This document shows positions 1 through 48,725 of a stretch of 48,725 bases of DNA, in pieces. This DNA comes from Bacillota bacterium. GTDB taxonomy: Bacteria; Bacillota; Clostridia; CAKSNL01; HGM11501. The first letter of the stretch is position 1. Each line of letters begins with the position of its first letter. The notes beneath the pieces were generated by a model. It searched no databases, had not been told where the DNA came from, and saw only the letters and a list, made by a program, of their open reading frames with translations. Where the stretch lies: assembly GCA_030705805.1 (NCBI GenBank), contig JAUZPY010000003.1:1-48725 (forward strand), written 5' to 3'. Both the position numbers and the translations under genes were made by a program.

Positions 1-165
1 AATAAATACAGAGATATAATTACAAAATATGAACCTCATTTTAAAGAATTTGATATGGTAGAAAGATTTGCTTTTTATGAAAGAGCAAAAAAAGCTTATG
101 CGATTGTAGCAACCAGTGAAGCTGCTCTTTATGCAAATATCATCATTAAAAAAGGCGTAATATAA
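1..165 (+). CDS. FucU/RbsD-family sugar mutarotase, C-terminal fragment
   Basis: The first 54 codons of the window are open in frame 1 and end with TAA at 163-165; the 5' part lies outside the window. The tail reads ERFAFYERAKKAYAIVATSE followed by ALYANIIIKKGVI, which matches my memory of the C-terminus of L-fucose mutarotase FucU and its relative RbsD (FYERAKKAFAV.TGE, then YGNIILKKG). These cytoplasmic enzymes interconvert the alpha and beta anomers of sugars such as fucose or ribose and usually sit in sugar-utilisation operons. A hairpin at 276-313 follows the stop, so this is probably the last gene of its operon. The family call is firm; the sugar cannot be told from this fragment. Confidence 0.8.
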   Translation, partial: NKYRDIITKYEPHFKEFDMVERFAFYERAKKAYAIVATSEAALYANIIIKKGVI

Positions 166-275
166 AAAACCGATTGATGACTTGCCTGCTCAGCTTAGCT
201 GTAAGGGGTTTTCGGGCTTCTTAGGCAGGTTCAGTCAAAAAAATGGAGTAAATAAGCCTGCTATACATTAAACAA

Positions 276-313
276 AAATTTCCGGCTGATTTTATCAAAT
301 CTGCCGGAAATTT
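276..313 (+). terminator. Stem-loop terminator after the FucU-like gene
   Basis: Arms 276-292 and 297-313 are 17 bases long with one mismatch and a TATC loop, giving a very stable hairpin. It has no immediate T run; a CTCTTTTT stretch begins about ten bases later. It is placed to end the upstream sugar operon. Confidence 0.6.
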
Positions 314-632
314 GCTGATCTCAACTCTTTTTCCGGGCGGGCACTTATATGGATTGATTCGGTAATCTGCCACAAACGAAAATTGGGGAAGTATCGTATA
401 TATTTATTTAATTTTAGACAAAATTATTATAGCATAATATATTAAAATTGTCAAATATTAACATTAAACGACAAAATAATTTAATGAAAATAGACACTGC
501 TTCTTTTTTAATACCCGTGCATTTTACTTTGCAATTGAGTTCTTTATTTTGTTTATTTGATAATAATAACATTAAAATTTGGTGGTTTGTTATAAATTTC
601 TAAATAATTCTGACATTTTTTGTTATAAAATG
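314..632. other. AT-rich intergenic stretch without a gene
   Basis: No open frame of plausible coding quality and no recognisable RNA is seen here. The sequence becomes strongly AT-rich toward the promoter at 633-660. Confidence 0.6.
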
Positions 633-660
633 TTGCAAAACAAAAAGTTTTCGATATAAT
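633..660 (+). promoter_or_regulatory. Sigma-A type promoter for the beta-CASP gene
   Basis: A TTGCAA at 633-638 and a perfect TATAAT at 655-660 are separated by 16 bases. This gives a leader of about 100 bases before the ATG at 770, which has the Shine-Dalgarno GAGGAGGG. Confidence 0.6.
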
Positions 661-769
661 GAAATTAGTTAAAACCTTGATCTTGTAAGAAGCATCGAAA
701 CGGACAAAATAACAAAAGGGGAAAAGTAATTATTGGTTTATTATTTACTAATGACGAGGAGGGCTGGAT

Positions 770-2386
770 ATGAAGTTAACATTTATTGGTGCTGCCCATG
801 AAGTTACAGGTTCTTGCACCCTATTAGAGGCTTGCGGTAAGAAAATTTTGATTGACTGCGGTATGGAACAGGGTGGAGATACCTATGAGAATTCTGAGCT
901 TCCCGTATCACCGTCCGAAATTGATGCAATTTGCTTAACGCATGCGCACATTGATCACTCGGGAATGATACCTGCGATGTTTGCAAGAGGATACCCGGGG
1001 CCAATATATGCAACGGAAGCTACACATAGACTTTGTAATATTATGCTCCTGGATTCTGCACACATTCAAGAGCATGAGGCGGAGTGGCAGAACAGAAAAG
1101 CAGAACGCTCAGGATCTGAAAAATATGAACCAATTTATACTGTTGAAGATGCTACAGCTTCCCTTGAACAATTTGAGAGTTATGGGTATAACGAACCAAT
1201 AGAAATATTTAAGGGCATAACGATTAGGTTTATTGACGCTGGTCACCTGCTTGGTTCATCAAGTATACACTTTACGCTAAATGAACAAGGGGAAAATAAA
1301 ACAATTTTGTTTTCCGGAGATTTAGGAAACATATCAAGACCCTTGATTCGAGATCCGCAAAAACCGATAAAGTCTGATTATGTTGTTATAGAATCAACAT
1401 ACGGTGATAGAATTCACGGGGAAAGACCGGATTATATAGCCCAGCTTACAAAAATAATGCATGAAACCTTTTCAAAAGGTGGGAACCTTGTAATTCCATC
1501 ATTTGCAGTAGGTAGAACTCAGGAACTTTTATATCTGTTTAGAATAATCAAAGAACAGCAGCTTATGAAAGGATTTGGAAATTTTCTTGTATATGTTGAC
1601 TCGCCGTTGGCTGTTGAAGCAACAAAGATTTATCGAGATAATTTATTTGATTATTATGATGATGAGACATTAGAATTATTAAAGCAAGGGATAAACCCGA
1701 TAGATTTCCCAGGGCTTTGCCTTAGCGTTACCAAAGGGGATTCTATGGCCATCAATTTTGACATGGTACCGAAAGTGATTATTTCTGCATCTGGAATGTG
1801 TGAAGCGGGCAGAATCAGACACCACTTAAAACACAATTTGTGGAAAGAGTGCAATACGATTTTGTTTGTAGGCTACCAGGCGGAAGGAACCCTTGGCAGA
1901 AAACTTATAAACGGAGCAACTTCAGTCCATCTCTTTGGTGAGGAAATTCAGGTTAAGGCAAGAATAGATTCAATTGTGGGTATTAGCGGGCATGCCGACC
2001 GTGATATGCTTCTCGATTGGATTGGTTCTTTAGAAACACCGCCAAAAAAGGTTTTTGTAAATCACGGTGAAGATATTATATGTGATAGCTTTGCTCAGAC
2101 AATACGAAATAAATTACAGTTTGAAACAATAGCACCTTATAGTGGCGATGAATACGACCTGGCAACGGGAGAGTGCATCAAATATGGAAAAATTGTAAAG
2201 TTGACGAAAGTATCAGAAGGTCACAAGCGTGCAAACATTGCTTATGAAAAACTTGTGTCTGCTTTCCAAAGACTTAAAGTAATTATAGAATTAAGTCGAG
2301 GGTTAACAAATAAAGAACTTGCAAAATTTACCGACCAAATCAATTGCCTGTGCGATAAATATGCGAGAAAGTCAGAGAACAAATAG
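770..2386 (+). CDS. Metallo-beta-lactamase/beta-CASP RNase-like protein (CPSF73-like)
   Basis: A 538-residue cytoplasmic metallo-beta-lactamase-fold protein with an inserted beta-CASP domain, the architecture of RNA-specificity nucleases such as archaeal/bacterial CPSF73-like proteins. The zinc motif is THAHIDH (H58, H60, D62, H63). A later zinc ligand region is DAGHLLGSSS (about residues 156-165) and an aspartate sits in FSGDLGN (about 184). Beta-CASP motifs include PSFAVGRTQE, SASGMCEAGRIRHH and SGHAD (about 408-412). No KH or other RNA-binding add-on is evident; the last 60 residues are charged and helical. Expected activity is RNA endo- or exonucleolytic cleavage, but the substrate is unknown. 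The gene stands alone between its own promoter (633-660) and a hairpin-rich gap. The start is well fixed by GAGGAGGG seven bases upstream. Confidence 0.9.
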   Translation: MKLTFIGAAHEVTGSCTLLEACGKKILIDCGMEQGGDTYENSELPVSPSEIDAICLTHAHIDHSGMIPAMFARGYPGPIYATEATHRLCNIMLLDSAHIQEHEAEWQNRKAERSGSEKYEPIYTVEDATASLEQFESYGYNEPIEIFKGITIRFIDAGHLLGSSSIHFTLNEQGENKTILFSGDLGNISRPLIRDPQKPIKSDYVVIESTYGDRIHGERPDYIAQLTKIMHETFSKGGNLVIPSFAVGRTQELLYLFRIIKEQQLMKGFGNFLVYVDSPLAVEATKIYRDNLFDYYDDETLELLKQGINPIDFPGLCLSVTKGDSMAINFDMVPKVIISASGMCEAGRIRHHLKHNLWKECNTILFVGYQAEGTLGRKLINGATSVHLFGEEIQVKARIDSIVGISGHADRDMLLDWIGSLETPPKKVFVNHGEDIICDSFAQTIRNKLQFETIAPYSGDEYDLATGECIKYGKIVKLTKVSEGHKRANIAYEKLVSAFQRLKVIIELSRGLTNKELAKFTDQINCLCDKYARKSENK

Positions 2387-2540
2387 GGTATACATAATTA
2401 CGAAAGGTGTTAAAGGAAGCCCTTGATGAAGTTACGAAAACAAAGGCTCAATGCGAGAGAGGATTTCTCTAACACCCAGCCTTATGGTTATATACTAATA
2501 AAAACAATAATAATTTAACGATAATATATTTTAACAAAAT

Positions 2541-2563
2541 GCCTTATACCTGCCATATAAGGC
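2541..2563. repeat. Small inverted repeat (hairpin)
   Basis: GCCTTATA at 2541-2548 is repeated inverted at 2556-2563, with a seven-base loop. It is the first of several hairpins in this gap. Its function is unknown. Confidence 0.5.
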
Positions 2564-2667
2564 GAGAATTGTATCTTTTGCGGCATCATATCCCGAATTT
2601 ACCCTTGGGCAGGACTTTAACCACCGATTTTTACCGTTTTATATCCTATTTTAAGGCAAAAAAGAAA

Positions 2668-2701
2668 TTACCGTAGCTGATAATTGTATCAACTACGGTA
2701 A
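2668..2701. repeat. 15-bp stem hairpin
   Basis: Arms 2668-2682 and 2687-2701 match at 14 of 15 positions around a four-base ATTG loop. No T run follows, so it is not a typical intrinsic terminator. Confidence 0.65.
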
Positions 2702-2733
2702 CTGATTTGGCAAAGGTAACGCTAATTGATACA

Positions 2734-2766
2734 ATGCACCACATATATGGCATGTGGTGCATTTTT
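2734..2766 (+). terminator. Intrinsic terminator-like hairpin
   Basis: Perfect 11-base arms (ATGCACCACAT at 2734-2744 and its complement at 2752-2762) with a seven-base loop lead directly into TTTTT at 2762-2766. It could end transcription from the beta-CASP gene. Its ACAATGCAC core recurs in the inverted repeat at 3024-3074. Confidence 0.65.
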
Positions 2767-3023
2767 GTGGGTGCCGGTTTTCTGTATATTGCCCTCAAGG
2801 ACAATAGGGACAGAACGGACAGCTACAGAGCTATGAGTTGGTGTTTATTTCTATAAAAGATAATAAATGATATCTAAGTTGAAATGTACCCATTTGACTG
2901 GATGGTATTGATAGACATAAAAATACAAAAATTAATCTGATTGGTAATTTTGGGTTTTTTCAGAGTTTATACAATGATTATAGGTTTAAATCCTACTTCC
3001 GCTACTGTGATAAGAACACCATT

Positions 3024-3074
3024 TTGGTAGTACAATGCACAGATTTTTGTGTGGTCTGTGCATTGTACTACCAA
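3024..3074. repeat. Perfect 20-bp inverted repeat
   Basis: Arms 3024-3043 (TTGGTAGTACAATGCACAGA) and 3055-3074 are exact complements around an 11-base loop. The palindrome is too long and perfect for chance and lies about 85 bases upstream of the hyp operon promoter. It may be a terminator, a protein-binding site or a mobile-element remnant. Confidence 0.75.
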
Positions 3075-3157
3075 GCGATTAGCCTTGGGAGGCATATTTG
3101 CATCAAGTGTTTGTCCTCAGTTAACACCTTACACAGCCTTAAAAAATAATCAAGTAG

Positions 3158-3186
3158 TTGACACATACTTTATCATATGATATATT
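3158..3186 (+). promoter_or_regulatory. Promoter of the hyp/hydrogenase operon
   Basis: TTGACA at 3158-3163 and TATATT at 3181-3186 are exactly 17 bases apart, a near-consensus sigma-A promoter. Transcription should begin near 3193, about 57 bases before the hypA start. No other convincing promoter is seen before the end of the operon at 18851. Confidence 0.75.
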
Positions 3187-3249
3187 TATTATATTTGTTT
3201 TATTAATGTTAATTTAAGGATATTATGTTTAAAAGGTTGTGAGGTAGCT

Positions 3250-3594
3250 ATGCACGAGACGGCATTAATTCAGAATTTAATAGTAGTTGCCCAAAAAACT
3301 TTGGAAGAGCATAATGTTAAACGCGTGAACAGCGTTACCTTGTCAGTCGGCAAATTATCTAATGCAATGCCTGATGCACTGTCTTTTGCGTTTGAAGCTA
3401 TGACACAGAGAGGATCGCTTAAAGGTGCGAAGCTTATAATGAAAGAGATTCCAGTAACAGTATGCTGTCTTGATTGCGGGGCTGAATACAATCCTTTGAA
3501 TTTTCCTATTATATGTCCTAAATGCAATAGCATTTATTATAAAATCACACAAGGTGAAGATATTTTCATTGAAAGTCTTGATTGTGAGTTTTAG
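3250..3594 (+). CDS. hypA: Hydrogenase nickel incorporation protein HypA
   Basis: A 114-residue HypA, the cytoplasmic nickel carrier that works with HypB to insert Ni into the [NiFe] hydrogenase large subunit. It begins MHE, the usual HypA N-terminus in which His2 helps bind nickel. A structural zinc site is formed by two CxxC pairs, C73/C76 (CLDC) and C89/C92 (CPKC). Length is typical. It is the first gene of the 15.6-kb hydrogenase operon, downstream of the promoter at 3158-3186, with GAGG upstream of the ATG. Eighty-four bases separate it from hypB, the only sizeable gap among the hyp genes, and that gap can fold over the hypB ribosome-binding site. Confidence 0.95.
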   Translation: MHETALIQNLIVVAQKTLEEHNVKRVNSVTLSVGKLSNAMPDALSFAFEAMTQRGSLKGAKLIMKEIPVTVCCLDCGAEYNPLNFPIICPKCNSIYYKITQGEDIFIESLDCEF

Positions 3595-3611
3595 TAATTC
3601 TATTAAACGAA

Positions 3612-3677
3612 GCGCAACCATTTTTCCGGCGAAAAAGGGTTTGCGCGCATATTTTTTAACGCGCCGGAGAAATGGGG
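3612..3677 (+). promoter_or_regulatory. Structured hypA-hypB spacer able to occlude the hypB ribosome-binding site
   Basis: Positions 3618-3631 pair with 3662-3675 over 14 bases (one G-U in RNA). The second arm contains GGAG at 3666-3669, the likely Shine-Dalgarno of hypB. A competing helix can form between GCGCAACC (3612-3619) and GGTTTGCGC (about 3638-3646), which would free the ribosome-binding site. The switch-like behaviour is an inference from the fold. Confidence 0.5.
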
Positions 3678-3678
3678 A

Positions 3679-4350
3679 ATGAAAATGTGTAAAATTGAAA
3701 TTGGAAAAGATTTAAAAGAGCTTAACAATGAAATTGCGGCAAAGAATCGAAATAGTTTTAAATTACATGATATATTTGTTTTAAATATTATGGGCTCACC
3801 GGGAGCAGGTAAAACAACTCTCCTGGAAAATATACTTCCCCTATTATCGGAAAAATATCATATTGTGGTAATAGAAGGCGATCTTGCTACAGAAAATGAC
3901 GCACAGCGTATAAGAAAAACAGGTGTAACAGCTCTGCAGATTAATACAAATGGGGGCTGTCATCTGGATGCGCATATGATACATCATGAATTTGAAAAAA
4001 TCAATGCGGCTGAAACAGAACTTATTATTATAGAAAATGTCGGTAATCTTGTTTGCCCGATATCATTTGATTTGGGCGAGGATCTCCGCATAGTTGTATT
4101 AAGTACTCCGGAAGGAGAGGATAAACCGCTTAAATATCCGCCGGCTATGCTGAAAACCGACGCAGTAATCCTTACAAAGACAGATCTTGCCGGATATGTA
4201 GATGTAAACACGGAAATAATGAAAAAGCATATTACGGATATTAATCCGCGTGTATGCGTTATGGAATCGGGTAAAATAAACGGCGTTTATTCAGCGGATA
4301 AAATAGTCAGCTATATTAAAGATAAAATAGAAGCTAAGAAGGTTTTTTAA
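3679..4350 (+). CDS. hypB: Hydrogenase nickel incorporation GTPase HypB
   Basis: A 223-residue SIMIBI-class GTPase that powers nickel delivery to the hydrogenase large subunit together with HypA. The P-loop is GSPGAGKTT (residues 39-47). IEGDLATENDA (about 65-75) is the switch region, and NGGCHLDAHM (91-100) carries the Cys94/His95 metal site at the dimer interface. The base-specificity motif appears as TKTD. The N-terminal histidine-rich nickel-storage stretch and CxxCGC motif of some HypB proteins are absent; only about 30 residues precede the P-loop. Start choice: ATG at 3679 has GGAG nine bases upstream; ATG at 3685 is also possible. The gene ends six bases before hypF. Confidence 0.95.
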   Translation: MKMCKIEIGKDLKELNNEIAAKNRNSFKLHDIFVLNIMGSPGAGKTTLLENILPLLSEKYHIVVIEGDLATENDAQRIRKTGVTALQINTNGGCHLDAHMIHHEFEKINAAETELIIIENVGNLVCPISFDLGEDLRIVVLSTPEGEDKPLKYPPAMLKTDAVILTKTDLAGYVDVNTEIMKKHITDINPRVCVMESGKINGVYSADKIVSYIKDKIEAKKVF

Positions 4351-4356
4351 AATAGA

Positions 4357-6606
4357 ATGATCAGATATTCTGTAAAAGTCAAAGGAATAGTTCAGGGTGT
4401 TGGGTTCCGCCCGTTTGTTTTTCGCTTAGCAAAATCGCTCTCGCTTTGTGGATTTGTGCGCAACACCTCAGAAGGAGTATACATTGAAATTGAAGGAGGT
4501 AATGATGACTGTGAAGCCTTTATTACCAAATTAAAAACAAATCCGCCGCCTTTGGCACATTTAGAAATGGTCAATTTAACAAAGATACCACTCGCAGGAG
4601 AACATGATTTTTTGATTCTGTCAAGTGATGCAGGAATTCGTAACACCTTAATATCACCGGATATCGGTATTTGTGATGACTGTGCGGCTGATATTGCTAT
4701 GAAAGGTAATCGCCGCTATAGGTATGCTTTTACAAATTGCACTAATTGTGGGCCGCGTTTCACAATTTTAAAAGATATTCCTTATGACCGCCAAAATACA
4801 ACAATGGCAGATTTCCCGCTATGCACGGACTGCCGTGAAGAATATGAAAACCCATACGACCGCCGTTTTCATGCACAGCCTAATGCATGCCATGTTTGCG
4901 GGCCGCAGCTGAGTTTTTATCAAGACGGAGAAATAGATTCACAAGACCCTTATGAATTATTTGATAGATCTATAGGCCTTGGTCAGATTGTCGCACTAAA
5001 GGGTATCGGCGGCTTTCATCTTGCCTGCGATGCAAAAAATGAAGAAGCGGTAAATCGACTTCGAAATAAGAAACTGCGATATGACAAGCCTTTTGCTGTG
5101 ATGATGCGGGATGTGGAAACGGTTCAAAAGTACTGTGAACTTGATGACATTGAAAAAGAAGCACTGTCTTCATCTGAAAAACCAATTGTACTTCTAAAAA
5201 AGAAAAAAGATTGTTTAATAGCCCAAAGTACAACGCTCTCAAATACCAGATTAGGCGTTATGCTTCCATATACTCCTTTGCATTGCTTGCTAATGCAGGA
5301 ACATGAAGCGATTATAATGACAAGCGGTAATCTCTCAGACTGCCCGATGATTTTTAATGATGAGGAAGCATTTTCCAAGCTTTTTCATGTTGCAGATGCC
5401 ATTCTTGCGCATAACAGGCAGATATTCCGCCGAATGGATGACAGCGTATGTATTATTATAAATGAAAAAACACATATGATAAGGCGTGCACGCGGATATG
5501 TTCCGCAGCCGCTTTATCTTTGTGAAAACAACGGTGTTATTCTTGCGATGGGAGCACAGCAGAAAAACACTTTCTGTCTTGCAAAAGGAGAAAATGCGTT
5601 TTTGAGTGGTCATATCGGGGATCTTGATAATGAGGATACGTCAAAGTGCCTTGAGAGCGAGATTGAATCTTTTATCCGAATTTTTGACGCTGAGCCTGAG
5701 GCCATTGCCTGTGATATGCACCCAGATTATGTATCTACAAGATATGCTTCACGTTACCGCGGGAAACTTCCAATATTTGAGATTCAGCATCATCATGCAC
5801 ACTTTGCTTCTGTGCTTGCAGAACATCAGCTTCGTGAAGAAAATGCAATCGGCTTGATTTTTGACGGAACCGGGTATGGCACTGATGGCTGTATTTGGGG
5901 AGGAGAATCACTTTTCGGTAACATAAAGGAAAGTACTCGTACGGGTCATTTGCTGTACTTCCCACTTTTTAGTAGTGAAGCCGCAATCAGGGAACCTTGG
6001 CGTATTGCCATTGCAGTAACTGATATGGCTGTGGGTAGGGAGACTGCCCTTTCGCTTTTTCCCGATTATATAAATGAAGCAAAAATATTGCTTCAGGCAG
6101 GTGAAAAGGAGCTAAATTCACCGCTTACTTCCTCCATGGGAAGGCTTTTTGATGCAGTCGCTGCCTTGATTGGAGTTCGCATGCATACAACTTATGAGGG
6201 GCAGGCAGCTATTGAACTACAGCAGATAATGGATGAATCTGCAAAAGGCAGTTATCATTTTCAACTTACTCGTGAAAATAACAGTATAATTTTTGACTGG
6301 CGACCACTTATTCGGGAAATTATTTCTGACTTAAAATCAGGTATTCACAAAGGTACAATATCGCTTCGGTTTCACCGCGCTGTTCTTGAGCTTATTACAT
6401 CTGTGGCTGTTTCTGTTCAAAGCAAGACAACTTGCGGTATAGTCGCGCTGTCAGGTGGTGTTTTTCAAAATGACTTTCTTTTGAAAAATGTTGTTCCCAA
6501 ACTTGAAGAAAAAGGATTTGTTGTATATTTAAACGAAAGAATTCCGACAAACGACGGCGGAATATCATTTGGACAAGCTGCTGCGGCTTCATATAGAATG
6601 AGGTGA
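4357..6606 (+). CDS. hypF: Carbamoyltransferase HypF
   Basis: A 749-residue HypF, which uses carbamoyl phosphate and ATP to carbamoylate the C-terminal cysteine of HypE on the way to the CN ligands of the Ni-Fe centre. Domain order is as expected: an acylphosphatase-like domain (residues 1-90, VQGVGFRPF at 12-20), a zinc-finger-like region with paired cysteines (CDDC, CTNCGPRF, CTDC, CHVCGPQ, about 105-185), a YrdC-like nucleotide domain (about 195-380) and a Kae1/HypF C-terminal domain with HHHAHFASVLAEH (about 478-490). Length is full. It starts six bases after hypB and its stop lies just before hypC, so it is translationally linked to both neighbours. Confidence 0.96.
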   Translation: MIRYSVKVKGIVQGVGFRPFVFRLAKSLSLCGFVRNTSEGVYIEIEGGNDDCEAFITKLKTNPPPLAHLEMVNLTKIPLAGEHDFLILSSDAGIRNTLISPDIGICDDCAADIAMKGNRRYRYAFTNCTNCGPRFTILKDIPYDRQNTTMADFPLCTDCREEYENPYDRRFHAQPNACHVCGPQLSFYQDGEIDSQDPYELFDRSIGLGQIVALKGIGGFHLACDAKNEEAVNRLRNKKLRYDKPFAVMMRDVETVQKYCELDDIEKEALSSSEKPIVLLKKKKDCLIAQSTTLSNTRLGVMLPYTPLHCLLMQEHEAIIMTSGNLSDCPMIFNDEEAFSKLFHVADAILAHNRQIFRRMDDSVCIIINEKTHMIRRARGYVPQPLYLCENNGVILAMGAQQKNTFCLAKGENAFLSGHIGDLDNEDTSKCLESEIESFIRIFDAEPEAIACDMHPDYVSTRYASRYRGKLPIFEIQHHHAHFASVLAEHQLREENAIGLIFDGTGYGTDGCIWGGESLFGNIKESTRTGHLLYFPLFSSEAAIREPWRIAIAVTDMAVGRETALSLFPDYINEAKILLQAGEKELNSPLTSSMGRLFDAVAALIGVRMHTTYEGQAAIELQQIMDESAKGSYHFQLTRENNSIIFDWRPLIREIISDLKSGIHKGTISLRFHRAVLELITSVAVSVQSKTTCGIVALSGGVFQNDFLLKNVVPKLEEKGFVVYLNERIPTNDGGISFGQAAAASYRMR

Positions 6607-6611
6607 AATTA

Positions 6612-6833
6612 ATGTGTCTTGCAGTTCCGGGAAAAATTACTGATATTAATGGCACAGATGCCAAAGTTGATTATAATGGCGTGTCAAAATATGCGAGCCT
6701 AAGGCTTGTGGAAAAAGCCGCAATCGGAGATATTGTCTTGGTGCATGCCGGCTTTATAATAGAAATTTTGGATAAGGACGATGGCGAAGAGCTTCAGAAG
6801 CTTATTGATGAAACAATGCGGTTAATAAAATGA
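6612..6833 (+). CDS. hypC: Hydrogenase assembly chaperone HypC
   Basis: A 73-residue HypC/HybG chaperone that carries the Fe(CN)2CO precursor with HypD and docks on the hydrogenase large subunit. The ATG at 6612 is chosen because it gives MCLAVPGK. Cys2 must become the N-terminus after Met removal and is essential in the family. An in-frame ATG nine bases earlier would bury that cysteine. AGGTG lies about seven bases before the chosen start. The reading frame overlaps hypD by four bases (ATGA), implying coupled, roughly equal translation, which fits formation of a HypC-HypD complex. Confidence 0.95.
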   Translation: MCLAVPGKITDINGTDAKVDYNGVSKYASLRLVEKAAIGDIVLVHAGFIIEILDKDDGEELQKLIDETMRLIK

Positions 6834-7891
6834 AATATAGTATTGAAGATTTGATAAAACAAATTAATTTTCTTGCAGACGGAGCAGGAGACATTGCAAT
6901 AATGGAAGTGTGCGGTACGCATACGGCAAGTATAAGAAAATTTGGAATAATGTCAATCCTGCCCGAAAATATAAAAATGGTATCAGGACCAGGATGTCCT
7001 GTATGTGTTACATCACAGGAAGATATTTCTGCTGCTGTTGCGATAGCAGACAGAGAAGGAGTTATTTTTACCTGCTTCGGTGATATGATGCGTGTTCCGT
7101 GTGATAGCACAAGCCTTTATTCTCTTTTTGAAAAAGGCAGAGATGTTCGGCTTGTTACTTCACCAATGGATGCAAAAAAGATAGCACAAGAAAATCCCGA
7201 AAAGCAAGTTGTTTATTTTGGAATAGGATTTGAAACTACGGCTCCGCATACAGCTGCATTGGTTGAGGAGGCGGACAAAGAAAAGATTAAGAACTTAAGC
7301 GTTCTGAATTCTCATAAGACCATGCCTTCGGCTATAAAACATTTGTTACAGGCTGACAGCAAAATAAGCGCGCTTCTTTGTCCGGGGCATGTGGCTTCAA
7401 TTATTGGCGCCGATGCATTTTCTTTTGTTCCGGACATACTTCATCTGCCGGCGGCAGTTGCCGGATTTGATGCATATGAAATTCTTGCGGCTATTTTGCG
7501 AATTTTGGATATGATTCATAGCAATAAAACCCAGTGTATTAACATGTATCCAAAAGCTGTGACAAAAAATGGCAACCGCAAAGCGCTTGAACTTTTATAT
7601 CAGGTAATGGAACCTGATGATGCACTTTGGCGCGGGCTTGGAAACATTCCTGAAAGTGGGCTGAAATTTCGAGAATACTACGAAGAATTTGATGCGCGAT
7701 ATAGGTTTGAAATACCAAAAAATAAAGCATCGGATGCAAATGGATGCGTATGTGCACATATTCTTCGCGGTAAGAAAATTCCAACCCAATGCATTCATTT
7801 TGGAAAAGACTGTACGCCTGATAATCCTGTCGGACCATGTATGGTATCGGCAGAAGGAAGCTGTGCTGCATACTATCGTTATAGGGAGTAA
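6830..7891 (+). CDS. hypD: Hydrogenase formation protein HypD
   Basis: A 353-residue iron-sulfur protein forming the scaffold with HypC on which Fe receives its CN and CO ligands. Conserved motifs are present: CGTHT (C28-T32), GPGCPVCVT (C56, C59) and a C-terminal cysteine cluster binding a [4Fe-4S] centre (CVC, then C in PTQCIHFGKDC, then GPCMVS and GSCAAYY). Length is typical. It overlaps hypC by four bases and is followed four bases later by hypE. Nothing essential appears to be missing, so the site should be functional. Confidence 0.96.
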   Translation: MKYSIEDLIKQINFLADGAGDIAIMEVCGTHTASIRKFGIMSILPENIKMVSGPGCPVCVTSQEDISAAVAIADREGVIFTCFGDMMRVPCDSTSLYSLFEKGRDVRLVTSPMDAKKIAQENPEKQVVYFGIGFETTAPHTAALVEEADKEKIKNLSVLNSHKTMPSAIKHLLQADSKISALLCPGHVASIIGADAFSFVPDILHLPAAVAGFDAYEILAAILRILDMIHSNKTQCINMYPKAVTKNGNRKALELLYQVMEPDDALWRGLGNIPESGLKFREYYEEFDARYRFEIPKNKASDANGCVCAHILRGKKIPTQCIHFGKDCTPDNPVGPCMVSAEGSCAAYYRYRE

Positions 7892-7895
7892 AAAA

Positions 7896-8900
7896 ATGGA
7901 TGATAAAATTATGCTTGCCCATGGGTCGGGCGGAGAAAAATACAGGGAACTCGTAAAAGAAATATTCTTACCTGCGTATTCCAACGAATTTCTTAATCCG
8001 CTAAACGATTCTGCCATACTCACGGGCGGAGAAAAAATTGCAATGACGACGGACAGTTATGTCGTAAAACCGTTGTTTTTTCCCGGCGGTGATATAGGAA
8101 GCCTCGCAGTTAGCGGAACAGTAAATGATCTTGCTGTCAGCGGAGCTTATCCTAAATATATTTCTGTGGGAATGATACTTGAAGCAGGGCTTTCTATGTC
8201 CACATTATCAAAAATTGTTGATTCTATTGCACGGACGGCGAAAGAAGCAGGTGTTCAAATAGTAACAGGAGATACAAAGGTAATTGAAAACAGGGGATCA
8301 TCTGACGGTATTTTTATAAATACTGCAGGTATCGGAATATTTCCAAAAGGCAGAGCTGTGCCGCAGCAAAAGATTGAAGTAGGCGACAGAATAATAATAA
8401 GCGGTTATGCAGCATCTCACGGCATGGCAGTTATGGCAAAGCGTGAAGATTTAGGTTTTTTGCCGCCAATTCTGAGCGATGCTGCTCCTTTAGGTGATTT
8501 AACCGCTGCAGTATTAAATAATAAAAATCATATTATTAACGCAATGCGCGACCCTACAAGGGGCGGTGTTGCGGCAACACTTTGTGAATGGGTGACAACA
8601 GATACAGATATTATTTTATATGACAATTCCGTGCCTGTGCGCCCGGATGTATCGGCAGCCTGCAGCTTGTTAGGGCTTGATCCGCTGTTTATTGCAAATG
8701 AAGGTATAATACTGCTTTGCGTTCCCGAAAGCTGTGCGGAAAGTGTGCTCACAAGCTTAAAAAGCAATAAACACGGAGAATATGCCAGAATAATTGGAGA
8801 GGTCAGAAAAGGAAACGCAGCAGTGAAGGCTGTAACAGAATTTGGCTCATACAGAAGAATTATGATGCCGAGCGGTGAGCTGCTTCCGAGGATATGCTAA
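7896..8900 (+). CDS. hypE: Carbamoyl-dehydratase HypE
   Basis: A 334-residue PurM/AIR-synthase-like protein that dehydrates the HypF-made thiocarboxamide on its own C-terminal cysteine to a thiocyanate, the cyanide donor. The start at 7896 gives MDDKIMLAHGSGGEKYREL, the usual N-terminus with its GSGG ATP-binding loop; GGGAG lies just upstream. The frame is open upstream to 7689, but that part lies inside hypD and is not translated here. The protein ends in PRIC, the invariant C-terminal motif whose cysteine is carbamoylated. ATP/metal motifs include TDSYVVKPLFFPGGD and DPTRGG. It is the last maturation gene; 37 bases separate it from the first structural gene. Confidence 0.96.
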   Translation: MDDKIMLAHGSGGEKYRELVKEIFLPAYSNEFLNPLNDSAILTGGEKIAMTTDSYVVKPLFFPGGDIGSLAVSGTVNDLAVSGAYPKYISVGMILEAGLSMSTLSKIVDSIARTAKEAGVQIVTGDTKVIENRGSSDGIFINTAGIGIFPKGRAVPQQKIEVGDRIIISGYAASHGMAVMAKREDLGFLPPILSDAAPLGDLTAAVLNNKNHIINAMRDPTRGGVAATLCEWVTTDTDIILYDNSVPVRPDVSAACSLLGLDPLFIANEGIILLCVPESCAESVLTSLKSNKHGEYARIIGEVRKGNAAVKAVTEFGSYRRIMMPSGELLPRIC

Positions 8901-8937
8901 AAATACAATATAACAAAAGTTAAGGTGATAGCAGAAA

Positions 8938-10353
8938 ATGAATGGATGGATCTTAATTACAGGTATTTTAATACCACTTTTGGGAGCTTTATTGCTTCCT
9001 TTGTTTGGAAAGTTGAGCGGAAAATTTAGAAATATAATGGCACTTACTTTTGTCACAACTGCCTTTATATTAGCAGTATGTGCTTTGACGGGCGTGCTTG
9101 CGGACAAGCCTTTTTCTGCGCGCTATGTTCTGCCACTCGGATTTAGCTTTGGCTTTTTAGGAGATGCTCTTGCTGTATTTTTGGCAATGACCGCCTCATT
9201 TGTAAGCTGCATTATTGTTATATACTCATTTGGATACATACACGAATATGAGAATCAAAATGAATACTACATGATGGTTTGCCTGTTTGTAGGAGCGATG
9301 ATGGGGCTTGTTTATTCGACGAATCTAATTGCTATTTATACATTTTGGGAAATATCTTCTTTATGCTGTTGGAGATTAATCGGGTTTTACCGTGAAGAAA
9401 TCACAATTGATCGGGCTAATAAAACATTTATTATTACCGTACTCGGTGCGCTTATTATGCTTGTTGGTTTCATGGGTATTTACAGTCAGACAGGCACTTT
9501 TGATCTTACTGAAATGAAGGGTGCATATATTCCTTCATGGTGCGTTGTTTTGATTTTGTTTGGTATACTTTCAAAATCGGCAACAATCCCCTTGCATAGC
9601 TGGCTCCCTGATGCCGGCGTCGCTCCTTCCCCTGTTACTTCGCTTTTGCATGCGGCAGTTCTTGTTAAGATAGGTGTTTATGCTTATGCAAGGTTTTTTG
9701 TTTTGACTTTCGAAATTAATGAGGCTTTTACCACAATAGTTCCTGTCATAGCCGCGGTAAGTGCGTTATACAGCGCAGGTGTGGCATTTCGAGAAAATGA
9801 TATTAAGCGAGTCCTTGCATATTCAACAATCAGCCAGCTTGCATTTATACTGCTTGGCTTGTCATGCGGAGAAAAAATAGGAATTATCGGCGGGCTTATG
9901 TATATAATGGCTCACAGTGTTGCAAAGGGCGGATTGTTCCTCTGCGCAGGTATCGTGGAGCATAATATTCACACAAAGGATATCAGAAAGATGGGCGGCC
10001 TCGCAAAAACTATGCCGTTAACGGCTACAGCATTTGCATTATGTGCTTGTTCCATTATGGGGATTCCTCCGTTTTTCGGCTTTTTTACAAAGCATATGGT
10101 AATAGAAGGTATTGTTTCTTCCGGGAATATAGTGCTTGGGGTGTTGTTCGTTCTTTGTGCTGTTATGACGGTAATGTATTTAATACGTCTTTTTGTTAAA
10201 GTGTTTTTTGGTCAACAGACTTTTTCAGAGGTAAAAGAAGGTACGCCAATCATGGTTGTATCAGTTTTAATATTAGGAATAATATCACTTTTACTGGGAT
10301 TTTTCAGTTTCCTGCCATCACATCTTGCGACAATGATCTGGGGGTTGATGTAA
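8938..10353 (+). CDS. Group 4 hydrogenase membrane subunit, NuoL/NuoM-type antiporter (first of three)
   Basis: A 471-residue integral membrane protein with about 14 helices, of the Mrp-antiporter/NuoL-NuoM family. It should form one ion-translocation channel in the membrane arm. Family landmarks are the buried glutamate in YTFWEISSLC, the broken-helix motif LHSWLPDAGVAPSPVTSLLHAAVLVK cut here into LHSWLPDAG and SLLHAAVLVK (lysine in the helix), and lysine-rich half-channel residues such as DIKRVLAYSTISQL. There is no C-terminal lateral helix, so it is NuoM-like in length. The start has AAGGTGA upstream. It is the first structural gene after hypE and abuts the next gene by one base. Known relatives are HyfD/HyfF and Mbh/Ech antiporter subunits. 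Confidence 0.88.
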   Translation: MNGWILITGILIPLLGALLLPLFGKLSGKFRNIMALTFVTTAFILAVCALTGVLADKPFSARYVLPLGFSFGFLGDALAVFLAMTASFVSCIIVIYSFGYIHEYENQNEYYMMVCLFVGAMMGLVYSTNLIAIYTFWEISSLCCWRLIGFYREEITIDRANKTFIITVLGALIMLVGFMGIYSQTGTFDLTEMKGAYIPSWCVVLILFGILSKSATIPLHSWLPDAGVAPSPVTSLLHAAVLVKIGVYAYARFFVLTFEINEAFTTIVPVIAAVSALYSAGVAFRENDIKRVLAYSTISQLAFILLGLSCGEKIGIIGGLMYIMAHSVAKGGLFLCAGIVEHNIHTKDIRKMGGLAKTMPLTATAFALCACSIMGIPPFFGFFTKHMVIEGIVSSGNIVLGVLFVLCAVMTVMYLIRLFVKVFFGQQTFSEVKEGTPIMVVSVLILGIISLLLGFFSFLPSHLATMIWGLM

Positions 10354-10354
10354 A

Positions 10355-12196
10355 ATGTTTAATTCTATAGGTGAATTCTTATGCCATGGAGCAAATTTAA
10401 TTATATTTATGGTTGCACTGCCGGCAATTTGCGGCATCCTGCTCTGGCTTTTCCAAAAGCAATATATTGTAAAATTGGTTATTGCGATACTTTCATCAGT
10501 AACAAATTTAATTTTTGCTTTAGGTCTTTCTTTGCACAATGAATTCTTTACAAGGGTACCGTATGCACCATTTGAATTTGAATTTTTGTTCCGTGTATAT
10601 GATCTTTGTGCTCTTTTTATTGTTATTGCAGCGGTTGTGTTTGTATTGATTACATTATATACTGTCATATATTCAAAGAAAAAACATTACGGGGGTTTGT
10701 ATCTTTTATATCTGTATATAAGCTTTGCAATGGTTAACGGCGCATTGCTTTCCGACAGTCTTGGATCAATGTTGTTTTTCTGGGAAGGACTTTTGTTCCC
10801 GCTTTTTGGTATTCTTCTTATCAAAAACAATAATAATCCAAAAACTGCTGTTAAAACGCTTACCTTAGTAGGTCTCTCGGATTTACTGTTAATGCTCGGT
10901 ATCATTATAACTTCGCATACGGCGGGTACTCAAAATCTCAGTGAGATTGAAAACTTAGCTATTAGCGGCAACGGCATGCTGGGCTTTATCTGTATAATGC
11001 TCGGTGCGCTTGGCATGAGTGGCTGTATGCCGTTCCACAGTTGGATTCCAAATGCCTCGGACGATTCGCCGACGGTATTTATGGTGGCTTTTCCGGGAGC
11101 ACTACAAGTAATATTGGGAGTATATCTTGCACTTCGTACTGTTCTTGATATTTATGGTTTTGTGCCGGGTAGCGGTATAAGTATTATTATAATGGCACTC
11201 GGATCAGTTACCCTAGTCTTTGCGGCGGCAATGATGCTGATTCAAAATGATATAAAGAGACTTATATCTTACTGTGCAATCAGTCAGTTGGGTTTTTTAG
11301 TTATGGGAATCGGGTCAGGGCTTACGGACGGTATCGTTGGAGGCTTGCATAGCCTTATTGATTATGTGTTTTATATAACCGGCTTGTTTATGATAAGCGG
11401 TATTATAGAAAAACAGTTTGGAACCAAAGACCTGCGTCAGCTGAGCGGATTACTGAAAAGGATTCCTGCCACTATGGTCTGCTTTATCATATTTTTGCTA
11501 TCTGTTGTGGGCTTCCCGGGTTTTAACGGATTTTTATCAAAGGAACTGATTTTTAACGCATCCCTAAAGACAAATGTAATATTTTATATTTGCGCTCTTT
11601 TGGGAACATTCCTTACGGCATTGTCTTTCCTGAGAATGGGAATGTCTTTATTCTTTGAAAAGAAAAATGCTCCTTCTGAGATAAAGAAAGAAAGCAAATC
11701 AAGCGTCGGTATGTTAATACCTGTGGTAATATTATCCTCGCTATGTATAGGAATATATTCACAAAATGGGCTTGTTGAGTATGCATTAGGAATAGGAAAA
11801 ATAGCGGGAGTGACATTTGCTTTGATAGTCCTGTTCGCCGCGGCAGTGTTGCTTGCCGTTTTTGATTATATTTACGGATACAAGAAGTCAGGAAACGCTT
11901 TAAACTGCGCTAATCATATCATTTATGCACCGGGAATTAAAAGAGTATATAAGTCGGCAGAAAAGGGATATTTTGACCCATATAATTGGCTGATAGCTTT
12001 AGTTGGTGGATTCTCAGATATCTGCGTAAGGATGGAGCATGGTGTAAGCTGGGTTTATGATAAGGCTGTTCCAGGTATGGTAAACAAAGTGGGTTTAGCT
12101 CTGCATCGCTTCGATAACGGACGTCTTTCAAGATATCTTTATCTTGTGATCGGCGGTTTGGTATTTATCACTTTTGTGTTCATTATTATCAAATGA
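10355..12196 (+). CDS. Group 4 hydrogenase membrane subunit, NuoL-like with lateral helix
   Basis: A 613-residue antiporter-like subunit. The core carries LFFWEGLLF (buried glutamate), FHSWIPNASDDSPT (broken helix) and QNDIKRLISYCAISQLG. Beyond residue 460 it has an extension ending in an amphipathic stretch (DPYNWLIALVGGFSDICVRM) and NGRLSRYLYLVIGG plus a last membrane helix. This resembles the long transverse helix and final helix by which NuoL clamps the complex I membrane arm, so I assign it the distal NuoL role. The motif DDSPT replaces the more common D-A-M-x-G-P-T. The ATG lies one base after the previous stop region with GGGGTTGATG as ribosome-binding site. Confidence 0.87.
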   Translation: MFNSIGEFLCHGANLIIFMVALPAICGILLWLFQKQYIVKLVIAILSSVTNLIFALGLSLHNEFFTRVPYAPFEFEFLFRVYDLCALFIVIAAVVFVLITLYTVIYSKKKHYGGLYLLYLYISFAMVNGALLSDSLGSMLFFWEGLLFPLFGILLIKNNNNPKTAVKTLTLVGLSDLLLMLGIIITSHTAGTQNLSEIENLAISGNGMLGFICIMLGALGMSGCMPFHSWIPNASDDSPTVFMVAFPGALQVILGVYLALRTVLDIYGFVPGSGISIIIMALGSVTLVFAAAMMLIQNDIKRLISYCAISQLGFLVMGIGSGLTDGIVGGLHSLIDYVFYITGLFMISGIIEKQFGTKDLRQLSGLLKRIPATMVCFIIFLLSVVGFPGFNGFLSKELIFNASLKTNVIFYICALLGTFLTALSFLRMGMSLFFEKKNAPSEIKKESKSSVGMLIPVVILSSLCIGIYSQNGLVEYALGIGKIAGVTFALIVLFAAAVLLAVFDYIYGYKKSGNALNCANHIIYAPGIKRVYKSAEKGYFDPYNWLIALVGGFSDICVRMEHGVSWVYDKAVPGMVNKVGLALHRFDNGRLSRYLYLVIGGLVFITFVFIIIK

Positions 12197-12229
12197 TTAA
12201 AATATATGTTTTACTTTGAGGATGGTATT

Positions 12230-13693
12230 ATGAATTATCTTAATTATGCAGGGGAAGCATTTTTGCTTATACCTCTTTCTGCGATCTTTTTAAACAATAT
12301 TTGTAACAAACGTTTTATAGAAAAACACTTTCACATACTGACAGGAGCGGTTGCATTACTGCAGATGATAGCTGCTGTATTTGCATTTTATATCATGGAT
12401 GCAAATCAAATGCTAAATTTTGATTTCAGCGTTTTTGGCAGTTCAAAAATTACGGGCATTGAATTGTTTGATATCAATCCTGTTTCGCTTGTATTTCTGT
12501 TTTGCATCGGAATGGTTGCATTTGTATCGGTTATGATTTCGATTCGCACAATCGATGTGAAAAAAGGTTCTTATGTTAACCTTTTAATGACATTGCTTAT
12601 CGGAATGAACGGTATGGTAATGGTGAGCGATCTCTTTTCCTTGTATGTATTTCTTGATGTAATAGGCATATCAAGCTTTGTTATGATTGCCATGTTTCGT
12701 TCAAGAAAAGGGTTGGAAGGTTCAATTAAATACCTTATTATTTCGGAAATTGCCAGTATTTTTATACTAATGGGGCTTTCATTTATTTCAATGAAAACCG
12801 GGAGTTTGTCCTTTAAAGATATAGGAAGAAATCTTTTGACGAACACCTTTGAACTACAGACAATATTGATATATGCCGCAATTATTCTTATGATTGCAGG
12901 ATTTTCAATAAAAGCAGGCATCGTGCCTTTTCACAGTTGGCTGCCTGATGCGCATCAAAGTGCAGATACATCAATATCAGTCCTCTTGAGCGGTATTGTA
13001 ATAAAAATTGCCGGTATCTATGGAATTTATGTACTTACAAATATATTTGGAGGCATAAAAGCTTATCAAGTCTCACTTGCTGGACTCGGAATAATATCTG
13101 TTGTAGTAGGTGCACTGTTAGCTGCCTGCCAGAGTCATTTCAAACGTATTGTTGCATATTCAAGTGTCAGCCAGATGGGATATATTCTGCTTGGTCTGAG
13201 CACAGGAAGTACGCTTGGCATTGTAGGTGCTGTTGCACATGTATTCAGCCATGCGGCATTTAAATCCACATTATTCACAAATGCCGCCGCTATTCATGAG
13301 CAGACCGGAACTTTGGAAATCGACGAGATGGGCGGGTTACAGAGCCGTATGCCGGTAACTGCTTTTTCTTCTACGATTGCTTTCCTTTCTACGGCTGGTA
13401 TTCCTCCGTTTGCTGGATTCTGGAGCAAGCTTCTTATTGTAATGGCACTGTGGGGCTCGGGTAATCAGATTTTAGCAGGTTTTGCACTTTGTGCGAGTAT
13501 TCTCACTTCCGCATATTTTCTTAGACTTCAGAAAAAAGTATTTTTCGGGAAAACGCCAGAGCATCTCTCATCCGTTACGGAAGTTACAGGAAGTATTAAA
13601 TTCGCTGAAATTCTACTTACGGCAGTTACCTGCATTGTAGGGGTATTATTCCCGTTGATTATAATATTTCTGCATAGCAGAGGGTTAATTTAA
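12230..13693 (+). CDS. Group 4 hydrogenase membrane subunit, NuoN/MrpD-like antiporter
   Basis: A 487-residue membrane protein, the third antiporter-like subunit. It has about 14 helices, the motif FHSWLPDAHQSADTS followed by LLSGIVIKIAG (channel lysine), and HFKRIVAYSSVSQMGYILLG. The glutamate position in helix 5 reads YVFLDVIGISSF, that is Asp where most NuoL/M/N proteins have Glu; MrpD-type proteins vary here and the effect is uncertain. The ATG at 12230 is chosen over an in-frame ATG at 12206 because GAGG sits eight bases upstream of it and nothing precedes 12206. The next gene follows after 12 bases with AAGGAGG. Confidence 0.86.
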   Translation: MNYLNYAGEAFLLIPLSAIFLNNICNKRFIEKHFHILTGAVALLQMIAAVFAFYIMDANQMLNFDFSVFGSSKITGIELFDINPVSLVFLFCIGMVAFVSVMISIRTIDVKKGSYVNLLMTLLIGMNGMVMVSDLFSLYVFLDVIGISSFVMIAMFRSRKGLEGSIKYLIISEIASIFILMGLSFISMKTGSLSFKDIGRNLLTNTFELQTILIYAAIILMIAGFSIKAGIVPFHSWLPDAHQSADTSISVLLSGIVIKIAGIYGIYVLTNIFGGIKAYQVSLAGLGIISVVVGALLAACQSHFKRIVAYSSVSQMGYILLGLSTGSTLGIVGAVAHVFSHAAFKSTLFTNAAAIHEQTGTLEIDEMGGLQSRMPVTAFSSTIAFLSTAGIPPFAGFWSKLLIVMALWGSGNQILAGFALCASILTSAYFLRLQKKVFFGKTPEHLSSVTEVTGSIKFAEILLTAVTCIVGVLFPLIIIFLHSRGLI

Positions 13694-13705
13694 GGAGGTA
13701 TATAC

Positions 13706-14200
13706 ATGGCAACAATTATTTATATCAGTTTGGCTTTCCTGTTAATTTTCTGTGTTATGGCAGTGATGTCCCACAGCTTGTTAAAGTCGGCGATTTACCT
13801 TGCCCTGGCAAGTGCAACGCTTGGTGTAATATTGTATGTTCTGGGTGCTTATTGGGCTGCAGTTATTGAAGTATCCGTATGCTCGGGGCTCATTACAGTT
13901 ATATTTATAAGTGCAATAAGCCTTTCTAAAATCAAAAAAGAAGAGGTTCAAAAGCTGTATTCCGATAAAAAACGAATGTGGTTTTTGCCTGTTATGTTGA
14001 TTGTTGTGGGAGTTGCTCTTATTGTACTTGCTTTAGCTAATGACTTATCTTTGACAAATACTGCAGAAAAAGTAACGGAGGACTTCCGTGAGATTTTCTG
14101 GAACACCCGTCAAGCTGATATTATAGGACAAATAGTCACAATTTTAATCGGTGGAATCGCAGTCTTTGTATTATTCAGGGACGATGAAGATAAAAAATAA
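13706..14200 (+). CDS. Group 4 hydrogenase membrane subunit, NuoJ-like
   Basis: A 164-residue membrane protein with about five helices. The N-terminal half reads HSLLKSAIYLALASATLGVI and AAVIEVSVCSGLITVIFISA, the pattern of NuoJ and of the MbhD/DUF4040 type, with a conserved glutamate in the third helix. A charged loop (residues 72-90) and two more helices follow. In complex I NuoJ links the quinone/catalytic junction to the antiporter arm, and its third helix changes shape during turnover. An AAGGAGG site lies eight bases before the ATG. Weak similarity to NuoJ makes the exact subunit name an inference supported by gene order. Confidence 0.8.
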   Translation: MATIIYISLAFLLIFCVMAVMSHSLLKSAIYLALASATLGVILYVLGAYWAAVIEVSVCSGLITVIFISAISLSKIKKEEVQKLYSDKKRMWFLPVMLIVVGVALIVLALANDLSLTNTAEKVTEDFREIFWNTRQADIIGQIVTILIGGIAVFVLFRDDEDKK

Positions 14201-14233
14201 ATTAGTCAACTATATAGAAAGAAGGAGATTTTT

Positions 14234-14542
14234 ATGTTGAATTTTCAAACAATTATGCTGTTTGTTGGCTTTTTAATGATAATTGCAGGCTGTTACTGCA
14301 TGATTCGTACATATCACATGCTAAAAATTATTATTGGAATAGAGGTTGCAATGAAGGCTGTAACAATGTTTCTTATTTTGGCAGGATATATGAACGGACA
14401 TATGGGGCTTGCGCAGGCTTATGTTATCACAGCCATAGTTATTGAAGTTATTGTTGCGGTGGTTTTTGCGGGTGTTACAATAGGGCTCTATAAAAAATAT
14501 GGAAACATGGATATCCGTAACCTGACGGAACTGAAAGGATAG
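14234..14542 (+). CDS. Group 4 hydrogenase membrane subunit, NuoK/MrpC-like
   Basis: A 102-residue protein with three membrane helices. Two buried glutamates expected for NuoK are present: IIIGIEVAMKAV (about residue 37) and ITAIVIEVIVAVV (about residue 75), corresponding to Glu36 and Glu72 of E. coli NuoK that carry protons along the hydrophilic axis. Length matches NuoK and HyfE/MrpC relatives. It is preceded by AAGGAG and lies 33 bases after the NuoJ-like gene and six bases before the NuoA-like gene, the usual J-K pairing of complex I operons. Confidence 0.85.
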   Translation: MLNFQTIMLFVGFLMIIAGCYCMIRTYHMLKIIIGIEVAMKAVTMFLILAGYMNGHMGLAQAYVITAIVIEVIVAVVFAGVTIGLYKKYGNMDIRNLTELKG

Positions 14543-14548
14543 AGTGAT

Positions 14549-14869
14549 ATGGAATCAGTATTATATTCTCCTCCGGTATTATTTACCTTAATATTAATAT
14601 CTTTAATGGTATTTTCGAAATGGTTGTCAAGGTTTTCAAGCAAAAAAGAATCAGGAGAGCATGCGCTGGACTCATATGCATGCGGTCAGCGTGATGTTGA
14701 AAACTATGTAAACCCCGATTACAGCAACTATTTTTCGTATGCATTTATTTTTACTGTTGTACACATATTAATACTTGTTGTGGCGACTGTCCCTGCCAAC
14801 GTTCTGTTCACTCCTATTATTTATATTTTTTCAGGTATACTTGCAATTTTTATTGCGTTTAAGAGGTGA
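14549..14869 (+). CDS. Group 4 hydrogenase membrane subunit, NuoA-like
   Basis: A 106-residue protein with three predicted helices (about 8-25, 60-80 and 85-103). The loop after helix 1 contains DSYACGQRDVENY, resembling the Y-x-C-G loop of NuoA/ND3 that touches the junction between the catalytic and membrane arms. NuoA-like subunits are small and poorly conserved, so the call rests on topology, this motif and position next to the NuoB-like gene. Separate NuoA-like genes are absent from Ech and Hyc hydrogenases, which makes this subunit notable. Confidence 0.7.
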   Translation: MESVLYSPPVLFTLILISLMVFSKWLSRFSSKKESGEHALDSYACGQRDVENYVNPDYSNYFSYAFIFTVVHILILVVATVPANVLFTPIIYIFSGILAIFIAFKR

Positions 14870-14875
14870 TAAACT

Positions 14876-15340
14876 TTGAGTCTTATAAAAAAAGCAATTG
14901 ATTGGGGAACGAAAAAATCCCCATGGATTATTCATTTCAATGCCGGCGCCTGCAACGGCTGTGATATTGAAACAATTGACTCGCTTACTCCGAGGTATGA
15001 CTTGGAGCGCGTTGGTATTTTAAAACAAGGAAGCCCGCGCCATGCAGATGTTTTAATATGCACCGGTGCTGTAACATTGCAGACAAGAGACAGGCTTATA
15101 CAAATTTATGAACAAATGTCTGATCCGAAATTTGTAATTGCTATAGGCACTTGCGCATGTACAGGTGGCATTTTTGAGGACTGTTATTGTGTTACAGGCG
15201 GCATTGACAGCGTAATTCCCGTTGATGTTTATATTCCCGGCTGTGCAGTACGTCCCGAAGCTATTATCAGCGCGGTAGATAAGCTTCTTGGCAGTTTAGA
15301 CAATGACAAAAAAGAAGGTGGCGGCAATTATGAATCGTGA
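14876..15340 (+). CDS. [NiFe] hydrogenase small subunit, NuoB/EchC-like
   Basis: A 154-residue small subunit binding the proximal [4Fe-4S] cluster that passes electrons to the Ni-Fe site. Ligands are visible as GACNGCDIE (C26, C29), GTCACTGG (C93 most likely) and PGC (C123). CNGCDIE is typical of group 4 (Ech, Hyc, Mbh) small subunits. No twin-arginine signal exists, so the subunit faces the cytoplasm. The start is TTG at 14876 with GAGGTGAT just upstream; it begins MSLIKKAIDWGTKKSPWI. It overlaps the next gene by 11 bases, indicating coupled translation. Confidence 0.93.
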   Translation: MSLIKKAIDWGTKKSPWIIHFNAGACNGCDIETIDSLTPRYDLERVGILKQGSPRHADVLICTGAVTLQTRDRLIQIYEQMSDPKFVIAIGTCACTGGIFEDCYCVTGGIDSVIPVDVYIPGCAVRPEAIISAVDKLLGSLDNDKKEGGGNYES

Positions 15341-15842
15341 AGAAGCAATAGTAAATTCTATTTGCGGCAGATTTCCTTTTTTGGCAGATAGAATATATAT
15401 TCAGAAGGATAAACGCATATTTACTAAATCGCTTTTAAGAGAAGAATTTGAACAGGTAATAGCGTATGTTCACGATGAATTGAATTTTACCCGTGTCAGT
15501 CACGTTGTCGGCACAGATGACGGTGAAAATTTAGGACTTCTTTATATTTTTTCCGGCAGTGAAGATATACTTCTGATATTAAGAGAAAGTGTGCCAAAAT
15601 CAAATCCGGTGATAAAAAGCATATCAGATATGTATCCGTCAATTGTACTTCACGAGCGCGAGCTTGTAGATCTTTTTGGAGTCGTAGTCGAAGGGCTTCC
15701 TGAAGGACCTCATTATCCACTTCCCGACGGTTGGCCGGAGGGTAATTACCCTATGCGGAAGGAATGGAATCCGAAGCATTTTAACAAAGATACCATGACC
15801 TATGAAGAACCTCAGGAAAAGGAGGTACAGAAGAATGAGTGA
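15330..15842 (+). CDS. [NiFe] hydrogenase subunit, NuoC/EchD-like
   Basis: A 170-residue homologue of the 30-kDa complex I subunit. The signature is HERELVDLFGVVVEG, PHYPLPDGWPEGNYPMRKEW near the C-terminus. It packs beside the large subunit in the cytoplasmic catalytic module. ATG at 15330 is preferred to an in-frame ATG at 15303 because AAGGTGG lies about nine bases upstream. It overlaps the small-subunit gene by 11 bases and the large-subunit gene by 8. In E. coli Hyc and Hyf this domain is fused to the large subunit; here it is separate, as in Ech and in many bacterial complex I operons. Confidence 0.9.
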   Translation: MNREEAIVNSICGRFPFLADRIYIQKDKRIFTKSLLREEFEQVIAYVHDELNFTRVSHVVGTDDGENLGLLYIFSGSEDILLILRESVPKSNPVIKSISDMYPSIVLHERELVDLFGVVVEGLPEGPHYPLPDGWPEGNYPMRKEWNPKHFNKDTMTYEEPQEKEVQKNE

Positions 15843-17061
15843 AAATATAAGCAATAATAATAAAATAGTTCTTCCAATCGGACCGCAGCATCCATCCCTT
15901 GATGAACCCGGCAGATTCGATATTACATTGGAAGGTGAAAAGGTTGTAAATGCGGTTGTCGGTGTAGGATATAATCACAGAGGGCTTGAAAAGGTTTGTG
16001 AAAGCAAAAATTATATTCAGGATTTATATATAATAGAACGTGTCTGCGGAATCTGTTCTCATTCTCACAGCACCGCATTTTGCATGGCTGTTGAAGAGCT
16101 TGCAGGTGTTACTGTTCCACAACGTGCGGAATATATCCGTGTAGTCGTAGCAGAGCTTGAACGTCTGCACAGTCATTTGTTATGGCTTGGTGTTGCCTGC
16201 CACGAAATTGGTTTTGATACAATGTTCATGTACACATGGCGTGACAGGGAAAAAGTGCTTGATGTATTGGCTACTGTCGGCGGAAACCGCGTAAATTATG
16301 GCATTAACACTATAGGGGGTGTCAGAAGGGATTTCAATGAAACGATAAATTCCGAAATTCTTAAAACCGTAGATAGCCTTGAAGAAGACATAAAACGTTA
16401 TCTTGAAATTGCTATGACGGAAACCACGCTTATTTCAAGGCTTAAATCTAAAGGTAAGCTGTCCCATGAGGATGCATTAAAATATGGCGCAGTAGGGCCT
16501 GTTGCCAGGGCTGCGGGAATTGCAATTGATATTCGCGTAACAGAGCCTTATGGTGCGTATAAGGAAATACCTGTTAATGTAATAACAGACACCAATGAGG
16601 ATGTTTACGGAAGAACTGCTGTACGAATTCTTGAAATGCAGGAAAGCATCAACATCATCCGCTATTGTATAAATAATATGCCTGAGGGTACATTGACGGT
16701 TAAGGTGCCACGCAGAATACCGGCTGGTGAAGTCATAGTCCGTGTTGAAGCACCACGCGGTGAAGATATTCATTATCTGCGTTCAAACGGGACAGATATT
16801 CCGGACAGAGTACGTGTCCGCGCCCCTACTGAAGCAAACTGGCATGGTATGAAGCATATGCTTAAGGGCGGAAATCTTGCGGATGTCCCTATAACAATTG
16901 CGGCAATTGACCCATGTTATTCCTGTACTGACCGCGCAATAGTCATTAGTTCTGAAAAAAATACTGAGGTTATGGATTGGCGGGGTCTCCGTCGGTACGG
17001 TATTGACTGGTATAAGAAGCAGAATATTGATTTAACTTCATTAAAAATTAAAGAGGTCTGA
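15835..17061 (+). CDS. [NiFe] hydrogenase large (catalytic) subunit, group 4, NuoD/EchE-like
   Basis: A 408-residue catalytic subunit. The L1 motif RVCGICSHSHS supplies C71 and C74 and the L2 motif DPCYSCTDR supplies C361 and C364, the four Ni-Fe ligands lost in complex I NuoD. It should therefore reduce protons or oxidise H2. After R367 come 41 residues, comparable to the C-terminal peptide of HycE that is removed after DPCYSCT-x-R; the HycI-like protease encoded at 18369 fits that job. The N-terminus GPQHPSLDEPGRFD and NHRGLEK are family hallmarks. ATG at 15835 has AAGGAGG nine bases upstream; an upstream in-frame ATG at 15802 lies inside the previous gene. Confidence 0.96.
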   Translation: MSENISNNNKIVLPIGPQHPSLDEPGRFDITLEGEKVVNAVVGVGYNHRGLEKVCESKNYIQDLYIIERVCGICSHSHSTAFCMAVEELAGVTVPQRAEYIRVVVAELERLHSHLLWLGVACHEIGFDTMFMYTWRDREKVLDVLATVGGNRVNYGINTIGGVRRDFNETINSEILKTVDSLEEDIKRYLEIAMTETTLISRLKSKGKLSHEDALKYGAVGPVARAAGIAIDIRVTEPYGAYKEIPVNVITDTNEDVYGRTAVRILEMQESINIIRYCINNMPEGTLTVKVPRRIPAGEVIVRVEAPRGEDIHYLRSNGTDIPDRVRVRAPTEANWHGMKHMLKGGNLADVPITIAAIDPCYSCTDRAIVISSEKNTEVMDWRGLRRYGIDWYKKQNIDLTSLKIKEV

Positions 17062-17062
17062 T

Positions 17063-18004
17063 ATGATAGAATTCTTGAAAATTTTATGTAAATTATTTAT
17101 TTTTCCCGGATTTCTGTTTCTGTCTGTGTACAGTTTTCTGCTGGACTTTTTGGATCGTAAATTGTATGCGCGTATGCAGAACCGTGTCGGCCCGCCGTGG
17201 TATCAACCGCTTGCCGATTTTTTAAAACTAATCGGAAAGAAAACGATTATTCCTGCTGATGCTAATGCAGTAATATTTTCTGTCATGCCCCTTGTCTCAC
17301 TTGCGGCTGTGACAGTAGGTTTTATTTATTTGCCTGTACTTGGCAAGGAAGCTATTTTTTCTTTCAGCGGTGACTTTGTAATTGTATTATACTTATTGGC
17401 AATACCTCCACTTGCTGCATTTTTAGCGGGATGGTATTCAAGGGCTGTTTACTCTACTATAGGAGCTACACGTATCCTTACGCAAATGTTTGCATATGAG
17501 GTACCCCTGTTTATTTCTGTGCTTGCGCCCACGCTTATTGCCGGGACATGGTCAATAACTGAACTGACAGGGTTTTATGCTGCGCATCCGCTGTATATTT
17601 TTATTAATTTACCGGTTGCAATCACAGCATTAATTTCATTCCAGTGCAAATTGGAACGCGCTCCTTTTGACTCTCCTGAAGCTGAAACTGAAATTGTATC
17701 AGGAGCACTTGTGGAATACAGCGGCAGACTGCTAGCATTCTTTAAATTAGCTCATAACTGTGAACTGTTATTTGTAATATCACTTTTCTCGGCAATATAC
17801 CTGCCGTTTATGACCGGCATTATTTGGGTTGATTTTATTTTGTATATTGTAAAGACATTGTTTATTCTTCTGTTACTTATACTTATGCGTGTAACAATGG
17901 CAAGAATTGAAATTAACAATACTTTAAATTTTTGCTGGAAATACTTAGCGCCCGTTACGTTGGGGCAGGTAATATTAAATTTGCTGTTAAGAGGTGTACT
18001 GTAA
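17063..18004 (+). CDS. Group 4 hydrogenase membrane subunit, NuoH/EchB-like
   Basis: A 313-residue membrane protein with about eight helices. Family motifs are LDRKLYARMQNRVGPPWYQP (first cytoplasmic loop) and ERAPFDSPEAETEIVSGALV plus EYSGRLLAFFKLAH. NuoH anchors the catalytic arm to the membrane and forms the E-channel with acidic loop residues, which are retained here. It follows the large-subunit gene by one base with AGAGGTCTGAT upstream, and ends two bases before the ferredoxin-like gene. Relatives include HycD, EchB and MbhM. Confidence 0.93.
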   Translation: MIEFLKILCKLFIFPGFLFLSVYSFLLDFLDRKLYARMQNRVGPPWYQPLADFLKLIGKKTIIPADANAVIFSVMPLVSLAAVTVGFIYLPVLGKEAIFSFSGDFVIVLYLLAIPPLAAFLAGWYSRAVYSTIGATRILTQMFAYEVPLFISVLAPTLIAGTWSITELTGFYAAHPLYIFINLPVAITALISFQCKLERAPFDSPEAETEIVSGALVEYSGRLLAFFKLAHNCELLFVISLFSAIYLPFMTGIIWVDFILYIVKTLFILLLLILMRVTMARIEINNTLNFCWKYLAPVTLGQVILNLLLRGVL

Positions 18005-18006
18005 TT

Positions 18007-18372
18007 ATGAAAAAGACAGGGCCGGGCAGAATTACATTTCGTGCAATTAAAAATTTATTTAAAAAACCTGCAACTACATCCTATGCAGGCAAAGGCAAAC
18101 CTTGCGTTGAAAAAAAATACCGCGGACGCATATGTTACGATAAAACCGATTGTATCAACTGCGGCCTTTGCATGCGTGACTGCCCTACAGGTGCATTGAA
18201 AATTATCAATGAGGGAACAAAAGAAGATAAAAAATTGAAAGCTGTTTTGAATGTTGGTCACTGTATTTTCTGCTGTCAATGCGTTGATTCCTGTATGAAA
18301 AAGTGCCTGACATATTCGCAGGATATTGATTTTGCGACTACAAACAAGGCTGATCTTACGGTAGAGCTATGA
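18007..18372 (+). CDS. Hydrogenase electron-transfer subunit, NuoI/EchF-like 2x[4Fe-4S] protein
   Basis: A 121-residue polyferredoxin. Cluster 1 is C49/C52/C55/C59 (CINCGLCMRDCP). Cluster 2 is C86/C89/C92/C96 (CIFCCQCVDSC), with an extra C90 and C100 nearby and Met instead of the usual Pro after the last ligand. It should accept electrons, most likely from soluble reduced ferredoxin, and relay them to the small-subunit cluster. The first 30 residues are basic (K/R-rich) and may contact the membrane or NuoH-like subunit. The ATG at 18007 is the first with a plausible GAGGTG site; an upstream in-frame start lies in the preceding gene. It overlaps the protease gene by four bases. Confidence 0.92.
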   Translation: MKKTGPGRITFRAIKNLFKKPATTSYAGKGKPCVEKKYRGRICYDKTDCINCGLCMRDCPTGALKIINEGTKEDKKLKAVLNVGHCIFCCQCVDSCMKKCLTYSQDIDFATTNKADLTVEL

Positions 18373-18851
18373 AACTGCAATCTTTTTTACAGAAGAAAAT
18401 ATCAAAAGGGCAGAAGACGGCTATAATAGGTGTCGGCTCTGTTTTGCGGTCAGATGATTGTGCAGGAATGCATTTTATTGAAAAACTTTCAAGTTACATC
18501 CAAAATGAAAATATGCTTTTAATTGGAGGCTCAACAGCGCCTGAAAACTTTACCGGTGTAATCAAAAATTTTGCTCCGGATAGGCTGTTCATTGTAGACG
18601 CGGCACATATGGGACTTAATGTGGGCGAGATACACGTGCTTGATATTCTTGAAATTGACGGTATTTCATTTTCAACTCATATGCTTCCGCTGCCTGTAAT
18701 GCTGGAATTTCTTAAACTTGAAATCGGATGTGAAGTAATCTGTATCGGAATCCAACCGAAAAACACTGAATTGGGTTTTTCTATGTGCGAAGAAGTAGCC
18801 GCAGCATCCGAAAACCTTGCAAAGATGTTTTGCGAAGCTTTTAACGGATAG
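18369..18851 (+). CDS. hycI: Hydrogenase maturation endopeptidase, HycI-type
   Basis: A 160-residue protease of the HycI/HupD family that trims the C-terminal tail of the large subunit after nickel insertion. Motifs are GVGSVLRSDDCAG (D29/D30), VDAAH (D77) and STHMLPL (H104); these Asp and His residues bind the nickel that serves as recognition signal. It overlaps the NuoI-like gene by four bases (ATGA), so it is made with the enzyme it processes. It is the last gene of the operon. The call agrees with the 41-residue tail seen on the large subunit. Confidence 0.92.
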   Translation: MKLQSFLQKKISKGQKTAIIGVGSVLRSDDCAGMHFIEKLSSYIQNENMLLIGGSTAPENFTGVIKNFAPDRLFIVDAAHMGLNVGEIHVLDILEIDGISFSTHMLPLPVMLEFLKLEIGCEVICIGIQPKNTELGFSMCEEVAAASENLAKMFCEAFNG

Positions 18852-18913
18852 TTTAAGTGTAACAGACAAGCAAAAACACACCACTTTTGGCAAAAAGAAA
18901 TGTACCACCAGTA

Positions 18914-19205
18914 TTAATAATCAAAAGATTTGCTTTCTATGTGCCAAGTTCTCTCATCAGTAAAAGATAGAACTTGGCATTTATGAGTTAGTCTGTCAAA
19001 GAATGCAGTGGCAAGCACTGCATCTCCAAGCATATCCGCCCAGCCATCAAACCCCTTATTAGAGGTTGTAATTACAGAAGTGTTCTCGTAAATATGAGTG
19101 GAAATAACATTAGTGTAAAGATGTTGGATTTAGGGGTTGATTTTGATAAGGTTAAAAGCAATTGAATTTATTGGTGGAAAAATTTTATAGTCAAACTCAC
19201 AAGCT
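18914..19205 (-). pseudogene. Decayed istB (IS21-family transposition ATPase) remnant
   Basis: On the minus strand a frame reads FDYKIFPPINS, then one stop codon, then [20 protein letters not shown] and [20 protein letters not shown], ending SKSFDY-stop at 18914-18916. These match IstB in order: the FDFSFQPSI element, the YENTSVIITSNKGF.EW element, the DRLLHHC element. The central ATPase part (Walker A and B) is missing, so an internal deletion plus a stop have destroyed the gene. No istA or terminal inverted repeats are visible. It marks an old IS21-type insertion just behind the hydrogenase operon. Confidence 0.75.
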
Positions 19206-19370
19206 TAATTTCTTTCCTCTTTGTTCCTATTACACCGACATGGAATAAGCTATTTCGCCGAAAGGTTCAAAAGGTTGGTAGGGGGCCTAAATTACACGAC
19301 CCCCCTTAATTAAAATCGAACACCAGAAACGTAAAAAGAGCTTATCAAACCGCTGTAAAACGCGAGTAAT

Positions 19371-19408
19371 ACAAAGAAAAACCCTTGAAATCAAGGGTTT
19401 TTCTTTGT
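19371..19408 (-). terminator. Strong terminator after tRNA-Met (bidirectional)
   Basis: Arms 19371-19388 and 19391-19408 are perfect 18-base complements with CCCTTGA/TCAAGGG cores flanked by A and T runs, so the hairpin works on either strand. It lies 21 bases downstream of the tRNA and could also stop read-through from the hydrogenase operon. Confidence 0.8.
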
Positions 19409-19429
19409 ATCAACCTTTCGGTTGTTTTA

Positions 19430-19506
<77 letters not shown>

Positions 19507-19539
19507 ATATTTATGTGCCCTTTTCTTGAGCACTTGATT

Positions 19540-19568
19540 AGTATACCACAAAATGACCTGCTTGTAAA
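19540..19568 (-). promoter_or_regulatory. Promoter of tRNA-fMet
   Basis: On the minus strand TTTACA (19568-19563) and TATACT (19545-19540) are 17 bases apart, placing the start about 27 bases before the mature tRNA. Confidence 0.65.
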
Positions 19569-19730
19569 GCTTTTTTTGCTATTTTTTAATTATATTTATT
19601 TTCATAATTCTTTCTATTAATTCATTTATAATTGATTTTTGCTATATCAGTGTATATAATTAGATAATCGCATACTGGATGACAGCAAAGAAATTCGTGT
19701 TTCAAACGTTGAAAGAAATAAAAAAGGCGT
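19569..19730. other. Short AT-rich gap with a possible gene scrap
   Basis: A plus-strand frame at about 19680-19755 (reading RVSNVERNKKGVKQTILKA, then stop) resembles a protein tail but has no start or context. Otherwise nothing is seen. Confidence 0.3.
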
Positions 19731-19775
19731 AAAACAAACAATCCTCAAGGCTTAGCCTTGCGGATTGTTTGTTTT
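19731..19775 (-). terminator. Terminator of the ABC-transporter operon, containing its last stop codon
   Basis: Arms AAAACAAACAATCC (19731-19744) and 19762-19775 enclose a second stem AAGGC/GCCTT (19747-19751, 19755-19759). The loop TTA at 19752-19754 is the minus-strand stop codon of the ATPase gene. The last codons of that gene therefore lie in the hairpin, which is flanked by A/T runs. Confidence 0.8.
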
Positions 19776-20357
19776 ATGTTCTATACCCATTTTTATTACT
19801 TCGGCATGCAAGGCTTTTGCCTCGTATTCATCGTGAGTAACCGCTATGAATGTTTTGCCTTCGGTTTTCTTATTTATATACTTAATTACTAAAGACTTTG
19901 TAGCCTCGTCCAAACCTTTAAAGGGCTCATCCATAATAATAAGATCATAGTCGGCCATCAGGGCACGGGCAATAGTAACCCTTCGCTTCATACCTCCAGA
20001 CAGCTCCCTGACCGGTGTATATATACTGTCTTTAAGGCCTAATTCGGAAAGGCAAAGCTTTATGCCACCTTCAGATACATTTTTGTTGCATACCATATGG
20101 ACGTTTGAATAAGCCGTAAAATCTTCTGACAGTCTATCCTCCTGAAATACTGCTGATTTTTTATCGGGAACACCGCTTATTGTTCCTTCACTCAATTTTT
20201 CTAAACCTAAAATTATATTTAGAAGAGTAGTCTTGCCGCAGCCGGATTCGCCCATTATACAAGAGGAATGTCCGGCTTTGAAAACATAATTAAAATTATT
20301 CAGTACCTTTTTTTCACCGAAGCTTTTACATAAGTTTTGGATAACTATATCATTCAT
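19752..20357 (-). CDS. ABC transporter ATP-binding protein (NitT/TauT/SsuB type)
   Basis: A 201-residue ATPase energising the importer encoded upstream. Walker A is GESGCGKTTLLN, the Q-loop region is KKSAVFQEDRL, the signature is LSGGMKRRVTIARAL, and Walker B is YDLIIMDEPFKGLD followed by the H-loop VTHDEYEA. FQEDRL and the short length are typical of SsuB/TauB-like proteins, which serve sulfonate, taurine, nitrate or thiamine-precursor uptake. At 201 residues it is shorter than the usual 250 and lacks a C-terminal extension. It overlaps the permease gene by four bases and is the last gene of the operon; its C-terminus (KTNNPQG) is encoded in the terminator hairpin. Confidence 0.9.
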   Translation of the reverse strand: MNDIVIQNLCKSFGEKKVLNNFNYVFKAGHSSCIMGESGCGKTTLLNIILGLEKLSEGTISGVPDKKSAVFQEDRLSEDFTAYSNVHMVCNKNVSEGGIKLCLSELGLKDSIYTPVRELSGGMKRRVTIARALMADYDLIIMDEPFKGLDEATKSLVIKYINKKTEGKTFIAVTHDEYEAKALHAEVIKMGIEHKTNNPQG

Positions 20358-21118
20358 ATCCGCTCAAGCCTCCTGAAACCTAACCTTATCAGAGCCAGGA
20401 AAAGCTTTTCTAAAGTTATGCTGATAAGTACAATAATAATTGTTATAGAAAAAAGGTCTACCGTTTTAAAATATACTTTTGCTTCGTAAAGCATTTCTCC
20501 GATAGAACCGTTCGGGATCCCTATTACTTCGGCAGCAATTCCGGATTTCCAAGAAAAACCTAAAGCTACAGAGCAGGCAGAAATCAGAAACGGTTTAATT
20601 TGAGGCATCCAGATATATAACAGTCTTTTAGACCAATTAAGTTTGAATACATCAGCCATTTGAGCCATTTTTGCATCAGTGTTTTTTATTCCTGACAATA
20701 CGTTTGTGTAAATTATGGGCAAAACCACAAGAAACGAAATGAAAGATGAAAGTTCATTTGATGTCAGCCATACAAGGCTGATAATAATGAATGAGGCTAC
20801 AGGTATAGATTTTATTGTTACCATAAAAGGCCACAGAAGTGTCTCGATAAAATTAAATCTTCCTGCCATTACCGCAAGCAGTATTCCCGAAATCAGAGCC
20901 AATATAAAGCCTCCGGCAATTCTGGAAAAACTAAACCAGAGGGAGGCAAAAAAGCCTTCCTCTGTCCATATGTTAGTTAATCTTTCAATTACCTCGAGGG
21001 GTGAAGCAAGAAGTATCTTTTGGTTAAAGATCATAGCCGCAGCCTGCCAGATGAGAAGTGCAAAGATAACTGAAAATATTTTTTGTGATTTTTTACTTTT
21101 TAAAATAGAATTCATCAC
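20354..21118 (-). CDS. ABC transporter permease (NitT/TauT/SsuC type)
   Basis: A 254-residue inner-membrane permease with six predicted helices and the EAA loop (KMAQMADVFKLNWSKRLLYI and WMPQIKPFL) that docks on the ATPase. The pattern MVTIKSIPVASFIIISLVWL and GFSWKSGIAAEVIGIPNGSI is characteristic of SsuC/TauC proteins. The start is GTG at 21118, followed directly by an ATG at 21115; GGAGG lies 11 bases upstream of the GTG, so either codon may be used. The 5' end overlaps the lipoprotein gene by 26 bases and the 3' end overlaps the ATPase gene by four, indicating tight coupling. Confidence 0.9.
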   Translation of the reverse strand: MMNSILKSKKSQKIFSVIFALLIWQAAAMIFNQKILLASPLEVIERLTNIWTEEGFFASLWFSFSRIAGGFILALISGILLAVMAGRFNFIETLLWPFMVTIKSIPVASFIIISLVWLTSNELSSFISFLVVLPIIYTNVLSGIKNTDAKMAQMADVFKLNWSKRLLYIWMPQIKPFLISACSVALGFSWKSGIAAEVIGIPNGSIGEMLYEAKVYFKTVDLFSITIIIVLISITLEKLFLALIRLGFRRLERI

Positions 21119-22061
21119 CGGGGAGTTTACCTCCTATGGATGCAGGATTTTGATCATAGAGCACCTTAAGATATCCGCTCATTGCAGTTTTCATTTCATC
21201 GCCTGATACAAATGTTATGTTGCAGTATGGAATTGCTTTTTCAGCTATTGCGGCCTTAGCAATAATATTAAATTTTTCTACAAGCTGCGAAGCCTCTTTT
21301 ACATTACTGTTGACATACTTAGTTGAAGCTTCATATTCCTTAAGAAAGTCTGAAAGAGCCTTGGGATGATTTTCAGCAAAATCCTTACGAACAACTATTA
21401 CACCTGTAAGCAGCTTGCTATCTTTATTAACTGTATTCCACTCTTTTGTCAAATCAAGTGCTACATTAAGACCTTTAACTTGACTTGAAGCGATCGTTAC
21501 ATAGGGCTGTGGCATCATGGCTACACCTGATTCGGATTTTGCAAGTAAGGCCACAACTTCGGTAGGCTCGCTTTTCCATTCAATTGTAACATCCTTGTCG
21601 GGGTCAATGCCATTTTTAGATAAAATATATCTGAGTGTATATTCAGGAGCCGAGCCTTTGCCCGTCGCATATATTGTTTTGCCCTTCAGGTCGGAAAGCT
21701 TAGTAACATTAGAGTTTTTATCAACAATATAAAGTACGCCAAGAGTATTTATGGCCAGAAGCTTAACCGCTCCGTCTGTATTATTATATAAAACAGATGC
21801 CAGGTTAGCAGGCACTGCAGCAATGTCAAGATCGCCATGAATAAGCTTGGGGGTAATTTCATCTGCGCTTCCCGCTATGGTAAATTCATATTTATTCAGT
21901 GCTTTGGAATTTGCGTTATCTTCCATTACTTTAACTAAGCCAATGGAGGTTGCACCCTTTAAGCCACCGATTCTAATAACCGTAGCTTCTTCTTTTTTGA
22001 TGCCGCACCCGGACAGTGCTAATAGAGTCAATGCCAGTATAATTGATATAATTTTTTTCAT
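21093..22061 (-). CDS. ABC transporter substrate-binding lipoprotein (NitT/TauT-like)
   Basis: A 322-residue extracellular lipoprotein that captures the substrate for the importer. A type II signal peptide with lipobox ALSGC places the lipidated cysteine at C19. The mature part has the periplasmic-binding fold typical of SsuA/TauA/THI5-like proteins: RIGGLKGATSIGLVK at the start, GDLDIAAVPANLAS, LSDLKGKTIYATGKGSAPEY. The ligand cannot be deduced; candidates are sulfonates, nitrate, pyrimidine precursors or similar small anions. It is the first gene of the operon, 66 bases downstream of the Crp/Fnr gene, and has a palindrome in its promoter. GAGG lies nine bases before the ATG. Confidence 0.88.
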   Translation of the reverse strand: MKKIISIILALTLLALSGCGIKKEEATVIRIGGLKGATSIGLVKVMEDNANSKALNKYEFTIAGSADEITPKLIHGDLDIAAVPANLASVLYNNTDGAVKLLAINTLGVLYIVDKNSNVTKLSDLKGKTIYATGKGSAPEYTLRYILSKNGIDPDKDVTIEWKSEPTEVVALLAKSESGVAMMPQPYVTIASSQVKGLNVALDLTKEWNTVNKDSKLLTGVIVVRKDFAENHPKALSDFLKEYEASTKYVNSNVKEASQLVEKFNIIAKAAIAEKAIPYCNITFVSGDEMKTAMSGYLKVLYDQNPASIGGKLPGDEFYFKK

Positions 22062-22085
22062 AATAATTACCTCTTTTCTAAAATT

Positions 22086-22126
22086 ATTATAATTTATAAA
22101 ATCTAAATTAAAGTTGCATTTGCAAC
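22086..22126 (-). promoter_or_regulatory. Promoter with Crp/Fnr-type operator for the ABC operon
   Basis: Minus-strand TATAAT lies at 22091-22086 and the -35 position holds only ACTTTA, a poor match. The perfect palindrome GTTGCA-TT-TGCAAC at 22113-22126 is centred about 40.5 bases upstream of the expected start (near 22079). This is the class II activator position, and the regulator gene is immediately upstream. The binding assignment is an inference. Confidence 0.6.
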
Positions 22127-22127
22127 A

Positions 22128-22781
22128 TTAATGTTCTATTAAAGAAAATTTGTTTTTATTAAAGTCAATAATTCCTTCTTTTTTCATATTTGAAAGCTCC
22201 CTGGAGAGGGCAGTTCTGTCTGTTCCGAGATATACAGCCATATTACTGCGGTCAAAGGGGAGAGTAAACTTGTTTCCGTAAGTACTTACATACTGAGAAA
22301 AAAATGTTATAAGCTTGCTTCTAAGTGTTAATTTAGAAAGTATCTGAATCCGATTGTTCATTTCCAAGGTCCTTTTTGCAAGCATTGCGGTAAAATTATT
22401 TGAAAGCTTAGAGGACAATGAATTTTTTAGATATTCATAGGATTTTAGCCGGCTGGGATTTAGCCACAATATTTTGCAGTTGGTAACAGCACAAATGTAG
22501 ACAGGGGCATCTTCCTCCAAGTAACATAAAGACTCTCCGAAGGTGTCGCCCGCATTAACATTTGCCATAATCATTTGCTGACCATCAATATCGTCCATAT
22601 AAACCTGGACTGTACCTTCCAGAACAAAGCCAAAAGCCAAAAGAGGACATGATATCCTGTTTAAAAAATTGCCTTTTTCATATTTTGCTTCTCTGGCATC
22701 AAAAAAATTGAGCGCATAGTTAAATTCATTATCTTTAAGACCTTTAAAAAGTGAGCATTTTTTTATTAAATCCAGGTCCAT
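22128..22781 (-). CDS. Crp/Fnr-family transcription regulator
   Basis: A 217-residue regulator with an N-terminal cyclic-nucleotide-binding-like beta-barrel (about 20-130, including AGDTFGESLCYLE) and a C-terminal winged helix (LPFDRSNMAVYLGTDRTALS, then RELSNMKKEGII). No cysteine cluster like that of Fnr is present, so it is not an iron-sulfur oxygen sensor, and its effector is unknown. ATG at 22781 is chosen because AAAGGAAG lies eight bases upstream; the in-frame GTG at 22790 sits directly on that site. It most likely controls the downstream transporter, whose promoter carries a matching palindrome. Confidence 0.9.
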   Translation of the reverse strand: MDLDLIKKCSLFKGLKDNEFNYALNFFDAREAKYEKGNFLNRISCPLLAFGFVLEGTVQVYMDDIDGQQMIMANVNAGDTFGESLCYLEEDAPVYICAVTNCKILWLNPSRLKSYEYLKNSLSSKLSNNFTAMLAKRTLEMNNRIQILSKLTLRSKLITFFSQYVSTYGNKFTLPFDRSNMAVYLGTDRTALSRELSNMKKEGIIDFNKNKFSLIEH

Positions 22782-22803
22782 ACCAAGCACTTCCTTTATT
22801 ACC

Positions 22804-22833
22804 AGTATAACACATTTAGGGCTGCGGATGCAA
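22804..22833 (-). promoter_or_regulatory. Promoter of the Crp/Fnr gene
   Basis: TTGCAT (22833-22828) and TATACT (22809-22804) are 18 bases apart on the minus strand. GTTGCAT equals a half-site of the palindrome at 22113-22126, which could allow autoregulation. Confidence 0.5.
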
Positions 22834-22897
22834 CTATATTAATATTCCCCGGGAAATACCTTTAAGCCATACATTTAGCATTATAGCATAAAGACAA

Positions 22898-22962
22898 CCA
22901 CCGGCTTAGCAAACTACGCCCTTGATTAGTCACATATTGGGTGCAGTTTGCTAAGCCGGTGG
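22898..22962 (-). terminator. Long-loop inverted repeat after the GH36-like gene
   Basis: Arms 22898-22915 and 22945-22962 are perfect 18-base complements around a 29-base loop. On the minus strand the hairpin begins nine bases after the GH36 stop and is followed by a T-rich stretch, so it probably ends that transcript. Confidence 0.6.
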
Positions 22963-22970
22963 CTGCTACA

Positions 22971-24863
22971 TTAACCAAATATCAGATGTCCGTTCTTGAC
23001 AAAGGCATAAGGTCCATTTTCCGTAAGCTCTGTTTTTTCATCTTTAATTGATTTTATGGTTTTCGGCGATATGAATTTATCGGTTCTTCCTATTGCTGCA
23101 AAGCCATTTTTTACCGGTGCAAAAATATACAATTTGTATTCATCGGGAGACGAGAGGGTAACATCAAAGCTTTCATTGCGGCTTAGAATTTTAAGTTCCT
23201 TTGTAAAGTGTTCGTAAACAGCGTATGAGTCATTATCAAGCCCGTCAATGTCGGATATTTTTACAGTAGTATTTACTTCTGCTTCCTTTTCATCAAGGTT
23301 AAGCAGCGCTAAAACGCCATATTCTCCGGCGATATTTTGAAGCTTAAATGCTTTTCCGGATGTTGTCGGATCATTAGTCAGACAATCCTTTGTAGGAACA
23401 CAGGGCTTATCGCACATTAAAATTTTCCCATCATCTGTGGTAAGAGGATCAAGAACCTCCTTTTTACTGCGGCCAATTTCATCGCTGACATAAACAGGAC
23501 CTCCGCTTATAGCGCGCATAAGGCTGTTTTTAATTCCCTGGCCGTCATCTGTCCACCACATATCCCAGTCGCACCAGTAGAATTGCCCCTGTACAAGAGA
23601 ATTGAAGGAACATTGAAGTATATGCTTAGTAAACCAGCTTTTATCTTCGGGTCTAAAATCGTCGGAACAGCGGGAAATAGGGCTGTTTTTGCGGTTCCAC
23701 ATATCCTCACTGCCCATGCCCATACAGTTTATAATGCGATTATCAAAGCGTTCTTTTACAGAGTCCTCCATGCCATCGTGAAATTCTTTAGCAATTTGAC
23801 CGATAGGAGCAAGTCCGGCATAAAAACGTCTGGTCATTGTTTGATTATCTATTTTAACAAAATCCGCTCCGCTTTCTTTGAAATAATCTAAGATTTTATC
23901 ATAGTAGGCTTTTGATTTAGCATATTCCCAAGAGGGAATATAAAGGTCTGACGGTGTTTTAATCAGGTAATCACTTAATAATTTATAAGCTTCTCCGCCT
24001 TCTTTAATTCCGCTCCAATAGCCTGTGGTTGGATACCAAAGCCCTACAGTTAGACCTTCTTGATTCATCTTTTTAATGCAATGTTCAAGGCCGTTAGGGA
24101 ATCTTATAGGATCGGCTTTAAAGCTGTAAAGCTTAGATGCATGGTGTAGCGGCCTCATTTCTTTATATGTAAGATTTGAAAATTCCCTAATTTCACACCA
24201 CATATCATCTATGATAGCCCATTTTACAGGGATCTTTTTCTCTGAAAACTCCATGCATTTTTCTATCAAACCTTGTTCGTTAACCTCCATATGCATGGCG
24301 TCCCAACTGCACCAGCCGAGGTATTCAAAAAGCTCGGGATACTTCCTCTCGGCTCTAACTTTGGTTCCGTTATTTAAAATTTCAGGAGCTGTTCTGACAC
24401 ACTTTTCAGTAAGTATAAATGGATTTTCACCTTCCGCATATACAAAAGCAAGACCTTTACATTCATAAAGTTTATCATATGTTGAAAAAAGGTTGGCAGC
24501 AAGGCCGCTTTCTCCGCCTGCAAGCACACATTTATACTGATCATTAACAACTGGCATAATTACTATAAACCGGCCATCTGTTTTTTCAATATAGAGAGCT
24601 TGAGTTTCTTCGGGTACATCTTTAAGCTCTTTGCCGAAAAAAGGCTTGCACCAGAATTCACAGTACCTATAATCTGAAACATAACTTTTGATTTCTGGAA
24701 TAACATTTATATTAATAGCAACTCCCAAACTTGGGAAAATAGGCTTTTCTGATTCTGCATCAACGGACACGGCGTAAACTCCGTTATGCTCTGAGATTTT
24801 TAAAAAGTTCCCTGAGGTATTCGAACCGTCAGCAAGTCTTAAAGTAGATTTTAAATTTAACAT
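22971..24863 (-). CDS. GH36/raffinose synthase (Sip1)-like glycoside hydrolase
   Basis: A 630-residue enzyme of the alpha-galactosidase/raffinose-synthase clan. GWCSWDAM (183-190) is the Sip1/GH36 signature. The catalytic nucleophile is D339 in DFVKIDN and the acid/base is D401 or D402 in SRCSDDFRPED. The N-terminal 170 residues form a beta-rich domain and the C-terminal 130 a beta-sandwich. There is no signal peptide, so it acts in the cytoplasm, probably hydrolysing or transferring alpha-galactosyl residues from oligosaccharides taken up elsewhere. No sugar transporter is adjacent. AGAAGGTG precedes the ATG. Substrate specificity within the family cannot be read from the sequence. Confidence 0.85.
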   Translation of the reverse strand: MLNLKSTLRLADGSNTSGNFLKISEHNGVYAVSVDAESEKPIFPSLGVAININVIPEIKSYVSDYRYCEFWCKPFFGKELKDVPEETQALYIEKTDGRFIVIMPVVNDQYKCVLAGGESGLAANLFSTYDKLYECKGLAFVYAEGENPFILTEKCVRTAPEILNNGTKVRAERKYPELFEYLGWCSWDAMHMEVNEQGLIEKCMEFSEKKIPVKWAIIDDMWCEIREFSNLTYKEMRPLHHASKLYSFKADPIRFPNGLEHCIKKMNQEGLTVGLWYPTTGYWSGIKEGGEAYKLLSDYLIKTPSDLYIPSWEYAKSKAYYDKILDYFKESGADFVKIDNQTMTRRFYAGLAPIGQIAKEFHDGMEDSVKERFDNRIINCMGMGSEDMWNRKNSPISRCSDDFRPEDKSWFTKHILQCSFNSLVQGQFYWCDWDMWWTDDGQGIKNSLMRAISGGPVYVSDEIGRSKKEVLDPLTTDDGKILMCDKPCVPTKDCLTNDPTTSGKAFKLQNIAGEYGVLALLNLDEKEAEVNTTVKISDIDGLDNDSYAVYEHFTKELKILSRNESFDVTLSSPDEYKLYIFAPVKNGFAAIGRTDKFISPKTIKSIKDEKTELTENGPYAFVKNGHLIFG

Positions 24864-25033
24864 TACATTAGCACCTTCTTAATATTGCATTTTTGACATT
24901 GACCTATTTACTTCTGTACTCCCTGAATTTTTAAAAAATTTTCATCCGGAGTCTTTACCAGCATATATAGTAGATAAACTAATTTTACAATATACAGCTT
25001 TTTTAGTCAATGCTGTTATTTTTTATTTTCTTT

Positions 25034-25132
25034 AAGAAGAGAAGTACTGATATTGCTCCTCTCTCAGAGGCTGTAGAATCTGTAAAATTTGCGCTGAAAG
25101 AAATAGAATTATGCGGCGGTGCGAAGGTATGA
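25034..25132 (+). pseudogene. Possible C-terminal gene fragment
   Basis: A 32-codon frame without a start reads RSTDIAPLSEAVESVKFALK, then EIELCGGAKV and a stop. Composition looks coding and a terminator follows 46 bases later, as if the tail of a deleted gene remained. I do not recognise the family. Confidence 0.3.
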
Positions 25133-25177
25133 TATGTTTAGAATGGTTGTAATTTGCGGTTTATGTAATTAATAGAT

Positions 25178-25216
25178 GCAATAAAAAGCCTTGAAATTTC
25201 AAGGCTTTTTTATTGC
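25178..25216 (+). terminator. Bidirectional intrinsic terminator
   Basis: The hairpin AAAAAGCCTTGAAA/TTTCAAGGCTTTTT, part of a nearly perfect 38-base palindrome, has A and T runs on both sides. It separates the gene fragment from the downstream cluster. Confidence 0.75.
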
Positions 25217-25286
25217 TGAATTTTTTGACTCAAAAGACATTTTTTCGTATTTTAAAGAGAGCTTAACGACTTTTTAGTTAATTATA

Positions 25287-25315
25287 TTGACACTTTTTTA
25301 AAAATAAATTATAAT
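25287..25315 (+). promoter_or_regulatory. Perfect-consensus promoter of the glycolipid/two-component cluster
   Basis: TTGACA (25287-25292), 17 bases, TATAAT (25310-25315): both hexamers and spacing are ideal for sigma-A. Confidence 0.8.
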
Positions 25316-25321
25316 AAAAAT

Positions 25322-25508
25322 ATTAATGTATAATTGCATGTATATCGAATTTTATATAATAAAGCCATAAAACACATGAAAAAAATGGAAATCTTCATAA
25401 TTTTTCAGAAATGTGCATGCTTTAAATTCAGATTTAATATTTAATATAGATTATATATTAATATTATATATTGGTTAAATTAAAAGCCTAAATAGAGGAG
25501 ATGGTTTT
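25322..25508 (+). promoter_or_regulatory. Long AT-rich 5' leader of the glycosyltransferase gene
   Basis: About 187 bases of extremely AT-rich leader separate the expected start site from the TTG at 25509. I find no known riboswitch core; a symmetrical TATATTAATATTATATA run lies at about 25452-25471. The Shine-Dalgarno is AGAGGAGA. Confidence 0.4.
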
Positions 25509-26588
25509 TTGAATATATTGATTTTAACCGGAAGCTTTGGGAATGGACACAACGCGGCAGCAAATGCACTTGCCGAAACGATAGGCAGCGAATTGAAGGG
25601 CTCCCACATATATGTAGAAGACCTTTTCACACACGCATTCAATTCAACAAAGTATGAATATCTATTTCGTGTTATGGTAGAAAAAGGAAAATATTTTTAT
25701 AATATGGTATATAGGCGTACGGAAGATTCAGATCTGGAAAGAAAGATTCCGTTTCATAAATACCTGACGAGAAGCCTCGACCAGCTTATTAAAAAGACTG
25801 ATGCCGATATTATTATTTCAACACTTTGGAGCTGTTCTAAAGTGGTTTCCGAATATAAGCAGGCAAAGAAATGTAATATACCTCTTATAACCTGTATTAC
25901 GGATGTTTCGAGCCACAACGGATGGCTTTATCCTTACACTGATTTTTATATGGCAGCTGCTCCGAAAATCAAAGATGAGCTTATAGAAAAAGGCGTTGAT
26001 CCAAAGTGCATAATCGTAAGCGGTGTGCCTGTACGCAGTGAATTTAAAACGGAAAGCATTAATAAGACGGCTTCAAATGAGAAAAGGCTGCTTATTATGG
26101 GCGGCGGACTAGGTCTTTTGCCGAAATCAAAAGCTTTTTATGAAGAATTGAACAACCTTATCGGTGTGAAAACAACGATTATTACCGGCAACAACAAACA
26201 GCTTTACGACTTGCTTAAAGGTAAATATGAGAACATTGAGGTTCTCGCCTTCGTTCATAATGTTTCACATTATATGAAAAATGCCGATCTTTTGATTTCG
26301 AAGCCGGGCGGAATTACCCTGTTTGAAACAATCTCTGCAGAATTGCCGCTTCTGATGTTCAAGCCCTTCCTGGAGCAGGAAATGAGAAACGGAGAATTTG
26401 TCATGGATAATAATCTGGGCGATGTTCTGTCTACGGATCCCCAGGAATGGATAGCAAGAATACAGCAAATGCTATGGAATGATGAGCTTTTAGATACAAT
26501 AAGCGCCAATATGCATAATTTTAAATCATTGCTGGATTATAGCGGACTGTTCCACCTGCTGCAGCAATATGAGAGACAAATCGCATGA
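25509..26588 (+). CDS. MGDG synthase/UgtP-like glycosyltransferase (GT28)
   Basis: A 359-residue GT-B glycosyltransferase of the monogalactosyldiacylglycerol-synthase/UgtP family. The N-terminal acceptor-binding domain begins ILILTGSFGNGHNAAANALA (3-22), with the family's G-x-GH-x-AA motif. The C-terminal sugar-nucleotide domain includes LLIMGGGLGLLPKS, VLAFVHNVSHYM and SKPGGITLFETISAELPLL, the usual GG-x-T-x-x-E donor site. The enzyme should transfer glucose, galactose or GlcNAc from UDP-sugar to diacylglycerol at the inner membrane face. The start is TTG, fixed by AGAGGAGA eight bases upstream. It overlaps the deacetylase gene by four bases. Confidence 0.88.
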   Translation: MNILILTGSFGNGHNAAANALAETIGSELKGSHIYVEDLFTHAFNSTKYEYLFRVMVEKGKYFYNMVYRRTEDSDLERKIPFHKYLTRSLDQLIKKTDADIIISTLWSCSKVVSEYKQAKKCNIPLITCITDVSSHNGWLYPYTDFYMAAAPKIKDELIEKGVDPKCIIVSGVPVRSEFKTESINKTASNEKRLLIMGGGLGLLPKSKAFYEELNNLIGVKTTIITGNNKQLYDLLKGKYENIEVLAFVHNVSHYMKNADLLISKPGGITLFETISAELPLLMFKPFLEQEMRNGEFVMDNNLGDVLSTDPQEWIARIQQMLWNDELLDTISANMHNFKSLLDYSGLFHLLQQYERQIA

Positions 26589-27286
26589 TTAAAATAATTA
26601 TATACTTTGTTCTCCTGTTTATTGCAATATACTGTTTAATGCCGACGCTTTATTATCTGCTAATCAAAAAGCCTCCTTTTTTCTTTGATAAAAACGATAA
26701 AAAAGTTATGCTTTCGTTTGACGATGGGCCTGATCCCAGGTATACTGACGATTTGTTGGATATACTGAAAAAAAATAATGTGAAGGCAGCATTTTTTGTG
26801 GTTGCCCAAAAGGCGGCCGAAAACCCTGATATAATTCGCAGAATGATTGACGAAGGCCATTTGGTTGGGCTGCATTCCCTTGAACACAAGGATGCATGGC
26901 TCGAAAGCCCTGTATACCAAAAGAGAGACTTTGAGTCCGGATTGGCCATTATGGAGAATCTGGGCTGTAAGATTTCTTTTTATCGGGCACCGTGGGGTCA
27001 TTTGAACCTGACATCCCTTCTGCTTGCCAAAAAGTATAATCTAAAGATAGTTCTTTGGACAGTTATGGTTCAGGATTGGGAAAAACACAGTACAAGCAAA
27101 AGGGTACTGGAGCGCCTCACAAAACAGACAAAGAACGCGAGCATCATTTGTATTCACGATTCAGGCTGCGGAAAAGCAGCGGCAGAAGGTGCGCCTGCAC
27201 AAACAGTGGACGCCGTGGCTCATTTTCTTCCTATGATGCTTACGAAAGGATATGAATTTGTTTTGCCCGAAAAGGGAATCCTATAA
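26585..27286 (+). CDS. Membrane-anchored polysaccharide deacetylase (NodB, CE4)
   Basis: A 233-residue CE4 esterase. An N-terminal hydrophobic segment (residues 3-24) anchors it with the catalytic domain outside. NodB motifs are LSFDDGPDP (catalytic base and metal Asp), HSLEH (metal His pair), FYRAPWG, a Trp in VMVQDW and IHDSG near the C-terminus, so all five are retained. It should remove N-acetyl groups from a surface amino sugar, either peptidoglycan or, given its operon partner, an N-acetylglucosaminyl lipid. The gene overlaps the glycosyltransferase by four bases and precedes the flippase-like gene by 28. Confidence 0.88.
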   Translation: MIKIIIYFVLLFIAIYCLMPTLYYLLIKKPPFFFDKNDKKVMLSFDDGPDPRYTDDLLDILKKNNVKAAFFVVAQKAAENPDIIRRMIDEGHLVGLHSLEHKDAWLESPVYQKRDFESGLAIMENLGCKISFYRAPWGHLNLTSLLLAKKYNLKIVLWTVMVQDWEKHSTSKRVLERLTKQTKNASIICIHDSGCGKAAAEGAPAQTVDAVAHFLPMMLTKGYEFVLPEKGIL

Positions 27287-27314
27287 GATATTTAACTAAT
27301 GATGGAGGCACTTA

Positions 27315-28370
27315 ATGAAAAAAAATAAAACTCTATGGAGCCTCTTTATCTTGATAGCTCTGATTGCTGTTACTTTTTACTATTTAATCAGAAATTATGA
27401 AATTAAAAAACTGATAAATACGATAATGCAGATAAATCCGATTTATTTGGCTGCCGGGCTGCTTTTCATGTTTATCTTCATTGCCAGTGAGGGTCTGGGC
27501 ATACGGGCTTTGCTCAGATCCTTTAATTATAGGCATTCGTACTTAAAATGTCTTAAATATTCATTTCTTGGTTTTTATTATTGCAGCATAATGCCGGTAT
27601 CCGGAGGTCAGCCGGTACAGATTTATTATATGAATAAGGATGAAATTGAAGTTGGCGACGCTTCGCTTTGCATTATGCTGATAACAATCTGTTACCAACT
27701 AGGCATACTACTTACTTGTCTTTTTGCGCTTATCCTCAGATATAACTTTATTATACAAAATCTGGGAGTATTAAAATATTCCTCTCTTCTCGGAGCTATT
27801 ATCAATATTGTTATGGTTTCTCTTTGTATAACGGCTACGTTTCGCAGTAATATTATTGAAAAAGCCATTTCATTTATCATATCTGTTTTATCAAAGATAA
27901 GAGTTATAAAAAACCCGGAAAAAGTGATGGGTAAAATAAAAATTCAGATTGAGAATTTCAGACAAGGAGCTTCATACGTAAAAAGCAACCCAAAGATTTT
28001 ATTGATGACATTGCCTTGCATTGTAATTCAAATATTATCGCGCCTGTCAGTAGCTTACGCAGTATATCGCTCTTTTGGTTTGCATGGCTTTGGCTACTTT
28101 GACATACTTTCTTTGCAGGCGTTTCTTGCACTGGGAGTTGAATATTTGCCTATACCGGGTTCCGTTGGCGTGGCTGAAGCAGGCTTTTACAAGGTGAACA
28201 GCATGATTTTTGGCTCGGAAAGACTGATGTCTGCGACTTTGCTTACACGTGGAATAAGTTATTACGCTTTTCTTCTTATCAGCGGAGGAGTGGCAGTCTA
28301 TACTCACATCAGCCAGACGTTTGTGCAGTTTAAGGGAAAAAAATCAACACATAAAGCTACTCTGCTGTAA
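27315..28370 (+). CDS. Flippase-like LPG-synthase-TM/UPF0104 integral membrane protein
   Basis: A 351-residue membrane protein with about eight helices, of the family TIGR00374/PF03706 (the membrane half of lysylphosphatidylglycerol synthase MprF, and AglD). Motifs are YSFLGFYYCSIMPVSGGQPV with QIYYM near residues 76-100 and LPIPGSVGVAEAGFY near residue 280, both characteristic. MprF's soluble aminoacyl-transferase domain is absent, so lipid flipping rather than lysinylation is the likely role. Following a lipid glycosyltransferase and an exported deacetylase, it is a candidate to move the glycolipid across the membrane. GGAGG precedes the ATG. Confidence 0.82.
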   Translation: MKKNKTLWSLFILIALIAVTFYYLIRNYEIKKLINTIMQINPIYLAAGLLFMFIFIASEGLGIRALLRSFNYRHSYLKCLKYSFLGFYYCSIMPVSGGQPVQIYYMNKDEIEVGDASLCIMLITICYQLGILLTCLFALILRYNFIIQNLGVLKYSSLLGAIINIVMVSLCITATFRSNIIEKAISFIISVLSKIRVIKNPEKVMGKIKIQIENFRQGASYVKSNPKILLMTLPCIVIQILSRLSVAYAVYRSFGLHGFGYFDILSLQAFLALGVEYLPIPGSVGVAEAGFYKVNSMIFGSERLMSATLLTRGISYYAFLLISGGVAVYTHISQTFVQFKGKKSTHKATLL

Positions 28371-28430
28371 TGCGGAAATATCATTATTTGCACTTATGAA
28401 TATATCTATTTATGCAAGGAGGCGAAGTTT

Positions 28431-29126
28431 ATGGACGGCAAGAAAATACTGATAGCAGATGACAATGACGAGATCAGGGAATTTGTACGTGTACTGCTGG
28501 AAAGCGAAGGTTATGAGATAATTGAAGCAACCGACGGGGACGAGGCCGTTCAAAAAACAGACGACAGTGTGGACCTCATCATTTTGGATGTTATGATGCC
28601 TATCAAATCCGGTTTTAAAGCATGTATGGAAATTCGGGATAAAACGAAGGCTCCTATTCTGTTTCTGACCGCTAAAACGCAGGATTCGGATAAGGCCCTG
28701 GGCTTTTCCCTGGGGGGAGACGACTATTTGTCAAAGCCTTTTTCATATACGGAGCTTATCTCAAGAGTTAAAGCCCTTTTGAGGCGCTATTATGTATATC
28801 AGGGTAAGGAATTGGAACAAGATAACGGTTTCCTGAAGATTGGAGATATGAAAATAAGTACAATTGCCAATCAGGTTTTTATTGGTGAAAAGGAGATTTC
28901 TCTTACAGACATTGAATATCGTATTCTTATTCTTATGTCAAAAAACAGAGGTAAAATTTTTTCCGTAGAGAATCTTTATGAAAGTATTTGGAATGAGCCA
29001 TATTTGTACTCATCCAATAATACGGTAATGGTGCATATTAAAAATATCAGAAAAAAAATGGAAGATGACATTCAAAACCCGAAAATTATAAAAACCGTTT
29101 GGGGGAGAGGGTATCGGATTGAATAA
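28431..29126 (+). CDS. OmpR-family response regulator
   Basis: A 231-residue response regulator. The receiver domain (1-120) has the acidic pocket D10/D11, phospho-acceptor D53 in LIILDVMMP, Thr/Ser switch in LFLTAKT and the lysine in YLSKPFS. The C-terminal winged helix (about 135-231) reads SLTDIEYRILILMSKNRGKI, TVMVHIKNIRKKM and WGRGYRIE, typical of OmpR/PhoB. It is separated from the flippase-like gene by 60 bases, has AAGGAGGCG upstream of its ATG, and overlaps the kinase gene by eight bases. It probably regulates the surface-lipid genes ahead of it, which is inferred from position. Confidence 0.93.
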   Translation: MDGKKILIADDNDEIREFVRVLLESEGYEIIEATDGDEAVQKTDDSVDLIILDVMMPIKSGFKACMEIRDKTKAPILFLTAKTQDSDKALGFSLGGDDYLSKPFSYTELISRVKALLRRYYVYQGKELEQDNGFLKIGDMKISTIANQVFIGEKEISLTDIEYRILILMSKNRGKIFSVENLYESIWNEPYLYSSNNTVMVHIKNIRKKMEDDIQNPKIIKTVWGRGYRIE

Positions 29127-30459
29127 GCTAAAATTTGGTATGATGCCATCACGTCTGGGCTTAAAAATATTGTTATATTTTCTTGTCGCTGCTGTTTTTG
29201 CTGTCAGCTCTTATTTAATAATGGATTATTCTTCAAATGATTTGATTTTTTCCCGTTTAAGTGATTCTGAAAATATCAAAAGCCAGACAATGTTGGAACT
29301 GGAGGACTTCCGGTCCTACATAACGGAAAACCAGCTGTCTACAGGTGATACTGATGCCATTAATAGGTGGATATATACAGAAAAATACGTCTTTATGAAT
29401 ATTTACAAGGACGATTATCTTGTTTACAGTTTCAGTAATCCGGACTTTACAACAATCTCATACAAATATAAGTATAGAGCTGATGAGTATATGCCTTTGT
29501 ATCATCGCTTGTATAATGTTGATTTTAAGGATGGCACAGCCCAGGTTGGCATATATCTGCTTGCAGCTTCAAAATATTATGATGTCGCACGTTTAGCCCA
29601 GCTTGCGCTTGCTTTTACATGTTTCATTATCATTTTTCTTCTGCTTATCTCAAGAAAATTCAAATACATCAATAAGCTGCAGAATGAATTAAAGATCATG
29701 GAAAGCGGAGATCTTGACCATTCCATTACTATTAGGGGAAACGATGAAATCTCCTTTCTTGCTCACAACATGGAAATGATGCGAATATCTTTTCTCGAAC
29801 GTATTAAAGACGAAAAAGAGGCTAGACGGGCCAACAGCGAGCTTATCACATCCATATCCCATGATTTGAGAACACCTCTTACAATTCTAATAGGAAATTT
29901 GGATGTTATTGCAAATAAAAAATATAAAACCGAAGAGCAGCTAAACCGTTATATTGAAAACAGCAGAAAAAAAGCCTATCAGCTCAAGGAGCTTTCAGAC
30001 AAGCTATTTGAATATTTTCTTGTATTTGGAAGTGAGTATGAGGAGCCTGAGCTGGAACTTATAGATTGCAGAAAGCTGCTTGCCGGACTGATTGGTGAAT
30101 ATTCACTTTCTTTGGAAGATCAGGGACGTGAAGTCATTGTTTCAGATGATATTCCAAGCTGTGATATTAAAGTTAACCTTATTGCTGTACGCCGTGTTTT
30201 CGATAATCTTTTTAGTAATATATTAAAATATGCCGACCCCGGTTCTCCTGTTTATATATTATTTGATAAAAAGGATAACTATTTATCCATTACGATAAAA
30301 AACACCATTAAAGAAGAGCCTTCAAAGGTGGAAAGCACAAATATTGGACTCACTACGTGTGAAAAGATTATGGCTCAGCATAAAGGCACCTTTTCTGCCA
30401 TAAAAAACGGAAACGAATTTAGCGTTACTATCAGCTTTCCTTACCAAGCGTCGAATTAA
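29119..30459 (+). CDS. Sensor histidine kinase (HAMP-HisKA)
   Basis: A 446-residue membrane kinase. Two membrane helices (about 14-33 and 161-178) bracket an extracellular sensor of about 120 residues without recognisable domain. A HAMP linker (180-235), the HisKA dimerisation domain with phospho-acceptor H248 (TSISHDLRTPLT), and an ATPase domain with NLFSNILKYA (N box) and ESTNIGLTTCEKI (G2) follow. The start is TTG at 29119, eight bases inside the regulator gene, with GGGAGAGGG upstream. A strong terminator at 30614-30669 ends the cluster. The extracellular domain may sense cell-envelope stress, but this is unproven. Confidence 0.92.
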   Translation: MNKLKFGMMPSRLGLKILLYFLVAAVFAVSSYLIMDYSSNDLIFSRLSDSENIKSQTMLELEDFRSYITENQLSTGDTDAINRWIYTEKYVFMNIYKDDYLVYSFSNPDFTTISYKYKYRADEYMPLYHRLYNVDFKDGTAQVGIYLLAASKYYDVARLAQLALAFTCFIIIFLLLISRKFKYINKLQNELKIMESGDLDHSITIRGNDEISFLAHNMEMMRISFLERIKDEKEARRANSELITSISHDLRTPLTILIGNLDVIANKKYKTEEQLNRYIENSRKKAYQLKELSDKLFEYFLVFGSEYEEPELELIDCRKLLAGLIGEYSLSLEDQGREVIVSDDIPSCDIKVNLIAVRRVFDNLFSNILKYADPGSPVYILFDKKDNYLSITIKNTIKEEPSKVESTNIGLTTCEKIMAQHKGTFSAIKNGNEFSVTISFPYQASN

Positions 30460-30613
30460 AAAACACAGCAGTAAGTTGATAATTGATGCCTGCTAGTAAA
30501 ATAATGAATATATAACAAAGCCTTTGAAATGAAAAGAGGAACTTTTGAAGCAATCAGACTTATATCCATGCGTAAGCAAAAATATTTTAAAATAACATTT
30601 AAAAAATACATTT

Positions 30614-30669
30614 ATTACATAAAGCCGGCTGTCCTGAAAATGTTTTCAGGGCAGCCGGCTTTATGTAAT
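30614..30669 (+). terminator. Terminator of the glycolipid/two-component cluster
   Basis: Arms 30614-30640 and 30643-30669 pair over 27 bases with one G-U and a core AAAGCCGGCTG. It is very stable though the downstream T run is weak. Confidence 0.75.
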
Positions 30670-30707
30670 ATATTATGACGCATAAATACACATCTGTCAA
30701 TATTAAT

Positions 30708-30750
30708 AAAGAAAGAACAACTTAGATTGTATCTAAATTGTTCTTTCTTT
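30708..30750 (-). terminator. Terminator of tRNA-Leu
   Basis: Arms 30708-30727 and 30731-30750 match at 19 of 20 positions with a TGT loop. On the minus strand it begins two bases after the tRNA CCA end and runs into TTTCTTTATT. Confidence 0.7.
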
Positions 30751-30752
30751 TC

Positions 30753-30835
30753 TGGTGCAGGCGACAGGACTTGAACCTGCACAGTTTCCCACTAGAACCT
30801 AAATCTAGCGCGTCTGCCAATTCCGCCACGCCTGC
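30753..30835 (-). tRNA. tRNA-Leu (UAG)
   Basis: The reverse complement begins GCAGGCG, has a class II variable arm (TGGGAAACTG region), the anticodon stem/loop CTAGA-TTTAGGT-TCTAG with anticodon TAG, the T-loop GGTTCAAGTCC and ends CGCCTGC-A-CCA. The 83-base length and encoded CCA fit a leucine tRNA. Confidence 0.95.
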
Positions 30836-30950
30836 AAATATAAAACTAAGAATTGTTGCTCGATATCGTAACAAAAAAGCTGAATTTAGCTATTTTGCTA
30901 AAGCTTTAGCCTGTGACTTTTGTGTATTGACACCAAACACAACGAACTAT

Positions 30951-30979
30951 ATTATAAATCAAAAAGCCTCTCTAGTCAA
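30951..30979 (-). promoter_or_regulatory. Probable promoter of tRNA-Leu
   Basis: On the minus strand TTGACT (30979-30974), 17 bases, TATAAT (30956-30951). It gives a precursor leader of about 110 bases before the tRNA. Confidence 0.6.
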
Positions 30980-31002
30980 TAGTTTTAAAGATAAAAAAAA
31001 TC

Positions 31003-31031
31003 TTGATACATATAGAGTTATATGATATACT
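31003..31031 (+). promoter_or_regulatory. Promoter of the secreted repeat protein
   Basis: TTGATA (31003-31008), 17 bases, TATACT (31026-31031). It is nearly back-to-back with the tRNA-Leu promoter. Confidence 0.65.
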
Positions 31032-31077
31032 ACAGAAGTAATAATGTATATTTAGATTTGTAAGAGGTGGTTTTATT

Positions 31078-32160
31078 ATGAAGATACGAATTGCATCTCT
31101 TGTTTTGCTTTTTATATTTGCCTTCAGCTTTTTGTCCTTTGCGGAAGAACTTAAAATAACAGAAGTACAGATTTCTACCAGTGCAATAAATGGCGGTCAG
31201 ATTTATTGCGGTACAGACAATTGGTCTACAAAATCCGGGGTTTGCAATCGTGGGACAGAGTATACTCTTGAGGCCAAATCTGATAAGGCAATATTTTTGT
31301 ATTGGCAAGACAACACTACCGGTAAAATTATTTCTAAAGAAAAAATATTAACAATTCTTGTTTTGGATAATGTTGATATTAAAGCTGTTTTTGTGCCCAA
31401 TTCCACAATGGCTAACGTATCGTACACAACTTTTTTTGATTACAACGGAAATGTTTTACAAGCCGGTTACAATAATAAAATTCCGCCTTCAACCTCCAAT
31501 CTTGAATCAGCCGGGTATAATTACAGTGGCTGGACACCGAGTGATTACTTAGCACAACAAATTGGTTCAATATACACAGTTACTCCAAATTTAACGAAGA
31601 AAGATCAGCATTTTAATGTTTCTGTTGCCGGTGGGTTTGCGGTGCCGGCACAAGAAAACTATGAGTATGACACATTTGTAACTGTTGTTGCCGATGAAAG
31701 TGCAGTTCCCAGTGGAAAACACTTTAAAGGGTGGAGCGTAAATGGGAGCTTTGCAAGTTATGACAAGACATTTTCTCTTCTTGTAGGATGTAATTCGAAT
31801 ATTACAGCTGTTTACTCTGATACAGAGCCTGTAAAAGATAATGTTGTTGCTATTATAGATGGAAGCAGAACCATTGTTAACGGAGCAATTTCTTTCCTTT
31901 CTTATAGAAATGCAATTGAAGGATGCACAGTATTGGATTCAGGAATTCTATATGCGAGTAGCACTTTCGCCGAAAGCCTTACCTTAGATTCCGTTGGCGT
32001 TTTAAAAGGAAAAGCACAATCAAAAACATCAAGTGGAATGTATCGGCTTAATGTCAAAGCATATGCAGGAGATAGTATTAAAGCATGTGCATATATGATT
32101 TATAAGTACAATGATAAGTTATACGTTATATATAGTGACACTATAACTGTTAAAAAATAA
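31078..32160 (+). CDS. Secreted protein with InlB B-repeat-like domains
   Basis: A 360-residue exported protein. Residues 1-22 form a signal peptide (IASLVLLFIFAFSFLSFA) with cleavage near FA-EE. Two or three Ig-like/beta-grasp repeats follow with the pattern tyr-thr-leu-glu-ala...Trp...val-lys-ala-val-phe, e.g. YTLEAKSDKAIFLYWQDNTT and KHFKGWSVNGSFASYDKT with NITAVYSD, which resembles the divergent InlB B-repeat family. No sortase motif, S-layer module or catalytic domain is seen. It is probably released or wall-associated, with a binding role that cannot be specified. It has its own promoter and a terminator-like hairpin 23 bases after the stop. Confidence 0.6.
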   Translation: MKIRIASLVLLFIFAFSFLSFAEELKITEVQISTSAINGGQIYCGTDNWSTKSGVCNRGTEYTLEAKSDKAIFLYWQDNTTGKIISKEKILTILVLDNVDIKAVFVPNSTMANVSYTTFFDYNGNVLQAGYNNKIPPSTSNLESAGYNYSGWTPSDYLAQQIGSIYTVTPNLTKKDQHFNVSVAGGFAVPAQENYEYDTFVTVVADESAVPSGKHFKGWSVNGSFASYDKTFSLLVGCNSNITAVYSDTEPVKDNVVAIIDGSRTIVNGAISFLSYRNAIEGCTVLDSGILYASSTFAESLTLDSVGVLKGKAQSKTSSGMYRLNVKAYAGDSIKACAYMIYKYNDKLYVIYSDTITVKK

Positions 32161-32182
32161 TTTAGTAAAAAAGCGCATGGAG

Positions 32183-32224
32183 GCCATCTATATGGAGCCG
32201 GTATCCGTATGGATGGCTGTTTTG
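32183..32224 (+). terminator. Terminator-like hairpin between secreted protein and MATE genes
   Basis: Arms 32183-32196 and 32204-32217 pair over 14 bases including G-U pairs, then TGTTTTGTGTGTTTT follows. Confidence 0.5.
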
Positions 32225-32246
32225 TGTGTTTTGAAGGATGATTTCT

Positions 32247-33614
32247 TTGAAAACTTTTGAAAAAGATTTATCGAAGGGAAACGTGGCTAAACAGATGATT
32301 CTGTTTGCGCTTCCTTTTTTGTTATCAAATTTTATACAATCACTATATAATGTTGCTGATATGATAATTGTCGGGAATATGAGTGGCACATTAAAGCAAT
32401 GTGCTGAAAGTATGTCAGGCGTAAATATTGGAAGCCAGCTTACCTTTAATGTAACTAATGCTATCATAGGACTTTGTGTAGGAGGAACGGTATTAATAGG
32501 CCAGTATATGGGAAGTAACCAAAGAAAAGAATTGGAGGAAACCGTAGAAACAATGTTTACAGCTCTTATTTTATTGGCTGCAGTTGCTTCAATTCTTGTA
32601 TTAATTTTTAAAAATGATATTTTGGTCTTGCTTAGAACTCCAAAGGAAGCCTTTAATGAGGCTTCAGATTATATGTCCATTACTATGCTGGGTACAATTT
32701 TTATTTTTGCTTATAATGCCCTTAGCGCGGTTATGAGAGGTATGGGAGATAGTAAGAATCCCCTGAAGTTTGTTACTATTGCTTGCTGTGTTAATGTTGT
32801 GCTTGATATAATTCTTGTAAAGGGATTTGGAATGAGGGCTAAAGGTGCAGCATTAGCTACTGTGATTTCACAGGCGCTTAGTGTTATGCTTTGTATAATT
32901 TACTTAGAGAAAAACAATTTTGTTTTTAAATTTAGGCTAAGTTCTTTTAAAATTAATAAAGTAAGATTAAAAATGCTCCTTAAAATTGGAGTTCCAACAT
33001 CAGTTCAAAACGTGGTCACAGGATTGTCTTTTTTGTTTCTTACAGCTCTTGTAAATAATTTTGGCGTTGATGCTTCCGCGGCTCTTGGGGCTGTTAGTAA
33101 GTTTAACGGTTTTGGTATCTTACCTGCTGTTGCCATGAGTTCATCCATATCAGCAATGAGCGCACAAAACATTGGAGCAGGTGAAGTCAAGCGTGCGCAA
33201 AAAACAATGCAGATTGGATTATCGATAGCTTTATTTCTTAGTTCGATTGTTTGGTTGTTAGCCTACTTATATCCCGAACCTGTATTAAAAATATTTAGTC
33301 AAAACCCAGATGTTGTTAAAGCAGGCACTTCGTATATCAAGTATTTTAAGTTTGATTACCTCATAGTTCCATTCATTTTTTCATTGAATGGACTGTATAT
33401 AGGCTCAGGCCATACTATGTTTTCTCTTATTAACAACATTTGCTCTGCTGTAATAATAAGGGTTCCGGTATCTTTTGTATTAGGAATCACTTTTAATTTA
33501 GGACTTGAAGGAATGGGAATGGCAGCACCGATTGCATCCGGGACATCGGCAGTTATAGCTTTAATTTATTTCTTTACAGGCAGATGGAAGAATTCTACTA
33601 TAATTGATTTTTAA
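32247..33614 (+). CDS. MATE-family efflux transporter
   Basis: A membrane protein of about 455 residues with 12 predicted helices in two MatE halves. The N-terminus reads KGNVAKQMILFALPFLLSNF and YNVADMIIVGNMSG, followed by VGGTVLIGQYMG and ALSAVMRGMGDSKNP, all hallmarks of bacterial DinF/NorM-like MATE exporters. It should extrude cationic drugs or metabolites in exchange for Na+ or H+. TTG at 32247 gives MKTFEKDLSKGN and has AAGGATG about seven bases upstream. The in-frame ATG at 32238 sits on that ribosome-binding site and is less likely. A helix-rich protein without odd residues; substrate unknown. Confidence 0.88.
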   Translation: MKTFEKDLSKGNVAKQMILFALPFLLSNFIQSLYNVADMIIVGNMSGTLKQCAESMSGVNIGSQLTFNVTNAIIGLCVGGTVLIGQYMGSNQRKELEETVETMFTALILLAAVASILVLIFKNDILVLLRTPKEAFNEASDYMSITMLGTIFIFAYNALSAVMRGMGDSKNPLKFVTIACCVNVVLDIILVKGFGMRAKGAALATVISQALSVMLCIIYLEKNNFVFKFRLSSFKINKVRLKMLLKIGVPTSVQNVVTGLSFLFLTALVNNFGVDASAALGAVSKFNGFGILPAVAMSSSISAMSAQNIGAGEVKRAQKTMQIGLSIALFLSSIVWLLAYLYPEPVLKIFSQNPDVVKAGTSYIKYFKFDYLIVPFIFSLNGLYIGSGHTMFSLINNICSAVIIRVPVSFVLGITFNLGLEGMGMAAPIASGTSAVIALIYFFTGRWKNSTIIDF

Positions 33615-33699
33615 TTTATGCTAAAAGTTATAATTTAACATCCGGGTAAATTAAAGAAATAATTTAGTTTGATTTTTCAAAAAATTAAATTGCAAATAA

Positions 33700-33850
33700 G
33701 GGGCTGTTGCAAAAGGCCTCTTCAAGAAATAAATGTACAAAAAAATACGTCTTGAACCTGGCTTTTTGAGCCGTTCAAGGCGTATTTTTTGCTTTTAAAT
33801 AGCTTATTTGTGCAACTTGCTATTGCAAATCATTTTGTGACAGGCCTCTT
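33700..33850. repeat. Dispersed hairpin repeat, copy A
   Basis: The core 33739-33837 is about 85% identical to 36081-36181. It contains a hairpin (AAAATACGTCTTGAAC and its near-complement around GGCTTTTTGAGCC). The front GGGGCTGTTGCAAAA resembles the head of copy B at 35981. AGGCCTCTT at 33714-33722 recurs directly at 33842-33850. It may be a MITE or a degenerate IS end. Confidence 0.7.
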
Positions 33851-33943
33851 TTATTTGTAAAAAAACTATCAGCAGCCGCTAGCGGTGCCAAAAAGCTTAA
33901 GACTGTAATATTTCCTGAGCCGACAACTGTTCTGCCCTATTAA
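33839..33943 (+). pseudogene. Possible C-terminal gene fragment
   Basis: A frame without start reads VKKLSAAASGAKKLKTVIFP, EPTTVLPY, then TAA at 33941-33943, just before the lexA stop. It may be a gene tail cut off by the repeat next to it. The family is not recognised. Confidence 0.25.
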
Positions 33944-33944
33944 A

Positions 33945-34550
33945 TTACAGCTTTCTGTATACTCCAACAACCTTCCCTAGAATTGCTACATCAGATACTA
34001 TAATAGGCTCCATAAAATCATTTTCAGGTTGTAGCCTGAAGTACCCGCTTTCCTTATAAAAGGTTTTAACCGTTGCTTCATCTTCAATTAAAGCTACAAC
34101 TATTTGTCCGTTAACGGCAGCAGGTGTTTGTTCTACTATAACATAGTCACCGGAAAAAATACCTACATTTATCATTGAATCGCCTTTAACCTTAAGCATA
34201 AAAACTTCACCTTTTTTTGCAAAGTCCATAGGAAGAGGGAATACACGTTCAATATCTTCCTGTGCTGTAATAGGAACTCCTGCAGCAACTGTACCAATAA
34301 CGGGAACTTCAAGGTACTCAGTTTCAGGGAAACTGTTTTTGGTTTCCGAAACTTTTATAGCTCTGGTTTTAGAGTCATCCTTTTTGAGTAATCCATCCCT
34401 TTTCATCCTTTCAAGATGACCGTGAACAGTTGAAGGAGACTTTAACCCTACTCCGTCACAAATTTCTCTGATTGTTGGGGGATAGCCGTTTTCGTTAGTA
34501 TATTTTTGTATAAAATCAAGAATAAGCTGTTGGCGATTATTCTTTCCCAT
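33945..34550 (-). CDS. lexA: SOS repressor LexA
   Basis: A 201-residue LexA. The N-terminal winged helix (1-65) includes NGYPPTIREICDGVGLKSPS and VHGHLERMKRDGLL. The self-cleavage site is A90-G91 (GTVAAGVP). The catalytic dyad is S125 (KGDSMIN) and K162 (ATVKTFY). RecA-stimulated autoproteolysis should lift repression of SOS genes. Its own promoter (TTGCAT/TATACT, minus strand) carries an AAAC-N4-GTTT element. The divergent neighbour is a YneA-like gene, the same arrangement as in Bacillus. AGAGAGG precedes the ATG. Confidence 0.96.
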   Translation of the reverse strand: MGKNNRQQLILDFIQKYTNENGYPPTIREICDGVGLKSPSTVHGHLERMKRDGLLKKDDSKTRAIKVSETKNSFPETEYLEVPVIGTVAAGVPITAQEDIERVFPLPMDFAKKGEVFMLKVKGDSMINVGIFSGDYVIVEQTPAAVNGQIVVALIEDEATVKTFYKESGYFRLQPENDFMEPIIVSDVAILGKVVGVYRKL

Positions 34551-34603
34551 AAAACAACCTCTCTTCTAAAACTTTAAAAATGGGAAACTTTGTTTCTAAA
34601 TTT

Positions 34604-34642
34604 AGTATATCATATTAAATTATAAAATGCAAACATTTGTTT
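34604..34642 (-). promoter_or_regulatory. lexA promoter with LexA-like operator
   Basis: TTGCAT (34632-34627), 17 bases, TATACT (34609-34604) on the minus strand. AAACATTTGTTT (34631-34642) is a degenerate GAAC-N4-GTTC box overlapping the -35 region; GAAACTTTGTTTC at 34584-34596 lies just after the start site. Confidence 0.6.
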
Positions 34643-34661
34643 TGTTTTTTTAAAAAAAGCC

Positions 34662-34715
34662 TTGACAAAGAACAAATGTTCGTGTATTATAAAGCTGTAA
34701 TCAGAACAAAGGTTC
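34662..34715 (+). promoter_or_regulatory. yneA promoter with two LexA boxes
   Basis: TTGACA (34662-34667), 17 bases, TATTAT (34685-34690). GAACAAATGTTC (34670-34681) fills the spacer and GAACAAAGGTTC (34704-34715) lies about 15 bases past the start site; both fit the Gram-positive LexA consensus GAAC-N4-GTTC. Confidence 0.85.
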
Positions 34716-34735
34716 TTATTTAGGGGGTTTTTGAT

Positions 34736-35047
34736 ATGAAAAATAGTAGAAAAAGAAAGATTAGAAGGCAGAGGAGACAGAGATTATTTATTATGATTGT
34801 TATATCCTTATTGTTTGTGTCTTTATTTGTAAGTATTAATACATTATCAAAGGGTGACGGCGGAAATTATTCGGCATATCAAGAGGTATACGTGCAGTCA
34901 GGAGATACACTATGGTCTATAGCAAAAAAACATTATGGGAATTCTATTGATACCAGAGAAGCTGTTTATGCTATATGTGAGAGTTCAGAAATAAAGGGAG
35001 ATTACATATATACAGGGCAGCTATTAAAACTTCCGGTTTTTGACTGA
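34736..35047 (+). CDS. yneA: YneA-like SOS cell-division inhibitor (LysM)
   Basis: A 103-residue protein with a highly basic N-terminus (RKRKIRRQRRQR), one membrane helix (about 17-36) and an extracellular LysM domain (about 50-100, VYVQSGDTLWSIAKKHYG and YTGQLLKLP). This is the layout of Bacillus YneA and its relatives, which delay division after DNA damage. Its promoter has two LexA boxes and it is divergent from lexA, which strengthens the call. No catalytic domain is present. A terminator at 35375-35407 lies far downstream. Confidence 0.88.
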   Translation: MKNSRKRKIRRQRRQRLFIMIVISLLFVSLFVSINTLSKGDGGNYSAYQEVYVQSGDTLWSIAKKHYGNSIDTREAVYAICESSEIKGDYIYTGQLLKLPVFD

Positions 35048-35374
35048 TTAATAATAACTATTAACTCTTAAGCCAGGGGGATTGTCGGTTTTTTATAGCT
35101 ACAATAAAAAGTTCTATAATAAATGTTGGGGTGCTACAAAATAAAATTCGCAAAAGCAGACAGATGACAGATTGAATTGCTACTACCTGTTTAAATCATT
35201 TATATTAGCTTTCTCGATAATGGATTTCCAGTCTTATCTATTTTTTGTTTAGACAATTCTCACATTATGAACCGCAAGAAAAAGAAGCGTTCATGGGAGA
35301 AAGTTACAAGTGCTATAGTAGAAAATTGCTCATTTTTAGGGTTTACCTCACACTATTGACAAAGAGCCAAAAAA
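35048..35374. other. Intergenic stretch without a convincing gene
   Basis: A 30-codon frame at 35267-35359 (MNRKKKKRSWEKVTS...) has no ribosome-binding site and is probably a scrap. GGGGTGCTACAAAA near 35129 faintly recalls the heads of the nearby repeats. Nothing else is seen. Confidence 0.4.
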
Positions 35375-35407
35375 GCTCTTCAAGCAAAATGCTTGAGAGC
35401 TTTTTTT
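35375..35407 (+). terminator. Intrinsic terminator downstream of yneA
   Basis: GCTCTTCAAGCA and TGCTTGAGAGC pair with one bulge around AAA, followed by seven T at 35401-35407. Confidence 0.75.
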
Positions 35408-35461
35408 ATGATGTTTTTTGACTTTATGTGTCTTTTTAGGCACTTAAACATATTCTGTTAA

Positions 35462-35971
35462 ATGGGGGTGATTAAAATACTTGTAACCACAACGTACAAT
35501 AGGCTTGAGGCTGTAGATTATGCCAGAAAATGGGCTTATTTAAGAAACCCTAAATATTATGATTTCAGCATGATTGGCGGGGATTGCACTAATTTTGCAT
35601 CTCAGTGCCTCTATGCCGGGTGCAATGTAATGAATTATCCGGCTTGGTATTATGAATCCAGCGACAATCGCTCACCATCATGGACCGGAGTCGAGTTTTT
35701 ATATGATTTTTTAATAAAAAACAATGGTTTAGGGCCAAGAGGAATAGAAACTGAAATTGATAAAATTAAACCGGGGGACATTGTACAGTTGAAGTTTGAA
35801 CCGGGAGGTTTTGTACATTCTCCTGTAGTAGTTGAAACAGGTTATCCTGTTAAACCTTCAAACTTACTTGTTGCAACTCACACATTTGATTGTGCAAGCA
35901 GACCTTTAGATACCTACAGCTATATAGAAGCCAGATTCATACATATTACCGGAGTGGGAAAAAATATGTAA
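35462..35971 (+). CDS. Amidase_6-family cysteine amidase-like protein
   Basis: A 169-residue protein of the putative amidase domain family PF12671. It begins with YNRLEAVDYARKWAYLRNP and continues GGDCTNFASQCLYAG, where the Cys is the presumed nucleophile. HSPVVVETG (His) and VATHTFD carry further conserved residues. No signal peptide is visible, although relatives often act on the wall or spore peptidoglycan. The start is uncertain. ATG at 35462 lacks a ribosome-binding site, whereas a strong GGGGGTGAT at about 35464-35472 points to a start near 35477, where only ATA is in frame. A terminator hairpin follows at 36021-36066. Confidence 0.8.
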   Translation: MGVIKILVTTTYNRLEAVDYARKWAYLRNPKYYDFSMIGGDCTNFASQCLYAGCNVMNYPAWYYESSDNRSPSWTGVEFLYDFLIKNNGLGPRGIETEIDKIKPGDIVQLKFEPGGFVHSPVVVETGYPVKPSNLLVATHTFDCASRPLDTYSYIEARFIHITGVGKNM

Positions 35972-35980
35972 ACTTTAAAA

Positions 35981-36181
35981 GGGGCTGCCCGTAAAACGGC
36001 CTCTAAAAAAAATAATGTGCAAAAAGATTAAGTCCGCCACACATATGTGGCGGACTTAATCTTTTTTATATAAGGTTGGTAAAAAAATACGTCTTGACCC
36101 TAGCTTTTTGAGCCGTTTCAAGCCGTATTTCTTGTTTTTAAATAGCTTATTTGTGCAATTTACTATTGTAAAATAATTTTG
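35981..36181. repeat. Dispersed hairpin repeat, copy B (interrupted)
   Basis: The head GGGGCTG..AAAA..GGCCTCT (35981-36004) and the core 36081-36181 match copy A at 33700-33837. Between head and core copy B holds about 60 extra bases, essentially the hairpin 36021-36066, which copy A lacks. Confidence 0.7.
36021..36066 (+). terminator. Strong bidirectional terminator after the Amidase_6 gene
   Basis: Perfect 21-base arms (36021-36041, 36046-36066) with the GTCCGCCACA core and A5/T5 ends around a CATA loop. It begins 49 bases after the Amidase_6 stop. Confidence 0.85.
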
Positions 36182-36204
36182 CTGCTACACCCTTTATGTT
36201 TTAT

Positions 36205-36400
36205 ACTATTCTCCGTCAAACCGATGAATGAAATTTTTTTGCCGCGTGTTGTTGCCCCTAAAAGGCATCAGAGCGCACTGCCTCCATGCCTCAACTGTAG
36301 GTGGAGAGAACCGTGTTGTCACAAGCGCCAGAGCACCCTTAGTCCTCCGCCTTGAAAGAACTGAAAAATCCTCTAAAATCTTTCATCATTTCGGGATGGG
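36205..36400 (-). other. GC-richer block of unknown nature, open in a minus-strand frame
   Basis: Between repeat B and ctpA lies a stretch visibly richer in GC than its surroundings. On the minus strand it is open from about 36382 to a TAG at 36206-36208 (reading FSVLSRRRTKGALALVTTRF, SPPTVEAWRQCALMPFRGNN), without a start codon near the top. A plus-strand frame from 36228 is also open. It is either a remnant, a repeated element or a structured RNA (small stems TGCC/GGCA and CTCCA/TGGAG are possible). It is not 5S rRNA or any RNA family I know. Confidence 0.35.
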
Positions 36401-36416
36401 GAATAGTATTAGAGCC

Positions 36417-37553
36417 TTATTTTATTAATTTTTTTAAATAATCCAATGAGTAATTAAGCTGATCGTCAGTTCCGGAATTAGAAGCCTTTATTTCCATATC
36501 GGGCTTAATGCCTTTTTTATTAATATATGCACCTGAGGGAGTGTAATATTTTGCAATTGTAAGCTTAATACCGCTTCCGTCCGGGAAGTTGAAAACCCCT
36601 TGAACCAATCCTTTACCATAAGAAGTTTCACCTACAAGTAATCCTCTTTTGTAATCTTTAACTGCACCTGAAAGAATCTCCGAGGCGCTTGCAGTATTGC
36701 CGTTAATCAGTACAACCAGCGGAATATCAAGATATTCGTTGTCATTAATATAATCATCTTCTCTTTTATCTGATACGTCAGTGGTGTAGAATAAAAGACC
36801 CTTAGGCAGAAGCTGGGTAGCTATACTATTAAGGGAATCTACAGTACCTCCGCCATTATTTCTTAAATCAAGTACAAGCCCCTTGTATTTCTTGGCATTC
36901 ATAATTGCAGCTTTAAAATCATCCGGTGATTTCTCGGCAAATTCAGAAAGCTTTATATAGTATATATCGCCATATGGTTTTTCTTCTACTGTCGAAAGTT
37001 CAATAGTGGACCTTTTAATTGATAGGTTAATAATTTCGCTGCCTCGTTTTATCTTAAATGACATTGGCGCATTATCTTTCAAGGATTCATTTGATAGTCC
37101 TCTGATGTAATAAACAACAGAACTAAAGGTATCAGCTGTTATATTTTTCCCGTCTACAGATAAAATTACATCATGTGCAAGAATCCCGGCGTTAGCAGCA
37201 GGGGAGCCTTCTGTTACACTTTCAATTACTGCTCCGCCTTGCCCCTGATCATAATATACTGCAATTCCTATACCTGAATAAGAACTGCCTAAATAACCAA
37301 GTAGCATTGAAAATTCCTCTTTTGTAAAGTACTCAGAGTAAGGATCGTTCAAACTGGCAGTCATACCTTTGGCTGCGGTGTCAATCATTTTATTCTCATC
37401 ATAGTCAAGAGAAAAGTAATTTTTTATTAGACTTTCTATCCTAACAAGTTTACTTTCTCTTAAACAACTATATACTCCGGAAAAAAATGACAGAGTACCT
37501 ATTATGATCAGAGATAATGACAGCACAATATAAAACTTTTTTTTTGAAATCAA
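36417..37553 (-). CDS. C-terminal processing peptidase CtpA/S41, membrane-anchored
   Basis: A 378-residue S41 protease. An N-terminal membrane helix (about 8-28) places the rest outside. A PDZ domain follows (about 85-180, SSYSGIGIAVYY and SPAANAGILAHDVILSVDGK). The catalytic serine is S291 in NTASASEIL and the lysine is K314 in SYGKGLVQ. Such proteases degrade or process exported proteins; next to ftsEX they often control the level of the associated peptidoglycan hydrolase. The start is TTG at 37553 with AGAGGTGAT five bases upstream. It is the last gene of the operon. Confidence 0.92.
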   Translation of the reverse strand: MISKKKFYIVLSLSLIIIGTLSFFSGVYSCLRESKLVRIESLIKNYFSLDYDENKMIDTAAKGMTASLNDPYSEYFTKEEFSMLLGYLGSSYSGIGIAVYYDQGQGGAVIESVTEGSPAANAGILAHDVILSVDGKNITADTFSSVVYYIRGLSNESLKDNAPMSFKIKRGSEIINLSIKRSTIELSTVEEKPYGDIYYIKLSEFAEKSPDDFKAAIMNAKKYKGLVLDLRNNGGGTVDSLNSIATQLLPKGLLFYTTDVSDKREDDYINDNEYLDIPLVVLINGNTASASEILSGAVKDYKRGLLVGETSYGKGLVQGVFNFPDGSGIKLTIAKYYTPSGAYINKKGIKPDMEIKASNSGTDDQLNYSLDYLKKLIK

Positions 37554-37585
37554 GATATCACCTCTAAGCTATTATATTAGATAAA

Positions 37586-37609
37586 TCAGGCGGCAATGCT
37601 GCCGCCTGA
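37586..37609 (-). terminator. GC-rich hairpin between the M23 and ctpA genes
   Basis: TCAGGCGGCA (37586-37595) and its perfect complement (37600-37609) around ATGC. On the minus strand it lies just after the M23 stop and before the ctpA start, so it may reduce ctpA expression by partial termination or stabilise upstream mRNA. Confidence 0.6.
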
Positions 37610-37613
37610 AAAA

Positions 37614-38837
37614 TTAATTTACATAATTTAATGGATTTTGTCTTGCACCGTTAACTGACACTTCAAAATGTAAATGTGGGCCGGTTGAATTACCGGTTGA
37701 ACCAACTTTAGCAATAGTCTGACCTTTTGAAACTGATGCACCTGCGCTAACAAGCAGTGAGCTGCAATGTGCATATAATGTAGTTATACCATTACCATGT
37801 GAAATTACTACATATTTGCCATAAGAAGAACTGTTGCCTGAAAACAGTATGGTTCCTGAATCAGCAGCGACAATGTCAGCACCAAAAGCACCTCCGATGT
37901 CTATACCGGTATGATTCTTATAAACCTTATCAATTGGGTGGAACCTGTTGCCAAAACCACTGGTTACTATTCTGGCTGATGGGCAAGGCCACTGCATTGT
38001 ACCTGTACCTTTAGTTGTTCCGGTACTTGGTTTAGATGATCCCTGAGCCTTTTGTTGCCGCAGCCGCTCTGCTTCTTCTTGCTGCTGCTTTATAAGAGCT
38101 TGCTTAATTAAATTCTCTACACGTGTTTCCTCAGCTTCTTGTTCCTTGATCTGCTGCTGAATCACAGTTTCCTGAGATGCAAGCTGGCTTACAATTTGTC
38201 TCTGACTTTCTTGCTTTACAACTAATGTTGATTTCATTTCAGCAAGTGTAGCTTTTCTGGTAGCTTGCTCATTTCTGTCATTTTCAATGTCTGCCTTCTG
38301 CTGAGCTATTTTTTCCCTGACAGCTTTTCTTTCTTCTAAAACCTTATTATCATAATCTAAAAGACTTTTAACTATTTCGACATTTGATATAAAATCAGAA
38401 AAATCGCTGGAACCAAATAAAATTTCAAAGTATGTTGTAGTACCATTTTCATACATGATTCTTGCTCTGGTTTTAAAAGATTCAAACTGCTTCTTGCATT
38501 GTTCTTCTGCCTGTGAAAGTTCAACTTCCTTTTGGCTGATTTTCGCATTGCTTTCATTTATCTGAGATTGAACGGCAGATATCTGAGAACCTAAAGAAGC
38601 AACTTCTGTATCTATCTTTGCTTTATCTTCCTGAGCAACTTTTTTCTGGCCTTGCACACCTGAAAGCTGTTTCTGTGCTTCCTTGCGCTGGTTCTGAGCT
38701 TCAATAAGCTGTCTGTTTAAACTGGTGGTGGAGGCGGCATTAGACAGGTTAACAAACAGAGCAGATAATAAGGTCATAATAAATACAATTAAAACTAAAA
38801 GAGAAACCAGTGCCAATAATTTTTTCTTTCTTCTCAT
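37614..38837 (-). CDS. M23 peptidoglycan hydrolase with coiled coil (EnvC/PcsB-like role)
   Basis: A 407-residue exported protein. A hydrophobic N-terminal segment (about 8-33) acts as signal or anchor. A long coiled coil (about 38-250, rich in E, Q, K, A) precedes a short linker and a C-terminal LytM/M23 domain (about 290-405). Zinc and catalytic residues are visible: NRFHP, HTGIDIGG, YAHCSSL and HLHFEV, so it should be an active endopeptidase. The coiled coil directly downstream of ftsX implies that it docks to the FtsX extracellular loop and is activated at the septum. GGGGGGATTCT precedes the ATG. Confidence 0.92.
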   Translation of the reverse strand: MRRKKKLLALVSLLVLIVFIMTLLSALFVNLSNAASTTSLNRQLIEAQNQRKEAQKQLSGVQGQKKVAQEDKAKIDTEVASLGSQISAVQSQINESNAKISQKEVELSQAEEQCKKQFESFKTRARIMYENGTTTYFEILFGSSDFSDFISNVEIVKSLLDYDNKVLEERKAVREKIAQQKADIENDRNEQATRKATLAEMKSTLVVKQESQRQIVSQLASQETVIQQQIKEQEAEETRVENLIKQALIKQQQEEAERLRQQKAQGSSKPSTGTTKGTGTMQWPCPSARIVTSGFGNRFHPIDKVYKNHTGIDIGGAFGADIVAADSGTILFSGNSSSYGKYVVISHGNGITTLYAHCSSLLVSAGASVSKGQTIAKVGSTGNSTGPHLHFEVSVNGARQNPLNYVN

Positions 38838-38850
38838 TAGAATCCCCCCA

Positions 38851-39735
38851 TCAAACCTTTAGATGACGGCTGGTTGAAAGCGTGCTTGCGGAAGCACCCA
38901 TAAAACATCCGAATAAAGCAACCAGCAGTGATACCGGTAAAAATATATCTGAAGGGGAGTAGAGCTTTAACAAATCAAATACACCAATTACGGATTTGTA
39001 AAGATAAGCGTAGCCTATACTTGTAATTAAAATAGATATAAGGCTTCCTATAATGCCAATAAATATACCTTCAATAACAAAAGGCCACCTAATAAACCAG
39101 TTTGTAGCCCCAACAAATTTCATTACATGAATTTCTTCCGATCTGGAAGCAACCGAAAGCTTAATTGTATTAGATATAATGAAGAGTGATACAAACATAA
39201 GGATAAGCATTGATATAAAGCTTGCATTCTTTATAAAACCAGTTGCATTTATAACATTATCAACAACTTCCTGACGGTTTTTTACTTCCGCAACTCCCGG
39301 AATTTTTGCAATTTCATTAGCTGTTTTCTGGGCAAGGCTTAAGTCGACAAGTTTTATTTTAACACTATTGCGAAGAAAATCCTCGCCTTCTAGACCTTCA
39401 AGGGCAACTGAATTTCCGCCAAGCTGTTTGGAATAATTATCAAAGGCTTGTTTTTTGGTCTCTAAAGTAGCAGTATTTACATTTTTTGCGGTTTTTATTT
39501 GATTATATATAGATTGCGCTTCTTCATCACTTAAGTTTATGTCTATAAATGCCTGTATTTCACATTGTGATTTTATTTGATCCCCTAAATAATTAACATT
39601 TAGCGTAAACAAAAGAAATACACTGAATAAAAACAAACAGCAGCTAATAGTAAGCACAGAAGAAATTGTCATAAGTCCGTTATTAGCCATGCCTGAAAGA
39701 GCGGTTTTGGTATAATATTTTGTATTAATCGCCAA
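38851..39735 (-). CDS. ftsX: Cell division protein FtsX
   Basis: A 294-residue membrane protein with four helices (about 24-46, 170-195, 215-240 and 265-288) and a large extracellular loop after the first, including CEIQAFIDINLSDEEAQSIY. FtsX transmits FtsE ATPase cycles to the peptidoglycan hydrolase outside. Family motifs LFIISNTIKLSVASRSEEIH and VMKFVGATNWFIRWPF are conserved. It starts with TTG at 39735 inside the end of ftsE (11-base overlap), with GGAGG upstream, and lies 13 bases before the M23 gene. Confidence 0.95.
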   Translation of the reverse strand: MAINTKYYTKTALSGMANNGLMTISSVLTISCCLFLFSVFLLFTLNVNYLGDQIKSQCEIQAFIDINLSDEEAQSIYNQIKTAKNVNTATLETKKQAFDNYSKQLGGNSVALEGLEGEDFLRNSVKIKLVDLSLAQKTANEIAKIPGVAEVKNRQEVVDNVINATGFIKNASFISMLILMFVSLFIISNTIKLSVASRSEEIHVMKFVGATNWFIRWPFVIEGIFIGIIGSLISILITSIGYAYLYKSVIGVFDLLKLYSPSDIFLPVSLLVALFGCFMGASASTLSTSRHLKV

Positions 39736-40411
39736 GGTGATAAACGCCTCCTTCTACATCACGAACAAGCTGTCCGTCGTCAATAGTTAACAGGCGCTTA
39801 GGCCTTGAATTTACTATCTCTGCTGCGTGCGTTGCCATTAAAACAGTAGTACCGCTTCTGTTAATTGATTCAAGAGTATCCATTATCTCCATAGCAACCA
39901 GAAGGTCTAAGTTTCCTGTAGGCTCGTCCGCTAAAATAACAGTAGGCTTATTTACAAGCGCACGTGCAATAGAAACACGCTGCTGTTCGCCTCCTGATAA
40001 ATTATCAATTGCTGAACGTGCCTTATTGGAAAGACCAACCTGATCTAAAACAATAGGAACTCTGTGTCTGATTGCTTTTTGGCTGGCACCGACAATCTGC
40101 ATAGCAAAAGCTACGTTTTCGAATACAGTTAACTTTCTTAGAAGCTTAAAATCCTGATATACCATTCCAAGACTTCTTCTTAGATAAGGTATTTCATTTC
40201 TGGTTAAGCTGGAAATTTCTACGCTATCTACATATATTCTTCCGGAGGTTAGGTTTTCTTCCCGCATTAAAAGCTTCATAAGAGAAGATTTGCCGGCACC
40301 GCTTTTTCCGGTTAAATACACAAATTCTCCCTTTTCAATTTTAAAGGATACATTATCCAAAGCTTTTGTACCTGTCTGGTAAATAAGGGAAGCATTGTCA
40401 AATTCAATCAA
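39725..40411 (-). CDS. ftsE: Cell division ATP-binding protein FtsE
   Basis: A 228-residue ABC ATPase. Walker A is GKSGAGKSSLMKLL, the Q-loop is MVYQDFKLL, the signature is LSGGEQQRVSIARAL and Walker B is VILADEPTGNLD. YQDFKLL and EISSLTRNEIPYLRRSLG are typical of FtsE. It drives FtsX to control septal peptidoglycan hydrolysis. The start is TTG at 40411 with GAGGTG upstream. It overlaps ftsX by 11 bases and lies ten bases after the PucR-type regulator, so all five genes from 41507 to 36417 probably form one transcription unit. Confidence 0.95.
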   Translation of the reverse strand: MIEFDNASLIYQTGTKALDNVSFKIEKGEFVYLTGKSGAGKSSLMKLLMREENLTSGRIYVDSVEISSLTRNEIPYLRRSLGMVYQDFKLLRKLTVFENVAFAMQIVGASQKAIRHRVPIVLDQVGLSNKARSAIDNLSGGEQQRVSIARALVNKPTVILADEPTGNLDLLVAMEIMDTLESINRSGTTVLMATHAAEIVNSRPKRLLTIDDGQLVRDVEGGVYHLGD

Positions 40412-40421
40412 TTAAAACACC

Positions 40422-41507
40422 TCAAATTTTATTGGGATTAGATTCTAAGTATTTCTTAACCATCATGGCAACTTTGAATACTATAGCATCGTCAAAGACA
40501 CGAAGGTCAAGCCCGGTAAGTTTTTGAACTTTATCTAACCTGTAAACTAAAGTGTTTCTATGAACATAAAGCTGACGAGAGGTTTCCGATACGTTTAAAT
40601 TCTTATCAAAGAACTTTTGAATTGTCAGTATGGTTTCATGGTCAAGAGAATCAATGGATTCCTTTTTGAAAACCTCATCAAGAAAAAGCTTACAAAGAGT
40701 GGTGGGAAGCTGATAGATAAGTCTGCCGATACCCAAATTGTTATAGCTTATTATTGAACGGTCGGTATCCATTACCTTACCGACTTCAAGGGCAACGTGA
40801 GCTTCTCTGTAACTCTTAGCAAGATCCTTCATGTCATCAACTGTTGTTCCTATACCGATTGAGGCATTGACCATAATTTCCGAATTCAACGTATCAATTA
40901 TTGATTTAGCAAGCTTTTGCAAATCTTTATCCGAAGCATTGGATTTTACTTCTTTAACAATAGTAATATCCCTGTCGTCAATACGAATTATAAAATCTTT
41001 GCTCTTGTCCGGAAAAATATTAGAAATTACATCAAATGCAACAAGATCGGGATCGTCAATGACACGTACCGTCATAACAACCCTTAAAACATCGGTATCA
41101 ATGTGAAGGTCTTTAGCTTTTGTATTAATGTCACCTGTCAAAATGTTGTCAAGAAGGACATTCTTTACATAGTTTATCTTGTCAAACTTTTCATCGTAGA
41201 ATTGCTTAATGCCAAGAATTGATACAGAGAGAATGCTTGCATCCTTTCTGGCCTCATCATCTTCGCCTTCAACAAAAGCAATAAAATCAGTTTTTCCCCG
41301 AACTCCTCCGCCGATAAAAGTGTAGCCGGAAGACGCAAATATCTTACCTGGCTCGTTGCACTGACGCACTACTTCATCCAGTATTGCTTCAATGGCAGAG
41401 ATATCATTAAAGGAACGTATAGTGTCATTTCCTAGTATAATTCCAGTAGGCCGACCAAAGGCCTCCTTCAACTGATAAATTATTGTTTGAAAAAATTTGT
41501 TTGACAT
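40422..41507 (-). CDS. PucR/CdaR-family helix-turn-helix regulator
   Basis: A 361-residue protein with a central CdaR GGDEF-like domain (about 130-275, NASIGIGTTVDDMKDLAKSY and REAHVALEVGKV) and a C-terminal PucR helix-turn-helix (about 300-355, NVSETSRQLYVHRNTLVYRL and DKVQKLTGLDLR). The N-terminal 120 residues may bind a ligand; no known domain is obvious. Family members regulate purine, sugar-acid or amino-acid pathways. Placement as first gene in an ftsEX operon, only ten bases before ftsE, is unusual and suggests that division or wall turnover is tied to a metabolic signal. GGAGG precedes the ATG. Confidence 0.88.
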   Translation of the reverse strand: MSNKFFQTIIYQLKEAFGRPTGIILGNDTIRSFNDISAIEAILDEVVRQCNEPGKIFASSGYTFIGGGVRGKTDFIAFVEGEDDEARKDASILSVSILGIKQFYDEKFDKINYVKNVLLDNILTGDINTKAKDLHIDTDVLRVVMTVRVIDDPDLVAFDVISNIFPDKSKDFIIRIDDRDITIVKEVKSNASDKDLQKLAKSIIDTLNSEIMVNASIGIGTTVDDMKDLAKSYREAHVALEVGKVMDTDRSIISYNNLGIGRLIYQLPTTLCKLFLDEVFKKESIDSLDHETILTIQKFFDKNLNVSETSRQLYVHRNTLVYRLDKVQKLTGLDLRVFDDAIVFKVAMMVKKYLESNPNKI

Positions 41508-41689
41508 ATTTAATCCTCCTGGTTGTTTATTACCGGGTACACTTACATATATATTATACTTTTTTTGTCAATATTGCAAGAAAAAAATAATATACTTTTA
41601 GTAAAATTTTTAGATTTATGACATTTTTATGAATTTTTGGAGTTAATGTAACCTTAACAAGCTTGCCGCATAAAATATCAAAAGGAGCC

Positions 41690-41744
41690 GCATTTATATC
41701 CGAGAGCATACTTTTATTCTCTCGTATGCGAAAGGAGAGAGAAA
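41690..41744 (+). promoter_or_regulatory. Structured leader of the DUF3343 gene with alternative hairpins
   Basis: Three mutually exclusive helices are possible: CGAGAG/CTCTCG (41701-41706, 41719-41724), GCATAC/GTATGC (41706-41711, 41724-41729), and TTCTCTC/GAGAGAA (41717-41723, 41737-41743). The last one would cover the ribosome-binding site AAAGGAGAG at 41731-41739. Regulation is inferred only. Confidence 0.4.
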
Positions 41745-41993
41745 ATGCTTGTTGTTTTATCATCAATCACAACGGCTGAGCGAATTAAAAAAGTACTAGC
41801 AACAGAAAATATAAAATCTGAAATAGTGCAGACTCCCAAAATCATATCGGAAGGCGGCTGTGGCTATTCCCTCAGACTATCTCCGATATATGAAGAAAAT
41901 GTTATCCTTGCTGCAAAGCAGCTTAAGGTAAGTATAAGGGGTATCTATGACGAAGAAGGTACAAAAAATAATATGACCTATAATAAGAGGTGA
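41745..41993 (+). CDS. DUF3343 putative Se/S carrier-like protein
   Basis: An 82-residue cytoplasmic protein of family PF11823 (DUF3343). It begins MLVVLSSITTAERIKKVLAT and carries GGCGYSLRLSP, where C39 is the conserved cysteine. The family is thought to bind or relay persulfide or selenide sulfur/selenium. It is separated by four bases from the cysteine desulfurase gene, the usual pairing, so the desulfurase may load sulfur or selenium onto Cys39. AAAGGAGAG precedes the ATG and can be hidden by the leader fold described above. Function in this organism is inferred from family and context. Confidence 0.8.
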   Translation: MLVVLSSITTAERIKKVLATENIKSEIVQTPKIISEGGCGYSLRLSPIYEENVILAAKQLKVSIRGIYDEEGTKNNMTYNKR

Positions 41994-41997
41994 TTGT

Positions 41998-43131
41998 ATG
42001 ATATATCTTGATAATGCCGCGACAACATGGCAGAAACCTCCTGAGGTTTATGATGCAGTAATGTATGCCATGAAAAATGCTTCAAGCCCCGGACGCGGAG
42101 CATATAGCGGAGCAAGACGGGCTTCAGATATAGTGTTTGAGGCAAGAGAAAGATTAGCAAGTCTGTTTAATATTGACTATCCCGAAAGGATTGCGTTTAC
42201 TTGTAATTCTACTCAAGCTTTAAATACCGGCTTGAAGGGAATTGCTGAATCAGGAGATACCATCGTTATAAGCTCTATGGAGCATAATTCCGTGCTTAGG
42301 CCTGCATATAAAATGAAAGATCAGGGCGTGAATCTTAAAATTGTTAATGCAGATAAAAATGGTATTGTGAATCCGGAAGAGATTCAAAAGGCTCTTTACG
42401 GAGGGACCAAACTCCTGTGTTTGAATCATGCTTCAAATGTGTGCGGCAGTGTGAATGATATAGAAAAAATCGGCAGTATGGCAAAAAAAATGGGCGTAAT
42501 TTTCATGGTTGACGTTGCTCAAAGTGCCGGTACAATTCCTATAGACGTTAAGAAATGCAATATAGATATCCTGGCCTTTCCCGGACACAAAGGGCTGCTT
42601 GGCCCCCAAGGTACGGGAGGCATTTACATAGGAGAAGGGATAACTTTAAAAACTTTGACTGAAGGAGGAACCGGCAGTCTTTCCGAAAGTTATTACCAAC
42701 CTGACATTCTGCCTGACCGGTATGAAAGCGGAACTTTAAATGTACCCGGAATAGCAGGGCTTTCCGCCGGCTGCAAATTTATTTTGAAGCATGGTATTGA
42801 CAGTATTGCAAAGTCAGAGAGAGAATTAACAAAAATGCTTGCCGAAGATTTATCTGTAATACCGGGGGTAAAACTATATGGAACAGGCGACTACCTTAAT
42901 AATGCCGCAGTACTGTCTATTACCACACCGATGGACTGTGTGGAACTATCCGGAAGGTTAAATTCCGAATATAAGATCAGTACCAGAGCAGGCTTGCACT
43001 GTGCTCCGCTGGCTCATAAAACTCTTGGCACTTTTGAGAGCGGAACAACAAGGTTTTCGCCGGGCATATTTAATACAAAACGTGATATAAAGCAAACTGC
43101 TTATGCAGTAGAAAAGATTTTACAGCAATAA
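41998..43131 (+). CDS. Cysteine desulfurase (NifS/CsdA-like, class V aminotransferase)
   Basis: A 377-residue PLP enzyme that takes sulfur (or selenium) from cysteine or selenocysteine and passes it on as a persulfide. The PLP lysine is K198 in FPGHKGLLGPQGTGG. H95/N97-type residues lie in SSMEHNSVLRP, and D172 is in MVDVAQSAG. The catalytic cysteine is C335 in TRAGLHCAPLAHKT, and ESGTTRFSPG follows. This cysteine-desulfurase subfamily is commonly found beside DUF3343 and selenium genes in Clostridia. No iscU or sufU scaffold gene is adjacent. It ends in a terminator that overlaps its stop codon. Confidence 0.9.
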   Translation: MIYLDNAATTWQKPPEVYDAVMYAMKNASSPGRGAYSGARRASDIVFEARERLASLFNIDYPERIAFTCNSTQALNTGLKGIAESGDTIVISSMEHNSVLRPAYKMKDQGVNLKIVNADKNGIVNPEEIQKALYGGTKLLCLNHASNVCGSVNDIEKIGSMAKKMGVIFMVDVAQSAGTIPIDVKKCNIDILAFPGHKGLLGPQGTGGIYIGEGITLKTLTEGGTGSLSESYYQPDILPDRYESGTLNVPGIAGLSAGCKFILKHGIDSIAKSERELTKMLAEDLSVIPGVKLYGTGDYLNNAAVLSITTPMDCVELSGRLNSEYKISTRAGLHCAPLAHKTLGTFESGTTRFSPGIFNTKRDIKQTAYAVEKILQQ

Positions 43132-43160
43132 AAAATACCAACCGGTCGGTTGGTATTTTT
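43131..43160. terminator. Bidirectional terminator between convergent genes
   Basis: AAAAATACCAACCG (43131-43144) and its complement (43147-43160) form a hairpin with A5/T5 ends between the desulfurase (plus) and the topoisomerase subunit (minus). Confidence 0.85.
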
Positions 43161-43162
43161 TA

Positions 43163-45160
43163 TTAACTTATATCAAGCATATCAAGATATAATGACCCGT
43201 TTTTGGAAATATAATCTTTTCTGCCGTCAAGATTAGAGCCCAAAAGCATTTCAAATATTTCGGAAGTTTGGACAGCATCATCAGGCATAACCTTTATAAG
43301 CCTGCGGGTTTCGGGATTCATGGTGGTCATCCACATCATTTCCGGCTCGTTCTCACCAAGGCCCTTTGAACGCTGTATACCAAATTTGCACTCTTCCTTT
43401 TCAAGCTTATTAAGGATTTCGGATTTTTCCTTTTCGTCATATGCAAAGAAAGTACGTGGCTTCTTTTCTTTTGTAGTTATTTCAAAAAGCGGAGTTTCTG
43501 CAATAAATACCTTGTTTTCTGAAATCAGAGTAGGTACCAGTCTGTGAAGCATAGTAAGAATTAAAGTTCTGATTTGGAAACCGTCAACATCCGCATCAGT
43601 ACATATAATTACTTTAGTATAGTTAAGTGCGTCAATGCTAAAGGTGTTAAATTCCTTATTAAACTTTGATTTTATTTCAATACCGCATCCTAAAACCCTG
43701 ATTAAATCCATTATAATTTCATTATTAAAAATTTTATTATAATCAGATTTTAAGCAGTTTAATATTTTACCTCTTACTGGAATAATTGCTTGAAATTCAG
43801 AATTTCTTCCCTGCTTACAGGAACCCAAAGCGGAGTCACCCTCAACAATGTAAAGCTCCCTTCTGTCAGGGTCTTTTACACGGCAGTCAACGAATTTCTG
43901 GACCTTATTTGTTACGTCCATTGATGCGGACAGCTTCTTCTTTAAAGTGTTTCTTGTACGCTCTGCCGTTTCTCTGCTACGCTTATTTAACAGTACCCGA
44001 TCAGCTATTTTGTCAGCTTCCGCTTTATTCTCTATAAAATATACTTCAAGGTTATGACGTAGGAAATCTGTCATTGCTTCTTGTATAAAGCTGTTGGTTA
44101 TTGCCTTTTTTGTTTGGTTAGCATAGCTTGTCATAGTTGAAAAGCTGTTGGTAACAAGAATAAGGCAATCCGCAACATCGTTAAAGGTTATTTTGGATTC
44201 ATTTTTTTGATACTTATTTGTTTGCTTTATGTACTGATCTATTGCATACACAAAAGCATTTCTTGTTGCTTTATCAGGAGATCCTCCATGTTCAAGAAAA
44301 CTGGAATTATGGTAATACTCAAGAAGCGTAACAGACGGAGAAAAGCAAAAAGCAGCCTGCATTTTAAGCTTATACAAAGGCTTGTCCTCACGGTCACGGC
44401 CTTTACGCTCTGATTCAATATATCTAGTTTGAGTAAAAGCGGTTAAATTTGCAACTTCATCCACATAGTCAATTATGCCCTTTGAGTAGCAAAATTCATA
44501 TTTTTGCATTCCCTCATCAGTTTCATCGTATAGAACAAAAGTAAGGCCTGCATTAACAATTGCCTGCTTTTTTAACAAATCCATAAAAAACTCAAGAGAA
44601 ATGTCAATAGCCGTAAACACATCAAGATCAGGCCGCCATTTTTGAATAGTATAAGTCTTTTTCGAGCCTGTTTCTATCTTTATTAAGCCGCCTACATTTT
44701 CACCTTTTTCAAAATGCAGGGAATAAGAATACCCATCTCTTGATACGTCAACGTCCATATATTCGGAACTATACTGGGTGGCACAGGCACCGAGTCCGTT
44801 AAGACCTAAGCTGAATTCATAATTTTCTCCGCTGTCATTATTATTGTATTTACCTCCGGCGTACAGCTCGCAAAATACAAGTTCCCAGTTATAGCGGTTT
44901 TCCTTACTATTAAAATCAAGGGGAATTCCGCGTCCATAGTCCTTGACCTGGATTGATTTATCTTTGAATCGTGTTATTTCAATAACTTTCCCAAAGCCTT
45001 CTCTTGCTTCATCAATAGAGTTTGAGAGAATCTCAAAGAACGAATGCTCACAGCCCTCAAGGCCGTCAGATCCAAATATGACACTGGGACGCTTTCTTAC
45101 ACGGTCAGCACCTTTTAATGACTGTATAGATTGGTTATCATAAGTTTCTTTTGCGTTCAT
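43163..45160 (-). CDS. Type IIA topoisomerase subunit B (GyrB/ParE-like), divergent
   Basis: A 665-residue ATPase subunit. The GHKL ATPase domain has N47 in FFEILSNSIDEAR, DYGRGIPLD and LYAGGKYNNN with LGLNGLGA. The transducer domain follows, then TOPRIM with IVEGDSALGSCKQGRN and IPVRGKILN and the acidic IICTDADVDGFQIRTLIL. The C-terminus includes RSKGLGENEPEMMW. These elements match GyrB/ParE, but the surrounding sequence is noticeably divergent (e.g. inserts near residues 80-115 and 200-330). No A subunit lies next to it: the neighbours are vanW-like (33 bases upstream) and the convergent desulfurase. It may be a second, lineage-specific topoisomerase whose partner is elsewhere. Confidence 0.86.
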   Translation of the reverse strand: MNAKETYDNQSIQSLKGADRVRKRPSVIFGSDGLEGCEHSFFEILSNSIDEAREGFGKVIEITRFKDKSIQVKDYGRGIPLDFNSKENRYNWELVFCELYAGGKYNNNDSGENYEFSLGLNGLGACATQYSSEYMDVDVSRDGYSYSLHFEKGENVGGLIKIETGSKKTYTIQKWRPDLDVFTAIDISLEFFMDLLKKQAIVNAGLTFVLYDETDEGMQKYEFCYSKGIIDYVDEVANLTAFTQTRYIESERKGRDREDKPLYKLKMQAAFCFSPSVTLLEYYHNSSFLEHGGSPDKATRNAFVYAIDQYIKQTNKYQKNESKITFNDVADCLILVTNSFSTMTSYANQTKKAITNSFIQEAMTDFLRHNLEVYFIENKAEADKIADRVLLNKRSRETAERTRNTLKKKLSASMDVTNKVQKFVDCRVKDPDRRELYIVEGDSALGSCKQGRNSEFQAIIPVRGKILNCLKSDYNKIFNNEIIMDLIRVLGCGIEIKSKFNKEFNTFSIDALNYTKVIICTDADVDGFQIRTLILTMLHRLVPTLISENKVFIAETPLFEITTKEKKPRTFFAYDEKEKSEILNKLEKEECKFGIQRSKGLGENEPEMMWMTTMNPETRRLIKVMPDDAVQTSEIFEMLLGSNLDGRKDYISKNGSLYLDMLDIS

Positions 45161-45192
45161 CTGAACACTTTCATCCTTTCGCTTTTAACTGA

Positions 45193-47097
45193 TTATTCTG
45201 CAGCTTGATTTTCGGCTGAAACAGGATTTGATGTTTCAGAGCCGGATGATGAGGGGGAAGTGCCGGAGCCCCCCTGAGTTTGACTGCTATCTTGAGAAGT
45301 TGCAACTGGAGATTGTGGCTCGGGGGCTTGGGCTTCCGGTGTTTGAGTTTCAGGAGCCGGGCTTACAGTTGTTGTTGATGGCACCTCAGCTTGAGGAGCT
45401 TGAGTTGTTGCCTGAGTTGAGGGGGATGAAGAAGGTTGAGATGAAGCCGGCGAAGAAGTAGTGCTCTGAGAAGTCTTAGGCGGTGTAGCCTGAGAAGAAT
45501 GAGCTGTGGATGATCCCGGCGCAGCCTGAGAAGAAAAAGTTGATTTAGTGGAATCTCCGACATCTATAATTTCATCTTTAGGCTGATAATAGCTTTTGGA
45601 TTCAAACTTTCTTGAAACTTCCTGACCATCAACTTTTACAATACGGTAAGTAGAACAAGTAACCCCATTTACACCTTTTGATTCAACTTTTATTTTACCG
45701 GGTTTAAGCCAATCTACAACTTTAGTCTGTGTATTGTAGGGAATAGAGGAGGCTGTTGAGGTTTCCATAACAACCTCAAAGTTCTCTGTTTTTGTACCGC
45801 GAATTTCGATACAAACATTTTTATCAGGTGTAGTGTGAGCGATAACCTTTATCGGGTAGTCTGTATTGTTCCTGAAAACAAAGTCAATGTTTCCCCAGTC
45901 TACGGTTGCATCTCGGCCGAGAGGTACATATCCGACAGTAAACATATGACAAGTTCTTTTTACAACTTCAAGATTTGAATAGAGGACAGCATTATAAAGA
46001 GTAGAGGATACCTGGCAAATACCGCCTCCGTATTCCTGTACCGTTTCTCCGTTGACATATGCGCCTGCAAGCAAAAAGCCGGCTTCCGGAGTTCTTTTGC
46101 CTACAGCTCCATTATATGAAAAGCTTTCCCCGGGCATATAGATTTTTCCGTTTATTTTAGAAGCAGCAAGGGCAATGTTTGAAGAACGATTAGCGTTGCT
46201 GCTTGAATAGCTGGTACTGAAAGAACCAAGAGAATCTCTGAACAAAGCTTTTGTCAGTTCTTCCTTTGTATGCTTTGCCAAAACAATTTCAGCCGGGATA
46301 TTATAAGTTTCGTGCGCTTTCCGGTGACTGTTAATGATAGCTTGTGCTTCTTTTTCATTAAAATAAATATAGTTATAGCCGGGTGTAACTACGATATTTC
46401 CATCCACTTTTTTATAGGTTGCATCTATAGCTTTAACCATAGAGGAACTGTTAATTAATTCATCAAGGTCAAAAGGAAGGGGAGCCATATCCTCTTTAGC
46501 AAAAGCAAGCTTTCCGAAATTCAGATTTTGCATAGCTTCTAAAACAGTATTTTTTGATGTTACAGGGTTAATTGTATATGCAGACTCACCGTTTGTAACA
46601 ACTATAGCATAGTCTGAAAGTTTATAGGTGGCTTCAACTTTAGGATCATAGTTCGTATGTGCTGACATTACATCTTGAAAAATATCAGAGTCAATGGACA
46701 CTTCATATTTTATAGATACTTTTCCGCCAAATAATGATTTTAAGCAAGGAGCTATACTTGAAAAAAATCCCGAATGACCTATTTCATATGCGTTTTCTGC
46801 TGTTGACACACTGTCAAAGGAAACACCAAGCTCAGGATAAGTAACGCTAAAATAATCCCCCTCTGCATCAATATGCAGTTTATCCTTTGCTTTGGACCCT
46901 ACTTCTTGTTTAATTGCCTTAGAAGCTTCGTCTACTGTCATTCCGGAAAGATTCAGCGTACCGGAAGAAATGCCTTTCAAAATTGTATCTCCCGATGACA
47001 TTGCAAATACAGTGATGGCAACAATAACCACCAATGCAACAAAAGATGCGCAAGCAATAATCAGCTTTCTATTCACAGCCGCTGTTTTATTGTTCAA
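45193..47097 (-). CDS. VanW-family cell-wall protein with low-complexity tail
   Basis: A 634-residue membrane-anchored protein. A membrane helix lies at about 12-33. Two peptidoglycan-binding-4-like repeats follow (about 40-290, with NLSGMTVDEASKAI and YSYIYFNEKEAQAI-type patterns). The VanW domain (about 300-440) carries GESFSYNGAVGKRTPEAGFL and GGGICQVSSTLYNAVLYSNL, the family core. A G5-like strand region comes next, then an S/T/P/Q/A-rich tail of about 130 residues that is probably disordered and may span the wall. The family is linked to the cell wall and glycopeptide response, but its reaction is unknown. The start is TTG at 47097 with GAGGGGG upstream. Its stop lies 33 bases before the topoisomerase start. 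Confidence 0.88.
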   Translation of the reverse strand: MNNKTAAVNRKLIIACASFVALVVIVAITVFAMSSGDTILKGISSGTLNLSGMTVDEASKAIKQEVGSKAKDKLHIDAEGDYFSVTYPELGVSFDSVSTAENAYEIGHSGFFSSIAPCLKSLFGGKVSIKYEVSIDSDIFQDVMSAHTNYDPKVEATYKLSDYAIVVTNGESAYTINPVTSKNTVLEAMQNLNFGKLAFAKEDMAPLPFDLDELINSSSMVKAIDATYKKVDGNIVVTPGYNYIYFNEKEAQAIINSHRKAHETYNIPAEIVLAKHTKEELTKALFRDSLGSFSTSYSSSNANRSSNIALAASKINGKIYMPGESFSYNGAVGKRTPEAGFLLAGAYVNGETVQEYGGGICQVSSTLYNAVLYSNLEVVKRTCHMFTVGYVPLGRDATVDWGNIDFVFRNNTDYPIKVIAHTTPDKNVCIEIRGTKTENFEVVMETSTASSIPYNTQTKVVDWLKPGKIKVESKGVNGVTCSTYRIVKVDGQEVSRKFESKSYYQPKDEIIDVGDSTKSTFSSQAAPGSSTAHSSQATPPKTSQSTTSSPASSQPSSSPSTQATTQAPQAEVPSTTTVSPAPETQTPEAQAPEPQSPVATSQDSSQTQGGSGTSPSSSGSETSNPVSAENQAAE

Positions 47098-47216
47098 AAT
47101 TAATCCCCCTCTGACAATTTATCTCATTTTTTATTATAACAAAAATAATTTTAATAGTAAACAGTTATTTTAAATAAAATAATTTAGAACTACTTTATAC
47201 TATTTTATCTATAAAT

Positions 47217-47250
47217 AAAAAAGCCTTGTAATTTAAGACAAAGCTTTTTT
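47217..47250. terminator. Hairpin terminator between vanW-like and ThuA-like genes
   Basis: AAAAAAGCCTTGT (47217-47229) pairs with ACAAAGCTTTTTT (47238-47250) with one G-U pair and an eight-base loop. A and T runs flank it. Confidence 0.6.
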
Positions 47251-47385
47251 ATATGAAACCTTGAGTCCTAATCGATACATTTTTTATATATAAACAAAAA
47301 GGCATTTTTATTCCTATATAATAAGTGTAATAAAAATTTTTTACAAATTTTAGCAATAATATACATATATTTTAATTTTATAGTA

Positions 47386-47414
47386 TTTACAACTATAAAA
47401 ACAGGTGCTATAAT
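47386..47414 (+). promoter_or_regulatory. Promoter of the ThuA-like gene
   Basis: TTTACA (47386-47391), 17 bases, TATAAT (47409-47414). The start would lie near 47421, beyond an in-frame TTG at 47417, so that codon cannot be the translation start. Confidence 0.7.
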
Positions 47415-47446
47415 ATTTGCAAAATGCTAAAAAGGATGGGATTAAA

Positions 47447-48172
47447 TTGCCAATTAAGGTAACAGTTTGGAACGAATTCAGACATGAAAACAAGGAAGAG
47501 CGTATTAGAAAAGTTTATCCTGACGGTATTCATGCTGTAATAGCAGGCTTTTTAAAGGAAGCCGGAATGGACGTTACATGTGCCACTCTTGATATGCCTG
47601 AACATGGGCTTACCAAAGAGGTACTTGATAATACAGACGTGCTTATTTGGTGGGGACATATGGCTCACCATGAAGTACAGGATGAAATTGTTGAAAGAGT
47701 ATATAACAGAGTGCTTGACGGAATGGGTTTAATCGTGCTTCATTCAGGTCATGCATCCAAGATATTCAGTAAGCTTATGGGTACAAGAACAGATAGATTA
47801 AGATGGAGAGAATCGGGGGATACAGAGCTTATTTATTGCGTTAATCCCGGTCATGAAATCTGTGACGGCTTAGATGAAGTAATTAAAATTCCCGAGGAAG
47901 AAATGTATGGCGAATATTTTGATATACCGCAGCCTGACGAACAGGTATTCCTCAGCTGGTTTTCTGGGGGAGAACTTTTCAGAAGCGGCTGCTGCTGGAG
48001 AAAAGAAAAAGGAAAGGTTTTCTACTTCAGACCAGGCCATGAAGCTTACCCTATATACTACATGCCGCAAATTCAAAAGGTTATAATAAATGCGGTTAAG
48101 TGGGCTGCTCCAAAGGCTAATATGAAGCTTACCACAGGCTTTACAGGCGAGCCAATGTATAAAAGAGACTAA
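47447..48172 (+). CDS. ThuA-like (trehalose utilisation) protein
   Basis: A 241-residue protein with the class I glutamine amidotransferase-like fold of ThuA (PF06283). Its features are [10 protein letters not shown] at the start, [28 protein letters not shown] and [14 protein letters not shown]. In rhizobia ThuA acts in trehalose/sucrose breakdown, probably as an oxidoreductase or isomerase; Clostridial relatives are associated with glycoside utilisation. No N-terminal signal is present. TTG at 47447 is chosen because AAAAAGGATGGG is eight bases upstream and the promoter lies too close to the alternative. It converges on the DUF4091 gene over a strong terminator. Confidence 0.82.
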
Positions 48173-48192
48173 TTTATTTAATAAATTACTAT

Positions 48193-48234
48193 AGCAAAAA
48201 AGCAGGCGCCGTTAACGGCGCCTGCCTTTTTGCT
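48193..48234. terminator. Bidirectional terminator between convergent genes
   Basis: GCAGGCGCCG-TTAA-CGGCGCCTGC (48202-48225) is a perfect palindrome extended by an A run on the left and a T run on the right. Confidence 0.88.
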
Positions 48235-48248
48235 GAAAAGAAATATTT

Positions 48249-48725
48249 TTACAGCAATATATCTATTATTTTATCTCGTAAACTTGGGAGAAATTCAGAA
48301 TTTCTGGGATAATCTTCAAATGTAATGTCCATATTAGCAGCATCCACGACAATTTCAAGGGCTTTTTTCCTGCCAACCTTTTTTTCAAGGAGTCTTAATG
48401 CGGAAATATCCTGAAGTCCTTCATAAAAAATTAAGGCTCTAATAGAAAGATATGGGCCGTTTTTACCGGGATATACGGTGAAGGCATCTCCTGAAGGAAA
48501 CCGACCTTCAGCACCGGTTGTCAGATAAGGATTAATTTCATAGTTTGAAAGCTCGCTGTAATAGAAATTATAACCCCATTGCAAAAATCCTTTCAACTTA
48601 TATTTATATAATTGAAGACCCATAATACGGTTACGATAGCTGGGCATAGACAAGTAACGGTTGCTTACTTTATAGTGATGCCCGCAGCAATAATAAATCC
48701 ATTGGTTATCTACTTTGTGAGAAAG
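48249..48725 (-). CDS. DUF4091/GH123-like glycoside hydrolase, C-terminal part
   Basis: A frame open from the window edge (48725) to a TAA at 48249-48251, at least 158 codons, so the N-terminus is outside. The sequence QWIYYCCGHHYKVSNRYLSM, YKLKGFLQWGYNFYYSE, FPSGDAFTVYPGKNGPYLSI and GLQDISALRLLEKKVG matches the C-terminal part of DUF4091 proteins, where the GFLHWGYN segment lines the active site of the TIM barrel. These enzymes are presumed glycoside hydrolases, related to GH123 beta-N-acetylgalactosaminidases. The fragment does not reveal the catalytic residues. A terminator follows its stop at 48193-48234. Confidence 0.82.
   Translation of the reverse strand, partial: LSHKVDNQWIYYCCGHHYKVSNRYLSMPSYRNRIMGLQLYKYKLKGFLQWGYNFYYSELSNYEINPYLTTGAEGRFPSGDAFTVYPGKNGPYLSIRALIFYEGLQDISALRLLEKKVGRKKALEIVVDAANMDITFEDYPRNSEFLPSLRDKIIDILL

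Follow-up and report, generated by a model that had tools for sequence, protein, structure and literature searches.

Our analyses probably place at this locus a complete group 4 (energy-converting) [NiFe] hydrogenase, which would be built of eleven subunits like complex I minus the NADH module, would be served by its own HypABCDEF and HycI maturation proteins, and would have been acquired horizontally with the hyp genes included. Enzymes of this kind are already known from archaea (Hfo), and what is added here is a bacterial branch; we found no report of this branch in the open-access literature searched.

The window, i.e. the whole stretch of DNA analysed, comprises positions 1-48,725 (forward strand) of contig JAUZPY010000003.1 from Bacillota bacterium GCA_030705805.1 (lineage Clostridia; CAKSNL01; HGM11501), a 152-contig, 94% complete assembly of an uncultured anaerobic bacterium. 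Eighteen genes, hypABFCDE followed by eleven structural genes and hycI, occupy positions 3250-18851 of its plus strand, separated by at most 84 bases (hypA-hypB) and elsewhere by -38 to +37. Pfam and TIGR matches bore out the identities given to them in a first-pass annotation, which had described a single-strand cluster with gaps under 90 bases. The unusual part, unnamed there, is that the structural genes correspond to the NuoA, B, C, D, H, I, J, K, L, M and N set of complex I.

Subunit composition and the active site

The NuoD-like large subunit (15835..17061, its start probably at 15835 behind the ribosome site AGGAGG) carries the motifs CGICSHSH (L1) and DPCYSCTDR (L2) and a 41-aa C-terminal tail; all four Ni-binding cysteines and the tail are found both in the window and in relatives, and among solved structures it comes closest to the large subunits of Mbh and FHL, with complex I ranking behind them. 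The other group 4 features accompany the L1 CxxC and L2 DPCxxC of this protein, namely the cluster cysteines of the NuoB-like small subunit (14876..15340; hydrogenase-type CxxC..C..C; PF01058, 5.7e-31), the NuoH-like membrane anchor (17063..18004; PF00146, 5.7e-69) and the antiporter-like subunits. It could be argued that the locus encodes an ordinary complex-I-like oxidoreductase and no hydrogenase, since its eleven subunits are those of the complex I core and the NuoD, NuoB and NuoH models were top-scoring, but this is scarcely credible: the four Ni-binding cysteines, the tail, HycI and HypA-F contradict it, and the complex I large subunit that we aligned lacks these cysteines.

The hydrogenase reading extends to the remaining structural genes, all on the same strand. 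NuoC-like (15303..15842; PF00329, 1.1e-18), NuoJ-like (13706..14200; PF00499, 1.6e-9) and NuoK-like proteins (14234..14542; PF00420, 1.4e-16; both membrane Glu residues kept in the alignment) were identified, together with a NuoI-like protein with two 4Fe-4S motifs (18007..18372, the start probably being 18007; PF12838, 7.5e-9; TIGR01971, 6e-19). The NuoA assignment (14549..14869) is weak but consistent. This protein has three predicted helices with a long first loop, its Asp/Glu pair of ND3 is replaced by His72/Leu74, and its match to PF00507 (0.0011) lies below the curated cut-off; among twelve family members, PF00507 was the one Pfam family matched by all (best 1.8e-4), and neither a Foldseek search with the protein model nor a direct phmmer search returned a match.

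Three antiporter-like subunits precede these genes. The first (8938..10353; 471 aa; PF00361, 2.5e-72) is NuoL/HyfD-like and the third (12206..13693; PF00361, 2.1e-65) NuoM/N-like, both with intact channel residues, the latter having Asp for Glu in TM5. The second (10355..12196; 613 aa) is NuoL-like, the NuoL model covering residues 14-611 of 613, and includes a C-terminal lateral-helix region. In the window its TM7 Lys is changed to Met and its TM8 Glu-Lys to Gln-Val; the channel lysines are also lost in sister locus L024, and the core is partly deleted in relatives L016 and L017, while the lateral-helix end is kept despite the loss of channel lysines or core. Loci of the L015 or G431 type have this subunit intact. 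L017 additionally lacks parts of antiporter 1, NuoB and NuoC, so faulty assembly may account for its truncations, and only the internal deletion that it has in common with L016 was used. In the tree of this subunit a C-terminal cut was applied to the window row only, which makes its branch lengths approximate; the core and C-terminal identities are independent of that cut. We tentatively suggest, as a possibility we would not yet favour, that this bacterial [NiFe] hydrogenase branch is passed on horizontally, enzyme and maturation genes together as a block, and that one antiporter module of the three is on its way to being inactivated. If so, it would offer a natural series of one enzyme type with differing numbers of intact pumping modules, which bears on the open question of whether every one of the antiporter-like subunits is an ion pump.

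Maturation genes and their arrangement

Each described step of [NiFe] maturation is encoded with the enzyme, as had been claimed. HypA (3250..3594; PF01155, 1.1e-29; Zn motifs CxxC..CxxC) is assigned to nickel insertion and the GTPase HypB (3679..4350; PF02492 (CobW/HypB), 2.7e-23; P-loop GSPGAGKTT) to nickel delivery; HypF (4357..6606), with all five HypF domains, to carbamoyl transfer for the CN ligands; HypC (6612..6833; PF01455, 6.7e-23; MCLAVPGK) to the Fe scaffold, HypD (6830..7891; PF01924, 7.8e-139) to the Fe(CN)2CO scaffold, and HypE (7896..8900; AIRS domains PF00586/PF02769; C-terminal PRIC) to thiocarboxamide dehydration. The endopeptidase gene hycI (18369..18851) closes the block; both features of a HycI-type protease were found, a score above the TIGR00142 cut-off (128.7 against 119.1 bits; 1.4e-37) and a large subunit with a tail that same-class large subunits of Ech type lack. 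HypD is single-copy in the source genome; judged by HypD, therefore, the genome has no hyp genes outside the block.

Two earlier statements were too strong. The proximity of hyp and hydrogenase genes, presented as unusual, is ordinary, because Ech-type clostridia already show it: Clostridium thermocellum has hypABFCDE-echABCDEF as neighbouring genes (Clo1313_0564-0575; PMC4355364), and in Caldanaerobacter the hyp genes similarly lie beside hydrogenase genes (PMC4596419). Nor can the unit be called self-sufficient, since nickel uptake and ferredoxin genes are absent from the block. Enzyme and maturation genes together do look like a package that might be expressed whole in a heterologous host.

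Distribution and probable horizontal transfer

At least 16 additional genomes from the phylum carry the full structural set in the same order, and the named carriers are all metagenome-assembled. An order of three antiporter genes followed by J-K-A-B-C-D-H-I-hycI is common to many loci; in distant relatives (L114-L117) it is J-K, three antiporter genes, then A-B-C-D-H-I. In genomes G747, G766 and G706, the stretch fetched contains the block with no adjoining hyp genes. The first-pass annotation had regarded a genome with the same structural genes and unrelated maturation genes elsewhere as counter-evidence to a transferable unit, and such cases were encountered in part: besides the three genomes just named, G398 has the structural genes (L022) with hypFCDE elsewhere (L066), yet these are related genes, branching with the operon lineage in the HypCDE tree.

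The comparison of enzyme and species trees proposed in that annotation revealed a strong conflict, RpoB alone serving as the species tree and G037 being left out for its poor sequence. All 23 large subunits group in a single clade (99/98). RpoB rejects the grouping of the operon (p-AU 4e-7 and 2e-60) and the operon proteins reject that of RpoB (p-AU 4e-56). The main groupings of the structural genes recur in the HypCDE tree, the same six-member clade included (100/99). Placing the large-subunit clade inside the Mbh, Ech, Hyc or G037-type group gave p-AU values of at least 0.29 throughout, with no placement favoured or excluded. Flanking genes differ between carriers and are shared in two sister species only. 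The conflict with RpoB and the repetition of the structural groupings by HypCDE make a transfer of the block between bacteria together with its maturation genes a well-supported reading of these sequences, and the earlier impression of a transferable block is thereby upheld.

Vertical inheritance followed by many losses, with the conflict reflecting poor resolution, appears very unlikely. Some carriers do branch among same-class genomes on RpoB, whose deep branches are weak, but the AU rejections are reciprocal, the operon is absent from three genomes of the same family, and no match above about 48% was obtained in 390 sampled genomes of the same class. The idea that the class of the window is otherwise empty of the operon was itself rejected, since some carriers (G391, G399, G400 and G401) branch among genomes of that class on RpoB. 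A plasmid-borne origin was also discarded, every one of 261 matching plasmid records falling below 60% identity.

Faulty binning or assembly might instead have produced the transfer signal, by giving the contig a left part (19 kb) from another organism; we consider this improbable. The assembly is in 152 contigs, an IS21 istB remnant marks the operon's right end, and the protein encoded on the left flank has its nearest match in a carrier (59% to G391, 50% to G002), which leaves some room for a misjoin near 19 kb. Against this, the tetranucleotide pattern of the operon is nearer to the source genome, G000 (0.66), than to G391 (0.56), G400 (0.43) or G431 (0.45), as is its GC content (39.5%, with 38.3% in G000 and 47-51% in the other three), and the contig was assembled through the istB remnant. 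This composition, and the matches of the adjoining gyrB and vanW to same-family genome G001 (74% and 46%), assign the contig to the source genome.

Proposed function

Reduced ferredoxin would most likely deliver electrons to the NuoI-like subunit, and the NuoB-like cluster would relay them to the NuoD-like subunit, at whose [NiFe] site protons would be reduced to H2; the energy released would drive ion pumping via NuoH and the antiporter-like subunits. HycI would remove the tail of the large subunit after nickel insertion. No [FeFe] hydrogenase was found in the source genome (94% complete), one being present in all 11 compared genomes. The block may be the genome's only hydrogenase.

For archaeal Hfo, Loh et al. 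proposed that an ion gradient pushes electrons taken from H2 onto ferredoxin, to feed reductive metabolism (PMC7886697), and the window complex might likewise serve chiefly for H2 uptake. The source genome has Rnf (RnfC over cut-off), so that ferredoxin would already be tied to an ion gradient, and no single-chain pyruvate:ferredoxin oxidoreductase was found in it, both of which would suit uptake; the latter also counts against our main reading, as it leaves the supply of reduced ferredoxin putative. We nevertheless judge this direction rather unlikely, because the lack of an [FeFe] hydrogenase suggests that, in a fermenting organism, H2 evolution would fall to this enzyme.

Comparison with known systems

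A close counterpart by published description is Hfo, the Fpo-like [NiFe] hydrogenase with 11 subunits from Bathyarchaeia (Loh et al. 2021, PMC7886697), which likewise combines the eleven complex I core subunits (A, B, C, D, H, I, J, K, L, M, N) and an intact [NiFe] site with no NADH module. Hfo keeps the fpo/nuo order, whereas the window locus is bacterial, has the antiporters first and then J-K-A-B-C-D-H-I, and includes clustered hypABFCDE and hycI. Ech (group 4e; C. thermocellum, PMC4355364) is ferredoxin-linked and membrane-bound and has the same hypABFCDE order beside it, but consists of six subunits (EchABCDEF) with an untailed large subunit, against eleven and a 41-aa tail here; the Ech-type large subunits examined are 43-46% identical to that of the window.

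Mbh of Pyrococcus furiosus (group 4d, PDB 6cfw) provides the closest solved large subunit (E 3e-95), but combines one large antiporter (MbhH) with Mrp-type subunits, in place of the three antiporters and NuoA/J/K-like proteins of the window; no Mrp B/E/F/G-type family, and thus no MbhABCF Na module, was detected among the 18 genes. Formate hydrogenlyase/hydrogenase-3 (group 4a, PDB 7z0s) shares the HycI-type protease, DPCYSCTDR and the tail, while the block has no formate dehydrogenase or HycB-type gene and keeps NuoC and NuoD separate, which are fused in HycE. The 11-subunit complex-I-like enzyme of anaerobes such as Desulfitobacterium (PMC11238625) has the same subunit set and no NADH module; it is a complex I relative and not a hydrogenase, to which the window locus adds [NiFe] ligands and Hyp genes. 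Respiratory complex I has NuoEFG and no Ni ligands, the reverse of what the block encodes.

How complex I arose from membrane hydrogenases is an open question, and the locus offers a living relative that is useful for addressing it. Hfo of archaea has been put forward as the link that closes the evolutionary gap; the bacterial branch adds many genomes, several gene orders including a nuo permutation, a NuoA without the usual acidic pair, and graded loss of a pump module whose lateral helix is kept.

Candidate regulatory elements and start codons

The block may be read as a single transcript. The near-consensus promoter reported upstream exists as a match (TTGACA-17-TATATT with TG before the -10 box; 3158..3186, plus strand; 11/12, the top score in the stretch scanned), but the match by itself proves nothing, because a minus-strand site inside the operon scores equally (11/12) and the scan gave 81 promoter-like sites against 56 expected. 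A 14-bp hairpin in the hypA-hypB gap (about 3618..3675, plus strand; -26.8 kcal/mol, z = -2.4) takes in the region of the hypB ribosome site; its interpretation as a repeat element was rejected, the genome holding no full-length second copy. The start of hypC is probably the Met-Cys ATG at 6612, and that of hypE probably 7896.

Genomic organization of the hydrogenase operon

The window is one entire contig of a 2.0 Mb, 94%-complete assembly. The block of hydrogenase and maturation genes described in the first-pass annotation is present at 3250-18851, with all 18 genes on the + strand and intergenic distances of -38 to +84 bases, in the order hypA, hypB, hypF, hypC, hypD, hypE, three antiporter-like genes, NuoJ-, NuoK-, NuoA-, NuoB-, NuoC-, NuoD-, NuoH- and NuoI-like genes, and hycI. 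A promoter-like site (3158-3186) agrees with the consensus at 11 of 12 positions, and start codons were corrected for hypC (6612), hypE (7896), the NuoD-like large subunit (15835) and the NuoI-like gene (18007). Two inverted repeats were read by eye upstream of the operon, one at approximately 2735-2765 (atgcaccaca..tgtggtgcat) and a perfect 18-base one at approximately 3026-3073 (ggtagtacaatgcacaga..tctgtgcattgtactacc). The hypA-hypB gap holds a stable hairpin (3618-3675) that takes in the region of the hypB ribosome site; this gap is shorter in nearer relatives, e.g. about 40 bases in locus L104 and about 8 in L106.

Unmentioned in that annotation is the one-to-one match of the eleven structural genes to the core subunits of complex I, with NuoEFG absent. 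The least certain of these assignments is the NuoA-like gene (14549-14869), whose protein alone had no Pfam match at 0.001. PF00507 (NuoA) was the one family matching 12 of 12 alignment members (best 1.8e-4), and scored 0.0011 against the window protein, under the curated cut-off. The predicted model has three helices and a long first loop, and found no match in a Foldseek search; the gene adjoins the NuoB-like gene, as in nuo operons. In the register taken from the ND3 alignment, His72 and Leu74, both invariant in our alignment, replace the acidic pair of the second helix of ND3/NuoA, at the conserved Asp and at Glu, respectively. Distant relatives retain this His as well, apart from one with Glu.

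Judged by sequence, the complex is a hydrogenase, because the large subunit carries the motifs CGICSHSH and DPCYSCTDR followed by a tail of 41 residues (28-54 in other clade members), the small subunit has the hydrogenase-type CxxC, HycI exceeds its cut-off score, HypC begins with Met-Cys, and HypE ends in PRIC. Ech-type large subunits of the same class, in contrast to this 41-residue tail, terminate directly after the L2 nickel-ligand motif. The nearest solved large subunits are those of Mbh and formate hydrogenlyase, with complex I after them.

Distribution and probable horizontal transfer

The genome-collection scan yielded 12 clostridial metagenome-assembled loci (65-79% identity), and 14 matches (53-74%) came from 399 sampled genomes of the phylum, three of these matches apparently being also among the 12. 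A further 390 genomes sampled from the window's class gave no match above about 48%, and the operon was not found in three genomes of the same family. Gene order is strict in nearer relatives, and the full structural set occurs in the same order in 16 further genomes. Four genomes at 53-56% (G779, G511, G432 and G546) show the order J-K-ant-ant-ant-A-B-C-D-H-I (ant, antiporter-like), incomplete where a gene went undetected; this is the canonical nuo order in rotated form. Distant loci L114-L117 display this order followed by hycI, with hyp genes in L114 only and the NuoI-like gene undetected in L115-L117.

The operon had been interpreted as a self-sufficient, transferable unit, and this reading is supported in part. 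G398 has its structural genes in one locus (L022) and hypFCDE in another (L066), and three genomes at 56-58% (G747, G766 and G706) have no hyp genes adjoining the block within the stretch fetched. Placement of hypABFCDE beside structural genes is itself ordinary, being already known from clostridial Ech loci: Clo1313_0564-0569 (hypABFCDE) and 0570-0575 (echABCDEF) in C. thermocellum (PMC4355364), and likewise in Caldanaerobacter (PMC4596419). Hfo of Bathyarchaeia has been described as an 11-subunit hydrogenase built from the complex-I set of subunits (PMC7886697); searches of open-access papers on hydrogenase-complex I relatives found nothing on the present bacterial branch, a weak negative.

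The idea of transfer gains from conflict between trees, as read from one species marker and metagenome-assembled genomes. On RpoB the window genome falls with its own family (100/100); placing it in a clade with G391 and G400 is rejected at p-AU 4e-7, and at 2e-60 when the tree is restricted to operon carriers. In the operon-protein tree, L024, L015 and the window form a group (99/98), and the clade that RpoB makes of L015, L024 and L023 is rejected (p-AU 4e-56). Because HypCDE recovers the same six-member clade as the structural genes (100/99), the hyp genes were probably transferred together with them.

Flanking sequence common to carriers was not found, except in the sister species L020/L021, and of the genomes tested, the host is the one whose composition the operon most resembles. 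The right side of the contig belongs to the window genome, since gyrB and vanW are also adjacent in same-family G001 (74% and 46%). Just past hycI lies a 49-residue IS21 IstB remnant (PF01695, 5.5e-12; 18932-19078, - strand), near which stands a tRNA-Met (19430-19506). A Crp/FNR-type regulator (22128-22790, - strand) lies close to genes for an ABC transporter whose binding protein is of the phosphonate/NMT1 type (19752-22061). The origin of the left flank is ambiguous. There, the Beta-CASP metallo-beta-lactamase RNase-like protein of 770-2386 was closest, among those searched, to that of the carrier G391 (59%), against 50% for same-family G002.

Physiological setting

The complex would most likely work by oxidizing ferredoxin, releasing H2 and exporting ions, the main functional rival being an uptake mode. 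HypD is single-copy in the window genome, and RnfC is present. An [FeFe] hydrogenase, present in 11 of 11 compared genomes including G001, was not found there, nor, unlike in G001, was a single-chain pyruvate:ferredoxin oxidoreductase at cut-off; both absences are provisional because about 6% of the genome is missing. Contig C91 gave weak matches to separate subunits of the latter enzyme.

Apparent decay of an antiporter-like subunit

The most testable new point is the decay of one antiporter-like subunit. Subunits 1 (8938-10353) and 3 (12206-13693) retain the TM5 acidic residue (Asp instead of Glu in subunit 3), the TM7 Lys, the TM8 His/Lys and the TM12 Lys. Subunit 2 (10355-12196) is NuoL-like at full length, lateral-helix end included, with its TM7 Lys replaced by Met and its TM8 Glu-Lys by Gln-Val. 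The corresponding replacements in L024 are Gln and Asn-Gly, together with Glu for the TM12 Lys; L016 has Ile in TM7 and lacks residues 325-486 (window numbering), an internal deletion also found in L017. The lysines are kept in L015 and G431, of the same clade as the window, and in every other complete relative checked. Subunit 2 looks like a protein under relaxed constraint on its channel with the lateral helix retained, because core identity falls to 42-54% in pairs with a degenerate copy versus 64-70% in intact pairs, C-terminal identity is 49-60% in both alike, and its branches are approximately 4.5-6.5 times those of subunit 1 in degenerate copies, against 0.8-3.3 times in the others.
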